From a virus, in IMG/VR virus record IMGVR_UViG_3300011115_000308, positions 1 through 56,450 of that record: DNA of 56,450 nt; one strand, 5' to 3'. Position numbers and translations under genes: made by a program. How positions within the stretch are numbered: position 1 is the stretch's first letter; each line of letters opens with the position of its first letter. The notes beneath the pieces are model-generated. The model saw only the letters and a list, made by a program, of their open reading frames with translations. It ran no database searches and was not told the origin of the DNA. Of the stretch, positions 1 to 56,450 are shown piece after piece.

Positions 1-576
1 GCCAGTGGTCCCGCCGCCAAATACTCCCCGCGTACCGTTAGAAACACCAGCCAAATCATACCGAGCAGTAGAGAGGCTGCCAAAACTGGTTGCATTTCCT
101 GCTGTGGTGATTGTGATATAGTCTATGGCGGTAGAAGCAGCACTGGTAAAACCTCCCCCAAATAAACTTCTTGTGGACAAAACGTCTGTCACCCCAAACT
201 GGTAAACATCAACACCGTCAGAGTATATTGCTGTTCCGTAATTTTGCAGAACGTATACAGTCAAGTTACCTGCAGTGACAGTGGATATGTTGAGGGTGTA
301 AGAACCGACTGTGTTGTTTACAATGATCCAACGCCCGCTTACGCCATCTGGTATTTGATAAATCAAATCAGCGGAGAGAGTTCCAGTAAACGTAATGCCT
401 AAGTTTTGGTATTGCGCGCTGGTAAGCGTCTGCGAGGTGGTAACGCTAGTAACGCTAATGCTTGTGTTTCCACCAAAAGCGTTATCAATAATCGTGAAGT
501 TAGAGTTAAGAGTGTTCCCCCAACTTGCTGTGCCCTGAACTGGTTCGCTAAGTGCTTTATTGGTGGTATCAACCAT
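1..576 (-). CDS. Kelch-like repeat tail fibre, N-terminal part (cut by window edge)
   Basis: The gene starts at the ATG complementary to 574-576, preceded by an AGGAG site, and runs leftward off position 1. The first ~140 residues match the N-termini of the next two genes (MVxTTNK, then a conserved NF-IID-AFGG stretch), which is probably the virion-attachment module. After that come roughly 47-residue units with the signature DYITI-TTGNA-FG and TRGVFGGG. This repeat is common in fibre-like proteins of aquatic tailed phages, so a receptor-binding or adhesin role is inferred. The remainder is probably the gene fragment at 56020-56450 if the genome is circular. A direct join is one base out of frame, so sequence is probably missing. 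Confidence 0.75.
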   Translation of the reverse strand, partial: MVDTTNKALSEPVQGTASWGNTLNSNFTIIDNAFGGNTSISVTSVTTSQTLTSAQYQNLGITFTGTLSADLIYQIPDGVSGRWIIVNNTVGSYTLNISTVTAGNLTVYVLQNYGTAIYSDGVDVYQFGVTDVLSTRSLFGGGFTSAASTAIDYITITTAGNATSFGSLSTARYDLAGVSNGTRGVFGGGTTG

Positions 577-603
577 CACATACTCCTGTGGCAACTGTTT
601 TGA

Positions 604-1869
604 TCATTGCGGCGCATAACTGGAGGCACCCGCCAAGGACTGTCGGGCGACAGTTAAGTCGCCAAAGGCAACTGCGTTTGATGTGGTTGATAGGGAGATA
701 TAGTCCATAATAACAGACACAGCGGTGGTAAACCCGCCCCCAAAAACACCCACAGTACCACTAGAAACCCCCGCTAAATTATAACGAGCAATCGTCAAGT
801 TGCCAAAGTTAGTCGCATTACTAGTTGTTGCAATGATAATGTAGTCCATGACGGCGGAGGCGGCTCCCGTTGTTCCGCCCCCAAAGACCCCAACTGTATC
901 GCTTGAAACCCCTGCCAAGCCGGATCGAGCGACCGTCAAGTTTCCAAAATTAGTAGAGTTGTTGGCAGTTGCAATGGTAATGTAGCTCATAGAACTAGAC
1001 AAAGACCCAGTGGTGCCCCCCCCAAAAACACCTCGTGTGCTATTAGAAACGCCAGCCAACAAGGAACGAGCAGTTGCCAAGGTTCCAAAATTAGTAGCGT
1101 TTCCAACTGTAGCAATTGTAACATAGTCCATAACTGCGGAAACAGTGCCAGTTGTGCCCCCCCCAAATACTCCCCTCGTACCGTTAGAAACGGCAGCCAA
1201 AGAATTTCTTGCAACCGTTAGGCTTCCGATGCGGGTTGAATCATTCAGCGTTGCAAACGTTATGTATTGCATGTCATTAGTATATGTGTCTCCAGCAGTA
1301 TTTCCCCCACCAAAAATGTTCCGCGTACCATTTGAAGCGCCCGAAAAAAGTTGAGTAGTGGTTTCTAAGCTTCCAAAAGTAACGGCATTTCCAGTTGTTG
1401 AAAGATTGATGTAGTCCATAACTTTTGATTTTACGCTAGTCAGCCCACCAGCAAATATTCCTATTGGATAAATATTGTTAGAAATACCGTATTGGTAAAC
1501 GTTTGTGCCATCGGAATATACCGTATAACCAGTGTTATATGGGACAATAACTGAAATGCTGCCTGATGCTGATGTTTTTATTGTAAGCGAATAAGCTCCA
1601 GTGGCTGTGTTAAAGATAAACCATTGGCCGCCAACGCCAGATGGGATTTGATATGTCAAATTTGCGGATAAAACACCTGAAAACACAATGATGAGGTTTT
1701 GATATTGGGCGCTTGTAAACGTTTGCGTGGTTGCAACTGACGTTACATTAATGGTTGTTTTTCCGCCAAACGCGTTATCTATGATATCAAAATTAGAATT
1801 AACTGGGACATCCCATAGCGTAGATGAGCTAGCTGGTTGTGCTAAATCTTTGTTAGTTGTATTAACCAT
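604..1869 (-). CDS. Kelch-like repeat tail fibre/adhesin, 421 aa
   Basis: This is the second of three tandem paralogues. The N-terminal ~140 residues form the shared attachment module. The rest is six units of about 47 residues, each with a VFGGG (or IFAGG/IFGGG) core, an MDYI-IAT strand, GNA-FG, then LTVAR-LAGVS. Strand-turn repeats of this kind are expected to form a beta-rich shaft or propeller. The protein ends in SSYAPQ, like the short tails of the neighbouring copies. The AGGAG site and the bases around the start are identical to those of the next gene upstream, which suggests recent duplication. Host-surface recognition is inferred; no catalytic motif is visible. Confidence 0.75.
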   Translation of the reverse strand: MVNTTNKDLAQPASSSTLWDVPVNSNFDIIDNAFGGKTTINVTSVATTQTFTSAQYQNLIIVFSGVLSANLTYQIPSGVGGQWFIFNTATGAYSLTIKTSASGSISVIVPYNTGYTVYSDGTNVYQYGISNNIYPIGIFAGGLTSVKSKVMDYINLSTTGNAVTFGSLETTTQLFSGASNGTRNIFGGGNTAGDTYTNDMQYITFATLNDSTRIGSLTVARNSLAAVSNGTRGVFGGGTTGTVSAVMDYVTIATVGNATNFGTLATARSLLAGVSNSTRGVFGGGTTGSLSSSMSYITIATANNSTNFGNLTVARSGLAGVSSDTVGVFGGGTTGAASAVMDYIIIATTSNATNFGNLTIARYNLAGVSSGTVGVFGGGFTTAVSVIMDYISLSTTSNAVAFGDLTVARQSLAGASSYAPQ

Positions 1870-2720
1870 CAGATGCTCCTACCATTTTTTGTTTTGATCA
1901 CGAAGGTGAGAAAGATGAAAGGCCAGCCATGTATTGCAAGGAAAAAGTTTCAACTTGATTTCCAAAATCTGTAGCATCACCTATGCTTTCTATTGTAATA
2001 TATTCAAATCCATTAAGACCTCCAAACACACCCCTAGTGCTGCTTGAAGCCCCCGCCCTCGATCCAGAAGTTAATAAATTTCCAAAAGTTGTTGCGCTTC
2101 CTGTGGTTGCAATAGTTATATAGTCCATGACAAGGCCAGAAGAAGAACCCCCTCCAAAAACACCCCGTGTACCATTGGAAACTCCTCCAACGCCGGAACG
2201 GCCAAGAGTTAAGTTTCCAAAAGTGGTAGCGTTGCCAGTGGTTGCAATAGTGATGTAGTCCATACGAGTGGAAAGATTACCGCCTCCAAAGACACCTCGT
2301 GTACTGCTAGAAACGCCAGCCACTCCATCTCGACTTGTCGTCAAGCTACCAAAACTTGCCGCATTTCCAGTTGTAGCAATAGTTATGTAGTCCATAACAG
2401 ACGATCTTGCTGTGGTATACCCCCCCCCAAAGACACCTCTTGTGCTACTAGATAAGCCCCCTAACTCTTTGCGGGCGACAGTTAAGTTTCCAAACGTAGT
2501 AGCGTTTCCAGTTGTTGTAAAAGTAATATAATCCATGACCGCAGAGACAGAACCAGTAGTGCCACCCCCAAAAACACCTCTTGTGCTACTTGAAACACCC
2601 GCTGCGTATCCCCTTGCGACAGTTAAGTTTCCAAAAGTGGACGCAAACGTTACCGTTGTCGAAATGATGATATACTGTATGAGGGTGGAATATGTTGCGG
2701 AATAACCGCCCCCGAATACG
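640..2720 (-). repeat. Degenerate ~141-bp tandem repeats encoding kelch-like units
   Basis: The two complete fibre genes contain about twelve units of ~141 bp that are similar at the DNA level, particularly the segments for TRGVFGGG and MDYITIATTGNA. The array resumes at both window ends (1-190 and 56040-56450). Such arrays favour slippage or recombination between units, and therefore fibre length or specificity changes. Confidence 0.7.
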
Positions 2721-3142
2721 CCAAGACTTGAACTTAATGGCGTTGACCCTTGGGTGGTGCTAAACTTGTAAACGTTGGAGCCAGTTGAGCATACAGACAC
2801 AGCATACTGACTGGGGACATTGACTGCCGTACTACCACTGGTCGCGTTCTTAATGGTAATGGTAAATGCGCCGGAGGTAATGTTCCCGATCAACCACTGC
2901 CCGCCAACACCGCTTGGTATCTGGTAGATCAGGTTGGCCGAAAGGGTGCCCGTGAACAAAATGGCAAAGTTTTGGTAGTCAATAATAAGCAGCGTCTGCG
3001 TGGTGGTGATGCCCGTAACGTCGATTTCTAGGGAACTTCCAAAGGCTGTGTCGATGACAGAAAAGTTCGCATTCAGAGGGATGTCCCAACTGATCGTGCC
3101 TGCGGCAGGTTCGAACAAGCCCTTGTTCGTGGTGGTGACCAT
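1898..3142 (-). CDS. Kelch-like repeat tail fibre/adhesin, 414 aa
   Basis: Third paralogue, with the same N-terminal attachment module (~140 residues) and six VFGGG units. The later units are shorter or diverged (GGNLSTRMDYI, GGLNGFEYI), consistent with unit deletion and drift. The start ATG overlaps the stop of the upstream 683-aa virion protein by one base (TGATG), and its AGGAG site lies inside that gene, so translation is probably coupled. This places the fibres at the distal end of the structural operon. Receptor binding is inferred from family and context. Confidence 0.75.
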   Translation of the reverse strand: MVTTTNKGLFEPAAGTISWDIPLNANFSVIDTAFGSSLEIDVTGITTTQTLLIIDYQNFAILFTGTLSANLIYQIPSGVGGQWLIGNITSGAFTITIKNATSGSTAVNVPSQYAVSVCSTGSNVYKFSTTQGSTPLSSSLGVFGGGYSATYSTLIQYIIISTTVTFASTFGNLTVARGYAAGVSSSTRGVFGGGTTGSVSAVMDYITFTTTGNATTFGNLTVARKELGGLSSSTRGVFGGGYTTARSSVMDYITIATTGNAASFGSLTTSRDGVAGVSSSTRGVFGGGNLSTRMDYITIATTGNATTFGNLTLGRSGVGGVSNGTRGVFGGGSSSGLVMDYITIATTGSATTFGNLLTSGSRAGASSSTRGVFGGLNGFEYITIESIGDATDFGNQVETFSLQYMAGLSSFSPS

Positions 3143-5193
3143 CAGATGCTCCTGTTAGCGACTTCCAGAGCGTGTGCGACAGCCTCGTCACTTTGCTTCA
3201 GCAGAGGCTCAGTTTCGGCGCTCCACCCCTTCTTAGCACGTTCTGCGGCCCGCACCAACTGGTCTGCATCCGCATCGTGCGGAGACACGCGGCCACCGGA
3301 CTTGCGGCCTTCACGTTGATCAGCAGTGGCAGCATACAGGGGCGCGGGGATCGGGTTGGTCATACGGGTTTCTGCAAGTTGCTTTGCCAGTTTCTGCCCC
3401 ATATCAGAAGCTAGGAAAGCCGCCCCTGCTTGGTTTGTTTTATTTTTAGCAAACCTTAAAACATTCGAACCAACCAGTGCGGCGGCGGCCAGTGCGGCGC
3501 TAGTTGAATTTAAACCTATTGGCGTACCTGTAAAAAAAGGATAAGAAAGCGCAGGAATTGCGCTTTGAACAATGTCAGACAATCCCAATCCTTGGTTGGC
3601 CCTCTCTGTTCGAACTACTTGATTTGGCGCGCCTAAATTTGCTTGACTGTCGTTAATTTTTCGCGCTGTGGCATTAAGTGTTTCTGTTGGGTCAAGGCCA
3701 AAAGGATCGGAAATTTTTTCCATTGTACGTGGGTCTATAATTCCATTGCTCCGCATTGCCCCCTCTGGTGAAGCTTCTGCGGCGGCCTTGGTTGCAAGGA
3801 AGTTTCTGTAATATCTGTTCAGTTCTTTAAACCCAGTTATTTTGCTGGCCTGACCAGTATTTTCCAAGCTTGTATAAAGGGCATCGTCCAAGACTTTTAC
3901 AAAATCCTGCGCGCTTTGTGCAGTTAATTTGCTTGTAGAGGTTCTTGATATTACGCCCATTTGCGTTCTCCAGTTGCGAAGGTCTTCAGCGGAAATTGTT
4001 TTTCCTGACGTTACCAAGCTTTCAAACTTGTTAGTTAGATCAGCAAACCCGCTCGGTATTATGTTTGATGAAACATCATTGTTGCGGCCCCAAGCTGAAA
4101 TAATTTCATCCATGTCATCAACATGTCTCGCCATGGGGGATACATCAACACCTTGGGAAAGTTTGTTGTATGCTTCCCCAAGTTTTTCACCATGTAGAGA
4201 TAGTGTGCCTCGTTGCGTAACTTTGTTTGTTGCGGGGTCTCTGATGTCTAACGTAAACCTGTTCAGACTAGGATCGCCTATGTCTGCCCCAATTGTTGCA
4301 TTGTAATCATCAGCAATTTTTTTAGGACTAAACTTCCCCATTCCAAGGTCCGTAGACCCTTCAATTGCACGAAGCTTTGGTAGATCATTGCTTGCGCTCA
4401 CGGGAATAGTGATGCCGCGCCCCTTCAAGTAAGCAAGCGAATCCGCACTCAAATTTGCCCCTGTGCTTGCAGATTTTCCTATTGCAGACCGAACAACGGC
4501 TTCAGGCATGGCGGCTAAAACACCAGCCCCCAAGCCGCCAAAAAAACGCGCCTTGTCTTCAAGTTCAGGGTAGTAACGATGGGCAATGTCTCCAGCGGTT
4601 TCACTCCCAACGGCTGGTGCAACCACATTTCGCAAGGCGCGCGATCCAATTTTTGCCGCAAGGCTTTTAGCTGGCCCCGCTGGAAACAACATGCCTGGGG
4701 CCATTTCGCCCGCAGTTTGTAAATAGTCTCCCAATTGCCCCTTTGGTTGGTAACCAAGAGTTTCAGGAAAATTGCGTTGCGCCGCGTCCATCACTGGCGT
4801 GTCGTAGCTTGGCATTAATGAACTCCAGTCTATCTTCCCTGTAGCTGGATCGCGGAATGGCTTATCAAAACGCATGGGCGGTGGGGTGTTGCCATTAGGC
4901 CCAGCGGCAACGTCGCTGATAGCCTTCAAAAGGTCAGCCGTTCCCGCAGCGCCAGCAAGCAATCCCTTCTGGCCGCTTTTGCCAAGGTCAGTCCAAGACT
5001 CGAACATTGGGCGTTGGTCACCAGCCAACTGCTGTTCTTTGTGGGTCGCTGCATCCTGATATTGCCGCCGTGTAGCATCTACAAACGCTTGGTTTGCTGG
5101 CGATCCCCCCGCAGGTGCAGGAGGGGGCTGGGACGGCCTGCCAGCGGTTTCCTTTAAGGAATCGTACAAAGCCCGTGTTTCTGCTTCAGTCAT
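3142..5193 (-). CDS. Large virion-associated protein of unknown function, 683 aa
   Basis: I chose the internal ATG at 5193 (MTEAETRALYDS). It sits one base after the stop of the upstream gene and has an AGGGG site 8 bases away, whereas the longer frame would overlap that gene by 80 bases. The N-terminus is Pro/Ala-rich. The middle holds Ala/Gly-rich helices, and residues near 560-620 are hydrophobic (SALAAAALVGSNVLRF). The C-terminus carries a KSGGRV motif followed by an amphipathic helix ending in ALEVANRSI, a layout shared with other large virion proteins here. Position between the lytic giant protein and the fibres suggests an ejected internal protein or tail component. I recognise no family. 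Confidence 0.6.
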   Translation of the reverse strand: MTEAETRALYDSLKETAGRPSQPPPAPAGGSPANQAFVDATRRQYQDAATHKEQQLAGDQRPMFESWTDLGKSGQKGLLAGAAGTADLLKAISDVAAGPNGNTPPPMRFDKPFRDPATGKIDWSSLMPSYDTPVMDAAQRNFPETLGYQPKGQLGDYLQTAGEMAPGMLFPAGPAKSLAAKIGSRALRNVVAPAVGSETAGDIAHRYYPELEDKARFFGGLGAGVLAAMPEAVVRSAIGKSASTGANLSADSLAYLKGRGITIPVSASNDLPKLRAIEGSTDLGMGKFSPKKIADDYNATIGADIGDPSLNRFTLDIRDPATNKVTQRGTLSLHGEKLGEAYNKLSQGVDVSPMARHVDDMDEIISAWGRNNDVSSNIIPSGFADLTNKFESLVTSGKTISAEDLRNWRTQMGVISRTSTSKLTAQSAQDFVKVLDDALYTSLENTGQASKITGFKELNRYYRNFLATKAAAEASPEGAMRSNGIIDPRTMEKISDPFGLDPTETLNATARKINDSQANLGAPNQVVRTERANQGLGLSDIVQSAIPALSYPFFTGTPIGLNSTSAALAAAALVGSNVLRFAKNKTNQAGAAFLASDMGQKLAKQLAETRMTNPIPAPLYAATADQREGRKSGGRVSPHDADADQLVRAAERAKKGWSAETEPLLKQSDEAVAHALEVANRSI

Positions 5194-5194
5194 T

Positions 5195-8100
5195 TCAAAT
5201 ACCCCTTGCAAGACGAGCGGCGGCTTCCGCTCGGTCTCGTTCGTAAAACTTCCAGAACAGTTGCCGTTGTTCATTTGTTACACTTGGGGCATCGTATTGC
5301 GTAATGGTTACTGTTGGCGGCGGGTCACCCATAAAGTGCGGAACTTCGGCGTTAGCTTTTGACAAAAGTTCCTGATAACGCTGATTGCGGTTACTAGAGA
5401 ACTCATCCTGGTATGCCTTAATGTCGGTTTCTTGGTTTGGGTGGTCTTTAGCCCACTCATCAAACCCATTGTAGTATTCCATTAGGTATGCGTTATTTGC
5501 CTTCATCTTAACCATTATATCTCGCATAGCGGCTGGAGGCATATCGGGGGATGGCGTGAAAGAACCCGCAAACTCAATAGATGTTGCAGGCGCTCCACCT
5601 GGTAGAGCTTCTAGATTACTCTTTTGTAGCAAGGCGCTTTCTTTATCAGCAGAAACATAAGCATCTGGGTTTGACATAAACGTTGGCAAGTTGTTTGTAT
5701 CTATTCCTAGTGCTTGCGCCCATGCCCCCATGATAGCGCCGGACCTAGCTTCTGGGCCTGGCTTCATTCCCAGCATAACTTGAGACATATTATCAAGCGT
5801 GTTGTTCATGGAATTTGTAGCCGCTTGAGAATTGATAGAATCGTTTTTAAATTTCTCACGTTGACCTTGCATCATTTCTGTAGATGCAACTTGGTTTTGC
5901 GCGTTGATAGCTGCTGGAACCTCAACCTTGTTTCCGTTTACATCAGTTGTTGAGCCACTTTCCATGATTTGATCACGAGCCTTAATTGCTTGCTGAACAA
6001 CTTGAGACATTGGGTTTTCTGGATCAGATTGAGCGCCAACATTTTTGTTGATCAAATCGTTAAGAGACTGCAAGTCCTGCATAAACGGTATCTGATAATC
6101 CACGCCTTTTATGTTGCGCGTTACAACACTTCTCGTGTCGGCCACGGTGATAGGCTTAATCGGCGGCTGACCCATCAGGGTTGGCACTCCACGCAGTGCA
6201 GTCAGGTCAATGCCTTGCTGTGCGGCATACTCCGGCCACGACATGTCTGTCATGCCATTGTAGACTGCATACGAGTAGTTTTTCATCGCGTTCTGGGCGT
6301 TTGCAAGGTTCGTAGCCTCAACATCCGCAGTCTGCTTCAGAAGACCCTTATAGGTGTCACTGCCAACGGCGGCACCTTGCAGAAGTGCTGTTAGGGGTGA
6401 CATGCTATCGGAAGAAACCATTCCACCTATGCCTGACAGCAAGGACATAATGGCATTCCGGTCAAGTTTCCCAGTGTCTTTCTCATGGAAGAACTTCCCG
6501 ATTAAGTTGCGATCTTCGTATGGCTTATTGATATGCAGCGGATCGTTACCTTGCTGTGACATGTCTGCGCGGGCCAAGCCGTCACTGGGTGGCATACGCG
6601 CGTCACCAAGACCACCAGTTTTACCCTCAGACGCAGCCCAAGGCTGCATTCCCCGCGTATCATACAAGTGCTTGGCAATGCTTTCTTGAAGATCAGCCGT
6701 CATTTTCTCATCGCCAGTAAGACCCATTGCATTCTTGGCATCTGCTAAAGTTCCGCCAACTATTTGATATAATCCCATGGGGGTAGCAACTCGACCGTCT
6801 TCTGTTTGGGTTTTGCTGTAGTTTGCATATGGGCCGCCTACACGAGCAAATTCAATTGCCTGATCAACCGTCATGTCAGTAATATTTGTGCCCGCAAAAG
6901 CACCGCCTTCACGATTGGCAAAGCCCAAAAGCGCATTCGGATCATTTCCGCTTTCGCGGGGAATAATCTTGGCCTTCGCCGCATCCCAGTCTGTAGGGAT
7001 ATGAACAGGCTTAACGCCACCTAATCCATCAGATGGCGCTGGTTCAACTTGGATAGTCCGCATCGTATCGGCAGCAACATCAGCGGCACCTAATCCTTCA
7101 GGACGGGGCGGTGGCGGGCGCATTGATGTGGTCGGCTCAGCAACATCAGCAGCACCCAATCCTTCAGGGCGGGGCGGAGGTGGGCGCATTGATGTGATCG
7201 GCGCGGCATCCGAAGTGGGGGCAACGCCTGTCGTGGGAGACGGGGGGTAGGGGTGAGCTTGATATGGCACACCAAAACTCTTTCCCGCGCCGAAACCCAT
7301 ATTGGCGGGATTTGTAGAATGCTGCATAAGACGATCTGTTAAAATGTCTTGATACCCTGAATTAGGGAAGCCTCGCTCTTTAAGGCCTTTGCGTAACTCA
7401 ATGGTATTTCTGTTTTCCCCTTGGTATTTTTGATTGGCAATAAAGGCAGGTGATTGTTCATAACCTTCAACTAACAGATGTTTAGGACCATATGGCGCTT
7501 GGTGGCCAGCAAGACCCATGTTGGCGGGGTTAGTTCGAGAACTCATCAGATAATCTTTGTTAAGATCGTCAATGATCTCCGTTCCAGCCGCAAACTGCTT
7601 CCGAAGCTCTTGCTCACGGCGGAGTTCTTCTGTTGTCAGCGCAGGGTAAGAAACCCCACCATCCAGCGCATACCCATGGCGATCATCAACAGCACCACCG
7701 CCTGCCTTGCCACCAAACATGGCTGCAATCTTGAGGGCGTCAGAAATAAAGTTGCCGCCCTTCTTTTGCGCTTGCTCGGCTTCTTCACCCGTCAGAAGAG
7801 GGCTGGCCGAGAAAATCCGCTCTGGGATGTAACTTTCCTCATACAGGGGCAATTGGCTCATGGTCATGGGGCCAGCAATGCCACCGCCCTTTGCATACCC
7901 ATTGACCCGCCCGCCCGTCTTGACCGGATTTCCAAAGATGTTGGTCGGGCGCGTTGTAGCGGTCGTGGAGCCGTAAAGCGGGCCAATCGTTGCATATTGG
8001 TTGGCCAAGAACTGAGCCGTCTGGAAGTCATAACCTTGCTCTTGCATGAACCGATTGATCATGGCGTCAACGCCAGCCTGTTGGTTTTGCTGTTGCACAG

Positions 8101-9523
8101 CGCCAGCGTTCATCTGAGCGCCAGCAGCCTCAAGATCAAGCCTCTGCTGTTCCGTGCCAAACCCTGCAAGTTGCTTACCAGCGCCCATCACATTGGTGCC
8201 GATGTTGCTCATGGTGTTGCCAAGGTTGCCCTGCTGTTCACCGATGTTGGCCTGTGCAGTTCCCATCTGGCCAATTTGTGTACCAAGCGTTCCTTTTGCC
8301 GATCCAACGGCAGTTTGTTGAGCGCCCAAGTTCCCCATGACCGTGCCAAGGCCACCTTGCTGTTCGCCAAGGGTTCCAAGTTGAGCGCCCATGTTCCCAA
8401 TTGCCGTGCCGATCTGGGCACGTTGGGTGCCAAGTGTGCCCTGTTGAGCGCCAAGGTTACCCATGGCCGTGCCAAGTTCACCTTGCTGTGCGCCAAGGGT
8501 TCCCATGGTTGCACCAAGCTGACCACGAGTAGCACCAAGCTGCCCAAACTGAGCGCCTGCATCTAACATACGTTGAAGGTTTGCCTGACGTGCTGCGAGA
8601 TCAGCAGTCTGCTGTCCTTGCGCCGTGGTGGTTGCAAACTGGTATCCTTGGTTGCCGATGTTGGCCATGCTGTTGGCCATCGCCAACTGGTTCTGTTGAT
8701 TTAGGTTGGCCGCAGCGATGCCCGCGCGATCCCCCCCAAATGCTCCAGAAGAAATTGCTGTACCGAGCGCCTGAGACTGCGCTTGATTGTTTGCTTGGTT
8801 CATCAATGCGGCAGTGCTGTCGCGTACTTCCGACAAGTACGGAGACAGGTATTTTTGAATGTCCAGAGAGCCGAGGTTGGCCGGACCCATGCCCGCTTGA
8901 GTTGCCTCGGTCCCTTGGCTAACCGACTCCATGCCCTGATTGGCGGCATTCATGCCCTGACCAACGTAAGCAGTTCCCTGACCAACTGTGCCCATACCTT
9001 GGTTGATATAGTCTGAGCCAGTGTTGATATTGGACAGGCCGCTTCCCGCCACCCCCATCCCTTGATTGACGGCACCAGCCCCTTGACCAATATACTGGGT
9101 GCCCTGACCAACTGTGCCCATACCTTGGTTGATATAGTCTGAGCCAGCGTTCATGTTGGATAGGCCGCTGCCCGCAACGCCAAGGCCTTGACCGATGGTG
9201 TTCATGCCAGCGCCCATGGAGTTGAGGCCGCCAGCAGCGACCCCCATGCCAGTGTTCATATACCCCAAGCCAGCGTTGGTGGCGTTTACGCCCGCCTGCA
9301 TGTAAGGCTTGTACCCGCCAATCGTAGCGTTGACGCCAGCCATGCCCGCCCTTTGCTGCTCCGTTAAAGGGGCAACGTAGTCTGAAGCTTGTGTTCCATA
9401 AGATACAAACGGCTTTGCCGCAGCCTTTTTTGTGGCGTCGGCAGTTGCATTATAGAAGTCTTGAACCTGCTGTGGGGCCTGAGTCGTTACCGTTGTGGTT
9501 TTTTTCTTCTTCTTGAAGCACAT
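5195..9523 (-). CDS. Giant repeat-rich virion protein with lytic transglycosylase-like domain, 1442 aa
   Basis: The N-terminus is polybasic (MCFKKKKK). Residues ~85-215 are Gly/Asn-rich with a 42-residue tandem duplication built on GSDYINQGMGTVGQGT. Residues ~325-450 are a heptad-like array of LGxQxGx/MGxxxGx. TGGRV lies near 537-540 and an 18-residue Pro-rich segment is repeated at ~778-817. Residues ~845-970 look like an SLT-type muramidase: IIPRESGND with candidate catalytic Glu857, then ATPMGLYQIVGGT. The C-terminal ~450 residues are helical. A virion protein with a murein-cutting domain fits an internal ejection protein that locally opens the cell wall during DNA entry, functionally like T7 gp16. 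That role is inference. Confidence 0.7.
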   Translation of the reverse strand: MCFKKKKKTTTVTTQAPQQVQDFYNATADATKKAAAKPFVSYGTQASDYVAPLTEQQRAGMAGVNATIGGYKPYMQAGVNATNAGLGYMNTGMGVAAGGLNSMGAGMNTIGQGLGVAGSGLSNMNAGSDYINQGMGTVGQGTQYIGQGAGAVNQGMGVAGSGLSNINTGSDYINQGMGTVGQGTAYVGQGMNAANQGMESVSQGTEATQAGMGPANLGSLDIQKYLSPYLSEVRDSTAALMNQANNQAQSQALGTAISSGAFGGDRAGIAAANLNQQNQLAMANSMANIGNQGYQFATTTAQGQQTADLAARQANLQRMLDAGAQFGQLGATRGQLGATMGTLGAQQGELGTAMGNLGAQQGTLGTQRAQIGTAIGNMGAQLGTLGEQQGGLGTVMGNLGAQQTAVGSAKGTLGTQIGQMGTAQANIGEQQGNLGNTMSNIGTNVMGAGKQLAGFGTEQQRLDLEAAGAQMNAGAVQQQNQQAGVDAMINRFMQEQGYDFQTAQFLANQYATIGPLYGSTTATTRPTNIFGNPVKTGGRVNGYAKGGGIAGPMTMSQLPLYEESYIPERIFSASPLLTGEEAEQAQKKGGNFISDALKIAAMFGGKAGGGAVDDRHGYALDGGVSYPALTTEELRREQELRKQFAAGTEIIDDLNKDYLMSSRTNPANMGLAGHQAPYGPKHLLVEGYEQSPAFIANQKYQGENRNTIELRKGLKERGFPNSGYQDILTDRLMQHSTNPANMGFGAGKSFGVPYQAHPYPPSPTTGVAPTSDAAPITSMRPPPPRPEGLGAADVAEPTTSMRPPPPRPEGLGAADVAADTMRTIQVEPAPSDGLGGVKPVHIPTDWDAAKAKIIPRESGNDPNALLGFANREGGAFAGTNITDMTVDQAIEFARVGGPYANYSKTQTEDGRVATPMGLYQIVGGTLADAKNAMGLTGDEKMTADLQESIAKHLYDTRGMQPWAASEGKTGGLGDARMPPSDGLARADMSQQGNDPLHINKPYEDRNLIGKFFHEKDTGKLDRNAIMSLLSGIGGMVSSDSMSPLTALLQGAAVGSDTYKGLLKQTADVEATNLANAQNAMKNYSYAVYNGMTDMSWPEYAAQQGIDLTALRGVPTLMGQPPIKPITVADTRSVVTRNIKGVDYQIPFMQDLQSLNDLINKNVGAQSDPENPMSQVVQQAIKARDQIMESGSTTDVNGNKVEVPAAINAQNQVASTEMMQGQREKFKNDSINSQAATNSMNNTLDNMSQVMLGMKPGPEARSGAIMGAWAQALGIDTNNLPTFMSNPDAYVSADKESALLQKSNLEALPGGAPATSIEFAGSFTPSPDMPPAAMRDIMVKMKANNAYLMEYYNGFDEWAKDHPNQETDIKAYQDEFSSNRNQRYQELLSKANAEVPHFMGDPPPTVTITQYDAPSVTNEQRQLFWKFYERDRAEAAARLARGI
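8189..8548 (-). repeat. Heptad-type repeat array (LGxQxGx)
   Basis: Residues ~325-445 of the 1442-aa protein repeat a 7-residue pattern such as LGAQQGT, MGNLGAQ and LGTQRAQ about 17 times. It probably forms a Gly/Ala-rich helix or coiled coil. Confidence 0.7.
8879..9226 (-). repeat. ~126-bp tandem duplication coding Gly/Asn-rich repeats
   Basis: Within the 1442-aa gene, two copies of a 42-codon unit (containing SGLSN, GSDYINQGMGTVGQGT and GQG) follow each other with few changes, embedded in shorter 7-residue repeats. Confidence 0.7.
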
Positions 9524-9528
9524 GAAGC

Positions 9529-10020
9529 TTATCCTTCTTTTACGTCGGAAAGTCCCGTCTTAGCGTTGTGCAAAAAGTAAACACCAGCCGGAGGTCCGAA
9601 GACACGTTCGAAGAGACGGATTTTCGCCTCAGTCCTTGTGTTCGACATTACACCAATTGCAAGAGGGATGCCAAGTTTTTCTGAGGTGAACTTAGCCCAC
9701 TCCGCAAGCTTGCGGGCGCGACCACCTTTTGCCGACCGAAACTCTGGGTCAACGAATATGGCGTTGTCCTGAATAATGGGGTCAAGGTTGTACCACATGG
9801 AGCTTAACCGGAGGATTATCATGCCCTCCAAGCGGGTTCCAGCGGGGCTACCGATGACGCCGATGACCCCCCCCTCGCGGGCTATTCCAGTGCGAACCTC
9901 ATCAGCAACCAAGTTTAGATCGGGGGGCGATAGGGCATTCTCCCCTGCGGCAGCCAAAGACAGCCGCATGATCTCGTCAAAATCTTCGGGCGCACTTTCC
10001 CGCACATGTACTTCATTCAT
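9529..10020 (-). CDS. GNAT-family N-acetyltransferase, 163 aa
   Basis: The protein begins VHVRESAPEDFDEIMRL, the usual first strand and helix of a GNAT fold. Near residues 90-110 it has FVDPEFRSAKGGRARKLAEWA, which resembles the acetyl-CoA pyrophosphate-binding motif A (R/Q-x-x-G-x-G/A). Length is typical of the family. The substrate cannot be told from sequence. The gene sits inside the structural operon 5 bases before the giant lytic protein, so it is probably expressed late and might modify a virion or host surface component. That role is inferred. Confidence 0.75.
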   Translation of the reverse strand: MNEVHVRESAPEDFDEIMRLSLAAAGENALSPPDLNLVADEVRTGIAREGGVIGVIGSPAGTRLEGMIILRLSSMWYNLDPIIQDNAIFVDPEFRSAKGGRARKLAEWAKFTSEKLGIPLAIGVMSNTRTEAKIRLFERVFGPPAGVYFLHNAKTGLSDVKEG

Positions 10021-10076
10021 ATATATTTAATCCTTTGCCATTGCAGTCTCATTTCAAAACTGGTAGGATGTCCTTC

Positions 10077-10562
10077 ATGGAACACTCATACCTCACATAT
10101 AACCTATCTTACGATCCAAATACAGGGGTCTTTACTTGGGCGCAACCGCGCCCAAAAGTGAACGTTGGGGATGTAGCTGGAGGCGTCCACAAAAGTTCTG
10201 GATATGTTACGATTGAAGTAAATGGAAAATCATATGCAGCACATAGGCTGGCATGGTTTTATATGACAGGATCAATGCCAGTTGATCAAATTGATCACAT
10301 AAACAGGATAAAGACAGACAACCGTTTTTTAAATCTTAGAGAGGCAAACAATGGGCAAAATAGGGCTAATACTAGGTCTTCAGGCAAGTATGGCTTGAAA
10401 GGTGTTGCATATAAAAAATGGCTTAAGGAAAAACCTTGGGAAGCAAGAATTACTTTTGAAAAAAAAGTAAGGTCTTTAGGTTGCTTTGCGACAAAGGAAG
10501 AAGCCCATGAGGCGTACTGCAAAGAAGCAAGACGCCTACATGGTGAGTTTTTTAACGCTTAA
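10077..10562 (+). CDS. HNH homing endonuclease with AP2-like C-terminus, 161 aa
   Basis: The start at 10077 has AGGA 8 bases upstream; an earlier in-frame ATG at 10068 lies too close to that site. The N-terminal module YDPNTGVFTW...GYVTIEVNGK-Y-AHRLAW leads into the HNH core QIDHINRIKTDNRFLNLREA, followed by NTRSSGKYGLKGV and an AP2-like strand set (W-ARITFEKKVRSLGCFATKEEAHEAY). This is the common free-standing phage homing enzyme type. It is the only rightward gene in the ~38 kb leftward structural arm, and its stop overlaps the convergent neighbour by 4 bases. Its AT-rich codons and orientation suggest insertion. A homologue lies at 43064-43564. Confidence 0.9.
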   Translation: MEHSYLTYNLSYDPNTGVFTWAQPRPKVNVGDVAGGVHKSSGYVTIEVNGKSYAAHRLAWFYMTGSMPVDQIDHINRIKTDNRFLNLREANNGQNRANTRSSGKYGLKGVAYKKWLKEKPWEARITFEKKVRSLGCFATKEEAHEAYCKEARRLHGEFFNA

Positions 10563-11740
10563 TCGCGCTTCGGACCAGGCAACCCTTGCAAGGTCTTGAT
10601 GGTTTTCTGGCGCATCTTTTTCACAAACGAATCCAAGATTTTGTGCCCGTTATCAAGATCGCCATTGCCGATGCGTAGCACATCATGCGGGGGGATTACA
10701 TACTCACCGCCAGCGGCCACAATTGGTATGCCCTCAGTAGCGCCGCCAGCGGCTTTACCAAGAATATTGTCAGTAAGTCGGTTATATTTACTGCTACCTT
10801 TATCGTCCTTCTGGAAAAATTCGCCTGCTTCCGCACCCGCGAATGGACCAAAGGGCGTTAAAGCGCCAAAACCCGCGCCAACCCATTTAGCGTTTCTGTT
10901 TAGCCAAGTGCCTTTTTTTTGATTTGTAGGATTTGTGGTTACGCCCGAATATGGGTGGGCAGAAGACCCGTCCTTGCCGCCATAGGGTCTGACGCCAAGG
11001 CTGTTCAGCATGCCGGAAAATGGGCCGCCCTCAAACTTGCTGCCGGATTGCCCCATGCCACCGCCGTCAATCATGTCACCAAAGTTCTTATAGCCCGCGC
11101 CCTTGCCGCCACCATTGATCATGTCCCACAGGCCCGTGTAGTGGTCGGCTTGTGCTGGTGCCAAGTCAGCCGGACGGGCTTGGGGGCGCTGTGAATAGCC
11201 ACCGTTGTTGCCTTTTGTTTGGCGGTCGCTTGAATAGTTGGATGCGGGCTGGGGACGTGCAGGTGCTGCCGCCACAGTTTCCTTAGCGGTTTTTGACGCA
11301 GACATAGAACCGCTGCCAGACTTCAGGGATGCGCCCAACTTGTTCTTGGTAGTGTCCCCACCATCGTAATACCCAAGGCGACCACCTGCCGTCTTATGCG
11401 GCATCCCCGCCATATCATCGGGCATCCCTTTGGCGTCACCACCGCCACCGCCACTGAAGATAGACTTGGCAACCTTGAAGCCAGCCATGCTGTTGCCTTC
11501 GCCAAGCGCCGAGATGATGTCGGCAGGGATGACGTAAGAGCCAGAGGCAACGTGCATTGGCAGGTGGTCGGTACGACCAGCCACGGAAGAGTGGATCGGC
11601 CCATCGTGAACCTTACCACCGTGCGCCCGTGCGGTGCGGATGGCCGCAGCGATAGCTTGTTTTTGGGGATGGCCCGCGCGTACCATCTCAGAGATGTTAC
11701 CGGAAATCGTACTTTGGGATGAACCCTTCTTGAGCGGCAT
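10559..11740 (-). CDS. GG-motif virion-associated protein with two GSYVIP-type repeats, 393 aa
   Basis: Start chosen at 11740 (MPLKKGSSQST) because AAGGA lies 9 bases upstream. Residues 1-40 form a basic helix pair (SGNISEMVRAGHPQKQAIAAAI) seen at the N-terminus of many phage proteins of unknown role. A GGKV motif follows, then two copies of a motif of the type (A)G-S/E-YVIP-D-h-x-x-h-G-x-G-(D/N): ASGSYVIPADIISALGEGN near the start and AAGGEYVIPPHDVLRIGNGD near the end. The centre is Gly/Ser/Asn-rich and flexible. Position in the late operon indicates a structural or morphogenesis protein. The function is unknown to me. Confidence 0.65.
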   Translation of the reverse strand: MPLKKGSSQSTISGNISEMVRAGHPQKQAIAAAIRTARAHGGKVHDGPIHSSVAGRTDHLPMHVASGSYVIPADIISALGEGNSMAGFKVAKSIFSGGGGGDAKGMPDDMAGMPHKTAGGRLGYYDGGDTTKNKLGASLKSGSGSMSASKTAKETVAAAPARPQPASNYSSDRQTKGNNGGYSQRPQARPADLAPAQADHYTGLWDMINGGGKGAGYKNFGDMIDGGGMGQSGSKFEGGPFSGMLNSLGVRPYGGKDGSSAHPYSGVTTNPTNQKKGTWLNRNAKWVGAGFGALTPFGPFAGAEAGEFFQKDDKGSSKYNRLTDNILGKAAGGATEGIPIVAAGGEYVIPPHDVLRIGNGDLDNGHKILDSFVKKMRQKTIKTLQGLPGPKRD

Positions 11741-11744
11741 GTTG

Positions 11745-12092
11745 TTATCCTTCCGAGTACGATACGACAACGGTCATTCCGGTGCCGGGAACCACTACCA
11801 GTCCGTTGTCATATGGCATATTTATCACTGTAACACCAATAACGTTGTCAATCACAACCATGGCGCTGGTGAGCGAAGCAGAGGCGTTGCTATCATAGAC
11901 CGTGCCGTCCGTTGATCCAGCGACAATAACGCTGACAGACGCCAGTCGGCCCTGACCCGAAGACACCAAGGTTGTAGCTATCAACGTGTCAGACCTGCTG
12001 TTTCCCTGAACCTTCAGGTAAATTTGGGCAGCACTGTTGATCGCAACTGCGATGTTTTTGGCGGCTGTAAGAATGTCTGAGAGCGATGACAT
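11745..12092 (-). CDS. Small structural-operon protein, 115 aa
   Basis: A helical N-terminus (LSDILTAAKNIAVAINSAAQIYLKVQG) is followed by beta-strand-rich sequence (SVSVIVAGS, AMVVIDNVIGVTVINM, GMTVVVSYSEG), suggesting a small beta-sandwich virion component. The ATG overlaps the stop of the gp10-like gene by one base (TGATG), so translation is coupled to it. A head-tail or tail accessory role is plausible from position only. I recognise no family. Confidence 0.6.
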   Translation of the reverse strand: MSSLSDILTAAKNIAVAINSAAQIYLKVQGNSRSDTLIATTLVSSGQGRLASVSVIVAGSTDGTVYDSNASASLTSAMVVIDNVIGVTVINMPYDNGLVVVPGTGMTVVVSYSEG

Positions 12093-14377
12093 CAGAATTT
12101 CCCGTCAGGTTGATAACGATACCGGATGTTGCCCAGACGCCAGAAAGAGTTCAGGTCGTTGCTTTCGATTTTGATTGACATCAGTCTAGCACGAAATCTT
12201 GGCGTTACAAACTGGGTGCCCTGCGTTACCGTGTAAGAATACTCATTCGGCGTATCGCCTGGGTAGTCCGTGGTGTAGAATGTGATTGTGATGGATGCCG
12301 TCTGAGCGTGGTCGTACAGACCCCACTTCATGTCCGGCCACACCTGATCAACAAACGATTTCACATTGCCCTCTTCAAGGGCGAAGTATCCAGTCTGGAA
12401 CGAAGAGTTTATAATGTTCCCATCTGCATTGTTGGATGTCTCGTGCTGGTAGATGTTGTAATCCTCGCCCGCGCCGATGGGCGGCCCAAAGACGCTCTGG
12501 TCAATCCATGCCGTGCGGGTCAGCGTACCGAAGTCCCACTGATTTAGAAGCGCGTTGTACTTGACGTATTTGGTTGGAACGCCCGCCGATCCGGTGACGG
12601 GGTAGTACCATGTGATTTCCCCGAACCTTGAGTTTGGAGCGCAGCGAACGTTTGCCCAATAGTCAGAATCAATGTCTTGGAAGATCACATCCCAGACGGG
12701 GCAATCAATTGGCTCAACGCCACCGCCACCCAGACGGAAGAATTGGCTCTGGCTCATCCAGTAAACGGTTCCAGCCAATGTCCCCATTGCCTTTTGTCCA
12801 ACAAGCCCACACCCAGATGCGACTTCATTGAACGAATAGACTAACGGTAAATTAACGTAGGACATCGACCATAGGCCAAGGTCTGTCCACAAAAGACCTT
12901 GCTGTGGCCCTTGAATGCCGCCGACGATCTTGGAACCTTTGGGGATGCGGAACGATCCGGCTTGGTTAACAACAGTTCCAACCCATTTTGTAAAGTCCCC
13001 AACGTCGCACCACCGGACCAACATAGGGTCTTGGAACCCAGTAAACGTAGAACCGTATGCTGCGATTTGCCGTTGCGGCATTGCTATAAAACAGCCCTCA
13101 TTGACCAGTGGCGCATTCGGCATGACCGTTGCATGTCCTGTCGTTTGCGCTGGGTTCCAGAAAAATATTGCCCCATTGTATGGGGACGCAACCAGATATT
13201 CCCCCCAGTTGTCCAAAGACCAGTCGCTTGCTTCCGTGCTGGGCATCACGAAGCCCCAAGTAACCACGGTGAACGTGGTGCCAGTTGGAATGCCCGTGAA
13301 AGTAAAAGTGCTGTCCGTTGGTCCGGCCACTGCGGATGTGACTGTAAAGCTGTTCACTGTTGGGCTTGCAGTGTCTTGAACAATTGACCCAGGCGTAACG
13401 TAGACAACGGTTCCTGTGATTGTGACGGTGGTAATTGTACCAATCGTACTGACCGTGGTGCTGCTATACGTCCTACCAGTTAGGGCGGCTGGACTGCCAA
13501 TGCCATACCCACCAAGGTTGTACCCGCCCGATCCGTAACCAGAGGGGGGCAATGCTTGCTGGCCGACATAATAAATGATTTGAGCTTTGCCGCCATTCAT
13601 GGAAACGGTTGTTGCGGACGTGGGCGCGCTGGCGGCAGCAATGGTAAAAGTGCTTGTGCTGGGAACTGTTGTGACGATGTAATTTCCAAAAAGCGTGACG
13701 CCGCCAATGTCAGTGGAAACCTGAACTGCAAAAGTTGATCCAACAGAGTAACCGTGGTTTGCCAAGGTCACAGTAATTGTCTGGGTTGACGGAGATACTG
13801 TCGATGTAAACGTTGGCACAACGCCGCCGTTTGCCACGGTAGAGGTGGCAGGGGTTGCAATCCCAATGATGTTTGTGGCGTTTATGGTGTAGGTGTTTGC
13901 ATTAAGCGTTGGGTTGGTGCAACTATAAAACCCAGAAAGCACAATGCCGCCAACGGCAATTGGCGTCTTGATGTATATTGAATCATACGATGAAACGTAT
14001 GATCCGGCGTCTGTAATTGTAACTACGGCGCTCCCACTGGTAGTGGATGCGTCAACAGTAGGATTTGTGGTGTAATACTGCGGAGAAATGTCAATTGCCG
14101 GATCGCCGCTTTCGCTGGCCCATAGGGAATTGTCCGCGCCAAGACCGAGGTAACGGTGAACGTTGGTGTCGGACCATGCGTGTAAGGCACGGACAGTCGA
14201 GTCCCAAGAGGCAGTTGTAATAAACTTTGTCCAGCCTCCAAGCTTTTGGGGCAAGCCGTTACCGTTTCGATCTTGCACAAACCGGATTAAATTGCTTTTC
14301 CAGATCGCGGCCTCGTTAAGGGCCTCAGTCCGGTTTTGGTCAACGCCTGGGATCAGTTTAAGGCTTGCGTGTGGCAT
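12092..14377 (-). CDS. gp10-like tail hub/head-closure protein with inserted beta repeats, 761 aa
   Basis: The start region (SLKLIPGVDQNRTEALNEAAIW-SNLIRF, GLPQKLGGW) resembles large phage proteins that follow the neck adaptor and act like P22 gp10, stabilising packaged DNA. Residues ~120-370 are Thr/Val/Gly-rich strands repeating TTVSxxG and TFTI-type elements, possibly Ig-like inserts. From ~375 on (DWSLDNWGEYLVASPYNGAIFFWNP, QRQIAAYGS, LWTDLGLWSM) the sequence looks like propeller blades of a hub. It lies directly after the 247-aa adaptor-like gene, which supports a tail-hub role. Family assignment is by general resemblance, not a specific motif. Confidence 0.6.
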   Translation of the reverse strand: MPHASLKLIPGVDQNRTEALNEAAIWKSNLIRFVQDRNGNGLPQKLGGWTKFITTASWDSTVRALHAWSDTNVHRYLGLGADNSLWASESGDPAIDISPQYYTTNPTVDASTTSGSAVVTITDAGSYVSSYDSIYIKTPIAVGGIVLSGFYSCTNPTLNANTYTINATNIIGIATPATSTVANGGVVPTFTSTVSPSTQTITVTLANHGYSVGSTFAVQVSTDIGGVTLFGNYIVTTVPSTSTFTIAAASAPTSATTVSMNGGKAQIIYYVGQQALPPSGYGSGGYNLGGYGIGSPAALTGRTYSSTTVSTIGTITTVTITGTVVYVTPGSIVQDTASPTVNSFTVTSAVAGPTDSTFTFTGIPTGTTFTVVTWGFVMPSTEASDWSLDNWGEYLVASPYNGAIFFWNPAQTTGHATVMPNAPLVNEGCFIAMPQRQIAAYGSTFTGFQDPMLVRWCDVGDFTKWVGTVVNQAGSFRIPKGSKIVGGIQGPQQGLLWTDLGLWSMSYVNLPLVYSFNEVASGCGLVGQKAMGTLAGTVYWMSQSQFFRLGGGGVEPIDCPVWDVIFQDIDSDYWANVRCAPNSRFGEITWYYPVTGSAGVPTKYVKYNALLNQWDFGTLTRTAWIDQSVFGPPIGAGEDYNIYQHETSNNADGNIINSSFQTGYFALEEGNVKSFVDQVWPDMKWGLYDHAQTASITITFYTTDYPGDTPNEYSYTVTQGTQFVTPRFRARLMSIKIESNDLNSFWRLGNIRYRYQPDGKF

Positions 14378-14380
14378 GTG

Positions 14381-15124
14381 TTAGCCTCGCGTTGGGCTGG
14401 CAACGGTTGCCGGAGCTTGGGATGACCAAGCCGCAGCATCAAACTTCTTACGGGCTTCCTCACCCACAGCCGATTGCAGCAACAGTTGATACTGGCTTTC
14501 GTAACTCATCGCCATCTGCGGGTCGTCACTTTCCTTGCCAAAATTGCGCTGGTAGGCCGAGATGTAAATCATCGACGCCATCACCAACAGGTCAGACAGG
14601 TACTGGCTGATGAAGGATGTTGGCACCGTTTCAGAAATTGGAGCGGGCCGGATCGTCCCCACCACCTCAACATAGTAATTGATGGCGGGTGTCGGACCCA
14701 CCAAAAATAGCGTTTCGTTGAACGGAACGAAATACTTAGGCTGGCCACGGTTGGCGGTCAGCCCAGAACCATAGACTGCATCCAAAAACTCTTTGGTTGT
14801 TGGCAGCAAGGGAACGCGGGTTCCTGTATCTGGGTCGGTAGGTGTGGTTGCATCCACGATCAGATTGATTTGTTCGCTGATTACAAACGACGTTCCATCG
14901 CCCAAATCCATTGAGAACGACAAGTTACGGTTTCCCGCCGTCAATTGGTATGAAGCGCCATGCAGGGCAACGGATGTGTTTATCAAGTCCAGATCGCGGC
15001 AAATGCGAAGGTTGGCGTAGTCAATCATCATTGGCAAGATCGCCAAGAAGTTTACGTCGTCTTCTGCAACGACCGCCATCTGGGCGATCTGGGTCTTATA
15101 GGTGGTGTACGTCAATCCTGCCAT
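14381..15124 (-). CDS. Head-tail adaptor-like protein, 247 aa
   Basis: The first ~60 residues (TYTTYKTQIAQMAVV...FLAILPMMIDYANLRICRDLDL) have the helix pair and the A-x-x-R-I-x-R-D-L pattern typical of phage neck adaptor proteins. A strand-rich middle (KYFVPFNETLFLVGPTPA) and a helical C-terminus (YLSDLLVMASMIYISAYQRNF) follow. The gene immediately precedes the gp10-like hub gene, the usual adaptor/hub order. It may form part of the ring between portal and tail. An alternative is a tubular tail protein A analogue of T7 gp11. Confidence 0.6.
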   Translation of the reverse strand: MAGLTYTTYKTQIAQMAVVAEDDVNFLAILPMMIDYANLRICRDLDLINTSVALHGASYQLTAGNRNLSFSMDLGDGTSFVISEQINLIVDATTPTDPDTGTRVPLLPTTKEFLDAVYGSGLTANRGQPKYFVPFNETLFLVGPTPAINYYVEVVGTIRPAPISETVPTSFISQYLSDLLVMASMIYISAYQRNFGKESDDPQMAMSYESQYQLLLQSAVGEEARKKFDAAAWSSQAPATVASPTRG

Positions 15125-15177
15125 GGCTTTACCCCTGTGTCTGCGATGACATTACACCATCCGAGCGATTTAGCCAA

Positions 15178-15345
15178 TCACGCCTTACGTTTGGCAATCA
15201 CTGACCAAACTGCAACAATTAGCGGGACAATAGCCCCCCCGATGGTCATGGCCGTCTCATTATCTATCAGCCCCTTGCCGACTAGGAAGCCGCCAAGTGC
15301 AGATACGAGTGCGCGGACGATGCCGCCTACTTCATTCGATCCCAT
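15178..15345 (-). CDS. Holin-like small membrane protein, 55 aa
   Basis: I prefer the ATG at 15345 (MGSNEVGGIV) because AGGAG ends 6 bases before it; the open frame extends to 15426, inside the amidase gene. Two hydrophobic segments (IVRALVSALGGFLVGKGLI and AMTIGGAIVPLIVAVWSVIA) flank a short polar turn and the protein ends in KRKA. Size, topology and the position right after the amidase match small phage holins of the Pam3 gp28 type. It would form inner-membrane holes that release or activate the endolysin. Confidence 0.75.
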   Translation of the reverse strand: MGSNEVGGIVRALVSALGGFLVGKGLIDNETAMTIGGAIVPLIVAVWSVIAKRKA

Positions 15346-15355
15346 TTTCATCTCC

Positions 15356-15790
15356 TTACGTTTTTCCAAACCATTTTGTAACAGCGAACCCAGGACAAGC
15401 TTTAGCAGCATATTCATTGTGGCCACTCACTTTCTTGATCTTGTAGAGGGTGGACAGGTGGTCAATCAAAGCCCGTAGGGCCTTGTCCTGCTCCAGCGTG
15501 AAGTTGTCGGAGAACTTATCAGTGGCCGCAGAATCAAAGCCGCCAAACAGGCTGACGCCAATGGTCCCAGTGTTGTGCCCCTGCGTATGTGCGCCCACCT
15601 GATCAAGTGGGCGGCCCTCCGCAAGGGTGCCGTCACGGTCAATCAGGAAGTGGTAGCCGATGTCTTTCCACCCACGGTCCCGCATATGCCACTGGCGTAC
15701 CTCTGCCACCTTGTCACGGGTGGAGTGCCCCTCCATCCACTTGGGCTGGGTGGCGGTGCAGTGGACGATGATCTCGCTGATGGGCCTCAT
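15356..15790 (-). CDS. Endolysin: N-acetylmuramoyl-L-alanine amidase, 144 aa
   Basis: This is a compact Amidase_2/T7-lysozyme-like domain. The zinc ligands expected from T7 lysozyme are present: His10 in IIVHCTAT, His124 in SGHNEYAAKACPGF and Cys132. The catalytic-site residues Tyr46 (IGYHFLIDRDG) and Lys130 are also present. The length is close to the 151 residues of T7 lysozyme. It cleaves the amide bond between N-acetylmuramic acid and the stem peptide to lyse the host. It lies between the holin candidate and a membrane/coiled-coil gene, whose stop overlaps its ATG region by 4 bases in the order of transcription, forming a lysis cassette. No signal peptide is seen, so export through the holin is expected. 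Confidence 0.9.
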   Translation of the reverse strand: MRPISEIIVHCTATQPKWMEGHSTRDKVAEVRQWHMRDRGWKDIGYHFLIDRDGTLAEGRPLDQVGAHTQGHNTGTIGVSLFGGFDSAATDKFSDNFTLEQDKALRALIDHLSTLYKIKKVSGHNEYAAKACPGFAVTKWFGKT

Positions 15791-16032
15791 CGGGGTAGTG
15801 CCTTATGAATTTCGTCAAGCTTTGTCATTATTAATTTAAAGCTTTCCTTGGCCTCCTTGAACTCGCGGTCATGGTTTTCCTTGACCAGCGCGTGTTCAGC
15901 CTTCACCACGGCAAGTTCTTTCTCATGCCGCTGGGTCATGGAGTAGTGCGCCCACATAGCGCCAGCCAACGGCAGTACGGCAAATTGCAAAATGACTTTG
16001 ACAATGTCAAACATACTTGGATCAGATTGCAT
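15787..16032 (-). CDS. Membrane-anchored coiled-coil lysis accessory protein, 81 aa
   Basis: One hydrophobic segment (residues ~9-28, IVKVILQFAVLPLAGAMWA) is followed by a charged, heptad-patterned helix (RHEKELAVVKAEHALVKENH...LDEIHKAL). This layout matches i-spanin or haemolysin-XhlA-like proteins that work with holin and endolysin. The start overlaps the stop of the tail fibre gene by one base (TAATG), and its own end overlaps the amidase start by 4 bases (ATGA). I see no separate outer-membrane lipoprotein partner. A second holin is the alternative. Confidence 0.6.
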   Translation of the reverse strand: MQSDPSMFDIVKVILQFAVLPLAGAMWAHYSMTQRHEKELAVVKAEHALVKENHDREFKEAKESFKLIMTKLDEIHKALPR

Positions 16033-17771
16033 TACGCCGACACCCCTTTGATGATAGTGAAGTTGACAATTGGGGTATCCGAAGCCGTACCAACCACCGA
16101 TGCCATGGTAATCTGAAACGACGTTGCGGCAACGATTGCGGTGACAAATGCCACATAAGTGTTGGTTGCGCCACGGACAGTTACAACCACCGTGTCCGTG
16201 ATGGCGATAGCAGTGTTTGGCACGGTAAACGAAAAGTATGTGTTGACCACAGCAACCGCAGTAAACAGCGTCACCGCGCCAGTTGTCTTTGCGCCAGTAG
16301 TGGGTGTTGTGGTCGTGCGGCTGGTCAACTGCGTGACTGCCACGCCTGCGCCAGTGGCGTACCCGATGCCGCCCGCGCCAGTGGACAGGACGCTGGTTGA
16401 AGCTGTGACGGTGGTGAACGCGCCAGTGGTAGCTCCCGTTACCCCTACGGTGCCGCTATAGACGCCAGAAGTAATTGTTGGGCCAGTGCCCAAAACGTTA
16501 GCGCCCGAGCCAGTGACTGAACCGAAGTCGGTGAACCCAAACTCCCAATCTGCGGCGGTGGTCAGCGTGATGCCGATGCAGGTGACCATTGCGGTTGTCT
16601 GCGGGATTACGGTTGCCACAAGATTGCCGCCAGAAGAGTTAACGGTCAGGTTTCCAGTGGAGTTGTTGACAATGTGGAACGTCCAACCAGTTCCCAAAGT
16701 AGAGGTAACGGGTAACGTAATTGTTTGCGTGGTTGCGCCAGTGAACAGTTGGTACTGGCTGCTGGCGTTGGTCAGGACGGTGGTGCCAGCCGCAGTGGCG
16801 GTCGTGGTGAAGCCCAATAGGGCCGCCGCTGCGGCTGGGGCGCTGGTCGTGCCAGTGCCACCATTGGCTAGGGGTAGCGTACCAGAGACGTCCGCCGTCA
16901 GGCTGACGGCGCTAAATGTTGGTGCGCCAGCGGCGTTGCCGTGCAGAACCTGTGTTGTTGTGCCAGCGGCGCTTGTTGCCATTGCGGTGGTCGTGCTGCC
17001 ATAGACAACGCCATACTGGGTCAGGTTGCTGGCCTGCCCTGTGCCGCCGTTGCCAACGGGCAAAGTTCCAGACACATGGGTGGTTAAGCCGACTTTGCCG
17101 TAGGATGGGGCCGCGCCCACGCCGCCAGAAATAATGACGTTGCCTACTGCAATGTCAGCAAGGGAAGACAGGACGCCAGCGGCGGAGGCATAAAGGATGT
17201 CACCAATGACGTAGGAGGTAATGTTGGTGCCGCCGTTGCCAACGGGCAAAGTTCCAGACACATGGGTTGTTAGGCCGATCTTACCGTAGGACGGCGCAAC
17301 ACCAACGCCGCCAGAAATAATGGCGTTGCCTACTGCTACGTCAAGCAATTGTGAAAGAATACCCACCGTAGAAGCGTATGGGATTGATCCAATCGTATAT
17401 GACGTGATGTTCGTGCCACCATTGGCTACGGGGAGTACGCCCGAAACGTGCGTGGTCAGGCCGATCTTGCCATAGGATGGCGCAGCGTCAACACCACCAG
17501 AGATAATCGCATTCCCCAAAGCAACGTCAGCAAGCTTTGAAAACGTCTGCGTGGCCGAGGCGTACATGATGTCGCCAATGGTAAACGTGTTCAAGCCCGT
17601 GCCGCCCAAGGAAACTGGGATTGGCAGCGTTGCAGGCGTACCACCGTGCGTGGCTGCAATGATCTGGTTCAGGCTGATCTTGACCGAGGTTCCGGCCTGC
17701 ACACCTTCAAAAAGCTCTGCCCCAGACAATCCAATGACCGCAGGGAGGTTTGGGATTTGTATAGAACTCAT
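16032..17771 (-). CDS. Tail fibre/spike with 60-residue repeats, 579 aa
   Basis: The N-terminus (IQIPNLPAVIGLSGAELFEGVQAGTSVKISLNQI) resembles virion-anchoring modules of phage tail fibres. Residues ~40-270 carry three to four ~60-residue repeats: SG-LPVANGGTNITSYTIG, I-YAS, LAD-A-GN-IISGGV, APSYGKIGLTTHVSG. The C-terminal half is Thr/Val-rich beta sequence (TTTTPTTGAKTTGAVTLF). Repeated NGGT turns are typical of trimeric fibre shafts. It is probably a second fibre type beside the kelch-like ones, mediating host attachment. No chaperone or peptidase domain is apparent. Confidence 0.7.
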   Translation of the reverse strand: MSSIQIPNLPAVIGLSGAELFEGVQAGTSVKISLNQIIAATHGGTPATLPIPVSLGGTGLNTFTIGDIMYASATQTFSKLADVALGNAIISGGVDAAPSYGKIGLTTHVSGVLPVANGGTNITSYTIGSIPYASTVGILSQLLDVAVGNAIISGGVGVAPSYGKIGLTTHVSGTLPVGNGGTNITSYVIGDILYASAAGVLSSLADIAVGNVIISGGVGAAPSYGKVGLTTHVSGTLPVGNGGTGQASNLTQYGVVYGSTTTAMATSAAGTTTQVLHGNAAGAPTFSAVSLTADVSGTLPLANGGTGTTSAPAAAAALLGFTTTATAAGTTVLTNASSQYQLFTGATTQTITLPVTSTLGTGWTFHIVNNSTGNLTVNSSGGNLVATVIPQTTAMVTCIGITLTTAADWEFGFTDFGSVTGSGANVLGTGPTITSGVYSGTVGVTGATTGAFTTVTASTSVLSTGAGGIGYATGAGVAVTQLTSRTTTTPTTGAKTTGAVTLFTAVAVVNTYFSFTVPNTAIAITDTVVVTVRGATNTYVAFVTAIVAATSFQITMASVVGTASDTPIVNFTIIKGVSA

Positions 17772-18277
17772 CAGATCGGTCCTGTCTCTGGAACTGTCGT
17801 GTTATCATACGGCACATCTGCCACAGTTTCCAGTGGCGCGGTTTGCGCGGCTGGATCGGTGCCAGGCTGTTCGTTCAAGCTGCCATTGGCAAAACCAGTT
17901 TGCTGCGTGACACGGTTGTTGTCGTTCTCAGTAATACGGAAATCACCGCCAGGCACGGGAATGCCCGTCTGTGCGTTGACCGTGTTGCCCTGCGTCATGC
18001 GGTAATCCGTTTCCGCCTGAATGTAGTATTCGGGGCGGGCGTTCATAATTACGGGCGGATCGGCGGGCAGAACAATAGAGCGAAGTTGTTGCTGCGGGGT
18101 GTCCATGCAGTGATTGCACACCAAAATGCGCTTGTTGATCAAAGCAGCGCCAGCCCAGTCAAACTGCCACGACAGCGATGTGTGATTGTAAACCCCGCCA
18201 CACCTGTCGCACACAGCGGCTGCGGCTGGAGACTTTGCACTTATGCGGGCGCGGCCAAGTTTTGATGCGTATGACAT
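17771..18277 (-). CDS. Zinc-ribbon-containing neck/tail operon protein, 168 aa
   Basis: Residues ~23-57 contain CDRCGG and VCNHC, a four-cysteine zinc-ribbon pair separated by ~27 residues with several aromatic positions (SLSWQFDWAG). The rest is polar, Pro/Thr/Asn-rich and probably disordered. Start and stop overlap both neighbours by one base (TAATG and TGATG), so it is translated with the P22-gp4-like gene before it and the fibre after it. A structural or assembly role is inferred from position. Confidence 0.6.
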   Translation of the reverse strand: MSYASKLGRARISAKSPAAAAVCDRCGGVYNHTSLSWQFDWAGAALINKRILVCNHCMDTPQQQLRSIVLPADPPVIMNARPEYYIQAETDYRMTQGNTVNAQTGIPVPGGDFRITENDNNRVTQQTGFANGSLNEQPGTDPAAQTAPLETVADVPYDNTTVPETGPI

Positions 18278-18957
18278 TATCTAAAATAACCCGAAAGCAT
18301 CGGGCTGATGTAGGTGTTGACCACTTCCACATCCTGCTCTGCGGCGATCTGGTAACTCTCGTCTGCCTGTCCCTTGAGCAGTTGCGCCATCTCAGGTGCC
18401 CAAATACGAGCCAGACGATAAGTCAGACCATCCGCAAAAGCTTCCAACCAGCGATAGGGAATTTCAACATTTTCGCCATTTTGGAGATTGGAATCTTGGA
18501 CCTGCCGAACGCGGTAATATTTCAGGATCGTGGCCGACGACCCGTCTGGCACGGGCCACAGGGTCAGAGTGGGTGACACCAATCGGTCAAACCAGTACGA
18601 TGTAGGGAAGCCCTGCTGGGTCTTGTTGGGGTAGGAGGCGTATTCTGTGCGCGAGATGGGCATGATCACGCGGTCAGGCCCGCTGGTTGTGGTGGTGTAG
18701 GCGTCCAGAACCATGACAGTGTTACCATCCACAGCGTAAGTGGCTTGGCCCTGTATCAGTGGCTCTGTGACCAGATCAACCGCCCATAAATTTACTCCCT
18801 GGTTGCTCCAACGCGACAGCATCATGTTCGTCGCCATGCGGGCGCTTTCCATATGCTCTTGCAGCACCGAGGTCGGACGGACCCCGATGTTCTGGTAGGC
18901 GTACAGGACAATTTCGCCCAGCGCCGGATTGAACGCATATGTTTCGCTGGTGGTCAT
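18277..18957 (-). CDS. P22 gp4-like tail accessory/head-closure factor, 226 aa
   Basis: The sequence pattern TYAFNPALGEIVLYAYQNIGVRP, then SARMATNMMLSRWSNQGVNLWAVD, is characteristic of the P22 gp4 family, which binds below the portal and starts tail assembly. The C-terminal part has a strand (TLTLWPVP), KYYRVRQVQD, and helices (EAFADGLTYRLARIWAPEM). Length is close to gp4-like proteins (about 170-230 aa). In P22 this protein also has murein hydrolase activity; I cannot see evidence for that here. Its position in the tail module fits. Good evidence for a short-tailed particle. Confidence 0.7.
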   Translation of the reverse strand: MTTSETYAFNPALGEIVLYAYQNIGVRPTSVLQEHMESARMATNMMLSRWSNQGVNLWAVDLVTEPLIQGQATYAVDGNTVMVLDAYTTTTSGPDRVIMPISRTEYASYPNKTQQGFPTSYWFDRLVSPTLTLWPVPDGSSATILKYYRVRQVQDSNLQNGENVEIPYRWLEAFADGLTYRLARIWAPEMAQLLKGQADESYQIAAEQDVEVVNTYISPMLSGYFR

Positions 18958-18958
18958 C

Positions 18959-19210
18959 TCAACACTTCCATGCTCTCAAGGACAGCGCCTTGCGGGTGGG
19001 TTTTCCGCTTTCATCTTTTGCAGGACCGAGCATTCCGCTCATCCTGGCACAAAATGATTTCTTACGGGCAGCGTCTTTGTCGTTCTTTGGGTTTGGGGCG
19101 GGGGGCTTCAGGTTGTGGCCTTCCGCCTTGGCCGATGCGCGGCCAACAGCATTTAAGCCGCCCTTTGGGTCTTGCCCGGCTTTACGGGTCCACGCTGGGG
19201 TCTTCGCCAT
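18959..19210 (-). CDS. Small basic phage protein (KTPAW...KSFCARMSGM type), 83 aa
   Basis: Short, highly basic protein with the pattern KTPAWTRKAGQDPKGGLN, GHNLKPP, then AARKKSFCARMSGM. This pattern recurs in many tailed phages as a free-standing protein or as a domain in head-tail genes. The function is not established to my knowledge. DNA binding or capsid-interior packing is possible given the charge. It starts with a one-base overlap (TAATG) to the 102-aa gene. Confidence 0.65.
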   Translation of the reverse strand: MAKTPAWTRKAGQDPKGGLNAVGRASAKAEGHNLKPPAPNPKNDKDAARKKSFCARMSGMLGPAKDESGKPTRKALSLRAWKC

Positions 19211-19518
19211 TACCGAATGCCCGCTTGTACAATGTACGCTGTAACTGTTCCAGAGCCTGATGTGACGTTGATCGACAAGGCGTGGTGCGGGACCGTAATG
19301 GAACCATTGGCCGCTGCCGTTTTGGCTGAGAAGCCAGCGTCAACGGCCCAAACCGAAGGCGTTCCAGTGGACGGATCGTCCATTGAAATTTCAATGTTGA
19401 AGGTTGCTGTGCCAGATACGGTCGCAACAATACCGACATTGAAGGGATTCTGGAAGCTGTCAGACGCGATGACTGTGCTGCGACCAGTTCCTGTTTTAGA
19501 AATCGTGACGGGTGTCAT
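19210..19518 (-). CDS. Small beta-rich virion protein, 102 aa
   Basis: Strand-rich sequence (GIVATVSGTATFNIEISMDD, GSITVPHHALSINVTSGSGTVTAYIVQ) with alternating hydrophobic residues, typical of small head decoration or head-tail completion proteins. AGGAG precedes the start by ~9 bases. The gene follows a GC-rich hairpin that separates it from the capsid cluster, and it opens the neck/tail cluster. Family not recognised. Confidence 0.6.
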   Translation of the reverse strand: MTPVTISKTGTGRSTVIASDSFQNPFNVGIVATVSGTATFNIEISMDDPSTGTPSVWAVDAGFSAKTAAANGSITVPHHALSINVTSGSGTVTAYIVQAGIR

Positions 19519-19537
19519 CCTGCGTCTCCTGTTAAGG

Positions 19538-19562
19538 GAGGGGGGCTGTTAAGCCCCCCCTC
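19538..19562 (-). terminator. GC-rich hairpin after the capsid gene cluster
   Basis: On the minus strand a GAGGGGGG-type arm pairs with CCCCCCTC around a six-base TTAACA loop. It lacks a clear U-tract, so it may be an attenuator or RNA-processing site rather than a strong terminator. Confidence 0.5.
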
Positions 19563-19564
19563 TA

Positions 19565-19741
19565 TTACTTTACCTTGGCAGCGGCTGCCGACATCAATGG
19601 CATACCATGAACGGCCTGACCACCAATGACATTCTTGCTGCCAGTGGTGACGTGGGCGCTGGTATCTTCCGTCTTAGAAGGCTTTCCCACCGAAACAGTG
19701 GTCTTGACCGACATGGCGGGCTTTTTATTACCTACACGCAT
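19565..19741 (-). CDS. Small protein in capsid cluster, 58 aa
   Basis: Short frame starting MRVGNKKPAMSVKTTVSVG and ending in AAAAKVK. The ATG overlaps the stop of the 151-aa gene by one base (TAATG), the coupling arrangement used throughout this operon, which supports it as a real gene. Basic and Ser/Thr-rich with no recognised domain. It is followed by the hairpin at 19538-19562. Confidence 0.6.
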   Translation of the reverse strand: MRVGNKKPAMSVKTTVSVGKPSKTEDTSAHVTTGSKNVIGGQAVHGMPLMSAAAAKVK

Positions 19742-20196
19742 TACACGGTATCGTGCTGTGGAATGTAACGGACAGTCAAGGTGCCAACGCCTGTGCCAGT
19801 GTTTGCGGACAGAACAAAGATACGCTTGCCAGTGACGGTATCATCCCAGTTGCCTGTGCGCGTAGCGTCTGTGCCTGGTGTCAGGGAGATCAAACCAATC
19901 GTACCGCCAGCGGCGGCAGAGACAAGCTCTGTGGATGTTTCGCTTGTGCCAACACTAAACGTGGTCGCAGCGCCGTTCCACACTGTGGTGACCAGCATCT
20001 GGATGTTCAAGATGTGGCTGTTGGCCGGAAGCACGATGGTTGTACCCAACGCGGTGGCGGTCAAAGCTTGAGTGATTGGAACAGTCTGCACCATGACAAC
20101 CGAGCCAACGTTCTTGACGTTGCTGCCAATTGTGGTGCCGGAGGTATTGAGGATGTCGCCCGAACGGACGGGGCCTGTAAACGTAGTCTTACCCAT
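19741..20196 (-). CDS. Capsid-cluster structural protein (decoration/head-completion candidate), 151 aa
   Basis: Start chosen at 20196 (MGKTTFTGPVRSGD) with AAGGA 7 bases upstream; ten further in-frame codons upstream lack a site. The FTGPVRSGDIL-NTSG start and the Val/Thr/Ala-rich strands that follow (TVPITQALTATALGTTIVLPANSHILNIQMLVTT) resemble small phage head proteins encoded next to the major capsid gene. It lies after the capsid gene, separated by the hairpin at 20288-20307. Decoration is inferred from position and fold type. Confidence 0.55.
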   Translation of the reverse strand: MGKTTFTGPVRSGDILNTSGTTIGSNVKNVGSVVMVQTVPITQALTATALGTTIVLPANSHILNIQMLVTTVWNGAATTFSVGTSETSTELVSAAAGGTIGLISLTPGTDATRTGNWDDTVTGKRIFVLSANTGTGVGTLTVRYIPQHDTV

Positions 20197-20287
20197 TTTG
20201 GGTTCCTTTGCACGATGTAGCCGCACTGTCTGTGCAAAGTCCGCTGGGCGCGGTCAGGGCGGCAATAAGACCCAGAGAGAAGGAAAG

Positions 20288-20307
20288 AAGGGGGCCGAAG
20301 CCCCCTT
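20288..20307 (-). terminator. Intrinsic terminator after the major capsid gene
   Basis: On the minus strand AAGGGGGC, loop TTCG, then GCCCCCTT, followed by CTTTCCTTC. The 8-bp stem with a stable UUCG tetraloop and pyrimidine tail lies 10 bases after the capsid stop. It probably reduces transcription into the next genes, keeping capsid mRNA highest. Confidence 0.7.
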
Positions 20308-20317
20308 CAATTTAGTT

Positions 20318-21229
20318 TTACGAAGGTGTCGAACCGAAGACCGAACGCCAGTTATAGTAGGCGAACGAATAACGCTCATAACCCTTTACAAGCAGGTTAT
20401 CTGTAACAAAATCCACTTGCATATCCGTTTCAAACTTAACCCGTTCCATATAAGACAAACCATCAATGTTTGTCAAGAGGAACCAAGCGGATGCAGAGGT
20501 GAAGAAGTCGTTGACCATGTAGCCCTCTGGCAGACCGCCAGCGGTGGACATGATCGCGTTGACATCGTTGTCAGCCGTGCCTGGGCGCAGTTCCGTCTTC
20601 AGCAGGCGGATGGCTACGGGTTCCAGAGCGGCAGGAACGATCAGCTTACGGCCACGGGCGAAGACCTTCAGGCCAGCCTGATCGCGGAACTGGGTACGAA
20701 TAGCGATCATGCCGTTCAGCAGGGTCGATTCGTTCAGTTCCACTTGGATCGTGGGAGTGTTGGCAACCACACCGCCGTCAATGGGGTGGCTCAACGACAG
20801 CAGTGCCACACCGTCACCACCGATGGACGAGTTGTAGGTCGTCGCGGTGTTGAAGATGTTTGCCGCGTAGATTTCCTTGGTCTGGTTGAAGCTTTCAATC
20901 AGGCCGAGGTTTGACGGCTGGAACTGTGTTTTGTACAAGTTGTCGTCAATGGCCTTGCGGGTGATAGCGTACCCCAGACCGATTTCGACGTGTTCTTGGT
21001 TGTAGATGTAACGTTCGCCAGCGCCGTTATCGAAGGAGGTTTGGCCACCCTCGGTCTTCAGTTGTGCGAAGCCCAAGAAGCGCATCTCAGCGGTGCGTTC
21101 CAGCGCCATCTTCGAATTGTGCTTGGTGAACATCTTGTCGTACTGAGATGGGATCATCTCGTACTTGCCCTCAATCCCACGGAGGCCGGGGAGCAGAAGG
21201 TCTTTAATCGCAGAAAGATTAACAGCCAT
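20318..21229 (-). CDS. Major capsid protein, 303 aa
   Basis: The protein has the features of HK97-fold capsid subunits of the Mu gpT-like kind: an N-terminal MFTKHNSKMALERTAEM region, a middle GLGYAITRKAIDDNLY helix with a TKEIYAANIFN stretch, a P-domain-like LSLSHPIDGG and RKLIVPAALEPVAIRLL, and a C-terminal LTNIDGLSYMERVKFETDM...LLVKGYERYSFAYYNWRSVFGS. The last block is typical of the family. AAGGAG lies 9 bases before the start. It is followed at once by a UUCG hairpin terminator, as expected for a gene needing abundant mRNA. The 304-aa scaffold-like gene lies upstream in the same transcription direction. Confidence 0.85.
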   Translation of the reverse strand: MAVNLSAIKDLLLPGLRGIEGKYEMIPSQYDKMFTKHNSKMALERTAEMRFLGFAQLKTEGGQTSFDNGAGERYIYNQEHVEIGLGYAITRKAIDDNLYKTQFQPSNLGLIESFNQTKEIYAANIFNTATTYNSSIGGDGVALLSLSHPIDGGVVANTPTIQVELNESTLLNGMIAIRTQFRDQAGLKVFARGRKLIVPAALEPVAIRLLKTELRPGTADNDVNAIMSTAGGLPEGYMVNDFFTSASAWFLLTNIDGLSYMERVKFETDMQVDFVTDNLLVKGYERYSFAYYNWRSVFGSTPS

Positions 21230-21242
21230 TTCCTATTGCTCC

Positions 21243-22196
21243 TTACATGCCAGCGAAGTTGCGGGGCATAGCGTTGTTGAAGCCGACCACGATCTTGTTG
21301 TAGCCGGACGTTGCATCGTTACCGTTGACGCCCGAAAGTGGAGCGGCTTGACCCGGCAAGTAGTTTGCCAGAGCGATGATGCGGAACGGGAGCGCAGAGT
21401 TTGCGCCAGTCACACCAGCCGAGGACAGCGTGAATTGGTCAGCAAACATGGTTGAGAGGCCGTTGGCGGTGTTGCCATTGGTTTCGGCGGTGGTGACGCT
21501 GTCGTTCCAGTTGAACCCGATGTTCTCGCCGACTTGAGCTTGACCCACTGCCGTTGCGGTAGTGTTCGAGTTTGCCGTCTGCACAATAAAGCGCGCATTC
21601 GGGTCGGTAATGACATAGGCTTCCACATCGTTTGAAGTGTCCGAACCAGGCCAGTAGTTCGACCAGACGGTGCGCTTCTGAGCGGTGGACAGGTACTTGC
21701 AGCCAGCAAACACGCCAGCGACAGGGGTGTACACGGTAACCACGGGGGTCGAGGTTGCCGAAGTTGCAGCGGCAACGCCAGTGCTTTGAACCACAACAGT
21801 CGTGGCGGTTGCCGAGATGATTGTGAACACACCGTTCGGGACGCCAGTAGCGTTGCTTATAACCACAACACCGCCCACGGGGGGCGCGTAAGTGGTTGAG
21901 GCAAAAGTCGGGATGTTGGCGGTGCTGGACGAGATTGCCGTGTAGGTGATCGTCATCGCGCCAGTGGCGACAGTGGCGATACCAGTTGCAGACACGGTCA
22001 GGGTGACGGGGCCAGTTGCCTGAGTGATATAGCCAGTGCCCACGCCAGTGGCGTTGTAGGCCTGCATGACCGGATCATTCAAGAAGATTGGGGTCGTATT
22101 GCTCGACACAATGGCAGCCATCGTCTGCTCATAAGTCGGCGAAGAACCAGCACCAGAGTACTGGGCAAAACCGTTTGGCGCAAAGGTGTTCGCCAT
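21243..22196 (-). CDS. Capsid-associated structural protein with beta-rich insertion, 317 aa
   Basis: Start chosen at 22196 (MANTFAPNGFAQYSG) with AGGAG 9 bases upstream. Proteins starting MANxFAPFGF and continuing with a T-I-FLNDPV strand are common directly upstream of phage capsid genes, where they are virion proteins of unclear role. Here residues ~50-165 are an apparent insertion of Thr/Val/Ala strands (GPVTLTVSATGIATVATGAMTITYTAI, GGVVVISNATGVPNGVFTIISA), Ig-like in style and perhaps surface displayed. The conserved frame then resumes (GVFAGCKYLSTAQKRTVWSNYWPGSD). Decoration or head fibre is inferred. Confidence 0.6.
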   Translation of the reverse strand: MANTFAPNGFAQYSGAGSSPTYEQTMAAIVSSNTTPIFLNDPVMQAYNATGVGTGYITQATGPVTLTVSATGIATVATGAMTITYTAISSSTANIPTFASTTYAPPVGGVVVISNATGVPNGVFTIISATATTVVVQSTGVAAATSATSTPVVTVYTPVAGVFAGCKYLSTAQKRTVWSNYWPGSDTSNDVEAYVITDPNARFIVQTANSNTTATAVGQAQVGENIGFNWNDSVTTAETNGNTANGLSTMFADQFTLSSAGVTGANSALPFRIIALANYLPGQAAPLSGVNGNDATSGYNKIVVGFNNAMPRNFAGM

Positions 22197-22440
22197 GTCG
22201 GAAATCTCCTTTTCAGGAGGTCCATTCATCGCGCACCGAGGCGAGTCTAGAACCGGGGAATTGTGCAATCTCCCACACCGAGGGGAGATAAGGTTACAAT
22301 ATACATGATTTTGTGTGCTTGTCTAGCGGGTGGTTGATTGGCCGTCTTTCCGGCCTGTCATTCCTCTAAGGAAAGCCCCAACCACGAAGCTCCTCAAAAC
22401 GGATCAAAGAAAAGGATCAAACGTCAGGAGTGCAGCTTTT
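22197..22440. other. Non-coding leader region upstream of the capsid genes
   Basis: No convincing gene on either strand in ~240 bases. A short hairpin (GGCCG...CGGCC) lies at 22340-22355. Its position just before the capsid pair suggests a promoter or processed leader for the highly expressed capsid transcript, but I cannot point to a clear -35/-10 pair. Confidence 0.4.
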
Positions 22441-22596
22441 CTACTCTTTGCGTGGGGTTGTGTCAACAACTGGCATGAACACCGACACATGAGGTTCCAG
22501 TTTGTCCCAAGCTTCTTGGACGGCGGGCGTCCCCTCTGATCTGATGACCTTACGGAGACGCTCTATGTATTTGTAGATGGTGATGGGCTTAATCAT
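22441..22596 (-). CDS. Small hypothetical protein, 51 aa
   Basis: A 51-codon frame starting MIKPITIYKYIERLRKVI and ending TTPRKE. Its ATG overlaps the stop of the preceding gene by four bases (ATGA), which argues that it is translated. Mostly helical with no recognised domain. It is the last gene before the non-coding leader of the capsid genes. Confidence 0.55.
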   Translation of the reverse strand: MIKPITIYKYIERLRKVIRSEGTPAVQEAWDKLEPHVSVFMPVVDTTPRKE

Positions 22597-23106
22597 TCGG
22601 GGATCGGGATCGCCTCGTACTTCTTGCTGATCTTGACCAGTGGGTCGCCCTTGTTGGTGCGCTCAAACTCGCCATTTCTGGACGGCTGAGACAACTGAGC
22701 TTCCTTGTCACGCATCTGCATACGCGCCTTGCGAAGTTCCGCGTTGCGGGCATCTTGGGTGATTTCCAGCGGACGCTCCATCAGCACCATGCCCTTGCGG
22801 GTGATTTCCCCGCCCTTGTATCCCATTGGCATCAGTTCGGGGTGACGTGACGCGGGAACGCTTTCCCAGCCCTTACGGGCCAGCGCCACTTGGTGGGCGG
22901 GGTCTTCAGCGCCGAGGATCGTGCGGGTTTTCCATTCGTAGGACCATCCGTCTGGGATTATGCCCAGTTCAATGTAATATTCGTCGGTGCCAGTGTCGTT
23001 TAGATCAGCGGCGTGTCTATTTAGTTCCGCTGTCCGGCGGTCGGCGCGTTCGCGCGGGCTTTCCTCTGCGGGGGGGGGCGGGGCGCATTTCGGGGCGAAG
23101 TGTCAT
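22593..23106 (-). CDS. Conserved phage protein split by a C9 homopolymer (frameshift needed), ~170 aa
   Basis: The only good start is the ATG at 23106 (MTLRPEMRPAP). Its frame ends in an unrelated tail unless one C is dropped from the nine-base C run (23070-23078, minus strand). It then joins the long frame EESPRERADRRTAELN...IPDGWSYEWKTRTILG...ASRHPELMPMGYKGGEITRKGMVLMERPLEIT. That frame has no ATG or TTG of its own; the first usable codon is a GTG at 22889 in mid-protein. Proteins of this design (IPDGW-YEWK, ASRHPE-MP) occur near phage capsid genes. The cause is either a homopolymer error, a real mutation or ribosomal slippage. The gene overlaps the scaffold-like gene by 86 bases. Confidence 0.65.
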
Positions 23107-23935
23107 TGAATTTTCCCTTCCTTTTTGAGGGCCACTTGTTCTTGGCATAATCCTCTGGTTTCATTCCCATCATCTCTGCCATTTCTCGTTCGGCGGCAGA
23201 AAGACGTACCACGTTGGAGCTTCTAGACTGATCCCCGCGATTAGAAGGCGCAGCCGCTGGTGCCGCATCTCGCCTTTGTACCACCTTTGCTGCGTACTGA
23301 TCATTGGTGTCGCTTTGAACGTTGCGCGACCCAATTTTCAGTGTGTCCTCAATTGCCGAGAAGTAATCATCGCTGTCAGTGGGGATACCATCTGCAACCG
23401 CAAGGTTGTGGGCGGCAAGCATTTTGGCATTCAGGCGCGCATCACGCACAAATTCAGGGTGACGGCGCACCCAGTCTGCACTGCGCGGCGACAATTGCGA
23501 TGCAAACGCCTCCACGGGGTCAGCCGGAGGTAGTTGCGGCTCCGGTTCGCGCGGTGCGCTTTCCATTGCCTGCCGACCGTTGTTTAACTGAAGCAATTTG
23601 GCTTCGTGGGACGACATTTCCCGTTGAATCTTGGTCGCGCGGTCAAAATCACCATTCTGCAAGGCGTAAGTGTGCGCTTGGCTAAGGAGTTCAATGTCCC
23701 GATTGACCGTGTCGATGGCATTTACCACCAGTTGGAAGTTTGTCTCGTCCACTTCGTTGCGTGAGCGGTGAACAACAACGGCAGCCTCATGCACTTGGCG
23801 TTCGGCGTGTATTCTTGCCGACCGTTCCGCGTCCAGTTGTCGCTTGAGGTCGGTAATATACGCGGGTTCGTCATCTTGAGACGCTTCCGTTTCCTCTACG
23901 GGCAGTACAAGAGTGATGTCTTCTTCGTTTTCCAT
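23021..23935 (-). CDS. Scaffold-like capsid assembly protein, 304 aa
   Basis: The protein is acidic at the N-terminus (MENEEDITLVLPVEE), has a long central coiled coil (ITDLKRQLDAERSARIHAERQVHEAA, RATKIQREMSSHEAKLLQLN) and a strongly basic C-terminus (NKWPSKRKGKF...PPPQRKARANAP). Acidic, helical proteins with a basic C-terminus encoded just before the capsid gene are typical phage scaffolding proteins. In these the C-terminus binds the inner capsid. The C9 run at 23070-23078 also falls in this gene, so its last ~25 residues depend on the true length of that run. Confidence 0.65.
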   Translation of the reverse strand: MENEEDITLVLPVEETEASQDDEPAYITDLKRQLDAERSARIHAERQVHEAAVVVHRSRNEVDETNFQLVVNAIDTVNRDIELLSQAHTYALQNGDFDRATKIQREMSSHEAKLLQLNNGRQAMESAPREPEPQLPPADPVEAFASQLSPRSADWVRRHPEFVRDARLNAKMLAAHNLAVADGIPTDSDDYFSAIEDTLKIGSRNVQSDTNDQYAAKVVQRRDAAPAAAPSNRGDQSRSSNVVRLSAAEREMAEMMGMKPEDYAKNKWPSKRKGKFNDTSPRNAPRPPPQRKARANAPTAGQRN

Positions 23936-23946
23936 CTTTTTTCCCT

Positions 23947-24336
23947 TCAGTACACGGAATCGGGGTCTTGGACCCGACCCTTGATGTAAATGTCGTCAAA
24001 GATACGGCACAGGACGTTATTCACGGTGATTGACCACCCTTCGGACGGGCGAAAGATCAGCCAATCATGTTCTTTGAACTCCATGCTTTCAAACCATGTG
24101 CCGTCTTGTTCAAACGCCTTGGGGCCGCGCTTGACCAGAAGACCTACCTTTGATTGGTACTTGTCTTCGTCAACGTGGCTATCCGTCAGGATCAAGCCGC
24201 TTTTTGTTTTAGTTGGGCGTAAATAAGTGGCTAAAAGCACTTGATTGTGGAACAGTTCTATATTAGAAATGTCTCCAAGTGCATCTAGGATGGTTTGTTT
24301 TGGGTCTTGTTCGTGCAACATGGGCATATGCGGCAT
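23947..24336 (-). CDS. GroES/Cpn10-like co-chaperonin, 129 aa
   Basis: Start chosen at 24336 (MPHMPMLHEQD) with AAGGA 6 bases upstream. The core NQVLLATYLRPTKTKSGLILTDSHVDEDKYQSKVGLLVKRGP has the strand-loop-strand pattern of Cpn10, with KSGLILTDS in the place of the GroES mobile loop (typically K-T/S-G-G-I-h-h-T/P), followed by VNNVLCRIFDDIYIKGRV. T4 gp31 and other phage GroES analogues help the host GroEL fold the capsid protein. Location beside scaffold and capsid genes supports the same role here. Confidence 0.65.
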   Translation of the reverse strand: MPHMPMLHEQDPKQTILDALGDISNIELFHNQVLLATYLRPTKTKSGLILTDSHVDEDKYQSKVGLLVKRGPKAFEQDGTWFESMEFKEHDWLIFRPSEGWSITVNNVLCRIFDDIYIKGRVQDPDSVY

Positions 24337-24346
24337 GGTTAATCCT

Positions 24347-24553
24347 TCAGAGGGTTTTGTTGACGACTGTCTGTGCATCGTCGCACAGTTCGATGACCAT
24401 ATCCAACGCGGCGATCCTACCGACCGCCTCGCGGTATTGTTCTATGGTCGTGATTGAATGCCCCCCAACAATGTTGGTGGCAATGTGATGTCGTTCTTCG
24501 CTTATCAGCCTACGAAGCTCGCGTTCGAAAACGCTGCTTGCCGTCTGGATCAT
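24347..24553 (-). CDS. Small helical protein, 68 aa
   Basis: Helical throughout (VFERELRRLISEERHHIATNIV, IEQYREAVGRIAALDMVIELCDDAQTVV). I list the ATG at 24553; a GTG at 24562 is equally possible because neither has a strong ribosome site. It lies 10 bases before the GroES-like gene start in transcription order. The layout resembles small phage proteins that accompany head genes, but I recognise no family. Confidence 0.55.
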   Translation of the reverse strand: MIQTASSVFERELRRLISEERHHIATNIVGGHSITTIEQYREAVGRIAALDMVIELCDDAQTVVNKTL

Positions 24554-24633
24554 TCTAATCACTCATCATTGGTGTAGCCCCCGACGCACTAGGATACGCC
24601 GGAGGCCACGATTAGGCGCAGGGAGGGCGCGCC

Positions 24634-26859
24634 TTATGCGTTCTTACCATACTTATCAACTTTTTCAAGGCGGCCCTTACCGGAGCCAGCCCCAAACTGC
24701 ATTTTGGGGTAAACCTTACCACCAGACTTCCGTCCCATCATAGGCTCAGGGCCTCCTGCGGGGGGCAGGCCAGCGGCACCAGCCATTGCGTCACCAAGGC
24801 CAGGGGGAACGCCACCACCCATTGGAGGGGGCGGAGGTGCCATTGGGGGCGGACCACCAACGGGTGGCATCATCGGCGGCATTTGCGATTCAATGCCGTT
24901 CTCTGGCTTGTTGGCATTATGCGGCATGACGTTGATGCTGATGTTTGTGGTGCCCTTGGTACGGCCACCAGTTGCACGGCCCATGCGGCCACCGCCACTC
25001 TTGTAGCCAGCCGAACCGCCGCAAGCTTTGCACATGCAGCCCTTCTCATGCGCCTCTTCAACCTTGCCCCCTGCCTTAAAACCGCCAGCCTTTTTAGCAT
25101 TGCTGGCAGCTAGGGCTTGCCCCGTAAACCCTGGTTTAGACGTAGGGGTTCCCATAGGCTGTGCCTGTTGGGGCATACCCATGGGGCGCGCTTGTTGGGG
25201 CATACCCTTATTGTACATCACGCCCGGGATCATTGGAGCGCCGCCCGTCATGTCTGTTTTGCCGCCCATTGGGCCTTGGCCGCCAAACATACCTTTTCGA
25301 CCACCACCTTGAGGACCACCCATTGGCATTGGTTGACCGCCAAACATGCCTCGTTGGCCACCGCCCATTGGGGCGTCCATTGGACCTTGACCGCCAGACA
25401 TACCTTGTTGGACACGTTGTTGGGCACGTTGTTGGGCTTGTTGGATACGTTGTAAATCCGGCATCTGCTGACCGCCACCCATGCCTTGTTGCGGTAGACC
25501 CATGCCTTGTTGGGCACGTTGGTCTTGTTGGGCTAGTTGCCGCGCCATATCTTGCTGCATTTGTTGTAAAAATTGCGGTGACGGTTGTTGGCCGCCACTC
25601 ATTTGATTTGTGTTCGTCTGCGTTTGCATAGGCATCTGCTGACCGCCACCCATTTGCGGTTGTGCATAAAGGCCGCGTATTGTGTCCATCGGCATTTGCC
25701 CAAATGCACCACCACCTGCCTTGCCGATGCGGCCACCCTTGTTCAGGTTCTTCATCGACTGTTGCTTGTCGTGCTTGTCGTCAGCCTTGGAAGCTTCCCA
25801 CTCGGCCATCGTCATCTTGCGCTTGTCAGCAAGCTTCTTGTCTTGCATCTGGTCCTTGGCGGAACCCTCAAACTTCTCAGCCTTGCCACCTTTTTTGTAG
25901 CCGCTGTAGTTACTATTCCCAGTTGAGCTATCGCGGTCAAGCCAACTACCTGCGCCATTTGGGGCAGGATGATGACCCATGCGCGGGGCTTTTGGAATAG
26001 GTGCAGGACCAACCCGACCTTTTAGGCGCTTGTCCCCAGCAGCGGCGGCTGCATCTAAAGCCGCACTTGCTTTTTCTTTAGCAATCATGTCCAAAATGCG
26101 GCCCTGATCTGCGGTTTGTATTAGATTGTGGATAGCCTTGTGCTTGGCAAAGTCCTTGGCAGCAATTTTATCCTGTGTTGCACTTTTAGCGTTATTAAGC
26201 TGTTTTTGGTCAAACCCACGCGCATTTGCGGAACGCTTCATCTGAAAAACGTTCATGTTTCCCTCAATGCCGTCGGTCGTTACCCCACCTTTTTTCAAGC
26301 CAGCGGGACGCTTTGGCGGGCGCATTTGGAAGTCAGCTTCAGACGGAACGCCGTCTTGCTCAGAATCGCCAACGCCTTCATAAATTTCAAGAGAAGACGG
26401 GCGCTTCTTGGGGCGCATTGATTTTTTTTCTGCATCCTCTTCGGCAGCCAAATCGGGGAACATCTTGCGCCACTTGGCGTGATCTTCTTCCTTCATTGCC
26501 ATTTGGCCGCTGTCAGCACCACCGCCACCAGCCTTCTTGACCATGCCGCCCTTTTTGAAGCCACCAACGTGCTTGACGCCATCGCGCTCTTCGTTGGCAG
26601 TCTTTTGGTCGGTGTTGGCCAGACCAATCTTGCCGCCATTCATGCGCGGGGTGCGGGATAGGTTGCTCTTGGCCGTTACGCCTTCAACCGTACCGCCAGC
26701 CTTAAACGCGCGGCGGGAGATCGGGCGCATACCCGTCTTGGCATCTGCGTTTAGCTTTTCTGCGGGAGTGAAAGTGGAGCTGTCCACTTTGCCCCCAGAG
26801 CTTTCAATCATGCTCTGGGCCTTCTTGTTTTTTGCTGCGCGCAGCGCCTTGAAATCCAT
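24634..26859 (-). CDS. Low-complexity GG-motif virion protein, 741 aa
   Basis: Built mostly from flexible segments with repeated basic GG motifs ([41 protein letters not shown]). A Gln/Met/Gly-rich middle (residues ~395-570, for example [18 protein letters not shown]) is followed by CMCKACGG, a possible small zinc site, and a Pro-rich stretch. The C-terminus ([23 protein letters not shown]) matches an ending I associate with several phage GG proteins. Position between portal-linked genes and capsid genes suggests an internal head protein. No enzyme domain is visible. Confidence 0.6.
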
Positions 26860-26876
26860 GGTGTGATCCTCTGAGG

Positions 26877-29225
26877 TTATCCGGCGTCCCGGTCGTGACC
26901 AAGAGCATACAACGAAGTGAGGGATAATGCACGTTCGATGTTTCCGGCCCTGCCGCCACGCTTGTGGCCAATTTTCCCGATGTTCTGTTCGGCTAAAGCT
27001 GTACTGTCAAGCATACCTTGGTTAATTTGGCCCCATGGCTTTTGCTCCTCATACATTTTGCGATCAGTAGAACGGCCTAGTGGCTCTTCGCTCAATGAGT
27101 GAACTGGCAAGTTTCCCTTGATCTCTTTTCCAGTCAGGGCAGTTGCGTAATCTGAGAAAGCCGCGCGCCGTGGGATTAGCGGAACATCACCATAGTATTC
27201 GCCCTTGGTATCCGCTTGATAAGTGGAGTGCTTGCCCAAAGCGCCAGACAAGGCCCCCTTCATCAACTGATCAGGGTCCAGCGTCACAAGGCGGTGACCA
27301 ACCATGGCGTTGTTAGCATCAAGCAATTCAGGCTCAGTAATCGCGGCTCTTGTTACCCCAACTTGAGGGAACCCACGAACCCGCCATTTGGCAGTATCCA
27401 TCATTCTGGTAAAGCCAGCACGATGCGTTCCGGCAAAACCTGTTTCTGGGCGCATGAAATCAGAAGCAGCCTTGGAGTTCATAATGCCAGGCCAGTTTTC
27501 CATAGCCTTGGCAAATGCAGCACGTTTCCCTTTGGTTGGGGCATGTTCCCCGCGCTTCAATGCTTCGTCAAATGCCTGCGCGTCTTTGGGATCAATGTTT
27601 GCCGATTTGATTTGGGCCAGAAGCGCATCAACCATGTTGTGGGACGACGAAACAGATTGCGGACCCATAGGTTGAAATGCCCCAACCAGTGGTCCCTTTT
27701 CAGCAGCTTTGCCAATCATCTTGGCAAGGCTTTTGGCATGGGCCGGAGCGTTTGCCCATATCCTGCCTTGGTTTGGCTCAAGCATGTAGTCAGCACCAGC
27801 GTGGAGGTCCACTGGCCATTCAAGCTTCTTGTTTTGAATGTGCGTCAGGCGTCCAAGCCTAGAACGATCACCACCAAGTCCTATCAGGGTGCCGCCAGCC
27901 ATAGGGGTGAGGGCATCTTCCCAACTCATTTTCTTCCGTGGCACCGTGGTAACGCCAGGGATTGGCGAAATAGCAGACTGAACATCTCGCGGCGCAACGT
28001 CCTGATTGATTTTGTAATACCCCCCACGAACTGGCTTGTTGGTTGATACATCAACTTTATTGGAGTTCAGGATGGCAATCTGACGTGCGCGTTCCATCGG
28101 GTCGTTGATCTTCCAAATTTCACTGGGATCAACAATCCGCGTTTTGCGGCTTTCCATTGCCTGAAGGTACTTTTGGGCCTGCTCATCGCTGAACTTTGCG
28201 TCAACGCCAATGACCTTCAAAAGCTGTGCGCCAAGCGGGTGGTTCTTTAAGTTTTCAATGACTTTCCCAAAGTTTTCGTCACCACCTAGCTTCCCCCCAA
28301 ACTGCTTTCCAATCCGACCGCCATCTTTGGCGTTCCGCATGGCATCAATCACGTCACTGTGGGTTGTTTTTTCGTTTCCGGCCTTGTCCCATATGGCATG
28401 GTGGGTCAAATGCTGGCGAAATGGCTCCAAAGCGGGGTCCATCTTGGGGTTTAACGCAGTTTGGCGGGCCGCAAGGCGATCAACGGCCTCAAAACCAGCG
28501 CGCCGCATTGGTGACTTGGCTGCCGATGTCGGCATACCCGTTTGCAGCACCACTTGGCGCGCATCCAGCGTCGGCTGATCGCCACGGCCAACCATTGATG
28601 CGACAAATCCAGCCTTAGCAGTGCCAATACCGCGCAAATTCTTGCCAAAAGCACGCCATTCCGCAACTGGGCTATCATCTGACACGGCACGTTTCACCAT
28701 ATCCGACACGGTCTTGTGCTTGTCGTGCAAATTTAAAGCCGCCCACGGCAAGGCATCGGCTTCGGCCTGTAATCCAAATGGTTTCATTACCTTTTGGGCG
28801 TGATCTACGGCTTCCTGATCAACTTTTCCAACTTCGGCGGAGTCCAAATACCGCTGTCCCATTGGGGATTTCAACCATTCGGCCATTGCGCCTTCGGGCC
28901 GAATGCTTCCAGTGACACTTGGGGGCAAGTAAAGACCTGACGCGCGAAGCTTATCTGCGGTCTGGGAGCGCCGCTGAATGCTAGATCGCGTAATGGCGTA
29001 AGCTTTAATCAGGTCGCGCGGCTCAAGCCCCTTGGTGGCAGCCTTGCGCGCCATGTCATCCATGTAAGCGCCAAAGTCTTCAACGTGGCTTGGTATTTCT
29101 TTCAGCCCTTCAAGGTCTTCTCTGACATCTTTTAACGGACGCCAATTAAAGCCCTGCATCTTCTTGCTGGAGGGGTCTTGGTACTGCGACACCAGATCAA
29201 GTGCGCGCTTTACAGTATCCGCCAT
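26877..29225 (-). CDS. Large polyvalent-type virion protein, 782 aa
   Basis: Helix-rich protein without a domain I can name. It starts with [13 protein letters not shown], and ends with a [22 protein letters not shown] tag similar to the C-terminus of the 648-aa neighbour. GG-basic motifs recur inside ([15 protein letters not shown]). The segment [32 protein letters not shown]...[11 protein letters not shown] belongs to a set of large phage proteins that sit next to ParB/ADP-ribosyltransferase-like polyvalent proteins. These are thought to be carried in the capsid and injected. Only 1 base separates it from that neighbour. The function is unknown. Confidence 0.6.
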
Positions 29226-29226
29226 A

Positions 29227-31173
29227 TCACTTCCCCTTGGATTTCAACGCCACCGTAGCACCTTTGCCGTCCTTGGTGAAGCGGCGTGTTAGGGCAAGGG
29301 CGTTGTCAACCGAACCACCTTTGCGTTTAACCAGACGCGGCTTGCCGGAAATGTGCTGGTATTTGTCAGGATTGCCCAGCAAAAGTTCAACTGGGTACGG
29401 TCTTGTGTAGGCGGGCTGACCAACTGGTTCCATGTCAACTACAGGGTAATGATCCTGATAGACAAGCTTTGGCGGTTCCTTGCTGCCCCAACCGCTGACG
29501 TGCAACATGCGGTGGCCGACCACTTCCATCGGCGTGGAATTTGGCGTTGGCAAATAGCGATATTTGTCTCCAAACGGCAGGGCGTCAAATACGCCATCGG
29601 CCTTGGCAGCCATATAAGCTTGACGGGACGCTTCGTGGCGGTCGGACATTTTGGTGAGCGTGTCTTGGACATGCTGTGGCGGCGCGTCCGACATTGCTGC
29701 ATTCATTGTACGACGAAAGCCTAGATTGACCACGTTGTCGCCCACTTCGCCACCTTCTTGTTTGCTAACCATGCCACCATACTCGTACTTGTCCGTTACC
29801 TGCACGGGGTCGTGGTGGAACATGACGTAGTTGTGCGTGGGGTCGCCGTCAGTGTCGTTGCGCGATCCAGCATCAAGGTAGCGGATGCCCTTTAGACCTT
29901 GGGACTGAAGATAATCAGAAGCTTGCTTGCCGTTTTCGCCATAATTAGAAAGAGCTTGATGAAGATCACGACCAGTAGCTTCCACGCCAACGTCACGACC
30001 TTCACGCCACGCTTGCAAGACGCCACGGGTGGGGCCAATAGCTTTGTTGATGTCAGCTTCTCTGGCGATGCGCTGAATGTTTGGATGTTGCTCCGATAGC
30101 GGCTTGTCCCAGTCCAGCAGTTCTTCGGGTTTAACGTTCAGCTTAACTTTGTACATGTGGCCGCCTGGGCGGAAATCACCGCTGGAAAACTTTTTGGATA
30201 CCGCCTCAACTAATTCTGGCGTCATATTTGGGCTTGTGTGGGTTGCGCCGTTCTTAAACTTACTGAGCCACTTGACAGCACCTTCCGGCGTATTGTCGCT
30301 GAATACCAGTGCCATTTGACCTGCGCGCTTCTCCAAATCAGGGGTGCCTTCTGGATGAATAAGCGTGTCAGACAACGAATTTCGGTAGCCTTTTGCCACC
30401 GCCTCATTCCCAGCAAAATACAGCCCATGCCCATAGGATTGGTTGCCCTCGCCCGTGCCAAGCTTGCTGATGTCAAACTGGTCAAAATCATGCGGGCTGC
30501 CGTGGTAGGCGGTGATGCCATCCTCGTCATCATTGTCAACCGTACCACCACCAGCCTTGGTGATGTCGGGGTCGCTGGATGCCATAGCCGAAACTTTGTC
30601 TGGATGCATGGGGCCATCGGCTTCTTCTGCACCATTCCAATAGCGAACTTCCGCCTTCACGCTTGGAACGCCCATTGCGTGGGCAACAGCCACCCGTGTG
30701 TTGCCCTCAAGGATGAAAGGCTTGCCGCGATGGTTTACCGCCACCACAACCTTATTGCCCTTCTGGTGGGGATCAAAACCCTCTTTGCTGACCGACGACA
30801 TCAGATCGTCAAACCGTGGCTCGCCCGCAACCCTTTTTTCATTGTTAAGCGGTTCAATGGATTTCAAGACGTGGGTCGGCAGGAACAGGTCTGATTTTCC
30901 ACCCATCCACCCCGTTATCGCCCCAGCAATCCCCTTCATTCGGGGGTACTCAAATGCGTGACTTTGCTTGCTTTCAAGCCAATCCCCGCCAGGGTTGTCC
31001 TTTACAAAATCAACCTTGCCACCATCAGCATGGACCTGACGGGGGACGTTGGGCAGGTATTTGGACGGGGCGATCTGGCCACCAGCGCGGTTCACAGCAG
31101 TGCGGGCGCGGGCTTTGTCAAGCATACCAGCCGCTGTCAGCTTGGCTGACCGGATCGCCTTGTCCTTGTCCAT
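29227..31173 (-). CDS. Polyvalent protein: ParB-like + ADP-ribosyltransferase-like domains, 648 aa
   Basis: I start at the ATG at 31173, which overlaps the portal stop by one base (TGATG). Residues ~95-178 look like a ParB/sulfiredoxin-type domain, with LEGNTRVAVAHAMG matching the G-N-x-R-h-x-A core. Residues ~220-465 match the ART-PolyVal type: YHGSPHDFDQFD (His224), then GEGNQSYGHGLYFAGNEAVAKGYR and later GIRYLDAGSR...YVMFHHD. GG motifs (DGGKVDF, AGGGTV, YGGMV) separate the modules, and the C-terminus is KGGSVDNALALTRRFTKDG. Polyvalent proteins are proposed to be injected with the genome and to modify host targets. Encoding right after the portal fits packaging into the virion. Confidence 0.75.
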   Translation of the reverse strand: MDKDKAIRSAKLTAAGMLDKARARTAVNRAGGQIAPSKYLPNVPRQVHADGGKVDFVKDNPGGDWLESKQSHAFEYPRMKGIAGAITGWMGGKSDLFLPTHVLKSIEPLNNEKRVAGEPRFDDLMSSVSKEGFDPHQKGNKVVVAVNHRGKPFILEGNTRVAVAHAMGVPSVKAEVRYWNGAEEADGPMHPDKVSAMASSDPDITKAGGGTVDNDDEDGITAYHGSPHDFDQFDISKLGTGEGNQSYGHGLYFAGNEAVAKGYRNSLSDTLIHPEGTPDLEKRAGQMALVFSDNTPEGAVKWLSKFKNGATHTSPNMTPELVEAVSKKFSSGDFRPGGHMYKVKLNVKPEELLDWDKPLSEQHPNIQRIAREADINKAIGPTRGVLQAWREGRDVGVEATGRDLHQALSNYGENGKQASDYLQSQGLKGIRYLDAGSRNDTDGDPTHNYVMFHHDPVQVTDKYEYGGMVSKQEGGEVGDNVVNLGFRRTMNAAMSDAPPQHVQDTLTKMSDRHEASRQAYMAAKADGVFDALPFGDKYRYLPTPNSTPMEVVGHRMLHVSGWGSKEPPKLVYQDHYPVVDMEPVGQPAYTRPYPVELLLGNPDKYQHISGKPRLVKRKGGSVDNALALTRRFTKDGKGATVALKSKGK

Positions 31174-33644
31174 CACTTCTTACCTTTTGGCATACGCGCA
31201 ATTGCTTGTTGGCTTTGAACCTGCATGGCAAGCTTGATCGAATCTTGAACCTGCTGACGCCGCGACAGGTCATCCTCGTGGCGCATCCGCGTCCGGTCTG
31301 CCATTTCCTGACGGTCCAAACGCATTTGCTCCAACGCCATGTCGTGCTGCATACGCGCTTGGTCGTCCATTTGTTCGCGCTGCATCTGGGCTTGCTCAAG
31401 CGCCATCTCGTGCTGCATCCGCGCCTGATCGTTCATGTCTTCGCGTTGCAGGCGCATCTGTTCCATTTGCATGTCAGCATCACGCGCCAGATCGCGGTTC
31501 TGATCGTTCATCTGATCGCGCTGGGCAGAGATTTCCATCTGCTTGGCTTTGTTCTGCTCTGCCATCATTTTGATTTGGAGTTCCTGCGGGTTCGGCCCAG
31601 AAACCCCAGTCGCAGGTGCCGCCGCAGGCTGTTGTGCTTTGATCATGGCGGCCTGTCCGCGCATGGTGTCAGCGTCAGCTTTCTGCTTGTTGATTTGCAA
31701 TTCTGCCTTGGCTTGCTCTTCTGCCGGATCAGGCTGGTTCATTTGATCGTCGGGCAGCATGAACTGCTCAGGGTTGGACCAGCCAATGGCGCGCAGGGCT
31801 GCCTTATCAACGGCAACCGTGTCGTACATTTGCGGGTTTGCAGCCACAAGTTGTTTCAGGGCCATGATCTTCATAATGCGCTGGCTGTGCGAAGACGTGT
31901 TGGGATCGGCCTGTGGGACCAGTTCCACATCGGTCAGGGCCTGCAAGAACAACTGCTCGTTCCATGCAATGGTGGGCTTGCGGTTACGCTCCCAAAAGCT
32001 TTCGGGATGCTCACGGAAGCACTGCACCAACAGCGTAAACTCTTCGGCCTGCGAACTGTGCATCCGTTTGTGAACCGCGTTCAGCACCTTGGTGGCCTGT
32101 TCAATCATGGCCAGCGTGGTGCCAACGGGGGCGTCAGAACGGCCTTCGCCCACCTGCAACTCCGAAGTGCCCCCCACGCGCATTCCCGTCTCGCTCATGT
32201 CTTGCACTAGCGACATCAGCGCGCCGGACGGCTCCTTGTAGGGCAACGGCATGATCGCATCGCTGATCTTCTGGCCCCCAGTCTTGACCTGTGCGCCGCC
32301 CCCTGGCGGGACGCGGAAGATGTTGGTGTTCTGGCGCGCGCCGACATCGCTGATCAGGAACCCAGGGAAGTTGGCGTACATGCCAGCGTCCAGCAACTCG
32401 CGCCACGCGGCAGTAATCGCATTGGTGGTGTTGCCAAGGATGTGCAGCAAGCCAATGTCGTAGAAACCAAGCCCAGGCACAAACGTGTATTTGACGAACG
32501 TGGTGCGCGCTTCGGGCAGCATCCCCGCGTCCGGCTGGTCGTAATTGCGGGTGATGGACAAGATTTCACGCGACGACACGTCAATGGTCACGCGGTACGG
32601 GATTTCCAGTCCAGTGATCTTGCCCTTGAACTTGTGTTCAAACTTCTTGATGTCCAATTCGCAATAGATTTCGTAAATCTCGCGGTCACGGTCATCGGGG
32701 TTGGCGGACGTGGTGGTGACGCCCTGCTGTGACGCCTTGGCCTCGGCGGCAGCGTCCGGCGTAACCTGCATTGGCGTGGACAAGTCAATGTCGCGGTACA
32801 CCCCAAGGATTTGCAGGCGCTTGACCGTGGACGGCTTGAGCATCACGCGGTGCGTAATCCGCATAGCCGTGGACAGGTCAGTCGCGCTGTTGTTGACAAT
32901 CAAGTTGTCGGCATCCACGCTGTCGCTGGCAGGGCGGTTGCGGAGCGGGCAGAAGAACACTTTTTTGAACGACGTGCCGCCAAAGCCCAACAGCAGCAAC
33001 ATCCTATCGGTGTCGGGGTAGTATTCGCGGGCCGTGCTGGTCAGGAAGTGGTTCATGTCCTTCTCAAACGCATTGGCAATGTTGTCGCGCTCAATGGTTG
33101 TACCATTGGCATCGTCCCTGATCTTGACGGGGCCATCGGTGGGCAGCAACTCTGACCTTGCATTGGCCTGAAACCGCAACACGGCCTCCTGCAAGAGCGG
33201 GTGCCGAACCTTGGACATGCCCTCAATCGGTGCGCCATCGCCCGTGCCCTGCAACCCTGGCACTTCAATCTTGAGGCCCAAAAGCTTAATGCCCTGCGCG
33301 CGGTCGTCGATCCACTCGCTGCGGCTTTCGAGGTCGTCAGAAACACCACGCAGGAGGTCTTCCGCGATCCGCGCCAATTCGGTTTTTTCAATCTTGTCAG
33401 ACAGGTTGTCAAACCACCCTTCGGGCTGGCCCTCAACGTCTTCGGCATCCTCAATGGGCTTGCCGTCCAGTGACAACGTGATGGACCCATCGCCGTGGTC
33501 GATCTTTAGAATCGCGCCGTTCTCGTCCATCTCTGGGATGTCAACCTGATCGTCGCCGTCCTGTTCAATCGTTACATCCATGTCCCCCATTTCGTCGGGC
33601 TGGCTGTCGCCAAGGATGCGGATGTTGGGGTTCAAGCCAGACAT
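31173..33644 (-). CDS. Portal protein, 823 aa
   Basis: Long podovirus-type portal. The N-terminal ~60 residues are acidic, then the portal core follows: LARIAEDLLRGVSDDLESRSEWIDDR, MSKVRHPLLQEAVLRFQANARSELL, FGGTSFKKVFFCPLRNRP, RREL-type turns and GNTTNAITAAWRELLDAGMYANFPGFL with PPGGGAQVKTGGQKI. The last ~150 residues are a Gln/Met-rich coiled coil with ~23-residue repeats (DQARMQHEMALEQAQMQRE), likely the barrel or tunnel lining inside the capsid. The dodecamer forms the DNA entry vertex and docks terminase. It lies downstream of terminase with the usual spacing of small genes. Confidence 0.85.
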   Translation of the reverse strand: MSGLNPNIRILGDSQPDEMGDMDVTIEQDGDDQVDIPEMDENGAILKIDHGDGSITLSLDGKPIEDAEDVEGQPEGWFDNLSDKIEKTELARIAEDLLRGVSDDLESRSEWIDDRAQGIKLLGLKIEVPGLQGTGDGAPIEGMSKVRHPLLQEAVLRFQANARSELLPTDGPVKIRDDANGTTIERDNIANAFEKDMNHFLTSTAREYYPDTDRMLLLLGFGGTSFKKVFFCPLRNRPASDSVDADNLIVNNSATDLSTAMRITHRVMLKPSTVKRLQILGVYRDIDLSTPMQVTPDAAAEAKASQQGVTTTSANPDDRDREIYEIYCELDIKKFEHKFKGKITGLEIPYRVTIDVSSREILSITRNYDQPDAGMLPEARTTFVKYTFVPGLGFYDIGLLHILGNTTNAITAAWRELLDAGMYANFPGFLISDVGARQNTNIFRVPPGGGAQVKTGGQKISDAIMPLPYKEPSGALMSLVQDMSETGMRVGGTSELQVGEGRSDAPVGTTLAMIEQATKVLNAVHKRMHSSQAEEFTLLVQCFREHPESFWERNRKPTIAWNEQLFLQALTDVELVPQADPNTSSHSQRIMKIMALKQLVAANPQMYDTVAVDKAALRAIGWSNPEQFMLPDDQMNQPDPAEEQAKAELQINKQKADADTMRGQAAMIKAQQPAAAPATGVSGPNPQELQIKMMAEQNKAKQMEISAQRDQMNDQNRDLARDADMQMEQMRLQREDMNDQARMQHEMALEQAQMQREQMDDQARMQHDMALEQMRLDRQEMADRTRMRHEDDLSRRQQVQDSIKLAMQVQSQQAIARMPKGKK

Positions 33645-33667
33645 ATGTGTGGTCCCTTCAAGGTAAT

Positions 33668-33694
33668 GGCCGCGCCATTGTATCAGGCACGGCC
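33668..33694 (-). other. 9-bp hairpin just upstream of the portal gene
   Basis: Minus strand GGCCGTGCC pairs with GGCGCGGCC around a nine-base loop in the 60-base gap before the portal start. No U-tract follows. A processing or attenuation role is possible. Confidence 0.45.
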
Positions 33695-33704
33695 ACCCTT
33701 GTCA

Positions 33705-34217
33705 TCACTCGTTGAGAAACAGCACCGCAGCCGCCAAGTAGTTAATCGCCCCAAGCAGTTCGCGCTTGGCTGCATCGGTGTCCATGCGCTGGCTTTCCTG
33801 TATCTTCTTCATGGCCTGCCCCAGCGGGAAGCCCAGCCCCACGGCGCGGGTGATGGTCAGGGCGGGTTGCTCCGTGAACAACAGGCCGTTGCCGTGGCGC
33901 TCTTCACCCTTGCCGGATTGGGCCTGCTCAAGCGCGTCATTAAGCACTAGAAACAGGCTGCGGTACTCTTCCTTGGCGTAGACCAAATGATGTTCGGTGT
34001 CTTCATCAACGTCATCCAGCCAGTCGTCTTCGTCCGGCCCGCACTGGCACACGCCGTCCTTGCAGGTGGGGCATGACGGTTCATCCACCCAGACGTGATC
34101 CGCCGGATCGCCGTGCAATTCGTCTTGGCGATCTTGCATTTCACGGTTTTTGCTATCGTCAATGATGTCTTGGATCGCTTTCTTCATGCGCTCCGTTTCC
34201 ATGTCATACGTTGCCAT
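33705..34217 (-). CDS. Acidic protein with Cys-rich motif, 170 aa
   Basis: The N-terminal helix (MERMKKAIQDIIDDSKNREM-type) is followed by SCPTCKDGVCQCG, a compact four-cysteine site likely to bind metal, then a very acidic run (PDEDDWLDDVDEDTEHH). The C-terminal half is helical (YRSLFLVLNDALEQAQ, KRELLGAINYLAAAVLFLNE). GGGAGG lies 7 bases from the ATG, inside the end of the preceding gene, which it overlaps by 14 bases. Position just before the portal suggests a head-assembly or regulatory role, but I recognise no family. Confidence 0.6.
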   Translation of the reverse strand: MATYDMETERMKKAIQDIIDDSKNREMQDRQDELHGDPADHVWVDEPSCPTCKDGVCQCGPDEDDWLDDVDEDTEHHLVYAKEEYRSLFLVLNDALEQAQSGKGEERHGNGLLFTEQPALTITRAVGLGFPLGQAMKKIQESQRMDTDAAKRELLGAINYLAAAVLFLNE

Positions 34218-34419
34218 TTAAAGCCTCCCTGATTGCATCTGCTACGTCAAACCGCTTCTCGTTGCGGTACTGTTCCATGAGGGCCTGAACCCGTGCGATC
34301 TTCTTATTGGCACGGATAAGGTCAGAGTTTTTCCAAGACAGCTCAGACCCCATCGCCGCAACGGCTTCGCGCAAATCCATGTCCGTCTCTTTCAGCATGG
34401 TGTCGATCCAGTTAGCCAT
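34204..34419 (-). CDS. Small helical protein, 71 aa
   Basis: Helical protein (IDTMLKETDMDLREAVAAMGSELSWK, IRANKKIARVQALMEQYRNEKRFDVADAIREAL) with heptad spacing in its second half, suggesting a coiled coil. It overlaps the next gene and begins 7 bases after the stop of the secreted Cys-rich gene. Unknown function. Confidence 0.6.
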   Translation of the reverse strand: MANWIDTMLKETDMDLREAVAAMGSELSWKNSDLIRANKKIARVQALMEQYRNEKRFDVADAIREALNGNV

Positions 34420-34425
34420 TGAGGT

Positions 34426-35001
34426 TCACGGCTTGGTCAAAGGCAGGCTAACAGGATGCTGCGAACAGGCGGCAGGATCGCCCTGCCCTGCCAGCGTAAC
34501 AAACGCCGTGTCGGCTGGCACCTGACCCATCGGGCAATGGCAGATCGCAATGCCATCCTTGCCCTTCTCGCAGTCAAAGCTAAAGCAGTTGGCAGAGTTT
34601 GCCCCTTGCATCAGATCGGCACCGCAGACCTGTATTTTGGCATTCTTGTTCTGCGGCAGGCGCGAGAAGTCCTGCCACTCTTGGCGAAAATGCATGCGCG
34701 GCGCATACAAACTCCACACATGGTTGGGGCCAGACGCATCGCACGATCCCGTCATGTTGCCAGCCGACAGGTCGGCAATGGCGGAGCCGTGCAAAATCGG
34801 GCAGCGGCAGATCACTTCGGGGTAGGTTGCCCCGCTGGTCGTGGTGATCGTCTTGCCCGTAGGGGTGCAGGTGCTGGCGTCACACAGGGCGTACTGGCCC
34901 GTGCATTTTGCAAACTCTGCGGCTGCGGCTGTGGGCAGCAAGATGGACAGCGCCAAGATGAGGTGTTTGATCATTTTTGAAACGCCAGACAGATGAACCA
35001 T
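34426..35001 (-). CDS. Secreted Cys-rich protein with signal peptide, 191 aa
   Basis: Start chosen at 35001 (MVHLSGVSKMIK) with GGGAG 7 bases upstream; the frame further upstream overlaps another gene. Residues ~10-27 form a Sec-type signal peptide (MIKHLILALSILLPTAAAAEF) with an AXA cleavage site. The mature part has about ten cysteines in pairs (FAKCTGQYALCDASTCTPTGK, ICRCPILHG, SFDCEKGKDGIAICHCPMG), consistent with disulphides in the periplasm. I associate the design with uncharacterised secreted proteins of alphaproteobacteria and their phages. A role at the host envelope, such as superinfection exclusion, is a guess from export and context. Confidence 0.65.
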   Translation of the reverse strand: MVHLSGVSKMIKHLILALSILLPTAAAAEFAKCTGQYALCDASTCTPTGKTITTTSGATYPEVICRCPILHGSAIADLSAGNMTGSCDASGPNHVWSLYAPRMHFRQEWQDFSRLPQNKNAKIQVCGADLMQGANSANCFSFDCEKGKDGIAICHCPMGQVPADTAFVTLAGQGDPAACSQHPVSLPLTKP

Positions 35002-35032
35002 ATTCCTACTCCCAAAAAGATGATGTGGTGCA

Positions 35033-35269
35033 TTATCGCCACGCCTCCCGCGCCATTTGGGCCATGCGTTTGACCGTGGCGTTGCTGGTGGGCTTTTCTT
35101 CAAGGCCGATCTTGTCAAGGACATCGCGCACGGCCTGAAGGCGTTGGTCAGCCAACACCAAAAAGTCGCGCAAGGTGTTCTCTTCCATGTTAGAAAGGCC
35201 AAGATGGTATTTGACCATGTTCAGTTCTTCACGCAGCCGCTCGATCTCTTTCCACGGGTTTAGAATCAT
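35033..35269 (-). CDS. Small helical protein, 78 aa
   Basis: Contains a leucine-rich helix with heptad spacing (WKEIERLREELNMVKYHLGLSNMEENTLRDFLVLADQRLQAVRDVL), suggesting a dimeric coiled coil, and a basic C-terminus (KRMAQMAREAWR). The start overlaps the preceding gene by four bases (ATGA). No recognised family. Confidence 0.6.
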   Translation of the reverse strand: MILNPWKEIERLREELNMVKYHLGLSNMEENTLRDFLVLADQRLQAVRDVLDKIGLEEKPTSNATVKRMAQMAREAWR

Positions 35270-35568
35270 TGTAGTCCAACCTCCACTTGTTCAACGTCGC
35301 CCCAGTCGCCCTCAACGGCGCTAGCAAACAATTGTGCTATTTGCGTGTTGAGGCGCTCGGCGGCGTCAGGGTTTTCAATGTAGATGATGACGCCACCAAT
35401 GGCGTCAATCTTGTTTATCATGGCGGTCGAATCAGGCCCCGTTGCAAAGAAGGGGTCGTTCTCCACCTTGTCCTTGTCCACAAAACCAATGAACGGCGTC
35501 GGTGTCTCCCCCAGCACCGCCATGCCAATAGCCATGACAGTCTTGGGGTTGCCGTACACAATCTTCAC
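35266..35568 (-). CDS. Small hypothetical protein, 100 aa
   Basis: Mixed alpha/beta sequence: MKIVYGNPKTVMAIGMAVLG, IDAIGGVIIYIENPDAAERLNTQIAQLFAS. It is coupled to both neighbours by four-base ATGA overlaps, supporting expression. It resembles no family I can name; the short strand-helix layout would suit a small binding protein. Confidence 0.6.
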   Translation of the reverse strand: MKIVYGNPKTVMAIGMAVLGETPTPFIGFVDKDKVENDPFFATGPDSTAMINKIDAIGGVIIYIENPDAAERLNTQIAQLFASAVEGDWGDVEQVEVGLQ

Positions 35569-35807
35569 GCAGGCACCATGCCATTGGCCATGCCACGGAT
35601 CAAGTGGTCAACTTCCTCGTTCATCGCCTGCTTAAGGATGCCCAGCGCCTCAACGCGCTTGCCCTCAGGAACACAGCCGCCCCAGAACGCGATGCTAGCC
35701 CGCAGGCCACCAAGCAGCACGTCCGGCGGTGACATCTGGTCCTCGTTGACCATCTGGCCCATGTAGGTGGCAAGCGTCTCAGCGATCATCTTCACGTCAT
35801 CTGTCAT
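35565..35807 (-). CDS. Small hypothetical protein, 80 aa
   Basis: Start chosen at 35807 (MTDDVKMIAETL) because GGAG lies 7 bases upstream and the longer frame would run deep into the preceding gene. Helical N-terminus, a central SPPDVLLGGLRASIAFWGGCVPEG, then a helix (RVEALGILKQAMNEEVDHLIRGMA). Unknown function. It overlaps its neighbours by 11 and 4 bases. Confidence 0.55.
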   Translation of the reverse strand: MTDDVKMIAETLATYMGQMVNEDQMSPPDVLLGGLRASIAFWGGCVPEGKRVEALGILKQAMNEEVDHLIRGMANGMVPA

Positions 35808-35958
35808 TGACTTGCTCCATGGCCGCGAAGGCCGCATCCTTTTCGGTGTCTGCTTTTAGCACGATGATTTCCTCATCGCCCGTGTCCCAATCGGTGACGC
35901 CCACGCGGTAGGTGCCATCGCCCAGATCGTCTACCACTGCTTTAAGCTTTTTCTGCAT
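35797..35958 (-). CDS. Small protein, 53 aa
   Basis: Start at 35958 (MQKKLKAVVDDLG) with GGAGG 9 bases upstream. Short beta pattern KAVVDDLGDGTYRVGVTDWDTGDEEIIVLKA followed by a helix (EKDAAFAAMEQVND). The frame overlaps the upstream gene by 17 bases. Unknown function. Confidence 0.5.
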   Translation of the reverse strand: MQKKLKAVVDDLGDGTYRVGVTDWDTGDEEIIVLKADTEKDAAFAAMEQVNDR

Positions 35959-36190
35959 GACGCAGCGCCTCCACCATGAGCTTGCAATTGGCATCAACAA
36001 ATTCCACCAAGGTTTCGCCCAGTTCTTCGTTGCTGATCTTGTCCGTTTTAATCGTAAACCCAAAGGTTACATATAAGCGGCCCAACGCGTTCATAACGTC
36101 ACCGTTGCTTAGGCCCTTAGCCTCGGCGTAGTCGGTGGCAAAATTAGCAAGCTTTCGCGCCAGTTCATCAATATGGTCGTTCTTATCCAT
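35942..36190 (-). CDS. Small helical protein, 82 aa
   Basis: Helical, with an acidic N-terminus (DKNDHIDELARKLANFATDYAEAKGLSNGDVMNALGRLYVTFGF) and a C-terminal helix (NEELGETLVEFVDANCKLMVEALRHAEKA). First small gene after the large terminase in transcription order. No recognised family. Confidence 0.6.
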   Translation of the reverse strand: MDKNDHIDELARKLANFATDYAEAKGLSNGDVMNALGRLYVTFGFTIKTDKISNEELGETLVEFVDANCKLMVEALRHAEKA

Positions 36191-36205
36191 GCCGTGATCC
36201 CCCCA

Positions 36206-37843
36206 TCAGGCGTTGTACAAAGGCTCGTTGTGGTTGCCGTGGAAGACCTTGCTGTCTTCGATCTCCGCCATCCGCTCCGGTGCCCGTGTGAGCATACCAA
36301 CATCCCGCAAGTGCTTCAACCCCATGCTCACTGTATCGACAAGATCATCGTGCGCCCCACGAGGAAAGGACGAGGTCTGCCGGATAACCATTTCGGCCCA
36401 GTCTTTATTGGGCGCAAAGATCATTTGCTCACTGAACAGGTGCTGGATGGAGTACAGCCGCGCCACCTTGTCGAGCGTCTTGGGGTCGTACATCTGGACC
36501 CCGAACTTGGAGCTGTTAAACACCCGCCGCAGTTCTTGCGCCACACTGTGCCCCGCTGCCTTGTTTTCGATCAGCAGCAGGTCGACCTTCATCTTGACGC
36601 AAAGCTCTTCCACCTTCTTGACAAGGTTGCCGATCTCCAAGCGGTCCTGCCATGCGTACATCATCATCACCTTGGCGGTCGCCCCCAAGGCCTCGGACTG
36701 GCTACTGGTGGCGCTCTCAATGGGCCGCCCGTACCGATCCACCATGCGCGTTGACGCCTGATCCGCTGACGCGCTGAACACACCCCAGATCGTCATGGCA
36801 CTGGGGTCGTTCTCCGACTTGGTGGTGTAGGCGGTGTCGAGGGCGGCCACGATGTATTCGATGGGCGGGTATTCCTTCTTGTCCCATAGCTGCCACCACT
36901 GGTCCTTGATGATGCCGCCCCCGCGTGGCTCTGGGCTTTGCGCGTACTGGCCTGCGGTTGCGTATTGCCCAAGGGCAAATTCGTCGCGCTCAACGATGTG
37001 CAACGGGAAGCGGTCAGGGAACAGCAACTCCCCGTCGATCTCTCGCGCATCGGTGTAGCCCAGCGCCGTGACGCATTGGCGGTTTGGGTCGTAGCGCATG
37101 GGCAGCATGATGTGGTCGTAGCCCATGTTGTTTTCGAGGATCACGCCGGACACATCACGCTCGTGCAGTCGCTGCATCACCACCACGATGGCCGACCGAT
37201 CAGGGTTGTTCAGGCGGCTGGTGACGGCTTCCTTGAACAAGGTAACCACACTCTCGCGCTTGGCATCGCTGTTGGCGTCGTCCACAGAGTGCGGGTCGTC
37301 AATGATCACCCTGTCGCCCCTGTAGCCCGTGATGCCCGTGAACGCGCAAGCCTGCCGCGACCCCGTGGCCGTGGTTTCGAACTTGGCCTTGGCGTTCTGA
37401 TCGCCCGTGATCGTGACGCGGTCGCCCCAGTGGCCCTGATACCATTCGTCGGACACCAAGCGCCGCATCCGCAGGCTGTCGCGGATCGCAAGCTCAAGGC
37501 TGTGCGACGCGCAGACGTAGCGCATGTTGGGCATGTTGCGCGGCCCCCACTCCCAAGCAGGCCAGAACACCCCGATCAGCAGCGACTTCATCGTACCAGG
37601 GGGGACGTTGACAAGCAGGCGGTTGTAGTACGTTTCATCGTCGTTCAGGACGCCGTCAGTGATCGCCTCAAGGTGGGCGCAGATGTAGTCGATATGCCAG
37701 CCGTGGACGTAGGCCTGCCCGGGTTCGATAACGTGCCACGCCGCCTTCACAAACGATGCCAGCGACATCTCGCACTTGCGCTTTTCGATGGCCCGCAGCG
37801 TGGCTGCTATGTCAATGCCGCGCGGCAGGGTGATCACGCCCAT
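36206..37843 (-). CDS. terL: Terminase large subunit, 545 aa
   Basis: Start chosen at 37843 (MGVITLPRG) with GGAG 5 bases upstream; the phosphatase gene overlaps it by 10 bases. The ATPase half has Walker A VPPGTMKS (residues ~81-87) and Walker B DRVIIDDPHS (~177-184) with a coupling motif region after it. The RNase H-like nuclease half has its acidic residues in ALDTAYTTK (Asp336), LLIENKAAG (Glu426) and GAHDDLVDTVSMG (Asp499/Asp500). It translocates DNA into the prohead through the portal and cuts concatemers. The gene order terS-phosphatase-terL-portal fits. Confidence 0.92.
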   Translation of the reverse strand: MGVITLPRGIDIAATLRAIEKRKCEMSLASFVKAAWHVIEPGQAYVHGWHIDYICAHLEAITDGVLNDDETYYNRLLVNVPPGTMKSLLIGVFWPAWEWGPRNMPNMRYVCASHSLELAIRDSLRMRRLVSDEWYQGHWGDRVTITGDQNAKAKFETTATGSRQACAFTGITGYRGDRVIIDDPHSVDDANSDAKRESVVTLFKEAVTSRLNNPDRSAIVVVMQRLHERDVSGVILENNMGYDHIMLPMRYDPNRQCVTALGYTDAREIDGELLFPDRFPLHIVERDEFALGQYATAGQYAQSPEPRGGGIIKDQWWQLWDKKEYPPIEYIVAALDTAYTTKSENDPSAMTIWGVFSASADQASTRMVDRYGRPIESATSSQSEALGATAKVMMMYAWQDRLEIGNLVKKVEELCVKMKVDLLLIENKAAGHSVAQELRRVFNSSKFGVQMYDPKTLDKVARLYSIQHLFSEQMIFAPNKDWAEMVIRQTSSFPRGAHDDLVDTVSMGLKHLRDVGMLTRAPERMAEIEDSKVFHGNHNEPLYNA

Positions 37844-38433
37844 AGCAACTCCACCAGCCCGTTGTCGTTGAACACCCCGCAGCACAGGCGCTTGGGGCCT
37901 GCATCAAGGCACACGCGCTGCTTGCCTTGGAAGACGTTTGGCGTGTGGCCATGCACCACCATCTTGCCACGGTAGCCGCTGTCGTAGCCTTCGGGATAAC
38001 GAAACATTTGCGTGAACGCCTCCGGCTGGTCGATCAGGTCGTAGGCCGGATGTACGCCAGCGTGTACATACACCCGCGCCGCGTCCTCGTGGTAGCGGGG
38101 CAGGCCGCGAAACCAGTCCATGTCGTGCTGCAATGCGGCATGGTCCAGATCGCCCGACAGCGGGTGCTTGTAAGACAGCAGCGTCGAGGCCCCGCTATTG
38201 TCCAGCCACATGCGCGGGTCGGGAAACGCCACCATGTCCTCATGGTTGCCACGCAGGCACACGGTGTTAGGCAGCGCCCGCACCAGCGCCACCACCTCGC
38301 GGCTCTGGCTGCCACGGTCCACATAGTCGCCCAGAAACACCAGCCGCGCGCCAGCGGGTATCTGCGCCAACAGGGCCTCAAGCTCTGTCAGCCGACCGTG
38401 GATGTCGGTCATCACATAGGTCTTGTCAGGCAC
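37834..38433 (-). CDS. PP2A/lambda-type metallophosphatase, 199 aa
   Basis: I take the GTG at 38433 as start: AAGG lies about 9 bases upstream and the small terminase gene ends just after it. All family motifs are present: DIHG (Asp10, His12), GDYVDRG (Asp36), RGNHED (Asn63, His64), HAGVH (His124) and HGHT (His161). Length is close to lambda phosphatase (221 aa). The enzyme would remove phosphate from Ser/Thr/His residues using two metal ions. Being sandwiched between and overlapping both terminase genes (8 and 10 bases) is unusual and suggests production in step with packaging. Its target is unknown. Confidence 0.9.
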   Translation of the reverse strand: MPDKTYVMTDIHGRLTELEALLAQIPAGARLVFLGDYVDRGSQSREVVALVRALPNTVCLRGNHEDMVAFPDPRMWLDNSGASTLLSYKHPLSGDLDHAALQHDMDWFRGLPRYHEDAARVYVHAGVHPAYDLIDQPEAFTQMFRYPEGYDSGYRGKMVVHGHTPNVFQGKQRVCLDAGPKRLCCGVFNDNGLVELLWA

Positions 38434-38869
38434 CGCCCAGCGCCTTTTCCAGCACGTCAAGCTCGTCGCTCGACAAGTGGTCAATGGTCAGCGTGTGGCT
38501 AACCTGCACCGTGCCAGTGGTAGCGATCTCGACCTTGTCGCCGTATTTCTTGGGCTTGCGCTTGCCTGCCGACCACTTGTACGCATCAATGGCCACACGG
38601 GCCGCGTCAGGGGCGATCTTGCCGTCCCGCACAGCCTGCGCCACTTCCGCAACGCGGTCAGCATCAAGGTCGGCGCTGTCGTCTCGCGCGCGTGTGTATT
38701 CTTCCAGAAAATTCGGGAATTCCCGCGCCCAACGCATCACGGTGCTGTATCTGGGCAGTTCTTTATTTTCTTCAAGGAACGGCACAAGACCACTGCCGCT
38801 AGCAATGGCCTCACAAATCCGATCAGCAATGTCTTGATCGAACGGTATTTTGGGTCTGCCTAAAGTCAT
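38426..38869 (-). CDS. terS: Terminase small subunit (Sf6-like), 147 aa
   Basis: An N-terminal helix-turn-helix region (IADRICEAIASGSGLVPFLEENKELPRYSTVMRWAREFPNF) is followed by an oligomerisation helix pair (YTRARDDSADLDADRVAEVAQAV) and RVAIDAYKWSAGKRKPKKYGDKVEI. The last block (KW-x-A-x-K-x-x-P-K-K-Y-G-D) is typical of Sf6 gp1-type small terminases. It recognises the packaging site and hands DNA to the large subunit. It is the first gene of the leftward structural arm, after the hairpin terminator at 38929-38953. Confidence 0.85.
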   Translation of the reverse strand: MTLGRPKIPFDQDIADRICEAIASGSGLVPFLEENKELPRYSTVMRWAREFPNFLEEYTRARDDSADLDADRVAEVAQAVRDGKIAPDAARVAIDAYKWSAGKRKPKKYGDKVEIATTGTVQVSHTLTIDHLSSDELDVLEKALGGA

Positions 38870-38928
38870 TATGTGGGCCTTTCATAGATAGGATGCACAC
38901 AATATAGATCACACCACGCAGAAAAGAT

Positions 38929-38953
38929 AGATGGGGGCCGAAGCCCCCGATCT
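38929..38953 (-). terminator. Intrinsic terminator between early genes and the packaging operon
   Basis: Minus strand: GGGGGC, loop TTCG, GCCCCC with extra pairs at the base, followed by ATCTATCTTTTCT. It overlaps the last base of the 109-aa gene and precedes the small terminase gene by ~60 bases. Confidence 0.75.
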
Positions 38954-39282
38954 TAGAAGTTGTAGTCGTAGAATTTGCGCGGCTCGCGGGCGACACGGTG
39001 CTTGCCGTAGGCCGACCAGAAGTAACCATCAGCGCGCTTGTAGGCTTTGATTGCGGGGTTGGTTTCGCTGGCCACGATGAACCACCGTTGGTCCTCTTGG
39101 TTGGCACAGTTGGCAGTGAAGCCGCCAGCAACGAAGTTTGGCACCCACGCCGGATCGCGTTGCACGTCCATCTCGCGGATGACGATCTGCTTGCCAGACT
39201 TGCTGACCGACAGGATTTCGAAGGGTTGGACATCAGTGTAGCCGATCAGGTTCGCGTAGCCAGTGGGTAGGGTGCAGGTCAT
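38953..39282 (-). CDS. Early hypothetical protein, 109 aa
   Basis: Start at 39282 (MTCTLPTGYANLIG) with GGAG 6 bases upstream inside the shared CCAACCAC leader. Beta-rich: VQPFEILSVSKSGKQIVIREMDVQ, DQRWFIVASETNPAIKAYKRADGYFWSAYG. Tyr/Trp-rich C-terminus (REPRKFYDYNF). It resembles small proteins encoded in phage early regions that lack known function. The leader links it to the other early genes. Confidence 0.6.
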   Translation of the reverse strand: MTCTLPTGYANLIGYTDVQPFEILSVSKSGKQIVIREMDVQRDPAWVPNFVAGGFTANCANQEDQRWFIVASETNPAIKAYKRADGYFWSAYGKHRVAREPRKFYDYNF

Positions 39283-39305
39283 TTTAATCTCCATGTGGTT
39301 GGGGG

Positions 39306-39521
39306 TCAGAAGGGGATAAAATCGTCGTTGATGTAGGCATCCTTGCGGGCTTGCTTGGCGCAGTTGCACCACTGGACCTCGACCGGACGGGTCAAGCTTT
39401 CGACCTCGGCCCGCATGGCGTACCATGCGTCTTCGGCTGCCAGTTGGGCGGGGGTCTCAATGCCAGCGACCATGCAGGCCTCTTCGTAGCTGTAGCAGGT
39501 CACGCCATAAACGTCATACAT
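39306..39521 (-). CDS. Small early protein, 71 aa
   Basis: Start at 39521 (MYDVYGVTCYSYEEA) following the CCAACCAACCACCGAAGA leader and a promoter at 39559-39587. Three cysteines (residues ~9, 16 and in QWCNCAKQARK) and a helical middle (PAQLAAEDAWYAMRAEVESL). Ends in a basic-then-acidic tail (KDAYINDDFIPF). Unknown function. Confidence 0.6.
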   Translation of the reverse strand: MYDVYGVTCYSYEEACMVAGIETPAQLAAEDAWYAMRAEVESLTRPVEVQWCNCAKQARKDAYINDDFIPF

Positions 39522-39558
39522 TTTCAGTCTTCGGTGGTTGGTTGGTTTCCGTTCTTGA

Positions 39559-39587
39559 TCAGTACATCGTACGAAACACCCCGTCAA
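39559..39587 (-). promoter_or_regulatory. Sigma70-like promoter for the 39306-39521 gene
   Basis: Minus strand TTGACG, 17-base spacer, TACTGA. The spacer ends in CGTACGATG, which also occurs in the promoters at 41341-41375 and 41683-41711. Confidence 0.6.
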
Positions 39588-39600
39588 CACCTATTTTTAA

Positions 39601-39631
39601 TAAAAAGGCCCCCACCGTTTCCGGCAGGGGC
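39601..39631 (-). terminator. Strong intrinsic terminator ending the SprT/HTH operon
   Basis: Minus strand GCCCCTGCC, six-base loop GGAAAC, GGTGGGGGC (9 pairs with two G-U), followed by CTTTTTATT. It separates the 39672-41048 operon from the promoter of the next gene. Confidence 0.75.
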
Positions 39632-39671
39632 AAGGCAGGCAGTCATCAACAGAGAGGCCTACACCATAGCA

Positions 39672-39794
39672 TCAAAAGGGCGGTTCACAATCCTTAAACC
39701 ACACGCCGCCCCAGTTGATCGGGGCACGGGGCTGGGCTACCACTTCCAACAGCCCGATCCACCGCATGAACGAGGCCAGATCGGCGGGGATCAT
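39672..39794 (-). CDS. Very small protein, 40 aa
   Basis: A 40-codon frame (MIPADLASFMRWIGLLEVV...GGVWFKDCEPPF) whose ATG overlaps the stop of the HTH gene by four bases (ATGA). It ends 41 bases before the terminator. The coupling and unusual Trp content favour a real gene, but there is no other support. Confidence 0.45.
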   Translation of the reverse strand: MIPADLASFMRWIGLLEVVAQPRAPINWGGVWFKDCEPPF

Positions 39795-40006
39795 AATTTA
39801 AACCCAAGTCTTTTTCTGAAAGCGCAGAAGCAAATTTCTCGGACCCTTTCACCGCAAATGTCAAAGTCTGCCGCGACAGATTTGTACGATTCACCACTAA
39901 GGACGCGCCTGATGATGATCCTGTCTCTTTCGGTGATGCGGGTATTTGCATCCATCGCGGTCAGGATTTCAGACTTTACCATTCTGGCCTGTGCGATACG
40001 GGTCAT
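39791..40006 (-). CDS. HTH protein (sigma-region-4/LuxR-like), 71 aa
   Basis: Start at the ATG at 40006, overlapping the preceding stop by four bases. The C-terminal half ITERDRIIIRRVLSGESYKSVAADFDICGERVREICFCAFRKRL reads as a sigma70 region 4-type helix-turn-helix: a conserved E-R-D/E-I-h-x-h-h-x-G-x-S-Y-x-x-h-A-x-x-h, then V-R-x-I recognition helix. It probably binds DNA and could regulate phage or host promoters. It lacks other sigma regions. Confidence 0.7.
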   Translation of the reverse strand: MTRIAQARMVKSEILTAMDANTRITERDRIIIRRVLSGESYKSVAADFDICGERVREICFCAFRKRLGFKL

Positions 40007-40239
40007 AGCTTCCACCCATATGATGCTGCAATTGCTTTTATCCCATAAATCAGATCACGAGCCTGATCCTCAGTGTAAATCACAATATCGCTTTCAATGA
40101 TTGTTCCATCAAGCTTTTCTGTGGTTTGATCAAGATTGATACCATGAGAACAGCGCATCAAGGTTATACAATCTTTTGCCATTTGGTCATCGTTGACGTG
40201 AGCGTGACCAACCAAAACAAGGTTACAATCTTTTTTCAT
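40003..40239 (-). CDS. Small early protein, 78 aa
   Basis: Starts MKKDCNLVLVGHAHVNDDQ and ends IKAIAASYGWKL. The strand pattern NLVLVGHAHV and ESDIVIYTEDQARDLIYGIKAIAA suggests a small alpha/beta fold. Two histidines and a cysteine near the start could bind metal. It follows the SprT-like gene by one base. Unknown function. Confidence 0.55.
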   Translation of the reverse strand: MKKDCNLVLVGHAHVNDDQMAKDCITLMRCSHGINLDQTTEKLDGTIIESDIVIYTEDQARDLIYGIKAIAASYGWKL

Positions 40240-40240
40240 C

Positions 40241-40861
40241 TCAAACCTCCCCGACCATATCGCCGCCGCAATCGCCGCAGATCAGGCGCGACCCCATCTT
40301 AGCCCACGCCTTATTGCCGCAGCCACACTCATGCTTGACCTTCGACAGGTCTTTTTTCTTGCCATCGGCCTTGCCACGGGGCTGGGTGAAGTAGGGGATG
40401 TCGAAATTTGGCCCAAGACCCTCGAAAGCCACATCAAACGGCCCGCCTTCGTCGATTATGTGCGTAACCTTGCGGCCCGTCATCTTGCCTGTGCCATCGG
40501 TCGGGGTCAGGCCTACGCGCAGCATCAGGTTGGCCCATTCCATGTTGTGGTGGCCACCCTTGGACGGCTTGCCGTACTCTTGCTGTTCGACGTGGGTCAT
40601 CTCGTGAACCAGCGTGGACAGCACGGCTTGGATGGTGCGGTCCATGCTCTGCGGGTTCAGGGCAACCTCGTGAACCGTGCCCAGATCGGCATCTTTATTT
40701 GCAAACTGGTCGGCCCAGAAATAGCCGTGGGCACCACGCTTGCGGGTCAGGGTGAACAGCACGGGCGGCAGGCGGCTGTCGAACAGGGCCTTGTTGAAGT
40801 GATCATAGGCGCGCTCAAGGCCCGTGTACGTCTCGGCGGTGGGGGTCTGATAATTGGTCAT
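40241..40861 (-). CDS. SprT-like zinc metalloprotease, 206 aa
   Basis: Contains the catalytic HExxH motif (HEMTH, residues 86-90), with a further histidine pair in GKPSKGGHHNMEW as the expected third zinc ligand. The N-terminal strand set (LERAYDHFNKALFDSRLPPVLFTLTR) is typical of SprT/Spartan domains. A C-terminal zinc ribbon is present (HECGCGNKAW...LICGDCGG). SprT-family proteins degrade proteins crosslinked to DNA or linked to replication. In phages they may help remove host or roadblock proteins during replication. It lies in the early region. Confidence 0.85.
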   Translation of the reverse strand: MTNYQTPTAETYTGLERAYDHFNKALFDSRLPPVLFTLTRKRGAHGYFWADQFANKDADLGTVHEVALNPQSMDRTIQAVLSTLVHEMTHVEQQEYGKPSKGGHHNMEWANLMLRVGLTPTDGTGKMTGRKVTHIIDEGGPFDVAFEGLGPNFDIPYFTQPRGKADGKKKDLSKVKHECGCGNKAWAKMGSRLICGDCGGDMVGEV

Positions 40862-40862
40862 C

Positions 40863-41048
40863 TTAAAGGCTCCGGTATGTGGTTGAGATTGCGGCCTCTA
40901 CGGCCTCGGCTTCAGCGCGGGTGGCGTAGGACTTGAAGGGGTAACGCTCGCCCGTAACGGCTTGGATCGCGTCACGCAACTTCTCATTTTTCAAGCTGCT
41001 GGTCAGGATTTCCAGTTCCCAGCCCGACGCGGATTGATAGACGTACAT
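40863..41048 (-). CDS. Small early protein, 61 aa
   Basis: Starts MYVYQSASGWELEILTSSLK and ends in a helix TRAEAEAVEAAISTTYRSL. It follows a CCAACCACTGGAGA leader. The WELE-LTS and SYATRAEAE pattern resembles small double-strand/helix proteins. One base precedes the SprT-like gene. Confidence 0.55.
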   Translation of the reverse strand: MYVYQSASGWELEILTSSLKNEKLRDAIQAVTGERYPFKSYATRAEAEAVEAAISTTYRSL

Positions 41049-41092
41049 GGTGTTCTCCAGTGGTTGGGTGGGGGCCTCAGCCCCCGTTCAGA

Positions 41093-41314
41093 TCAGTCGC
41101 ACAGGCTCTCGTAGCGGTACTCGGCCAAGCCCTCGGCGTACTCTTGCAGGGCCTCGTTCCAGCCGTGGTCATGCCAGTGCTTGTAAGCCTCTTCGTACTC
41201 TTCCTCAGTGGGTTCGTCGCCGTCCTTGTCCCACTCAATGTCGCCATATTCCGGCTCTGCGTAGAAGCCGTAGTCGCCGTAGGTGAAGTGGAAGCAGCGG
41301 TGTAGGTTGTTCAT
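41093..41314 (-). CDS. Very acidic small protein, 73 aa
   Basis: Strongly acidic and aromatic: GDYGFYAEPEYGDIEWDKDGDEPTEEEYEEAYKHWHDHGWNEALQEYAEGLAEYRYESL. The net charge suggests a possible DNA mimic or anti-restriction protein, but I have no family match. It has a CCAACCACGGAGA leader and follows the promoter/operator at 41341-41375. Confidence 0.55.
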   Translation of the reverse strand: MNNLHRCFHFTYGDYGFYAEPEYGDIEWDKDGDEPTEEEYEEAYKHWHDHGWNEALQEYAEGLAEYRYESLCD

Positions 41315-41340
41315 TTTCGTCTCCGTGGTTGGTGTGTCGA

Positions 41341-41375
41341 TGACCCTGTGTACATCGTACGCAACACAGGGTCAA
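41341..41375 (-). promoter_or_regulatory. Promoter overlapped by a perfect 11-bp inverted repeat
   Basis: Minus strand TTGACC, 17-base spacer, TACACA. The arms TGACCCTGTGT (41341-41351) and ACACAGGGTCA (41364-41374) are exact inverted complements around a 12-base centre containing CGTACG. They lie across the -35 to -10 span and look like an operator, or form a stem in a readthrough RNA. Confidence 0.6.
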
Positions 41376-41404
41376 CAACTATTTTGTGCTTTCGCGCACA
41401 ATCT

Positions 41405-41629
41405 TTACGCGGCGACGATGTCGCTGAAGAAGTCCAGCACCGCATCACGGTTGTCGGCGGCGGTTTCCTCGAAGCAGAGGAAGATACCATCGGTGTCGTA
41501 CTTCCCGCAGATCAAGCCTGCCTTCAGCACGATCTGGCAGCCATTGCCCTCGGACCAGAACCGCCCGATCTGTGCTGCACGGCGCTTGCCGATCCAGCGG
41601 TTGATTTGGTTTTGTGAGATGCTTTCCAT
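41405..41629 (-). CDS. Small early protein, 74 aa
   Basis: Start at 41629 (MESISQNQINRWIG) with AGGAGG 5 bases upstream in the shared leader. Alpha/beta: RWIGKRRAAQIGRFW, GNGCQIVLKAGLICGKYDTDGIFLCFEETAADN. Unknown function; preceded by the promoter at 41683-41711. Confidence 0.6.
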   Translation of the reverse strand: MESISQNQINRWIGKRRAAQIGRFWSEGNGCQIVLKAGLICGKYDTDGIFLCFEETAADNRDAVLDFFSDIVAA

Positions 41630-41682
41630 CTCGGCCTCCTGTGGTTGGCGGCCAACCCACCACGGGCTGGCCATAACCCTTC

Positions 41683-41711
41683 ATAGCACACTTCATCGTA
41701 CGGCGCAACAA
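41683..41711 (-). promoter_or_regulatory. Sigma70-like promoter (TTGTTG-N17-TGCTAT)
   Basis: Minus strand TTGTTG, 17 bases, TGCTAT. The same -35 and -10 hexamers with the same spacing occur on the plus strand before the helicase gene (52220-52248). Confidence 0.65.
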
Positions 41712-41831
41712 CTATTTTGTGGCCTTCCGAACAATTTTCTTGGCGGCCCTGCGCTGCTTGCGGTTGCCATTGGGATCGGGATCAACCTTTTCGGTTTCCA
41801 AAGTGATCATCACCCTCTTGGCTTTACGCAT
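41712..41831 (-). CDS. Very small basic protein, 39 aa
   Basis: Start at 41831 (MRKAKRVMITLETEK), with GAGGG just upstream and overlapping the preceding gene by 8 bases. Extremely basic C-terminus (GNRKQRRAAKKIVRKATK). The charge suggests nucleic-acid or ribosome contact. Could be spurious, given its size. Confidence 0.4.
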   Translation of the reverse strand: MRKAKRVMITLETEKVDPDPNGNRKQRRAAKKIVRKATK

Positions 41832-42051
41832 TGCCCTCGACCTCCAGCATCGCATCGGCCATAGCCCACGATTGGTGCGCGATGTTGTACATGTCATTGC
41901 CGCGCGCTTGGATCAGCGCCTGCATGGCCAGCCCAGCCAGCCAGAGGCGGTCAGCAGCGCGATCTGCCCCATCGGTAGGGGTTGGGCTAGGCGGTGCCAT
42001 CTTGACGCTGTAGAGGCCCTCTGGCGCGCCCGCTTCGATGTCTTTGGTCAT
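41824..42051 (-). CDS. Small early protein, paralogue A, 75 aa
   Basis: The C-terminal half RLWLAGLAMQALIQARGNDMYNIAHQSWAMADAMLEVEG matches the gene at 42260-42451 (RLWLAGTIAAGM...YVPTSCVEMADKILEAL), so the two are paralogues with a diverged N-terminus. Four-base overlap (ATGA) with the preceding gene. Helical; function unknown. Confidence 0.6.
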   Translation of the reverse strand: MTKDIEAGAPEGLYSVKMAPPSPTPTDGADRAADRLWLAGLAMQALIQARGNDMYNIAHQSWAMADAMLEVEGNA

Positions 42052-42263
42052 TTCTTGCCCTCCAAGGCTTTAATACGATTTTCGTGGTCCAACATGATCT
42101 GGTGCAGACGCCACCAGTTTTGGTGGCTGTCGCCCAGTTCCATGCCAAGCATGGCCTGAATGGCCAACTGCTCCTTGTACATTGCCTCTTGCTCGGGCGT
42201 TCTCTTGTCCGTGATGTAGACCCGCAGGGGTTCCTTGCCGAAAAGCTTCTTCAGCCAGTTCAT
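42048..42263 (-). CDS. Small early protein, 71 aa
   Basis: Start at 42263 (MNWLKKLFGKEPLR) with GGAG 8 bases upstream; a GTG at 42278 is the alternative. A short amphipathic N-terminus (NWLKKLFGK) is followed by helices (PEQEAMYKEQLAIQAML, WWRLHQIMLDHENRIKALEGKK). Possibly membrane-associated through the N-terminal helix. Lies between the two paralogues and overlaps both by four bases. Confidence 0.55.
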   Translation of the reverse strand: MNWLKKLFGKEPLRVYITDKRTPEQEAMYKEQLAIQAMLGMELGDSHQNWWRLHQIMLDHENRIKALEGKK

Positions 42264-42451
42264 TTTGTTTTCTCCCACTTGTTTCCCTTGTTGAGTGCTT
42301 CCAAAATTTTGTCCGCCATTTCCACACAGCTAGTTGGGACGTATTCCCAGTTCTCACCATCGGCGCACATCCCCGCTGCAATCGTCCCAGCCAGCCACAG
42401 GCGCTTCATGTCGCGGTCATTCTCTTTCAACACATCATCAGACCACAGCAT
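42260..42451 (-). CDS. Small early protein, paralogue B, 63 aa
   Basis: Shares the core RLWLAG...A-x-MAD-IL with the gene at 41824-42051. Starts MLWSDDVLKENDRDMK. Overlaps the preceding gene by 14 bases. Unknown function. Confidence 0.6.
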   Translation of the reverse strand: MLWSDDVLKENDRDMKRLWLAGTIAAGMCADGENWEYVPTSCVEMADKILEALNKGNKWEKTK

Positions 42452-42629
42452 TGCTCGTGATCCTTATCCGTTTGAAATCCGCCTTAAGCTCCCGCCGCAG
42501 GTCGGACATGTGTTCACCTTCATAAACGCCGCACGGCAACTCCACCGTCCAACGGTCGCTGGTCTGGTAAAAGCGCACGGGGAAACGTTGCCCCGTCGCC
42601 TCAAACAGCACCCACTGATTGTCTTTCAT
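42438..42629 (-). CDS. Small early protein, 63 aa
   Basis: Start at 42629 (MKDNQWVLFEATGQ) with AGGAGG 6 bases upstream, after a CCAACCAAGGAGG leader and the promoter at 42656-42683. The longer upstream frame runs antisense through a rightward gene and is rejected. Beta-rich (QWVLFEATGQRFPVRFYQTSDRWTVELPCGVYEGEH) with a basic C-terminus. First gene of the leftward early run. Confidence 0.6.
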   Translation of the reverse strand: MKDNQWVLFEATGQRFPVRFYQTSDRWTVELPCGVYEGEHMSDLRRELKADFKRIRITSNAVV

Positions 42630-42655
42630 CCCATCCCTCCTTGGTTGGTGGCTGC

Positions 42656-42683
42656 ACCATACCACTGGGCACGGCGGGGTCAA
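42656..42683 (-). promoter_or_regulatory. Sigma70-like promoter, leftward
   Basis: Minus strand TTGACC, 16 bases, TATGGT, 27 bases before the 42629 start and just upstream of the CCAACCAA leader. Confidence 0.6.
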
Positions 42684-42717
42684 CAAAAAAAATGTTTGGA
42701 TCGACACAAGTTTTCTG

Positions 42718-42746
42718 TTGCATCGTACTTTCAAACCGATTAAACA
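42718..42746 (+). promoter_or_regulatory. Sigma70-like promoter, rightward (divergent)
   Basis: Plus strand TTGCAT, 17 bases, TAAACA, upstream of the CCAACCAACCACAGGAGA leader of the 42783 gene. It is divergent to the promoter at 42656-42683. Confidence 0.5.
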
Positions 42747-42782
42747 TAACTCACTGACCCCAACCAACCACAGGAGACTACC

Positions 42783-43061
42783 ATGTCCATCAACTTCGCC
42801 ATCGCACTCGCCGACCGCTTCGCCGCCGCTAAGGCTGCCCACGAGGCCGCCACCGAGGCCCTCGACGCCCTCAAGGCCGAGATCAAGGCCGCTGGGATCG
42901 AACGCCACATCGGCCTGACCTGCGACATCGTCCTTGCGCTGTCCGAACAGCGCCGCATCGACACCAAACTTCTGCAAGCTCTTCTGACCGACGAGCAGAT
43001 CGAGGCCTGCAAGAAGCCAGTGCTGGTCGAAACCATCCGCGTCCGCGCTAAAGGTCTTTAA
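42783..43061 (+). CDS. Small early protein, 92 aa
   Basis: Helical, Ala/Glu/Lys-rich N-terminus (FAAAKAAHEAATEALDALKAEIKAA), then RHIGLTCDIVLALSEQRRIDTKLLQALLTDEQIEACKKPVLVETIRV. The second half resembles small phage proteins that adopt a short DNA- or protein-binding fold, but I cannot name one. The leader contains AGGAG 9 bases before ATG. Convergent with the HNH gene 2 bases downstream. Confidence 0.6.
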   Translation: MSINFAIALADRFAAAKAAHEAATEALDALKAEIKAAGIERHIGLTCDIVLALSEQRRIDTKLLQALLTDEQIEACKKPVLVETIRVRAKGL

Positions 43062-43063
43062 TC

Positions 43064-43564
43064 TCAAGATCGTTTTAGGAAGCCGTGTTTTTTCTCGGCT
43101 TCCTTTCTTGCTTCCGTTGCCAGTTCTGCTGTCAAGAAATAACCCAAGTAAATTTTCTTTCCGTTGATGCAAATGCGTGCGGTCCACTGATTGCGATCCT
43201 TGGAGAATGTCACCCCTGGATACCCTGATGTGTTGTCACGCCTGATTTTTGCGTTTTGTGAGTTCTGGAAGAAATCCGCCTCCCGCAGGTTCAAAATTCG
43301 GTTGTCGCTTCTATCACCATTGATATGGTCTATTTGATTCATCGGCCACTCTCCGTGAAACATTGCCCAAATCACGCGGTGCGCTTGATATCTTTTGTCA
43401 TGGATTGCTCCGCACATGTATCCATCTGAGATGGCAGTAAACGCTTTTCGTCCTGCGTACCTGACGTTCCATCTTAGTCCGACATCGCTCCGAACTTTCC
43501 ATGTTAGGCGTCCCGTGTCAGGGTCGTATGTTAGAAGGTTGTAAAGTTCGGATGCGTTGACCAT
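43064..43564 (-). CDS. HNH homing endonuclease with AP2-like C-terminus, 166 aa
   Basis: Same architecture as 10077-10562: LTYDPDTGRLTWK, a Y-x-AHRVIWAMFHGEWP lead-in, HNH core QIDHINGDRSDNRILNLREADFFQNSQN, then NTSGYPGVTFSKDRNQWTARICINGKKIYLGYFLTAELA (AP2-like). The residue spacing of the His and Asn pairs is intact, so activity is likely. It occupies a gap beside the AT-rich control region and is oriented against the preceding gene, as expected for a mobile endonuclease gene. Confidence 0.9.
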   Translation of the reverse strand: MVNASELYNLLTYDPDTGRLTWKVRSDVGLRWNVRYAGRKAFTAISDGYMCGAIHDKRYQAHRVIWAMFHGEWPMNQIDHINGDRSDNRILNLREADFFQNSQNAKIRRDNTSGYPGVTFSKDRNQWTARICINGKKIYLGYFLTAELATEARKEAEKKHGFLKRS

Positions 43565-43645
43565 GGTGTCTGTCTCCTAGGTTTGCCTTCATACGATAGT
43601 ATCATATTCATTGAAACTATCAAGAAGGCCTCTAAAACCACCAAA

Positions 43646-43679
43646 AGCCCCAGAGTGTCGTCTCTGGGGGCTTTTTTTT
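43646..43679 (+). terminator. Strong intrinsic terminator (mainly rightward)
   Basis: AGCCCCAGAG and CTCTGGGGGCT around a six-base TGTCGT loop, followed by eight T on the plus strand. On the minus strand the hairpin is followed by CTTTTGG, so weaker leftward termination is possible. It isolates the AT-rich region from the HNH gene. Confidence 0.8.
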
Positions 43680-43740
43680 GCGCTGTTACTCGCGCTACTC
43701 ATCACATTGATTTCATTGTCAAAAAAGTAGAGTAGAAGTA

Positions 43741-43948
43741 GAAAGTAGCGTCCCCTTTATATAATAAATAATTTCTTTAAAAATCCCTCCCCCCTGAGAC
43801 ACCTTTTTTCCCCCCTTAAGCAACTATTTTTATTACTCTATAGAAAAACACTCTTAAGAAGGACTCTACTATACTACTATATACTATATATAATATATAT
43901 ATATATCAGTATCTTATGAATTAAATTTAATAGGAAAGTAGCGTCCCC
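43741..43948. other. AT-rich region bounded by an exact 15-bp direct repeat (origin/control candidate)
   Basis: GAAAGTAGCGTCCCC occurs at 43741-43755 and again at 43934-43948. Between them are ~180 bases of almost pure A/T, including long TATA runs (ATATACTATATATAATAT-type). The only other features are short homopolymers (CCCTCCCCCC, TTTTTTCCCCCC). There is no gene from 43565 to ~43965. Easily melted DNA flanked by identical repeats, next to prim-pol and helicase genes, fits a replication origin or a major promoter region. Function inferred. Confidence 0.5.
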
Positions 43949-44061
43949 AAACCCCCCAAAAGTACTTGCACCGTGGGACGGTACTACCGCAGGCCTTTAC
44001 AGGTCGACGCCAATCTTTTACCAGTGGTACATCTGACAACCCTTATGGAGCAAATGATCCA

Positions 44062-44445
44062 ATGATTGAGCTAGTCCACATCCCTAAAGTCCCCATGGGC
44101 GACCGTGCCCGTGGTGCTAATCATGGTCGTCCCGCGCGTGTTGACTTTGCTTTGCGTAATTATGGCACGATCTGCTTGCTGGCCCTGCCACGCCACATTC
44201 TGCAAGATGGTGACGGCGCGGAGTTCTTCGGGTCTTCGGATGGTTTCGCTATCCAGCTCTCGCCCAATGGTACACGGAAGCTCTCGAACAAGAAGAATAC
44301 GTTCGCGGCCACGCTGCCCCTGCAAATCCGCACCTACATCTCAGCCGTGGTAAAGGGGTCGATCACCGTGCCGCACACCGAAATGCCCGACCGGACGTAC
44401 TTCTTTGCCTACGCCGACATTGAGGCCGCCGCCGAAAACAAATAA
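44062..44445 (+). CDS. Rightward protein beside the AT-rich region, 127 aa
   Basis: Start uncertain: the ATG at 44062 (MIELVHIPKVPMGD) has GGAG 11 bases upstream, while the frame stays open to ~43966 and another ATG lies at 44095. Sequence includes RARGANHGRPARVDFALRNYGTICLLALPRHIL, DGFAIQLSPNGTRKLSNKKNTFAATLPLQIRTYISAVVKG and ends PDRTYFFAYADIEAAAENK. Strand-rich and moderately basic; I cannot assign a family. Expression would start in the AT-rich region, so it may be an early gene. Confidence 0.55.
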   Translation: MIELVHIPKVPMGDRARGANHGRPARVDFALRNYGTICLLALPRHILQDGDGAEFFGSSDGFAIQLSPNGTRKLSNKKNTFAATLPLQIRTYISAVVKGSITVPHTEMPDRTYFFAYADIEAAAENK

Positions 44446-44468
44446 AAAAGGGGGCCGAAATGGCCCCC
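44443..44468 (-). terminator. Intrinsic terminator after the 44492-44881 gene
   Basis: Minus strand GGGGGCC, five-base loop, GGCCCCC followed by TTTTTTATTTG. It also closes the convergent rightward gene at 44445, though without a U-tract in that direction. Confidence 0.75.
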
Positions 44469-44491
44469 CCCCTACACCTGCGTGGCGCGTG

Positions 44492-44881
44492 TCACTGCTT
44501 GGTGATGATGTTGCTGGACAGGTTTTCCATCATGGCGGTCAGCGGGTTCAGGAACGCAACCTCAATGCCGATGTCCTTGCCGTGGTCGATCAGCTTGCCG
44601 ACCGCAGCAATAAACGCATCGCGCTTGGCATCGTCAATGGACTTGAGGTCTTCCACATGCCGCTCTGCATCGGCAAACAGGGCTTCAATGCCCGCATCGC
44701 AAGACCCGTGGAAAAACTTGTCTACCTGTGCGCTGTGCGTGTCGGTGCGATAAAACAAGTTGACCGTCAGGTCGTAGCCAATCCAGTTGACGTAGACGAC
44801 GATCTTGGGGTTGTAATAACCTTTTGCGGCGCAGAGTTCTGCGATGCGGTTGGCTTCGGCTTTGATCTGTGTAGCGTTCAT
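44492..44881 (-). CDS. Early hypothetical protein, 129 aa
   Basis: Helical with a central strand pair: NATQIKAEANRIAELCAAKGYYNPKIVVYVNWIGYDLTVNLFYRTD, then AGIEALFADAERHVEDLKSIDDAKRDAFIAAVGKLID. Preceded by the CCAACCACTGGAGA leader and the promoter at 44918-44946, and followed by a strong terminator, so it is a single-gene transcript. Function unknown. Confidence 0.6.
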   Translation of the reverse strand: MNATQIKAEANRIAELCAAKGYYNPKIVVYVNWIGYDLTVNLFYRTDTHSAQVDKFFHGSCDAGIEALFADAERHVEDLKSIDDAKRDAFIAAVGKLIDHGKDIGIEVAFLNPLTAMMENLSSNIITKQ

Positions 44882-44917
44882 GGCAATCTCCAGTGGTTGG
44901 GTTGGGGTAGTGACATA

Positions 44918-44946
44918 TCTTTATGTCAGGTTTTTGGGTAATGCAA
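44918..44946 (-). promoter_or_regulatory. Sigma70-like promoter with inverted repeat on the -10
   Basis: Minus strand TTGCAT, 17 bases, TAAAGA. GACATA-TCTT-TATGTC (44912-44927) is a perfect 6-bp inverted repeat covering the -10, a possible operator. Confidence 0.55.
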
Positions 44947-45126
44947 CATAATTTTTCCGATTTCTTTTGTGTCACTATACATTATGTCGGCGTCCCGAAT
45001 GGCACGGCACGTCTTGATCACATGCTCCCCCGTCAGGCCAAACTTCCGCGCCACATAGGACGGGGGTTTGACCTTTCGCAGTGCCAAAATGTCTAGCAAT
45101 TGCTCATCTTTTTGCCTTGCGTTCAT
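44926..45126 (-). CDS. Small HTH-like protein, 66 aa
   Basis: Start at 45126 (MNARQKDEQLLDIL), overlapping the membrane-protein stop by four bases; the longer upstream frame is antisense-type noise. PPSYVARKFGLTGEHVIKTCRAIRDADI reads as a helix-turn-helix of the MarR/AsnC-like size: first helix SYVARKFG, then LTGEHVIKTCRAIRDADI. Followed by a short tail (SDTKEIGKIMLHYPKT). A DNA-binding role is inferred. Confidence 0.55.
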   Translation of the reverse strand: MNARQKDEQLLDILALRKVKPPSYVARKFGLTGEHVIKTCRAIRDADIMYSDTKEIGKIMLHYPKT

Positions 45127-45293
45127 AGCTGGTACGCCCCCAGCAACACCACCACGGCTGCCGCGATGCCCAATGGCACCGCCAGCCACGTCATGCCAGG
45201 CGGCAACGACGCAATGGCGGTGATGGTAATGGCAAAGAACGCCGCGTAGCCCACGATGACAACGGCGGCGATGGCGAGAAGTTGTGCGATCAT
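45123..45293 (-). CDS. Small membrane protein with two TM segments, 56 aa
   Basis: Frame MIAQLLAIAAVVIVGYAAFF...LPPGMTWLAVPLGIAAAVVVLLGAYQL. Two hydrophobic helices separated by PPGM. Start overlaps the previous stop by one base (TAATG), and its end overlaps the next start by four (ATGA), so it is very likely translated. Could be a holin-like or host-membrane-acting peptide; it lies one gene away from the hydrolase cluster. Confidence 0.6.
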   Translation of the reverse strand: MIAQLLAIAAVVIVGYAAFFAITITAIASLPPGMTWLAVPLGIAAAVVVLLGAYQL

Positions 45294-45586
45294 TATTGTA
45301 TCTCCCTAATCCGAAAGAACCCATCGCGTTCTGGGTATTGCTCCATGTACCATCGTGCATAGTAAGCCCGATGGTTGTTGTTTATTTTGAAATCCCCATG
45401 AGCGCCCTGCGTCACCACATCAGTTTCCCAACGGATGCGTTCAAATATTGCATTTACCGAATAGTTTTTGAAACCTCTGTTCAAAACCTCCCCAGTGAAC
45501 CGCAAGAACAGATGCCAGACAATTGGATTGTCAGCATGAAAAGACAGCGCGGCATTTTCAAGTTTGTTTCTTCCAATCCTTCTCAT
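45293..45586 (-). CDS. Conserved phage/plasmid early protein, 97 aa
   Basis: The sequence NAALSFHADNPIVWHLFLRFTGEVLNRGFKNYSVNAIFERIRWET...FKINNNHRAYYARWYMEQYPERDGFFRIREI is a widely distributed pattern (F-HxxNPxVWxLFxxFT, YSxxxIFERIRWE, FKINNNHxxYYAR). It is found in phages and prophages of many proteobacteria. Function is not known to me. Highly conserved aromatic and basic positions suggest a binding surface. Four-base overlap with the preceding gene. Confidence 0.7.
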   Translation of the reverse strand: MRRIGRNKLENAALSFHADNPIVWHLFLRFTGEVLNRGFKNYSVNAIFERIRWETDVVTQGAHGDFKINNNHRAYYARWYMEQYPERDGFFRIREIQ

Positions 45587-45885
45587 TTCCCGCCCTCCAG
45601 TTGAGCCAGCGCGGCGCGGGCAAAATCACTGTTCAAAGCTGCAAAAAATTGCAGCGCCGCCATAGCCTTGTCAAGTTTGTCCAACGCATCTGCGGCCTGA
45701 CCATGTGCGGCAAGCAGTTGCAGGGTCAGTTCTTTTTTGTCTTCCACCAACTCTTTGATGCGGTCTTTGGCTTGCTTTGTGACCGCAGAGATCATCTCAT
45801 AATCCGCACTGGTCATGTGTTCTTGGTCGTAATCTTTTGCGACACGGCCTAAGTATTGCAGTCGTTTGACCAGATCGTCACTCAT
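45583..45885 (-). CDS. Coiled-coil early protein (Ea/Ead-like start), 100 aa
   Basis: Starts MSDDLVKRLQYLGRV, the common N-terminus of small phage early proteins, then a long helix with heptads (AVTKQAKDRIKELVEDKKELTLQLLAAHGQAADALDKLDKAMAALQFF). Translationally coupled to both neighbours by ATGA. Unknown function. Confidence 0.6.
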   Translation of the reverse strand: MSDDLVKRLQYLGRVAKDYDQEHMTSADYEMISAVTKQAKDRIKELVEDKKELTLQLLAAHGQAADALDKLDKAMAALQFFAALNSDFARAALAQLEGGK

Positions 45886-46268
45886 TCATCACACTCCTTG
45901 TAAAAAACATGGTTGCCGTACATCCCCACCATCACCATGTCGTCCGCCCAGTAGGGCAGCACATCGCGGGTGTGGTAGTAGGTCGCGCCGCTGCACAGTT
46001 CGCACCCGTACAGCAAGGTTTCGTTGGCAATGATCTGCGCGGTAAGCCACGCATCTATATCCTTGGGCTTGTCGCTCTTGCCATCGTGCGTCCAGCTAAA
46101 CGCGCCCTTTTCCCAGACAACGCCGCAGACGGTCTTGGGAAACCCATCCGTATATACGCGCTCCATCGTGACCTCGGCGATTAGCTTCTGGCCGTCATAG
46201 CTTTCGCTGCGCCCCTCAAAGTACACGTTCATGGCCAAGCAGGTGGCCGCCGCTACGGTGACGATCAT
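45882..46268 (-). CDS. SleB-type cell wall hydrolase, 128 aa
   Basis: CLAMNVYFEGRSESYDGQKLIAEVTMERV (candidate catalytic Glu18) and TVCGVVWEKGAFSWTHDG match the Hydrolase_2/SleB murein hydrolase pattern. The middle helix YLT-type and CELCSGATYYHTRDVLPYW follow. The N-terminus MIVTVAAATC is too short for a clear signal peptide. SleB-type enzymes cut the muramic acid-glucosamine bond in peptidoglycan. A second lytic enzyme in the early region, away from the amidase, is notable. It may act in host cell-wall remodelling. Confidence 0.75.
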   Translation of the reverse strand: MIVTVAAATCLAMNVYFEGRSESYDGQKLIAEVTMERVYTDGFPKTVCGVVWEKGAFSWTHDGKSDKPKDIDAWLTAQIIANETLLYGCELCSGATYYHTRDVLPYWADDMVMVGMYGNHVFYKECDE

Positions 46269-46456
46269 TCTTCATCCTCCTCTTCCCACGAGGCGGCTTC
46301 GTCAAAACAATCTTCCAGCGTTTCGTGAACGTTTGAACAAATAAGAGACATTGCTTCCAACAACCAAGTGCCGCGCGGACCCTCAGTTATTTCATAAATA
46401 CGGTCATTCTTACCCACAGCTACATAGCTGCCGTCTGTTCTCATCTTGAATTGCAT
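46265..46456 (-). CDS. Small early protein, 63 aa
   Basis: Start at 46456 (MQFKMRTDGSYVAVGKND) with GGAG 7 bases upstream in a variant of the shared leader. Beta-rich (SYVAVGKNDRIYEITEGPRGTWLLEA) with an acidic C-terminus (DEAASWEEEDEE). Overlaps the SleB gene start by four bases. Unknown function. Confidence 0.55.
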   Translation of the reverse strand: MQFKMRTDGSYVAVGKNDRIYEITEGPRGTWLLEAMSLICSNVHETLEDCFDEAASWEEEDEE

Positions 46457-46482
46457 TTTCAATCTCCATGGTTGTGGTTAGT

Positions 46483-46517
46483 TTTCAAGTCTTGCGACAA
46501 TTCAAGCGTTGCGTCAA
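46483..46517. repeat. Two 17-bp near-identical direct repeats upstream of an early operon
   Basis: TTCAAGTCTTGCGACAA (46483-46499) and TTCAAGCGTTGCGTCAA (46501-46517) match at 14 of 17 positions, one base apart, and overlap the end of the primase gene. They could bind a regulator of the leftward operon that starts at 46456. Confidence 0.5.
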
Positions 46518-48817
46518 GTTGAATGCACAAGCTTGTATCGGGTTATTTGCTTTTTGTTGTACTTGTGGATGTGGCTTTCCTTGGAGATGTGGCCGTCTTT
46601 GACCATCATGCCCAAGCAGGTTTCGATGTCGGCGCGCTTGAACCGCTTTTCCAAACGGCGCAGGATCACGCCCCCCGTCTCGCCGTCCGGCCCGTCAACC
46701 ATCTGCGAGATGGTCATCCGCAGCGCCATGGCGGGATCGTCCTTGGCCTTGTCATTGGCCAGCACCAGCCGCATCTTGCTTTCGATGTCGCGCCGGACAA
46801 GCGCGTAGGCCCAGCGGACATGCTCCACCGTGCGGACGCCCTCTGGTATGGCAAGGATCAGGCTGATCTTGCTGACCTGCTCGTAGCCCCGCATGGGTAG
46901 CGCCTCCAGCGAGGTGCGTTCCTTGTGGTGGTAGGCCATCTCGTCAAACAGATCGACGATGTCGTCCAGCATGGCGTTGGCCTCGCTATTGGTCGGGATT
47001 TCGATGCGATCCCCGTAATGCTCCACGCGGTTGCTGGTTTTAGAGCCGTCAAAGTTGCCCCCCAGCGCCAGTTGTTGCATGGTCATCTTCAGCCCCTCTG
47101 GAAATTCTGTCTTCTTCCAGCCCTTCTTGGTGGGTGGTGCCGTCTCTTGCTCAATGCACAGGATTGCGCGCCCCATGAACCCCGTGGTGGCGGCCTCAAA
47201 CGTGACCAGATCGTTGAAGTTCTTCTCCGTGGTGTAGCCCGTCATCGCCAAGAATGGGCGGTCGATCCCCGCGTCCAGCGTGTCCAACTGGTAGGTGATG
47301 GCAGCGGCGCGGCTGGACATGGTGGGTGTCTCGCCCTTTTCTTCCATGTACTTTTCGATCTGCATCAGTTCCTTGCGGAGGTGGCCCCTGATGTCTTCCT
47401 TCAGATCACCGGATACCATTAGCCTGCCGTCCGCTTTGGAATAGGCCGACATCAACAGGCCGACCACGCCTTCCAGATAACTAGCCCCGCTTTTTTTGGC
47501 CCCGTTGATCTTCTGGAATAAGAACCCGACCTCGTCCATCATGTAGGCCGCCATCTGGTGGCGGGTCAAATTCCGCGCGATCTCTTGCTCGGACTTGATG
47601 GTGCCGTGGACCGCCGCCGACACGCCGCAGTGCATCAAGATTTCGGCGGACGCGCTCAGGATGCCGTCCTTGCCAGACCCCGACGATGCCACGTTGAACA
47701 CGAACAGGTTGGTGGTGGCACGGTCGCGGTCGTCGCGGTAGCGTAGCCCAAAGGCTACACCCATGACCCAGATTGCGGACATGGCGGCGAGGGCCTCCCG
47801 CTTCCGGCGTGTCCGGCTTTCGATCCACTCAGCAAGCAGCCCCGCAAGCCCTGGCGGACGGCGAAGATCAAACGACGAGGTGTCAATGGCCTTGGGCGCG
47901 GAATAGACTTCCGCTGGCACCTGAAACTCGAACTCCTTAGAGGGGGTGAACGTCACGGGCTGGACGTATCCGCCCTCTTCCGCGTAGTGCATCAAGGTGC
48001 CCAGCGTCACGGGGTTGGCCGACCGACCGAACGAGTGCCACTTGTACTGCATGGACGTGTCGTCGTACTTGGTAGACTGTTGGCTCCACCTGTCCCACAG
48101 GTCAAACGCCGATCCGCCCGTTGCATGGTGCAGCGCCATGCCGATCTTGATCCACTCCTCATAGTCCAAATCGTTGTTCGGGACATGGGACAGCATCTCG
48201 GCCAGTTCCGCATCGTTCACGTCCACAATCTTGCCGCCCAGATCGGCACGATGGCGTTCTGGCACCCGCAGCATGTCCAGCAACTTCACTGGCAGGTCGT
48301 CAATGTCGTCGGGCGATCCATACGCGATCTCATACGCCTGACCACTGGAGTGCATGGAACCCGCACCAACGACGAACGCAGCACCAGACTTGAAGTCGAG
48401 GCCTGCATAATCGGCCAGCTTGACCACCAGCGCCACGCCTTCGGGGACGCGGAAGAAGTAATGCTTGGAGCCGCCACCCGACCCCGTGTTGACGATCAGG
48501 CCCGATCCGGCCAGTTCCGGCACCACTTCCAGCAACTTGGCAAAGCTGGCCACGCCACCATTTCTGGCGTCAACGTCAACGACAAGGATGCCGCGCAGGG
48601 CGATGCCGTAGCCAGTCTTGAACTGGCGCATCTCTGCCATGGTGTCCAACTGTTCCTCGGACCAGTGTGGCGTGTGCTGCCAGTTGCTGACGCGCGGATG
48701 TTTGAACAGCGACTTGTCTGGACAGTGTGGGTTTCCGCACTCGCATTTCCCGTCCTTGCCACGGCCATATAGCCCAAAGACGCGAAATCCAGCCTCCCAA
48801 AAAATGCGGTACTCCAT
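46514..48817 (-). CDS. Prim-pol/helicase replication protein (DUF3987-like), 767 aa
   Basis: Residues ~1-185 are a bifunctional primase-polymerase domain with a CxCxxxxC cluster (CECGNPHC), VVDVDARNGG (Asp81, Asp83) and GSKHYFF (His119). Residues ~215-265 match PriCT_2 (YEEWIKIGMALHHATGGSAFDLWDRWS). Residues ~365-440 form a P-loop ATPase, with Walker A SSGSGKDG (379-384) and a Walker B-like MDEVGF. A DUF3987-type C-terminus with YALVRRDIESK follows. It probably primes and unwinds DNA at the origin. No phage DNA polymerase is seen, so host polymerase is presumably recruited. Confidence 0.8.
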   Translation of the reverse strand: MEYRIFWEAGFRVFGLYGRGKDGKCECGNPHCPDKSLFKHPRVSNWQHTPHWSEEQLDTMAEMRQFKTGYGIALRGILVVDVDARNGGVASFAKLLEVVPELAGSGLIVNTGSGGGSKHYFFRVPEGVALVVKLADYAGLDFKSGAAFVVGAGSMHSSGQAYEIAYGSPDDIDDLPVKLLDMLRVPERHRADLGGKIVDVNDAELAEMLSHVPNNDLDYEEWIKIGMALHHATGGSAFDLWDRWSQQSTKYDDTSMQYKWHSFGRSANPVTLGTLMHYAEEGGYVQPVTFTPSKEFEFQVPAEVYSAPKAIDTSSFDLRRPPGLAGLLAEWIESRTRRKREALAAMSAIWVMGVAFGLRYRDDRDRATTNLFVFNVASSGSGKDGILSASAEILMHCGVSAAVHGTIKSEQEIARNLTRHQMAAYMMDEVGFLFQKINGAKKSGASYLEGVVGLLMSAYSKADGRLMVSGDLKEDIRGHLRKELMQIEKYMEEKGETPTMSSRAAAITYQLDTLDAGIDRPFLAMTGYTTEKNFNDLVTFEAATTGFMGRAILCIEQETAPPTKKGWKKTEFPEGLKMTMQQLALGGNFDGSKTSNRVEHYGDRIEIPTNSEANAMLDDIVDLFDEMAYHHKERTSLEALPMRGYEQVSKISLILAIPEGVRTVEHVRWAYALVRRDIESKMRLVLANDKAKDDPAMALRMTISQMVDGPDGETGGVILRRLEKRFKRADIETCLGMMVKDGHISKESHIHKYNKKQITRYKLVHST

Positions 48818-48820
48818 ATA

Positions 48821-49051
48821 TCAGGCCGTCTCGCCAAAGAGGTATTTCTCCAGCTTTTCAATGGTCGCCAATGAAAAACTTTGGCTACCTTCACGCGCGA
48901 TGCTCCTGATTGTGTTGGGGTGCAGGCCTGTCTCTTCCGCGACCAAAACGAGTGGATTTTTCGGTACATTTTTTGCGCGTTCGTTCAGGGCCGTCCGAAT
49001 ACGGCCAACCTGATCCGCGATAGCTTCTTTGATTTTTGTTGTTTCCGACAT
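48821..49051 (-). CDS. HTH repressor-like protein, 76 aa
   Basis: Start at 49051 (MSETTKIKEAIADQ) with AAGGGAC upstream. LVLVAEETGLHPNTIRSIAREGSQSFSLATIEKLEKYLFGE is an XRE-type helix-turn-helix: A-E-x-T-G-L-x-x-N-T-I-R recognition, then a stabilising helix. Transcribed divergently from the recombination operon through overlapping promoters that contain the TGACATTGTCA palindrome, so autoregulation and control of the rightward operon are likely. It lies 3 bases from the prim-pol gene. Confidence 0.75.
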   Translation of the reverse strand: MSETTKIKEAIADQVGRIRTALNERAKNVPKNPLVLVAEETGLHPNTIRSIAREGSQSFSLATIEKLEKYLFGETA

Positions 49052-49085
49052 TTTTTGCTTGTCCCTTTCAGTGACACGTTGCCTG

Positions 49086-49117
49086 TTGACATTGTCACAA
49101 GCGACATCTAAGGTCAA
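49086..49117. promoter_or_regulatory. Overlapping divergent promoters with palindrome operator
   Basis: Plus strand TTGACA (49086-49091), 17 bases, TAAGGT (49109-49114) drives the recombination operon. On the minus strand TTGACC (49112-49117) and CAATGT (49089-49094), 17 bases apart, point to the repressor gene. The palindrome TGACATTGTCA (49087-49097) overlaps both. Confidence 0.7.
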
Positions 49118-49144
49118 TGGCGTTGATGAAGGAGTAACAGCAAC

Positions 49145-49903
49145 ATGTCTATACTAGACCAAATCACGAAACCCGCGTTACGGCCACTGGCCGTGACCAT
49201 CATCGGGGAGGCGGGACTGGGGAAAACTTCCCTTGGCGCGACCTTTCCGAAGCCGATCTTCATTCGGGCCGAGGATGGCCTCAAGTCAATCACCAACAAC
49301 CCCATGCCCGATGCGTTTCCGGTCCTCAAGAGCGTTGAAGACCTTTGGCCGCAATTGTGGGCGTTGGCCAAAGAAGAACACCAGTACGAGACGCTGGTGG
49401 TGGACACCGTGTCCACGCTTGACACCATGTTCACCGACTGGGTTGTTGAAAGCGACCCGAACAAGCCCAAGTCCATCAACCAAGCCCTTGGGGGCTGGGG
49501 CGCTGGCACCAACATGGTTTCCAGCCAGCATCGCCGCCTCCGCAAGGGTTGCGAGTACCTGCTGGATCGCGGAATGAACATAGTGTTCCTGTCCCACGCT
49601 GACACCACCACCGTGTCGCCGCCCGATGGCAACCAGTACACCCGCTACACCATGCGGATGCACGAGAAATCCATGCAACCCTACATCGACAACGTCGATC
49701 TGGTGGGTTTCCTGCGCTTGGAGATGTTCACCAAGGGCGACGGGGACGTGAAGAAGGCTATCTCCACTGGCGAACGACAGTTGGTGTGCCACGCAATGGC
49801 CGCAAACGTCAGCAAGAACCGTTTCGGCATCAATGAACCCATCGAAGTTATGTCGGGGCTGAACCCGCTGGCTGCGTATCTGATCAAGGGAGAGAAAAAA
49901 TGA
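49145..49903 (+). CDS. RecA-like P-loop ATPase (Sak4/AAA_24 type), 252 aa
   Basis: Walker A GEAGLGKTS (21-29) and Walker B YETLVVDTVS (Asp87) sit in a short RecA-fold protein. The RAEDGLKSI turn and the segment NIVFLSHADTTTVSPPDGNQYTRYTMRM are typical of phage AAA_24/Sak4 annealing-related ATPases. Paired with the SSB-like protein encoded immediately after it (ATGA overlap), the likely role is single-strand annealing or recombination during replication. AAGGAG lies 10 bases before the ATG. Confidence 0.8.
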   Translation: MSILDQITKPALRPLAVTIIGEAGLGKTSLGATFPKPIFIRAEDGLKSITNNPMPDAFPVLKSVEDLWPQLWALAKEEHQYETLVVDTVSTLDTMFTDWVVESDPNKPKSINQALGGWGAGTNMVSSQHRRLRKGCEYLLDRGMNIVFLSHADTTTVSPPDGNQYTRYTMRMHEKSMQPYIDNVDLVGFLRLEMFTKGDGDVKKAISTGERQLVCHAMAANVSKNRFGINEPIEVMSGLNPLAAYLIKGEKK

Positions 49904-50529
49904 GCAATTTTTGGGGTTTATCTGAGGGTGGCAGCGCCGCCGATAACGCAAGCGGCGAGTTTGATGCGGGTGGCGGCAATATGCAGCCCATTCCGTCCGA
50001 CACCAACGTGTTGGCGGCCATTGACGAGGCCAAGTGGGCCAAGAACCAGAAAGGCGACGAGTTCATCTCGCTGCGCTGGTCTGTGATGCAGCCGGAAGAG
50101 TTTGAGAACCGCAAGATTTTCCAGAAGCTTTGGGTCACTGACTTTGATCCTTCGGTATTTGGTTCTAAGGGCGAAGACAAAGCCATTGCCAAGCGTGACA
50201 AGGCCAAAAAGATGCTGGCTGCCATTGACACCAACGCTGGGGGCAAGTTGCTGGCCAAACCCGTTATGCCGACCGACGAAAGCATGACGCTTCACCTCAC
50301 CAACAAGCCGATGATCGTCAAGGTCATGGTGTGGGAAATGACCGACCGCATGACGGGGGATGTAGCCCGTGGCAACTGGGTCGGCGCTGTGTCGTCTAAG
50401 GCTGCGGCAAAAGTGTCGTCGCCGGAAGAGATCGCCAAGTCTAAGTCCGAAATGGCAAACCACCAGAGCAAGGCCGCTGGTGCCGCTGCCCGTGGTGGCC
50501 GCGACCTTGACGACGAAATCCCCTTTTAA
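49900..50529 (+). CDS. Single-stranded DNA-binding protein-like, 209 aa
   Basis: The N-terminus is Gly/Ala/Asp-rich (MSNFWGLSEGGSAADNAS), the middle forms OB-type strands (GDEFISLRWSVMQP, LHLTNKPMIVKVMVWE), and the C-terminus is the acidic hydrophobic tail DLDDEIPF typical of SSBs that recruit partners. It is encoded with the Sak4-like ATPase and probably protects replication intermediates. Similar proteins are described as DUF669/SSB-like in other phages. Confidence 0.7.
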   Translation: MSNFWGLSEGGSAADNASGEFDAGGGNMQPIPSDTNVLAAIDEAKWAKNQKGDEFISLRWSVMQPEEFENRKIFQKLWVTDFDPSVFGSKGEDKAIAKRDKAKKMLAAIDTNAGGKLLAKPVMPTDESMTLHLTNKPMIVKVMVWEMTDRMTGDVARGNWVGAVSSKAAAKVSSPEEIAKSKSEMANHQSKAAGAAARGGRDLDDEIPF

Positions 50530-50537
50530 ATTTAACT

Positions 50538-50559
50538 GGGAGGGGCTTCGGTCCCTCCC
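50538..50559 (+). other. Hairpin after the SSB-like gene
   Basis: GGGAGGG, loop GCTTCGGT, CCCTCCC, without a U-tract; likely an RNA processing or stability element between the SSB-like gene and the next gene. Confidence 0.45.
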
Positions 50560-50590
50560 TACCACCCCCAACCAGAGTGAGACATACGCA

Positions 50591-50848
50591 ATGACAAGTC
50601 GGGCCGAATGGCGGGAAACCGCAATTGAAGAATTAATTAAACTTTTTGATCATTTTGAATGGGTTGATAGCACTATGCTTAAAAAAAGAATGAAAGAAAT
50701 TGGGTTTAATCCTCCAGAAGAATTTAAAGATTGGGGTTTTCCATTTCGTGCCGCCAAAAAAGCAGGAAAGATTAAAAAATTAGGATACCATATGTCAACA
50801 GAAAAACAATGTAATGGCAGGCCGATTACAAAATGGGAAAAAGCATGA
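50591..50848 (+). CDS. Small AT-rich early protein, 85 aa
   Basis: Start at 50591 (MTSRAEWRETAIEELIK) after a CCCCAACCAGAG leader variant. Helical, with IEELIKLFDHFEWVDSTMLKKRMKEIGFNPPEEFKDWGFPFRAAKKAGKIKKLGYHMS, possibly a winged-helix-like DNA-binding fold. Its codons are clearly more AT-rich (AAA, ATT, GAA, AAT) than in neighbouring genes, suggesting separate acquisition. Overlaps the exonuclease start by four bases. Confidence 0.6.
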   Translation: MTSRAEWRETAIEELIKLFDHFEWVDSTMLKKRMKEIGFNPPEEFKDWGFPFRAAKKAGKIKKLGYHMSTEKQCNGRPITKWEKA

Positions 50849-51714
50849 TGGAACAAAGATCACCAGAGTGGTTTACCGCTCGTAAAGGCCGCATCACCGG
50901 ATCAATGGTGGGCGCTGCCCTCGGCCTAGACCCCAATACCAGCCGCGATGAGGCGATGCGCCGCATGGTGCGCGCTTATCAGGGGCTGCCGTCAGAGTTT
51001 GTTGGCAACATCGCCACATCGTGGGGCACCAACCACGAAACGGAAGCCCGCGAGGCTTTTGAGTACCAATTTAAACCCGTAGCACCTGCCACCTTCGTGG
51101 TACATCCCACGCTGCCGTGGCTGGGGGCTAGCCCTGACGGGTACGTTGCCAACCATGCCCTGCTTGAGATCAAATGCCCCTTTGGCCTGCGCGACAAGCC
51201 CAAGCCCGTGCCGTTCAAGAGCATCAACATCCAGCCGCATTACTACGCCCAAATGCAAATCCAGATGTACTGCACCGACAAGATCGCCTGCTATTTTTGG
51301 CAGTGGACGCCGAACGATCACAAACTGGAGATCGTGGACTATGACCCGATCTGGATCGAAGTGAACCTGCCCAAACTTGAGGCGTTCTACAACGAGTTCT
51401 TGGCGATCCGCGACGAGGGTATGCCGGAGCCGGAAGAAAAGCTTGAGATCGACACCATAGGCCACCGCTACATGATTGCAGAGTACGATGTACTCACCAA
51501 GCAGATCAAAGAGGCTGAAGACCGCAAGAAGGAAATCTTGGATGCGCTGGTGTTTGAAAGCGCCGGACAAGATGCCGTGATCTGCGGGCGCAAGCTTACG
51601 CTGGTGCATCGGGCGGGCAGCGTGTCCTACGCCAAGGCCATCAAAGAGCTTGCCCCCGATGCCGATTTGGAAAAATGGCGCGGTGAACCTTCAACATACT
51701 GGACCCTGAAATGA
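50845..51714 (+). CDS. YqaJ-type recombination exonuclease, 290 aa
   Basis: The start overlaps the previous stop (ATGA). SPEWFTARKGRITGSMVGAALGLDP is the YqaJ/lambda-exonuclease N-terminal core, ATSWGTNHETEAREAFEY the next helix, and LGASPDGYV...LLEIKCPFG carries the catalytic Asp/Glu/Lys of a PD-(D/E)XK nuclease. A QxxxQMQIQMYC helix follows. It processes DNA ends for recombination together with the SSB-like and Sak4-like proteins. The last ~130 residues are helical, as usual. Confidence 0.85.
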   Translation: MMEQRSPEWFTARKGRITGSMVGAALGLDPNTSRDEAMRRMVRAYQGLPSEFVGNIATSWGTNHETEAREAFEYQFKPVAPATFVVHPTLPWLGASPDGYVANHALLEIKCPFGLRDKPKPVPFKSINIQPHYYAQMQIQMYCTDKIACYFWQWTPNDHKLEIVDYDPIWIEVNLPKLEAFYNEFLAIRDEGMPEPEEKLEIDTIGHRYMIAEYDVLTKQIKEAEDRKKEILDALVFESAGQDAVICGRKLTLVHRAGSVSYAKAIKELAPDADLEKWRGEPSTYWTLK

Positions 51715-51905
51715 CCGACCAGCTTCAACGCCAGATCAACATCAACACGCAATTGCGGCGGCAGCTTGAAACTGCCCGCCGCGATGCGGTCGAATACTGC
51801 GCTAAATATTGCGAAGATCACGGGTTTATGGTGATGGAAAAAGATGTAGGCAAATGGTATGCCGGAAAACTTAGAGAGATTGTTGGGAATGCGCGTAAAG
51901 ATTAA
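51711..51905 (+). CDS. Small protein, 64 aa
   Basis: Helical and Cys-containing (INTQLRRQLETARRDAVEYCAKYCEDHGFMVMEKDVGKWYAGKLREIV). The start overlaps the exonuclease stop by four bases (ATGA). Unknown function. Confidence 0.55.
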   Translation: MTDQLQRQININTQLRRQLETARRDAVEYCAKYCEDHGFMVMEKDVGKWYAGKLREIVGNARKD

Positions 51906-52206
51906 AGGCGTCATCTACGAAACCGTGGAAGAAGCAGCCAAAGATTTTAACATCAAGCCAAGGCAAATTCAAAGGGCGTTGAACGAGGGCAGGGAAGACC
52001 GCTTGCGGCCAAAGAGGCAGGGCAGCAAGCAAGGCACCCCACAGCCGTTTACCATTGAAGGCGTGACATTCCCAAACCAGAAGGCGGCCAACGACGCGCT
52101 GGGCTTTGGCTACAATTATGTCACGCAGGCAATAAATTGTAACAGCGCGGTTTCATTGGCCAAGATCGCCAAGGCTGCCCGACGATACAGGGAAACTTGT
52201 AGCTAA
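51889..52206 (+). CDS. Double-HTH/NUMOD1-like protein, 105 aa
   Basis: Start at 51889 (MRVKIKGVIYETVEEAAKD), overlapping the previous gene by 17 bases. Two repeats of one pattern: VIYETVEEAAKDFNIKPRQIQRALNEG and VTFPNQKAANDALGFGYNYVTQAIN, separated by a basic linker. This I-x-G-V-x-Y/F...A-A...I-x-x-A-L/I layout resembles NUMOD1 DNA-binding repeats found in homing enzymes, but here without a nuclease domain. It may be a DNA-binding regulator or a relic. Confidence 0.65.
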   Translation: MRVKIKGVIYETVEEAAKDFNIKPRQIQRALNEGREDRLRPKRQGSKQGTPQPFTIEGVTFPNQKAANDALGFGYNYVTQAINCNSAVSLAKIAKAARRYRETCS

Positions 52207-52219
52207 CGATACAAATTGA

Positions 52220-52248
52220 TTGTTGCGAGGTGATGTAAAGACTGCTAT
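52220..52248 (+). promoter_or_regulatory. Sigma70-like promoter for the helicase gene
   Basis: TTGTTG, 17 bases, TGCTAT, followed by the CCAACCAACCACGAGG leader. Same hexamers and spacing as the leftward promoter at 41683-41711. Confidence 0.65.
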
Positions 52249-52281
52249 TCTTCTGTCACCAACCAACCACGAGGTTTTACG

Positions 52282-54066
52282 ATGACATTGCGCCCCTACC
52301 AGCAAGAAGCCCATGACGAGATCATAAAGTGGATTAAGAGAAACACTGCCCCATGCTGCATTGAGGCGGCCACGGGCGCGGGCAAGTCCCACATCATTGC
52401 GGCACTGGCAGATACCATCCACGGCATCTCGAAAGGCAAGCACATCCTGTGCCTCGCCCCCAGCGCCGAACTGGTCAACCAGAATGCTGAAAAGTTCCGC
52501 CTGACGGGCGGCAAGTGTTCCATCTTCTCGGCAAGCGCCGGAGAGAAAAGCCTGCGCCACCCCGTGGTGTTCGGGACGCCTGGCACCGTGATCAATTCCA
52601 TCAAGCGGTTCGGCAAAGAGTTCGCGGCGGTGGTGATTGACGAATGCCACGGCCTGACCGCCACGGTCAAAGAGATCGTGGAAGAGATCAGGAAAGTGAA
52701 CCCCATGCTGCGCGTCATGGGGATGTCGGCCACGCCGTACCGCATGAACACGGGCTACATCTTCAAGCACTGGGCTGACGGCAAGCCTGTCCGCGAAGAC
52801 CAGACCAAAGACCCCTATTTCGACACCTGCGTCTACCGCATTCAAGCCTACGAACTGATCGAACAGGGTTTCCTGACCAAGCCCACCATCGGCAAGGCTG
52901 GGGCTGTCGGATACCACACCCTCAACATGGAACTGAACAGCCGTGGCCAGTTTGACGCTGCCGACATCGACCGCGCGTTCCACGGGCAGGGCCGCAAGAC
53001 CGCCGCCATCATGGCCGACATCGTTGATCAGGCCGCCTACCTGCGTGGCGTGATGGTGTTTGCGGCCACGGTCAAACACGCCAAAGAGTGCATGGCATCC
53101 CTGCCACCCGAACTGTCGGCGCTGATCACCGCAGACACGCCTAAGCCGGAGCGCCAGAAGATCATCGCGGACTTCAAGGCCAAGAAGATCAAGTATCTGG
53201 TCAACGTGTCCGTTCTGACCACTGGGTTCGATGCGCCCCACGTTGACATGATCGCCATCCTGCGCCCAACCGAAAGCGTGGGCCTGCTTCAGCAGATCAT
53301 CGGTCGCGGCTTGCGCGTGGACGAGGGCAAGGACACCTGCGTGATCCTCGACTATGCCGAGAACCTGCCCCGCCACTGCCCCGAAGGGGATATTTTCAAC
53401 CCCAAGGTCAAGGCCAAAAAAGGTAACCTAGAGGTAGATTTTGTTACCTGCGAATGCGAGTTCTGCGGCGTTGAGAACGAGTTTTTGGGCCGCCCCAACA
53501 AGGAAGGGTATCCCATCGACCACAATGGGTATTTCTTGGACCTCGACAACAACCGCATTGAAACCAAGTGGGGTGCGATGCCCGCGCACTTCGGTCGCCG
53601 TTGCCGCGCATCCGACACAGTGGCTGGTGAGCGTATCCAGTGCGGCTATCGCTGGACATCCAAGCCGTGCCCCCACTGCAAGGCCGACAACGACATCGCG
53701 GCGCGGTATTGTGAGAAATGCAAGGGCGAGATCGTCAACCCCAACGACAAGCTCAAGCTTGCGTTCAAGGCCATGAAGAAAGACCCCACGCAGCGCCAGA
53801 CTGACAACGTGGTCCTGTTCGACGTGAAGAACGCCCTGTCCCGCAGCGGCAACGCGACATTGAAGGTTGACGTGGTTACCGAATACAGGTCATTCTCTTA
53901 CTGGATCATGCGCCACCCCAAGCACCCCGCGTCCGTTCGGGAAACAAACCAGTTTGGCGCGCTTGATGGTGTAAAGCCCAAGACGATTACTTATAAATTA
54001 AACCCCCAGACGAGCTTCTACACTGTTCTGGGCTACAATGGACCCGCCGATGCACCTCCCGAATGA
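52282..54066 (+). CDS. SF2 DNA helicase with zinc-finger C-terminus, 594 aa
   Basis: Q-motif-like LRPYQQEAHDEIIKW, Walker A ATGAGKS (30-36), DECH (120-123), motif III SAT (149-151), and motif VI QIIGRGLR (338-345), with the VLTTGFDAPHVDMIA segment between. The C-terminal third carries three Cys clusters (CECEFC ~390-395, CGYRWTSKPCPHC ~454-466, CEKC ~477-480) that likely bind zinc. Such UvsW/SSL2-like helicases process branched replication intermediates. It has its own promoter and leader. Confidence 0.85.
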   Translation: MTLRPYQQEAHDEIIKWIKRNTAPCCIEAATGAGKSHIIAALADTIHGISKGKHILCLAPSAELVNQNAEKFRLTGGKCSIFSASAGEKSLRHPVVFGTPGTVINSIKRFGKEFAAVVIDECHGLTATVKEIVEEIRKVNPMLRVMGMSATPYRMNTGYIFKHWADGKPVREDQTKDPYFDTCVYRIQAYELIEQGFLTKPTIGKAGAVGYHTLNMELNSRGQFDAADIDRAFHGQGRKTAAIMADIVDQAAYLRGVMVFAATVKHAKECMASLPPELSALITADTPKPERQKIIADFKAKKIKYLVNVSVLTTGFDAPHVDMIAILRPTESVGLLQQIIGRGLRVDEGKDTCVILDYAENLPRHCPEGDIFNPKVKAKKGNLEVDFVTCECEFCGVENEFLGRPNKEGYPIDHNGYFLDLDNNRIETKWGAMPAHFGRRCRASDTVAGERIQCGYRWTSKPCPHCKADNDIAARYCEKCKGEIVNPNDKLKLAFKAMKKDPTQRQTDNVVLFDVKNALSRSGNATLKVDVVTEYRSFSYWIMRHPKHPASVRETNQFGALDGVKPKTITYKLNPQTSFYTVLGYNGPADAPPE

Positions 54067-54451
54067 CATCAGAGTTTACGGAAATCTTGATTACCGTGGG
54101 GCCTGCCCGAAGGAAGCTTTGGAGCAGGTCACTTTTTTTGCGCGTCTCCGGCGGGAGTACCCCGACACGCTTGGGGTGATTGCGTTCCACGTCCGCAACG
54201 AGGGCAAGCGTAACCATCTGGAGGCCGCCACGCACAAGGCCGAGGGCATGACCACCGGAGCGCCCGACATTCTCATCCCTGGCGCGCCTGCCTTCGTCTG
54301 TGAGCTTAAACGCCGCGACCACAGCCAGTCAGAGCTTCGCGCCGTGCAGTTGACCTATCTGAGGGCCGCACAGGCCGCTGGGTGCTTCGTATGCGTGGCA
54401 CTGGGGGTCGATGCCGCGTGGGAGGCCCTCCATGAGTATATGGCGCGGTAA
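54038..54451 (+). CDS. VRR-NUC nuclease, 137 aa
   Basis: Short VRR-NUC domain: HLEAATHKAEGMTTGAPDILIPGAPAFVCELKRRDHSQSELRAVQLTYLRAAQAAGCFVCVALG, with the PD-(D/E)XK residues in APDILI (Asp) and FVCELKR (Glu, Lys). The start overlaps the helicase by 29 bases and has no strong site; the ATG at 54050 is an alternative. Phage VRR-NUC proteins are often encoded beside SF2 helicases and probably nick branched or damaged DNA. Confidence 0.85.
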   Translation: MDPPMHLPNDIRVYGNLDYRGACPKEALEQVTFFARLRREYPDTLGVIAFHVRNEGKRNHLEAATHKAEGMTTGAPDILIPGAPAFVCELKRRDHSQSELRAVQLTYLRAAQAAGCFVCVALGVDAAWEALHEYMAR

Positions 54452-54671
54452 GAGGCCCTCAGACCGCATACACGCCGTCCTGATGGGCGAAGTCGAACTG
54501 GCAAGCGAAGACGCTGGCATCCAGTCCGTGTGCAGCAAATACATTTTTGATGGCGCAACGGCGGTTCTCAAGCTAAAGACAAAGGAAGCGCGCCGTGCGG
54601 CTTTGGATCGGGCACCCGCATTGATCCGGCCCCACTTGGAGCGTGAGGTCATAAGGCTATATAATAGATGA
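54432..54671 (+). CDS. Small protein, 79 aa
   Basis: Start at 54432 (MSIWRGKRPSDRIHAVLMGEVELASEDAG) with GGAGG 7 bases upstream. Helical, Ala/Arg-rich C-terminus (TAVLKLKTKEARRAALDRAPALIRPHLEREVIRLY). Overlaps the nuclease by 20 bases. Function unknown; belongs to the recombination operon by position. Confidence 0.55.
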   Translation: MSIWRGKRPSDRIHAVLMGEVELASEDAGIQSVCSKYIFDGATAVLKLKTKEARRAALDRAPALIRPHLEREVIRLYNR

Positions 54672-54910
54672 GATTTCTGGTTACGTTGAACATGCCATCC
54701 CGCAAGGGGGAACTGGTCCACCAAGTGATCTGCGAGTATCCTGTTGGCAACATTGAGGCGTTACATGACGCCCTCAACGACAACGAATTTCTTCTGGTGG
54801 AAGAGTTTTATAGGAAGCCCGACAATGCGGGCTTCTATAGCGTGGGGATGATGATTTTGAACACCATGCACATCGGCAAGGTCAAGGCCGAGGTCAGCCG
54901 AGAGGGGTAG
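54668..54910 (+). CDS. Small protein, last gene of the rightward operon, 80 aa
   Basis: Start overlaps the previous stop by four bases (ATGA). Alpha/beta sequence (VTLNMPSRKGELVHQVICEYPVGNIEALHDALNDNEFLLVEEFYR, GFYSVGMMILNTMHIGKVKAEV). Unknown function. The rightward operon ends here, one base before the convergent leftward gene at 54912. Confidence 0.6.
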   Translation: MRFLVTLNMPSRKGELVHQVICEYPVGNIEALHDALNDNEFLLVEEFYRKPDNAGFYSVGMMILNTMHIGKVKAEVSREG

Positions 54911-54911
54911 A

Positions 54912-55226
54912 TCACTCCCCCCGCTGATTGCACCACTGGTTGACCATGTCGGTGATTTCCGCATCGGACATGTTCACCATTTGGTTGTGATCGCCAGATG
55001 GTTTCTGCATGGGATATTTTGCATCAATGCCCAAAGTCCGGTCGATCAGTTGTTGGCGCGTCAGCCGAACAACGGTATCGGGGATATAAAACTCCCGAAC
55101 ATCATCGTTTTTTGTGGTCCCGACCATCGAAAAATCATCGGGGTTCTGGAAATATCCACTGTCCAGCACCCAAGACGGTGCGCGCGTCTGGTCCATTTCT
55201 CGGACCATTTTATATTCTACGATCAT
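54912..55226 (-). CDS. Leftward protein next to the fibre cluster, 104 aa
   Basis: Polar alpha/beta: MVREMDQTRAPSWVLDSGYFQNPDDFSMVGTTKNDDVREFYIPDTVVRLTRQQLIDRTLGIDAKYPM, ending in AEITDMVNQWCNQRGE. Follows the 266-aa gene with a four-base overlap (ATGA). Function not recognised. It may be the last gene of the structural arm when read across the window edge. Confidence 0.55.
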   Translation of the reverse strand: MIVEYKMVREMDQTRAPSWVLDSGYFQNPDDFSMVGTTKNDDVREFYIPDTVVRLTRQQLIDRTLGIDAKYPMQKPSGDHNQMVNMSDAEITDMVNQWCNQRGE

Positions 55227-56023
55227 TCTGCTGCCTCCATCTTGAGCATATAGTTGGTGTTTACAAAGTCGAGTTTGCCGAACATACGCTCTGACGCCTC
55301 ATCCGCACAGGGGGCATATTTGGTGGCCATTGTGTCAAAGAAGACCTCCATGTCCGCACCGCTGGGGCGTTCGCCTGCCACGATCCGTTCGTTCACAAAG
55401 TTGATGTAACCGGAAACCTCGCCAAGCGCCACCTGCACATGAACCCCGTACTGTTGGAGGTACTCAATTGTGACTTCCTTAGCCCGACCATATTCAATCA
55501 GGTTGCGGTAGAGAAACTCAAAACCACGGCGGATGTGGTGGCGTTTTTCTTCCGCCTCGTAGGTCGTTTCATCCCAATCGCCGATGCCGTGCTTGGCCTT
55601 GATGTTGTCATAGGCATCAATCAGCGCCGCAATGTCCTTAAACGACCCGTTGACCTTGCTTTCGATCATGCTCTGGTTGACGTATTTCAACCGTAATTCT
55701 GCCTCAACAACGGGCGTTTTTTCTTTGGTTTCCAAAGCTTCGATGTCAGCAAGCAATTTGGCGTGGGTCAGTTGTGCTTCGGCCAGCGCCATCTTGCGTT
55801 GCTCCACTTCGGCCAGAACCTGACGCAGCATCCGCATGGGAGACTGGCCATTCATCATGGTCAAAGTCATCATATTGAGCGTGGTCTGGCTGTTGCTGCG
55901 GTCAAAGGCCCGCGTCTTTTCCGTAAGTTCTGGCAGTTTTTCTGTGACCCGCGCAACGGCTGCCGGATTGGCAACAGAGGCAAGGTTAAACTCAATAGAT
56001 GTGGTCGTGACGACATTTTTCAT
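55223..56023 (-). CDS. Helical coiled-coil protein after the fibre genes, 266 aa
   Basis: Begins MKNVVTTTSIEFNLASVANPAA; the middle is a long coiled coil (LRQVLAEVEQRKMALAEAQLTHAKLLADIEALETKEKTPVVEAELRLKYV), then helical (TYEAEEKRHHIRRGFEFLYRNLIEYGRAKEVTIEYLQQYG). It starts within the stop of the kelch-like fibre (ATGA), so it is expressed with it. It could be a fibre-assembly or internal protein; no family is recognised. The coiled coil would suit a chaperone or a trimerisation partner for fibre proteins. Confidence 0.55.
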   Translation of the reverse strand: MKNVVTTTSIEFNLASVANPAAVARVTEKLPELTEKTRAFDRSNSQTTLNMMTLTMMNGQSPMRMLRQVLAEVEQRKMALAEAQLTHAKLLADIEALETKEKTPVVEAELRLKYVNQSMIESKVNGSFKDIAALIDAYDNIKAKHGIGDWDETTYEAEEKRHHIRRGFEFLYRNLIEYGRAKEVTIEYLQQYGVHVQVALGEVSGYINFVNERIVAGERPSGADMEVFFDTMATKYAPCADEASERMFGKLDFVNTNYMLKMEAAE

Positions 56024-56450
56024 GTTGGTACATATCCTGATACGCCCGCCAAGCCATAACGGGCCGCTGTTAAGTTTCCGAAACTGGTGGCATTTCCAGT
56101 AGTCAAAATAGTGATATAGTCCATAATGGCGGAGACGGAACCTGTTGTTCCCCCCCCAAATACACCTCTCGTGTTGTTAGAAGCCCCCGCCAAGGCACTT
56201 CTGCCAACAGTTAAATTCCCAAAAGTGGCGGCATTTCCATTTGTGGCAATTGTGATATAATCCATAACAACGGAAACAGAACCAGTAGTCCCCCCCCCAA
56301 ACACGCCTCGTGTGCTATTAGAAACCCCTGCCAAGCCTGAGCGTGCAACCGTCAAGGTTCCAAACGTGGTGGCGTTTCCGTTACTATAAGAGCTTCCACC
56401 ATCAGAAACGACAATGTAATCTATCTTGGTTGAAAGGGTTCCGGTTGTAC
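56020..56450 (-). CDS. Kelch-like repeat tail fibre, C-terminal part (cut by window edge)
   Basis: Leftward frame entering from the right edge, encoding ~143 residues of TTG-SVxxVMDYITIxTxGNA-FGNLTVARSxLAGVSNSTRGVFGGG units, ending in the SGYVPT tail that the sister fibres also have in variant form. Three units are visible, plus one diverged unit at the edge (DYIVVSDGGSSYS). Most likely the other half of the gene at 1-576 on a circular or permuted genome, with some repeat sequence missing at the join. Confidence 0.75.
   Translation of the reverse strand, partial: TTGTLSTKIDYIVVSDGGSSYSNGNATTFGTLTVARSGLAGVSNSTRGVFGGGTTGSVSVVMDYITIATNGNAATFGNLTVGRSALAGASNNTRGVFGGGTTGSVSAIMDYITILTTGNATSFGNLTAARYGLAGVSGYVPT

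What the first reader, a model, noticed from the sequence alone, without database searches (positions are those of the whole stretch)
24634..31173. Trio of giant GG-motif virion proteins, one fusing ParB-like and ADP-ribosyltransferase-like domains
Directly after the portal come three very large genes (648, 782 and 741 aa), each separated by 18 bases or fewer. The first has a ParB-type LEGNTRVAVAHAMG core and an ART-PolyVal-like core (YHGSPHDFDQFD, GHGLYFAGNEAVA). The others are partly low-complexity proteins with the same GG-basic motifs. Polyvalent proteins are known as candidate injected effectors, but a tightly linked trio beside the portal, with one shared sequence tag, looks like an undescribed cargo set delivered with the genome. 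The catalytic residues and the host target are unknown.
Basis: partly seen in the sequence, partly recalled or inferred. Interest (0 to 1): 0.8.

Follow-up and report, generated by a model that had tools for sequence, protein, structure and literature searches.

The report
Tagged, shuffled phage cargo proteins
Next to its portal gene this uncultivated phage carries a cargo locus whose proteins are built from swappable enzyme-like domains joined at glycine-glycine linkers and ending in a shared short helix, which looks like an undescribed address tag for loading proteins that are injected into the host with the DNA.

Summary
The trio is real: minus strand, directly after the portal, genes overlapping or 1-17 bases apart. 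The 649-aa protein has a ParB/sulfiredoxin fold (model), an ART-PolyVal domain (H225/Y253/D456) and an SH3-like domain. Only the 741-aa protein is low-complexity. Comparison with about 150 related loci changes the picture. The interval portal to slot 3 is a cargo bay. Family slot-1 proteins run from 649 to 1921 aa and are strings of shuffled cassettes (ART, GNAT, M15 peptidase, ParB, others; InPase in slot 2), with homology breakpoints at GG (49% within 5 residues; 12% expected). Cargo ends carry a short helix tag, V-D-K/R-A-L-x-L-T, with a frozen pattern on unseen loci giving 30/52 versus 2/260 other ORFs. Its alanine codons are randomised, so selection is on the peptide. The tag also ends a gene beside the SLT-type internal virion protein. 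Best reading: polyvalent proteins loaded by a new, T4-CTS-like terminal tag and ejected with DNA. Virion location and tag function are inferred. New variant of a known kind.

The parts
31173..33644 (-). portal protein, left border of the cargo bay
   Evidence: Pfam SU10_portal E=7.6e-11, phrog_1216 portal E=7.2e-21
29227..31176 (-). slot 1: 649-aa cargo protein, N-tag / ParB-Srx / ART-PolyVal / SH3-like / C-tag
31099..31167 (-). slot 1 N-terminal helix (aa 4-26), constant N-tag DKAIRSAKLTAAGMLDKARARTAV; followed by disordered GG linkers (RAGGQIAPSKYLPNVPR, HADGGKV)
   Evidence: helix with disorder after it in the AF2 model; N-tag shared by slot-1 relatives with different interiors
30625..30915 (-). 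ParB/sulfiredoxin-fold domain (aa 88-184), E157-G-N-x-R161 invariant
   Evidence: VIA-align top rows SerK/ParB/Noc/Srx, Z up to 7.8, 76-91 residues; 16/16 rows conserve E157, G158, N159, R161
29779..30519 (-). ART-PolyVal domain (aa 220-466), candidate triad H225, Y253, D456
29347..29724 (-). cassette 4 (aa 485-610), helices plus SH3/CarD-RID/Tudor-like barrel at 532-609
   Evidence: pLDDT about 90, VIA Z up to 5.9 over 60 residues, weak; recurs in 13 cargo proteins
29275..29310 (-). slot 1 C-terminal tag VDNALALTRRFT (aa 623-634) behind the KRKGGS linker
   Evidence: helix 623-633 in model; statistics
26877..29225 (-). slot 2: 782-aa cargo protein
29187..29222 (-). slot 2 N-terminal helix [12 protein letters not shown] (aa 2-13)
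   Evidence: predicted helix 2-13 at low pLDDT; N-end tags in other cargo
28383..29096 (-). slot 2 HhH-GPD DNA-glycosylase-like domain (aa 44-281)
   Evidence: the 18 highest VIA rows are all DNA glycosylases or relatives, Z up to 6.6 over 102-167 residues
28563..28637 (-). HhH motif to candidate catalytic Asp: L197-R-G-I-G-T-A-K ... L-D221
   Evidence: same 24-residue spacing as EndoIII L114 to D138; invariant in relatives
26976..27998 (-). slot 2 second domain (aa 410-750), fold unassigned; occurs alone in L050, L062, L066
26904..26939 (-). slot 2 C-terminal tag [12 protein letters not shown] behind KRGGRAGN linker
24634..26859 (-). slot 3: 741-aa KGG-rich protein, right border and hallmark gene of the locus
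   Evidence: 39 overlapping GG against 20 expected, 0/2000 shuffles; at least 482 relatives in IMG/VR
26545..26859 (-). slot 3 conserved N-terminal about 105 aa (KVDSSTFTP...[14 protein letters not shown]...[10 protein letters not shown])
23947..24378 (-). GroES-like co-chaperonin
   Evidence: Cpn10 E=3.5e-6
23021..23935 (-). scaffold-like protein
   Evidence: weak similarity to the C-terminal part of protease/scaffold proteins, E=0.003; position
20318..21229 (-). major head protein
   Evidence: phrog_371 E=4.7e-10
5195..9523 (-). 1442-aa ejection-type protein with internal GG linkers (PVKTGGRVNGYAKGGG)
   Evidence: weak phrog_4287 DNA ejection protein E=0.0028; counterpart in MW202675.1 annotated internal virion protein D, SLT E=4.3e-26
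3142..5274 (-). 710-aa protein ending KSGGRVSP...VAHALEVANRSI, i.e. the same linker plus C-tag (tag 3145-3180)
   Evidence: same ending in MW202675.1 next to the SLT protein

Best explanation
The trio is one version of a modular cargo bay between portal and slot 3 of a large uncultivated phage group. Slots 1 and 2 are polyvalent proteins: folded enzyme-like domains (here ParB/Srx, ART, an SH3-like domain and a DNA-glycosylase-like domain) strung together by GG-basic linkers, which are the joints where cassettes have been exchanged [shown]. Short amphipathic helices at the ends (consensus V/I-D-K/R-A-L-x-L/I-T), held on GG linkers, act as an address tag that brings any cassette string into the procapsid or internal core, probably by docking on slot 3, the scaffold, portal or core proteins [inferred]. 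The cargo is then ejected with the genome through the SLT-type internal-protein channel [inferred] and acts on the host at the start of infection: ART modifies host proteins, ParB- and glycosylase-like domains act on nucleic acid or nucleotides [inferred from family knowledge].
For: Cassette anatomy: 187 segments fall into 41 clusters, 20 recurrent, in shuffled orders. Of 267 homology breakpoints 49% lie within 5 aa of GG against 12% at random, no overlap in 1000 simulations. DNA identity between window and L006 falls from about 95% to background at the end of the ParB cassette. Terminal tag: family A 36/51 cargo C-ends against 1/232 other ORFs, family B 27/44 against 2/179; frozen pattern on unseen loci 30/52 against 2/260, Fisher 2e-25; unconstrained position 3 is K/R in 61 of 79; Ala codons GCT32/GCA30/GCG27/GCC24, so the peptide and not DNA is conserved. 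ART proteins outside this locus type mostly lack the tag (6/56). The tag also ends the protein beside the SLT internal virion protein in MW202675.1, and the 710-aa protein of the window. Purifying selection on cassettes, dN/dS 0.12-0.21. Domain repertoire equals that of polyvalent proteins.
Against: No proteomics or cultured relative with slot 3 exists in the collections, so virion presence is inferred from position, repertoire and analogy. The tag pattern was generalised after looking at families A and B; only the set is out of sample, and its loci share ancestry with earlier ones. About 30-40% of cargo C-ends lack the pattern. BLAST ends are drawn slightly towards shared GG motifs. No binding partner for the tag was tested. 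Cultured portal relatives manage without any cargo bay.
Confidence: 0.6

Rival explanations
1. The constant ends and GG linkers are only the scars of recombination: conserved flanks let cassettes be swapped by homologous recombination, and neither ends nor linkers have a role in packaging.
For: Breakpoints cluster at GG; slot-1 proteins share whole N- and C-terminal stretches.
Against: The tag occurs at N- or C-ends of proteins that are otherwise unrelated, in different slots and in the internal-virion gene region; the Ala codons are fully randomised, so DNA homology is not what is kept.
Confidence: 0.2
2. The GG-basic motifs are cleavage sites: the strings are polyproteins cut into single domains by a phage or host protease, before or after injection.
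For: Position-specific consensus around GG with V/I two residues after it (4x; 59 seen against 5.8 expected); self-processing is proposed for other polyvalent proteins (PMC5512222).
Against: No head protease or zincin-type peptidase was recognised in the window; the M15/VanY cassettes of relatives are cell-wall peptidase families; linkers vary and only 16/41 consensus sites fall at breakpoints.
Confidence: 0.15
3. The proteins are head or core building parts (scaffold, vertex, DNA-condensing) rather than effectors; enzyme-like folds are relics.
For: Late-gene position between portal and scaffold; slot 3 is KGG-rich, basic and nearly constant.
Against: Contents of the slot vary from none to several enzyme cassettes among otherwise similar phages, catalytic-type residues are kept under purifying selection. 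May still be true of slot 3.
Confidence: 0.2
4. The proteins are late products that act in the producing cell (superinfection exclusion, host shut-off or lysis) and are not packaged.
For: No virion proteomics is available; ART, GNAT and peptidase domains could act there.
Against: Strict linkage to portal/slot 3 and a tag shared with the internal-virion gene region.
Confidence: 0.1

Closest known systems
Polyvalent proteins of phages and conjugative elements (Iyer et al. 2017, PMC5512222)
   Same: Multidomain proteins joining disparate activities (ART, ParB/Srx, GNAT, InPase), encoded among virion genes, predicted to be injected.
   Different: That paper has no occurrence of 'linker' or 'glycine'; here a conserved terminal tag, GG joints and a fixed portal-slot 3 bay are shown.
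T4 internal proteins and Alt with the capsid targeting sequence (PMC3012670, PMC5694885)
   Same: Diverse anti-host cargo with one conserved targeting sequence; ADP-ribosyltransferase among the cargo.
   Different: T4 CTS is a 10-20 residue N-terminal propeptide removed by the head protease gp21; here the helix sits mostly at the C-end, on a GG linker, with no protease recognised. T4 Alt is R-S-E type, this ART is H-Y-D type.
P1 Dar system, DarB N-terminal packaging signal and DdrB ParB domain (PMC9024508, PMC5512222)
   Same: Large antirestriction proteins packed into the head by a terminal signal; DdrB carries a ParB-like domain.
   Different: P1's signal is the N-terminal 30 residues of one protein; here a family of tags serves many cassette strings.
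Encapsulation peptides of bacterial microcompartments (PMC11157265)
   Same: 15-20 residue amphipathic helix at N- or C-terminus on a flexible linker that loads enzymes into a protein shell.
   Different: Not phage; no homology claimed; analogy only.
MW202675.1 (Caudoviricetes sp. ct7L0027, Manatee Spring)
   Same: Same gene order, 68% identical portal, tagged cargo of 739, 847 and 898 aa, slot 3, GroES.
   Different: Cargo contents differ: GNAT, M15 peptidase and ART in slot 1, an extra protein, InPase in slot 2.

Membership tests
Polyvalent proteins | two or more domains of disparate biochemical activity in one polypeptide | tested here: met
   ParB/Srx + ART + SH3-like in slot 1; relatives combine ART, GNAT, M15; InPase and glycosylase-like domain in slot 2
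Polyvalent proteins | encoded among virion genes of a portal-terminase phage | tested here: met
   between portal and GroES/scaffold/major head protein
Polyvalent proteins | packaged and injected with the DNA | not testable with these tools
   needs virion proteomics or delivery assay
ART-PolyVal / Tox-ART-HYD2 | profile match above curated cutoff | tested here: inconclusive
   window protein 24.9 bits (cutoff 31.2), aa 222-267 only; L008, holding the same cassette, 41.8 bits
ART-PolyVal / Tox-ART-HYD2 | H (strand 1), Y (strand 2), D (strand 5) active site | tested here: inconclusive
   H and Y nearly invariant, D/E at 454-457 in 46/47 rows, but the N-half was not modelled, so geometry is untested
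ParB/sulfiredoxin superfamily | ParB/Srx fold with conserved active-site arginine | tested here: met
   fold rows for this region all ParB/Srx/SerK/Osa-type, Z 6.0-7.8; R161 16/16. Z is middling; no sequence match in PDB
DdrB-like ParB | match to the DdrB-like ParB profile | tested here: inconclusive
   no such Pfam hit up to E=1, but HMMER filters drop weak matches
HhH-GPD DNA glycosylases (slot 2) | HhH-GPD fold with HhH motif and catalytic Asp | tested here: inconclusive
   fold Z up to 6.6 with the best 18 rows all of this superfamily; L197..D221 spacing identical to EndoIII; no Pfam hit, low pLDDT after aa 213
HhH-GPD DNA glycosylases (slot 2) | lyase lysine as in EndoIII K120 (bifunctional members only) | tested here: not met
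   A203 stands at that position; would make it monofunctional-like
T4-type capsid targeting sequence | short N-terminal sequence removed by head protease | tested here: not met
   tag lies at the C-end in 58-71% of cargo; no head protease recognised. Works-like claim unaffected
T4-type capsid targeting sequence | sufficient to load a foreign protein into heads | not testable with these tools
   experiment needed

The most novel reading that the evidence does not exclude
A third, sequence-unrelated kind of phage protein-loading tag, after T4 CTS and P1 DarB, used by hundreds of uncultivated phages to load exchangeable effector strings at either protein end, with GG linkers as a standard joint and slot 3 as receptor: in effect a natural plug-in delivery system.
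Probability: 0.45. Interest if true: 0.85.

Novelty: new variant of a known kind. Interest (0 to 1): 0.68.

Why it matters
If right, it gives a sequence rule (portal, cargo with GG joints and terminal helix, slot 3) for finding injected effectors in metagenomes without homology to known effectors, predicts which proteins enter the host first, and offers a short peptide tag for loading proteins into phage heads. It turns the open question of how polyvalent proteins reach the virion into a direct tagging experiment.

Tried and rejected
Plain GG counting: not above chance in slots 1 and 2. A PSSM trained on family A tails was too narrow for family B (8/44 C-ends above the interior 95% level) and was replaced by a pattern, later frozen and tested out of sample. 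Tag as a property of ART proteins in general: rejected (6/56). Tag as a DNA-level signal: rejected by codon randomisation. PADLOC and NCBIfam gave nothing. PDB sequence search gave no relative of the ParB, ART or slot 2 N-domain (the hits were cytochrome b562 fusions and other chance matches). Alignment A6 used for the slot-1 model misplaced the ART N-half, so aa 199-279 are not modelled. Fold search of slot 2 shows no clear relative for its second domain: YTH-like rows at Z 4.0-4.4 only. Host: slot 3 is found in two MAG contigs only (a betaproteobacterium and a Planctomycetaceae bin), possibly mis-binned phage contigs; host unknown.
Full report
Observation. The window is a 56,450-base IMG/VR virus record with no tRNA. 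The three genes are on the minus strand behind a SU10-type portal (31173-33644), and are followed by a GroES-like gene, a scaffold-like gene and the major head protein.

Domains. Slot 1 (649 aa): AlphaFold2 gives an N-terminal helix 4-26, a disordered GG stretch, a ParB/sulfiredoxin fold at 88-184, the C-half of the ART domain, a compact domain at 485-610, a linker and a C-terminal helix 623-633. Structure comparison of 88-184 lists only ParB, Noc, sulfiredoxin, SerK and Osa-type chains, Z 6.0-7.8; the cassette keeps E157-G-N-x-R161 in 16/16 relatives. ART-PolyVal matches at E=3.8e-5 in the window and above the curated cutoff in L008, which holds the same cassette. H and Y are nearly invariant and a D/E stands at 454-457 in 46/47 rows. 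The domain at 532-609 resembles CarD-RID/Tudor SH3 barrels, weakly (Z 5.9). Slot 2 (782 aa): the N-domain aligns with OGG1, MutY, EndoIII and AlkA chains (Z up to 6.6), and its L197-x-G-I-G ... L-D221 motif has the same 24-residue spacing as EndoIII L114-D138; the lyase lysine is absent. Several relatives add an inorganic pyrophosphatase domain at its C-end (PF18823, E=2.4e-47). Slot 3 (741 aa) is low-complexity, KGG-rich, with a conserved N-terminal 105 aa.

Cassettes and joints. Searches with slot 1 and slot 3 brought in loci L005-L099. In family A the slot-1 protein runs from 649 to 1921 aa, with a usual N-end (DKAIRAAKLTA...RAGGQIAPSKYLPNVPR.VHA.GG) and C-end (GG.V..ALALTRRFTKDG...KGK) and a shuffled interior. 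Fifty-three non-redundant cargo proteins give 187 segments in 41 clusters, 20 of them recurrent. Ends of local homology lie within 5 residues of a GG in 130/267 cases, against 12% for random positions (1000 simulations, maximum 19%). BLAST extension through shared GG may add a little, but the DNA comparison of window and L006 shows the same abrupt loss of identity at the end of the ParB cassette. Recurring cassettes include ART (several per protein), GNAT, M15/VanY peptidases, ParB, a Phage_L5_gp82-like domain, InPase and a phrog_3170 domain. dN/dS of the cassettes is 0.12-0.21 (portal 0.11, slot 3 0.37).

Terminal tag. Reading the ends of all cargo proteins showed a shared short helix next to a GG linker: [48 protein letters not shown] and others. 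The pattern [VILMH]..A[LIM].[LIVM][LIVATS] in the last 40 residues is met by 36/51 family A and 27/44 family B cargo proteins, against 1/232 and 2/179 other ORFs. Because the pattern was drawn with these in view, it was frozen and applied to new loci from a slot-3 search: 30/52 against 2/260, Fisher 2e-25; either end 37/52. Position 3, not constrained by the pattern, is K or R in 61/79 distinct tags. The invariant alanine uses all four codons about equally, so the peptide is under selection. ART proteins of other phages mostly lack the tag (6/56), so it goes with the locus. In the complete genome MW202675.1 the only tagged C-end among the genes examined outside the bay belongs to the gene next to the SLT-bearing internal virion protein, and the same gene of the window (710 aa) is tagged too.

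Locus. Portal relatives in Caulobacter phage RW, Pelagibacter phage HTVC027P, phage DSL-LC04, Planktothrix phage Pag-Yong1 and Alcaligenes phage vB_Af_QDWS535 have portal, small or no ORFs, GroES and then head genes, with no bay. Slot 3 is present in one public phage record, two MAG contigs and at least 482 IMG/VR stretches. The bay is thus an addition typical of a large, so far uncultivated group.

Mechanism. Shown: modular strings, GG joints, terminal peptide tag under selection, fixed position. Inferred: the tag loads cargo into the procapsid or core, slot 3 or scaffold being the likeliest receptor; ejection with the DNA; action on host proteins and nucleic acids. Precedents are the T4 capsid targeting sequence with its diverse internal proteins (PMC3012670), the N-terminal 30 residues of P1 DarB (PMC9024508) and, outside phages, encapsulation peptides (PMC11157265). 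The domain repertoire is that of polyvalent proteins (PMC5512222); that paper does not mention linkers or glycine. No paper found in the searches made here describes this tag or locus, but most subscription journals are not in the library.

Verdict. The packaging role is a testable inference, not a result.

Noticed in passing
window 26877-29225: HhH-GPD glycosylase-like N-domain in a cargo protein; one low row in the fold list is a phage HhH-type enzyme that decorates hypermodified DNA (8z2n, Z 3.0), so a role in base modification or its removal is possible.
   Followed up: partly
window 29347-29724: SH3-like domain with CarD RNA-polymerase-interacting domains among its best, weak matches (4l5g, 8hvr, 4xax, 7kim); could be a host RNA polymerase binder.
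   Followed up: no
L054 and L056 (contig IMGVR_UViG_3300010965_000005, 90,582 bases): Both loci come from one contig in opposite orientations with identical ORF layout, which suggests an inverted-duplicate assembly rather than two loci.
   Followed up: no
MW202675.1 (L002): Annotations such as 'type I restriction enzyme' (slot 2), 'yenB' (slot 3) and 'endopeptidase clp' (scaffold) are not supported by the domains seen here; likely misannotations.
   Followed up: partly
L206, L214, L223, L271 cargo C-ends: A second ParB/Srx-like motif (GRHRAxAAKxLGIKxxPV) stands directly before the C-tag in many family B cargo proteins.
   Followed up: no
family B loci, first gene after portal (e.g. L205:5683-7041): A recurrent 240-530 aa protein ending KALEIIHHLLTR, possibly a constant core part that uses the same tag.
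   Followed up: partly
window 37834-38484: Serine-threonine phosphatase-like (NinI) gene beside the terminase large subunit.
   Followed up: no

Follow-up and report, generated by a model that had tools for sequence, protein, structure and literature searches.

The stretch of DNA analysed here (the window) is a 56.45-kb virus record from IMG/VR, belonging to a group of aquatic phages. The closest relative with an annotation is MW202675 ('Myoviridae sp. ct7L0027', Manatee Spring); the large terminases of the two are 73% identical and the major capsid proteins 90% identical. The recognisable genes of the window are those for the terminase small subunit (Sf6 type), portal, major capsid, a DEAD/ResIII helicase, a Prim-Pol primase, an AAA_24 ATPase, SSB, a YqaJ recombinase and SprT. 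The hosts of distant terminase relatives are Paracoccus, Roseobacter and Rhizobium for some, and gammaproteobacteria for others. Gene starts were predicted with a purpose-written caller based on codon usage and Shine-Dalgarno (SD) sites, one start (39521) being placed by hand. Genes are called early when they precede the terminase and fall within the replication region, as judged from gene content, and uncoupled when the gap is at least 20 nt.

The leader and its position at gene starts

The original prediction listed eleven early genes on both strands, each preceded by nearly the same sequence ending in the SD site. We extracted and read their upstream regions, and recovered a CCAACC-type leader ending in an SD site at every one of these plus- and minus-strand starts, in weak form at 46456 and 50591 (Table 1). 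In nine of the eleven regions, CCAACC leads into CAC or a close variant of it, and then an SD-like site stands approximately 6-8 nt before the ATG. A GGTTGG upstream of the 41629 leader could pair with the CCAACC of that leader. An operator-like palindrome, TGACATAAAGATATGTCA, lies directly upstream of the 44881 leader (44907-44930, minus strand). Ten leader genes were scanned against protein families, with nothing beyond weak or unknown matches.

Table 1. Leaders and early promoters in the window, with the genes that follow them and the state of orthologous upstream regions
Feature	Position	Strand	Gene	Remarks
Leader + SD CCCCCAACCACATGGAGATTAAA	39283..39305	-	38953-39282	Directly after upstream stop codon; kept in 5/5 orthologue upstreams
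Leader + weak SD (GAAG)	39522..39546	-	39306-39521	Below GTACGATG promoter; kept in 5/5 orthologues
Early promoter TTGACG, GTACGATG in spacer, TACTGA	39559..39587	-		Above 39521 leader; hexamers by eye
Degenerate leader-like stretch, doubtful	40862..40887	-	40241-40861 (SprT), coupled	Within upstream gene; absent from the original list
Leader + SD	41049..41071	-	40863-41048	Directly after GGGGGC..GCCCCC hairpin; kept in 4/4 orthologues
Leader + SD	41315..41335	-	41093-41314	Kept in 2/2 orthologues
Early promoter TTGACC, GTACGATG in spacer, TACACA	41347..41375	-		Above 41314 leader; hexamers by eye
Leader + SD	41630..41649	-	41405-41629	Kept in 2/2 orthologues
Leader + SD	42630..42650	-	42438-42629	3/8 orthologues by strict regex, two more with variant CCAGCC
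Leader + SD	42758..42782	+	42783-43061	Full consensus matched exactly; kept in 8/8 orthologues
Leader + SD	44882..44907	-	44492-44881	Kept in 8/8 orthologues
Weak leader AACCACAACC-ATGGAG	46457..46479	-	46265-46456	Upstream reads AACCACAACCATGGAG
Weak leader CCCCCAACCAG-AGTGAG	50565..50590	+	50591-50848	Upstream reads CCCCCAACCAGAGTGAG, without GGAG
Leader + GAGG	52257..52281	+	52282-54066 (DEAD/ResIII helicase)	Without leader in the single orthologue upstream compared (L159)

The heptamer CCAACCA ranks first in start association among the 15,354 distinct 7-mers of the window: of its 31 copies, 13 precede a start by 9-36 nt, against 0.45 expected (p=1.9e-16). The core CCAACCAC occurs 11 times on the two strands, and 8 copies fall at the same distance upstream of a gene start where 0.16 would be expected (p=3e-13). 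The strict pattern CCAACCAACCACNGGAG, allowing up to three mismatches, has 8 matches in the window, two of which are not leaders, compared with 0.88 in shuffles. Far from being equally frequent away from starts, CCAACCA and CCAACCAC concentrate at them, in line with the original prediction.

The same region holds further elements. A small-RNA-like element at 39594-39692 (minus strand) comprises a -10-like TATGGTG, a conserved CTCTCTGC and the terminator GCCCCTGCCGGAAACGGTGGGGGC with a U run; it stands beside terminase-proximal early genes in approximately 15 clade A contigs (defined below) and has no Rfam match. The AT-rich noncoding stretch 43566-44060, partly conserved in clade A, carries repeated GGGGACGCTACTTTC and is possibly a replication origin.

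Distribution among genes and related phages

We refer to contigs with terminases at least 83% identical as clade A, and to those with terminases at most 81% identical as clades B-D. Among the clade A relatives, which are partial and related contigs with duplicates dropped only when the upstream sequence was identical, the leader precedes 49 of 90 uncoupled early genes, compared with 2 of 70 coupled early genes (p=1e-13) and none of 20 uncoupled late genes (p=2e-6). The same regex applied to the window gives 10/20, 1/14 and 0/13, respectively. The leader is thus limited to the early region, as had been proposed, and the genes behind it are indeed unrelated, representing 28 uncoupled protein families in clade A. 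About half of the uncoupled early genes are without a leader by the strict regex, some of them probably being false start calls. Five contigs with an uncoupled SprT gene have the leader before it, and three with a coupled one do not; the exceptions are two uncoupled copies without it (L024 and L026) and the coupled copy of the window, with its degenerate stretch. The major capsid gene of the window has an ordinary AAGGAG-type site and no leader; as this gene is presumably among the most translated, that would be unexpected of an element that simply strengthens translation. The HNH endonuclease gene at 43064-43564 (minus strand) likewise has no leader, as would fit a recent mobile insertion.

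The distance between GGAG and ATG is 6 nt at 64 of 83 sites; the distance between the core and GGAG varies, mainly within 2-5 nt. Orthologues retain the core whether it is preceded by a promoter, by a GGGGGCTTCGGCCCCC hairpin or by a stop codon. A promoter-like box is found shortly above 28 of 85 clade A leaders (about a third). The persistence of the core after hairpins and stop codons, together with a spacing that follows the SD site and the ATG, ties the leader to translation starts and not to promoters, and agrees with its original description as a feature of starts.

The leader is common to relatives with terminase identity of at least 83% and is not shared by those at 81% or below; leader genes make up 21% in clade A vs approximately 2% in clades B-D. 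Clades A-C have in common a family of early promoters, AAAATAGTTGTTGAC-N-CATCGTACGATG-TA, and GTACGATG is present in 86 copies in clade A and 79 in clade B, against 9 and 8 expected. In clade A the leader lies between the early promoter and the SD site, whereas in clade B the same promoter can lead straight into GGAGG. Other recurrent upstream sequences, picked by eye from lists, are a hairpin and GCTCAACACTGGAGA in clade B, GTGTTTTTATTGA..GGAGATGACC in clade C and CATCAACAACGGAGCA in clade D. This points to replacement of the leader in sister clades by other sequences beneath the same promoter family (that of clades A-C). The palindrome CATCGTACGATG in the spacer between the -35 and -10 boxes is operator-like; it is imperfect in the window (39572, 41360, 41701 and 42728, all on the minus strand) and is also seen in relatives.

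Contigs with little or no homology to the window, fetched by pattern, also carry many leaders: L144 is the strongest, with nine genes, and L099 and L115 are other examples. The p-values of such loci are inflated, since they were chosen for one site. L144 encodes a CobT relative of Roseobacter phage CRP-810. A BLAST search with the leader against cultured phages gave scattered matches, and none of the four phages checked (three matches and CRP-810) has a clade-like CCAACC enrichment. Global abundance was rejected as evidence: a reversed-core control recovered 61 viral contigs vs 82 for the true core, and three or more CCAACC-type leaders were also present in 10 of 59 control contigs. What sets the true core apart is its clustering within genomes: it has 2-3 exact matches in several contigs, the control in none. 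A first permuted-core control was uninformative because the permutations overlap the leader. A host chromosomal leader was likewise discarded: the 103 matches in bacterial contigs are scattered and single, and four alphaproteobacterial genomes from these have one match each. In an unrelated phage of Microcystis, Mae-Yong1326-1 (L333), we observed a different C/A-rich start-associated sequence, ACCACC, which precedes starts in 7 of its 45 copies (p=6e-7).

Possible modes of action

We see about an even chance that early genes use the leader as a cis-acting module for translation initiation, recognised by its sequence and read by the host 30S subunit or by a host RNA-binding helper. Support from the sequences comes from the position of the leader, its confinement to early genes, its independence of promoters, its retention in orthologues, its conservation beyond composition and its restriction to a clade. 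Such a module would consist of a loose A/C-only tract, the CCAACCAC core, 2-5 nt, and GGAG usually 6 nt from the ATG. It would offer independently starting genes an open, recognisable landing site for the 30S subunit or a helper, e.g. an S1-type protein. Belonging to the translation start, it would tend to appear when a gene becomes uncoupled and to vanish when it becomes coupled. The leader would thereby raise or gate translation, with a host factor as the putative reader. Pairing with the 3' end of 16S rRNA beyond the SD was considered and rejected on the order of the elements, as a pairing partner for GGUUGG would have to be downstream of the SD.

The leader regions are predicted to be more open than other starts (unpaired fraction at leader/start of 0.65/0.58 in leader genes vs 0.46/0.48 in other uncoupled genes), and both clade D and the Microcystis phage have other A/C-rich start-associated sequences. 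Both observations would fit an unstructured A/C-rich spacer, uniform through descent and drift and not through recognition. We nevertheless find this decidedly improbable. Of the early uncoupled starts, 35 reach an A/C content of 75% or more, and 34 of these contain CCAACC, compared with 4.0 in shuffles, so A/C composition alone is not enough; other CA-rich repeats are rare, CACACA occurring once and AACAAC and ACAACA never, with ACCACA in 19. The core also persists in orthologues with diverged flanks. Shuffling the leader barely alters the predicted accessibility of the SD site (0.574 vs 0.564, a change of approximately 0.01), and openness alone therefore does not explain the conservation. 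Pure tuning for ribosome loading, one of the options raised originally, is not borne out by these composition-matched shuffles, which lose the motif at nearly the same SD accessibility. Very remote, in our judgement, is a role as a DNA element, whether within the promoter or the initially transcribed region or as a short stretch of homology through which early cassettes recombine. The promoter-like boxes above a third of clade A leaders and the differences in early gene content between relatives speak for it. However, the leader stays with its gene even where a hairpin or, immediately upstream, a stop codon precedes it, clades A-C have a common promoter family but not a common leader, the spacing is tied to the SD site and ATG, and the leader is rare on coupled genes.

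The main alternative is that the leader is an RNA operator: CCAACCAC would be bound by a phage or host protein, or by a small RNA, that switches the early genes together at the level of translation, in the manner of T4 RegA or GcvB; we regard this as possible, if unlikely. Confinement to early genes and absence from the capsid gene would suit such a switch, as would a sequence constraint exceeding composition and the clade-wide turnover of leaders under conserved promoters. Precedents exist in CA-rich small-RNA targets upstream of the SD (PMC3879156) and in RegA, which acts on approximately 30 T4 mRNAs (PMC3014915). Against it, the clade A contigs, which are partial, contain no recurrent noncoding GGUUGG that could serve as an anti-leader RNA, no Rfam family was matched, and no phage protein family was found to be common to clade A and all unrelated leader-bearing loci. 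The varying gap between core and SD also implies that the core and GGAG need not be one rigid site. The specific regulator originally suggested is therefore not supported so far. A further reading, quite unlikely in our view, is that a trans-acting factor, the host's or carried by unrelated phages, reads CCAACCAC in the mRNA and times early translation; clades would then plug different leaders into the same promoters and so join different translational regulons.

Comparison with known systems

A literature search on CCAACCAAC in phage gave no description of the leader among the matches listed. T4 RegA represses approximately 30 T4 mRNAs through A+U-rich, poorly conserved sites that overlap or adjoin the AUG, and RegB cuts GGAG (PMC3014915). 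The leader resembles this system in occupying the translation-initiation regions of many early genes, but differs from RegA operators in being C/A-rich and not A+U-rich; no RegA or RegB homologue was found among the scanned proteins, which are part of those of the window. Translation is enhanced by ACA- or CA-rich elements that precede the SD at no strict distance, and the GcvB targets include yifK, dppA and gltI (PMC3879156); these elements are a precedent in which activity was tested. The leader is likewise rich in C and A and precedes the SD at a variable distance. Its core CCAACCAC, however, is of CCAACC type and without ACA (ACCACA is present in the 19 of 35 A/C-rich leaders noted above), and unlike in the GcvB regulon, no GU-rich antisense RNA was found in the clade A contigs or through Rfam.

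Coordination of early genes in phages usually takes place at the promoter; in clade A, a short module, apparently acting at the RNA level, is found at about half of the early genes that start independently. Swapped in sister clades under the same promoters and recurring in unrelated phages, it provides a natural comparison for what the sequence upstream of the SD contributes to translation initiation. The closest parallel is with the Start-Associated Sequences (SAS) of Cluster K mycobacteriophages, which have a 13-bp consensus, GGGATAGGAGCCC, built around the SD and located 3-7 bp from the start; a role in translation initiation was proposed and is unproven, and about half of the sites have paired 17-bp inverted repeats, termed ESAS (PMC3203893). 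The question of SAS function was raised in 2011 (PMC3203893), and the experimental test was still awaited according to a 2025 Cluster K paper. Unlike SAS, the leader has an A/C-only CCAACCAC upstream of the SD and also recurs in unrelated phages; none of the eleven leaders fits the 13-bp consensus. On reading the leaders, no ESAS-like paired 17-bp repeat stands out; the promoters contain a 12-bp palindrome of another kind. Both are short asymmetric repeats just upstream of starts, in one orientation relative to the gene and in front of different gene families; both are clade-restricted, have an SD-type site at the start and belong to non-structural genes, the leader being absent from all late genes counted above. 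By this analogy, the leader is like SAS in the kind of work it would do, and not a member of SAS by sequence.
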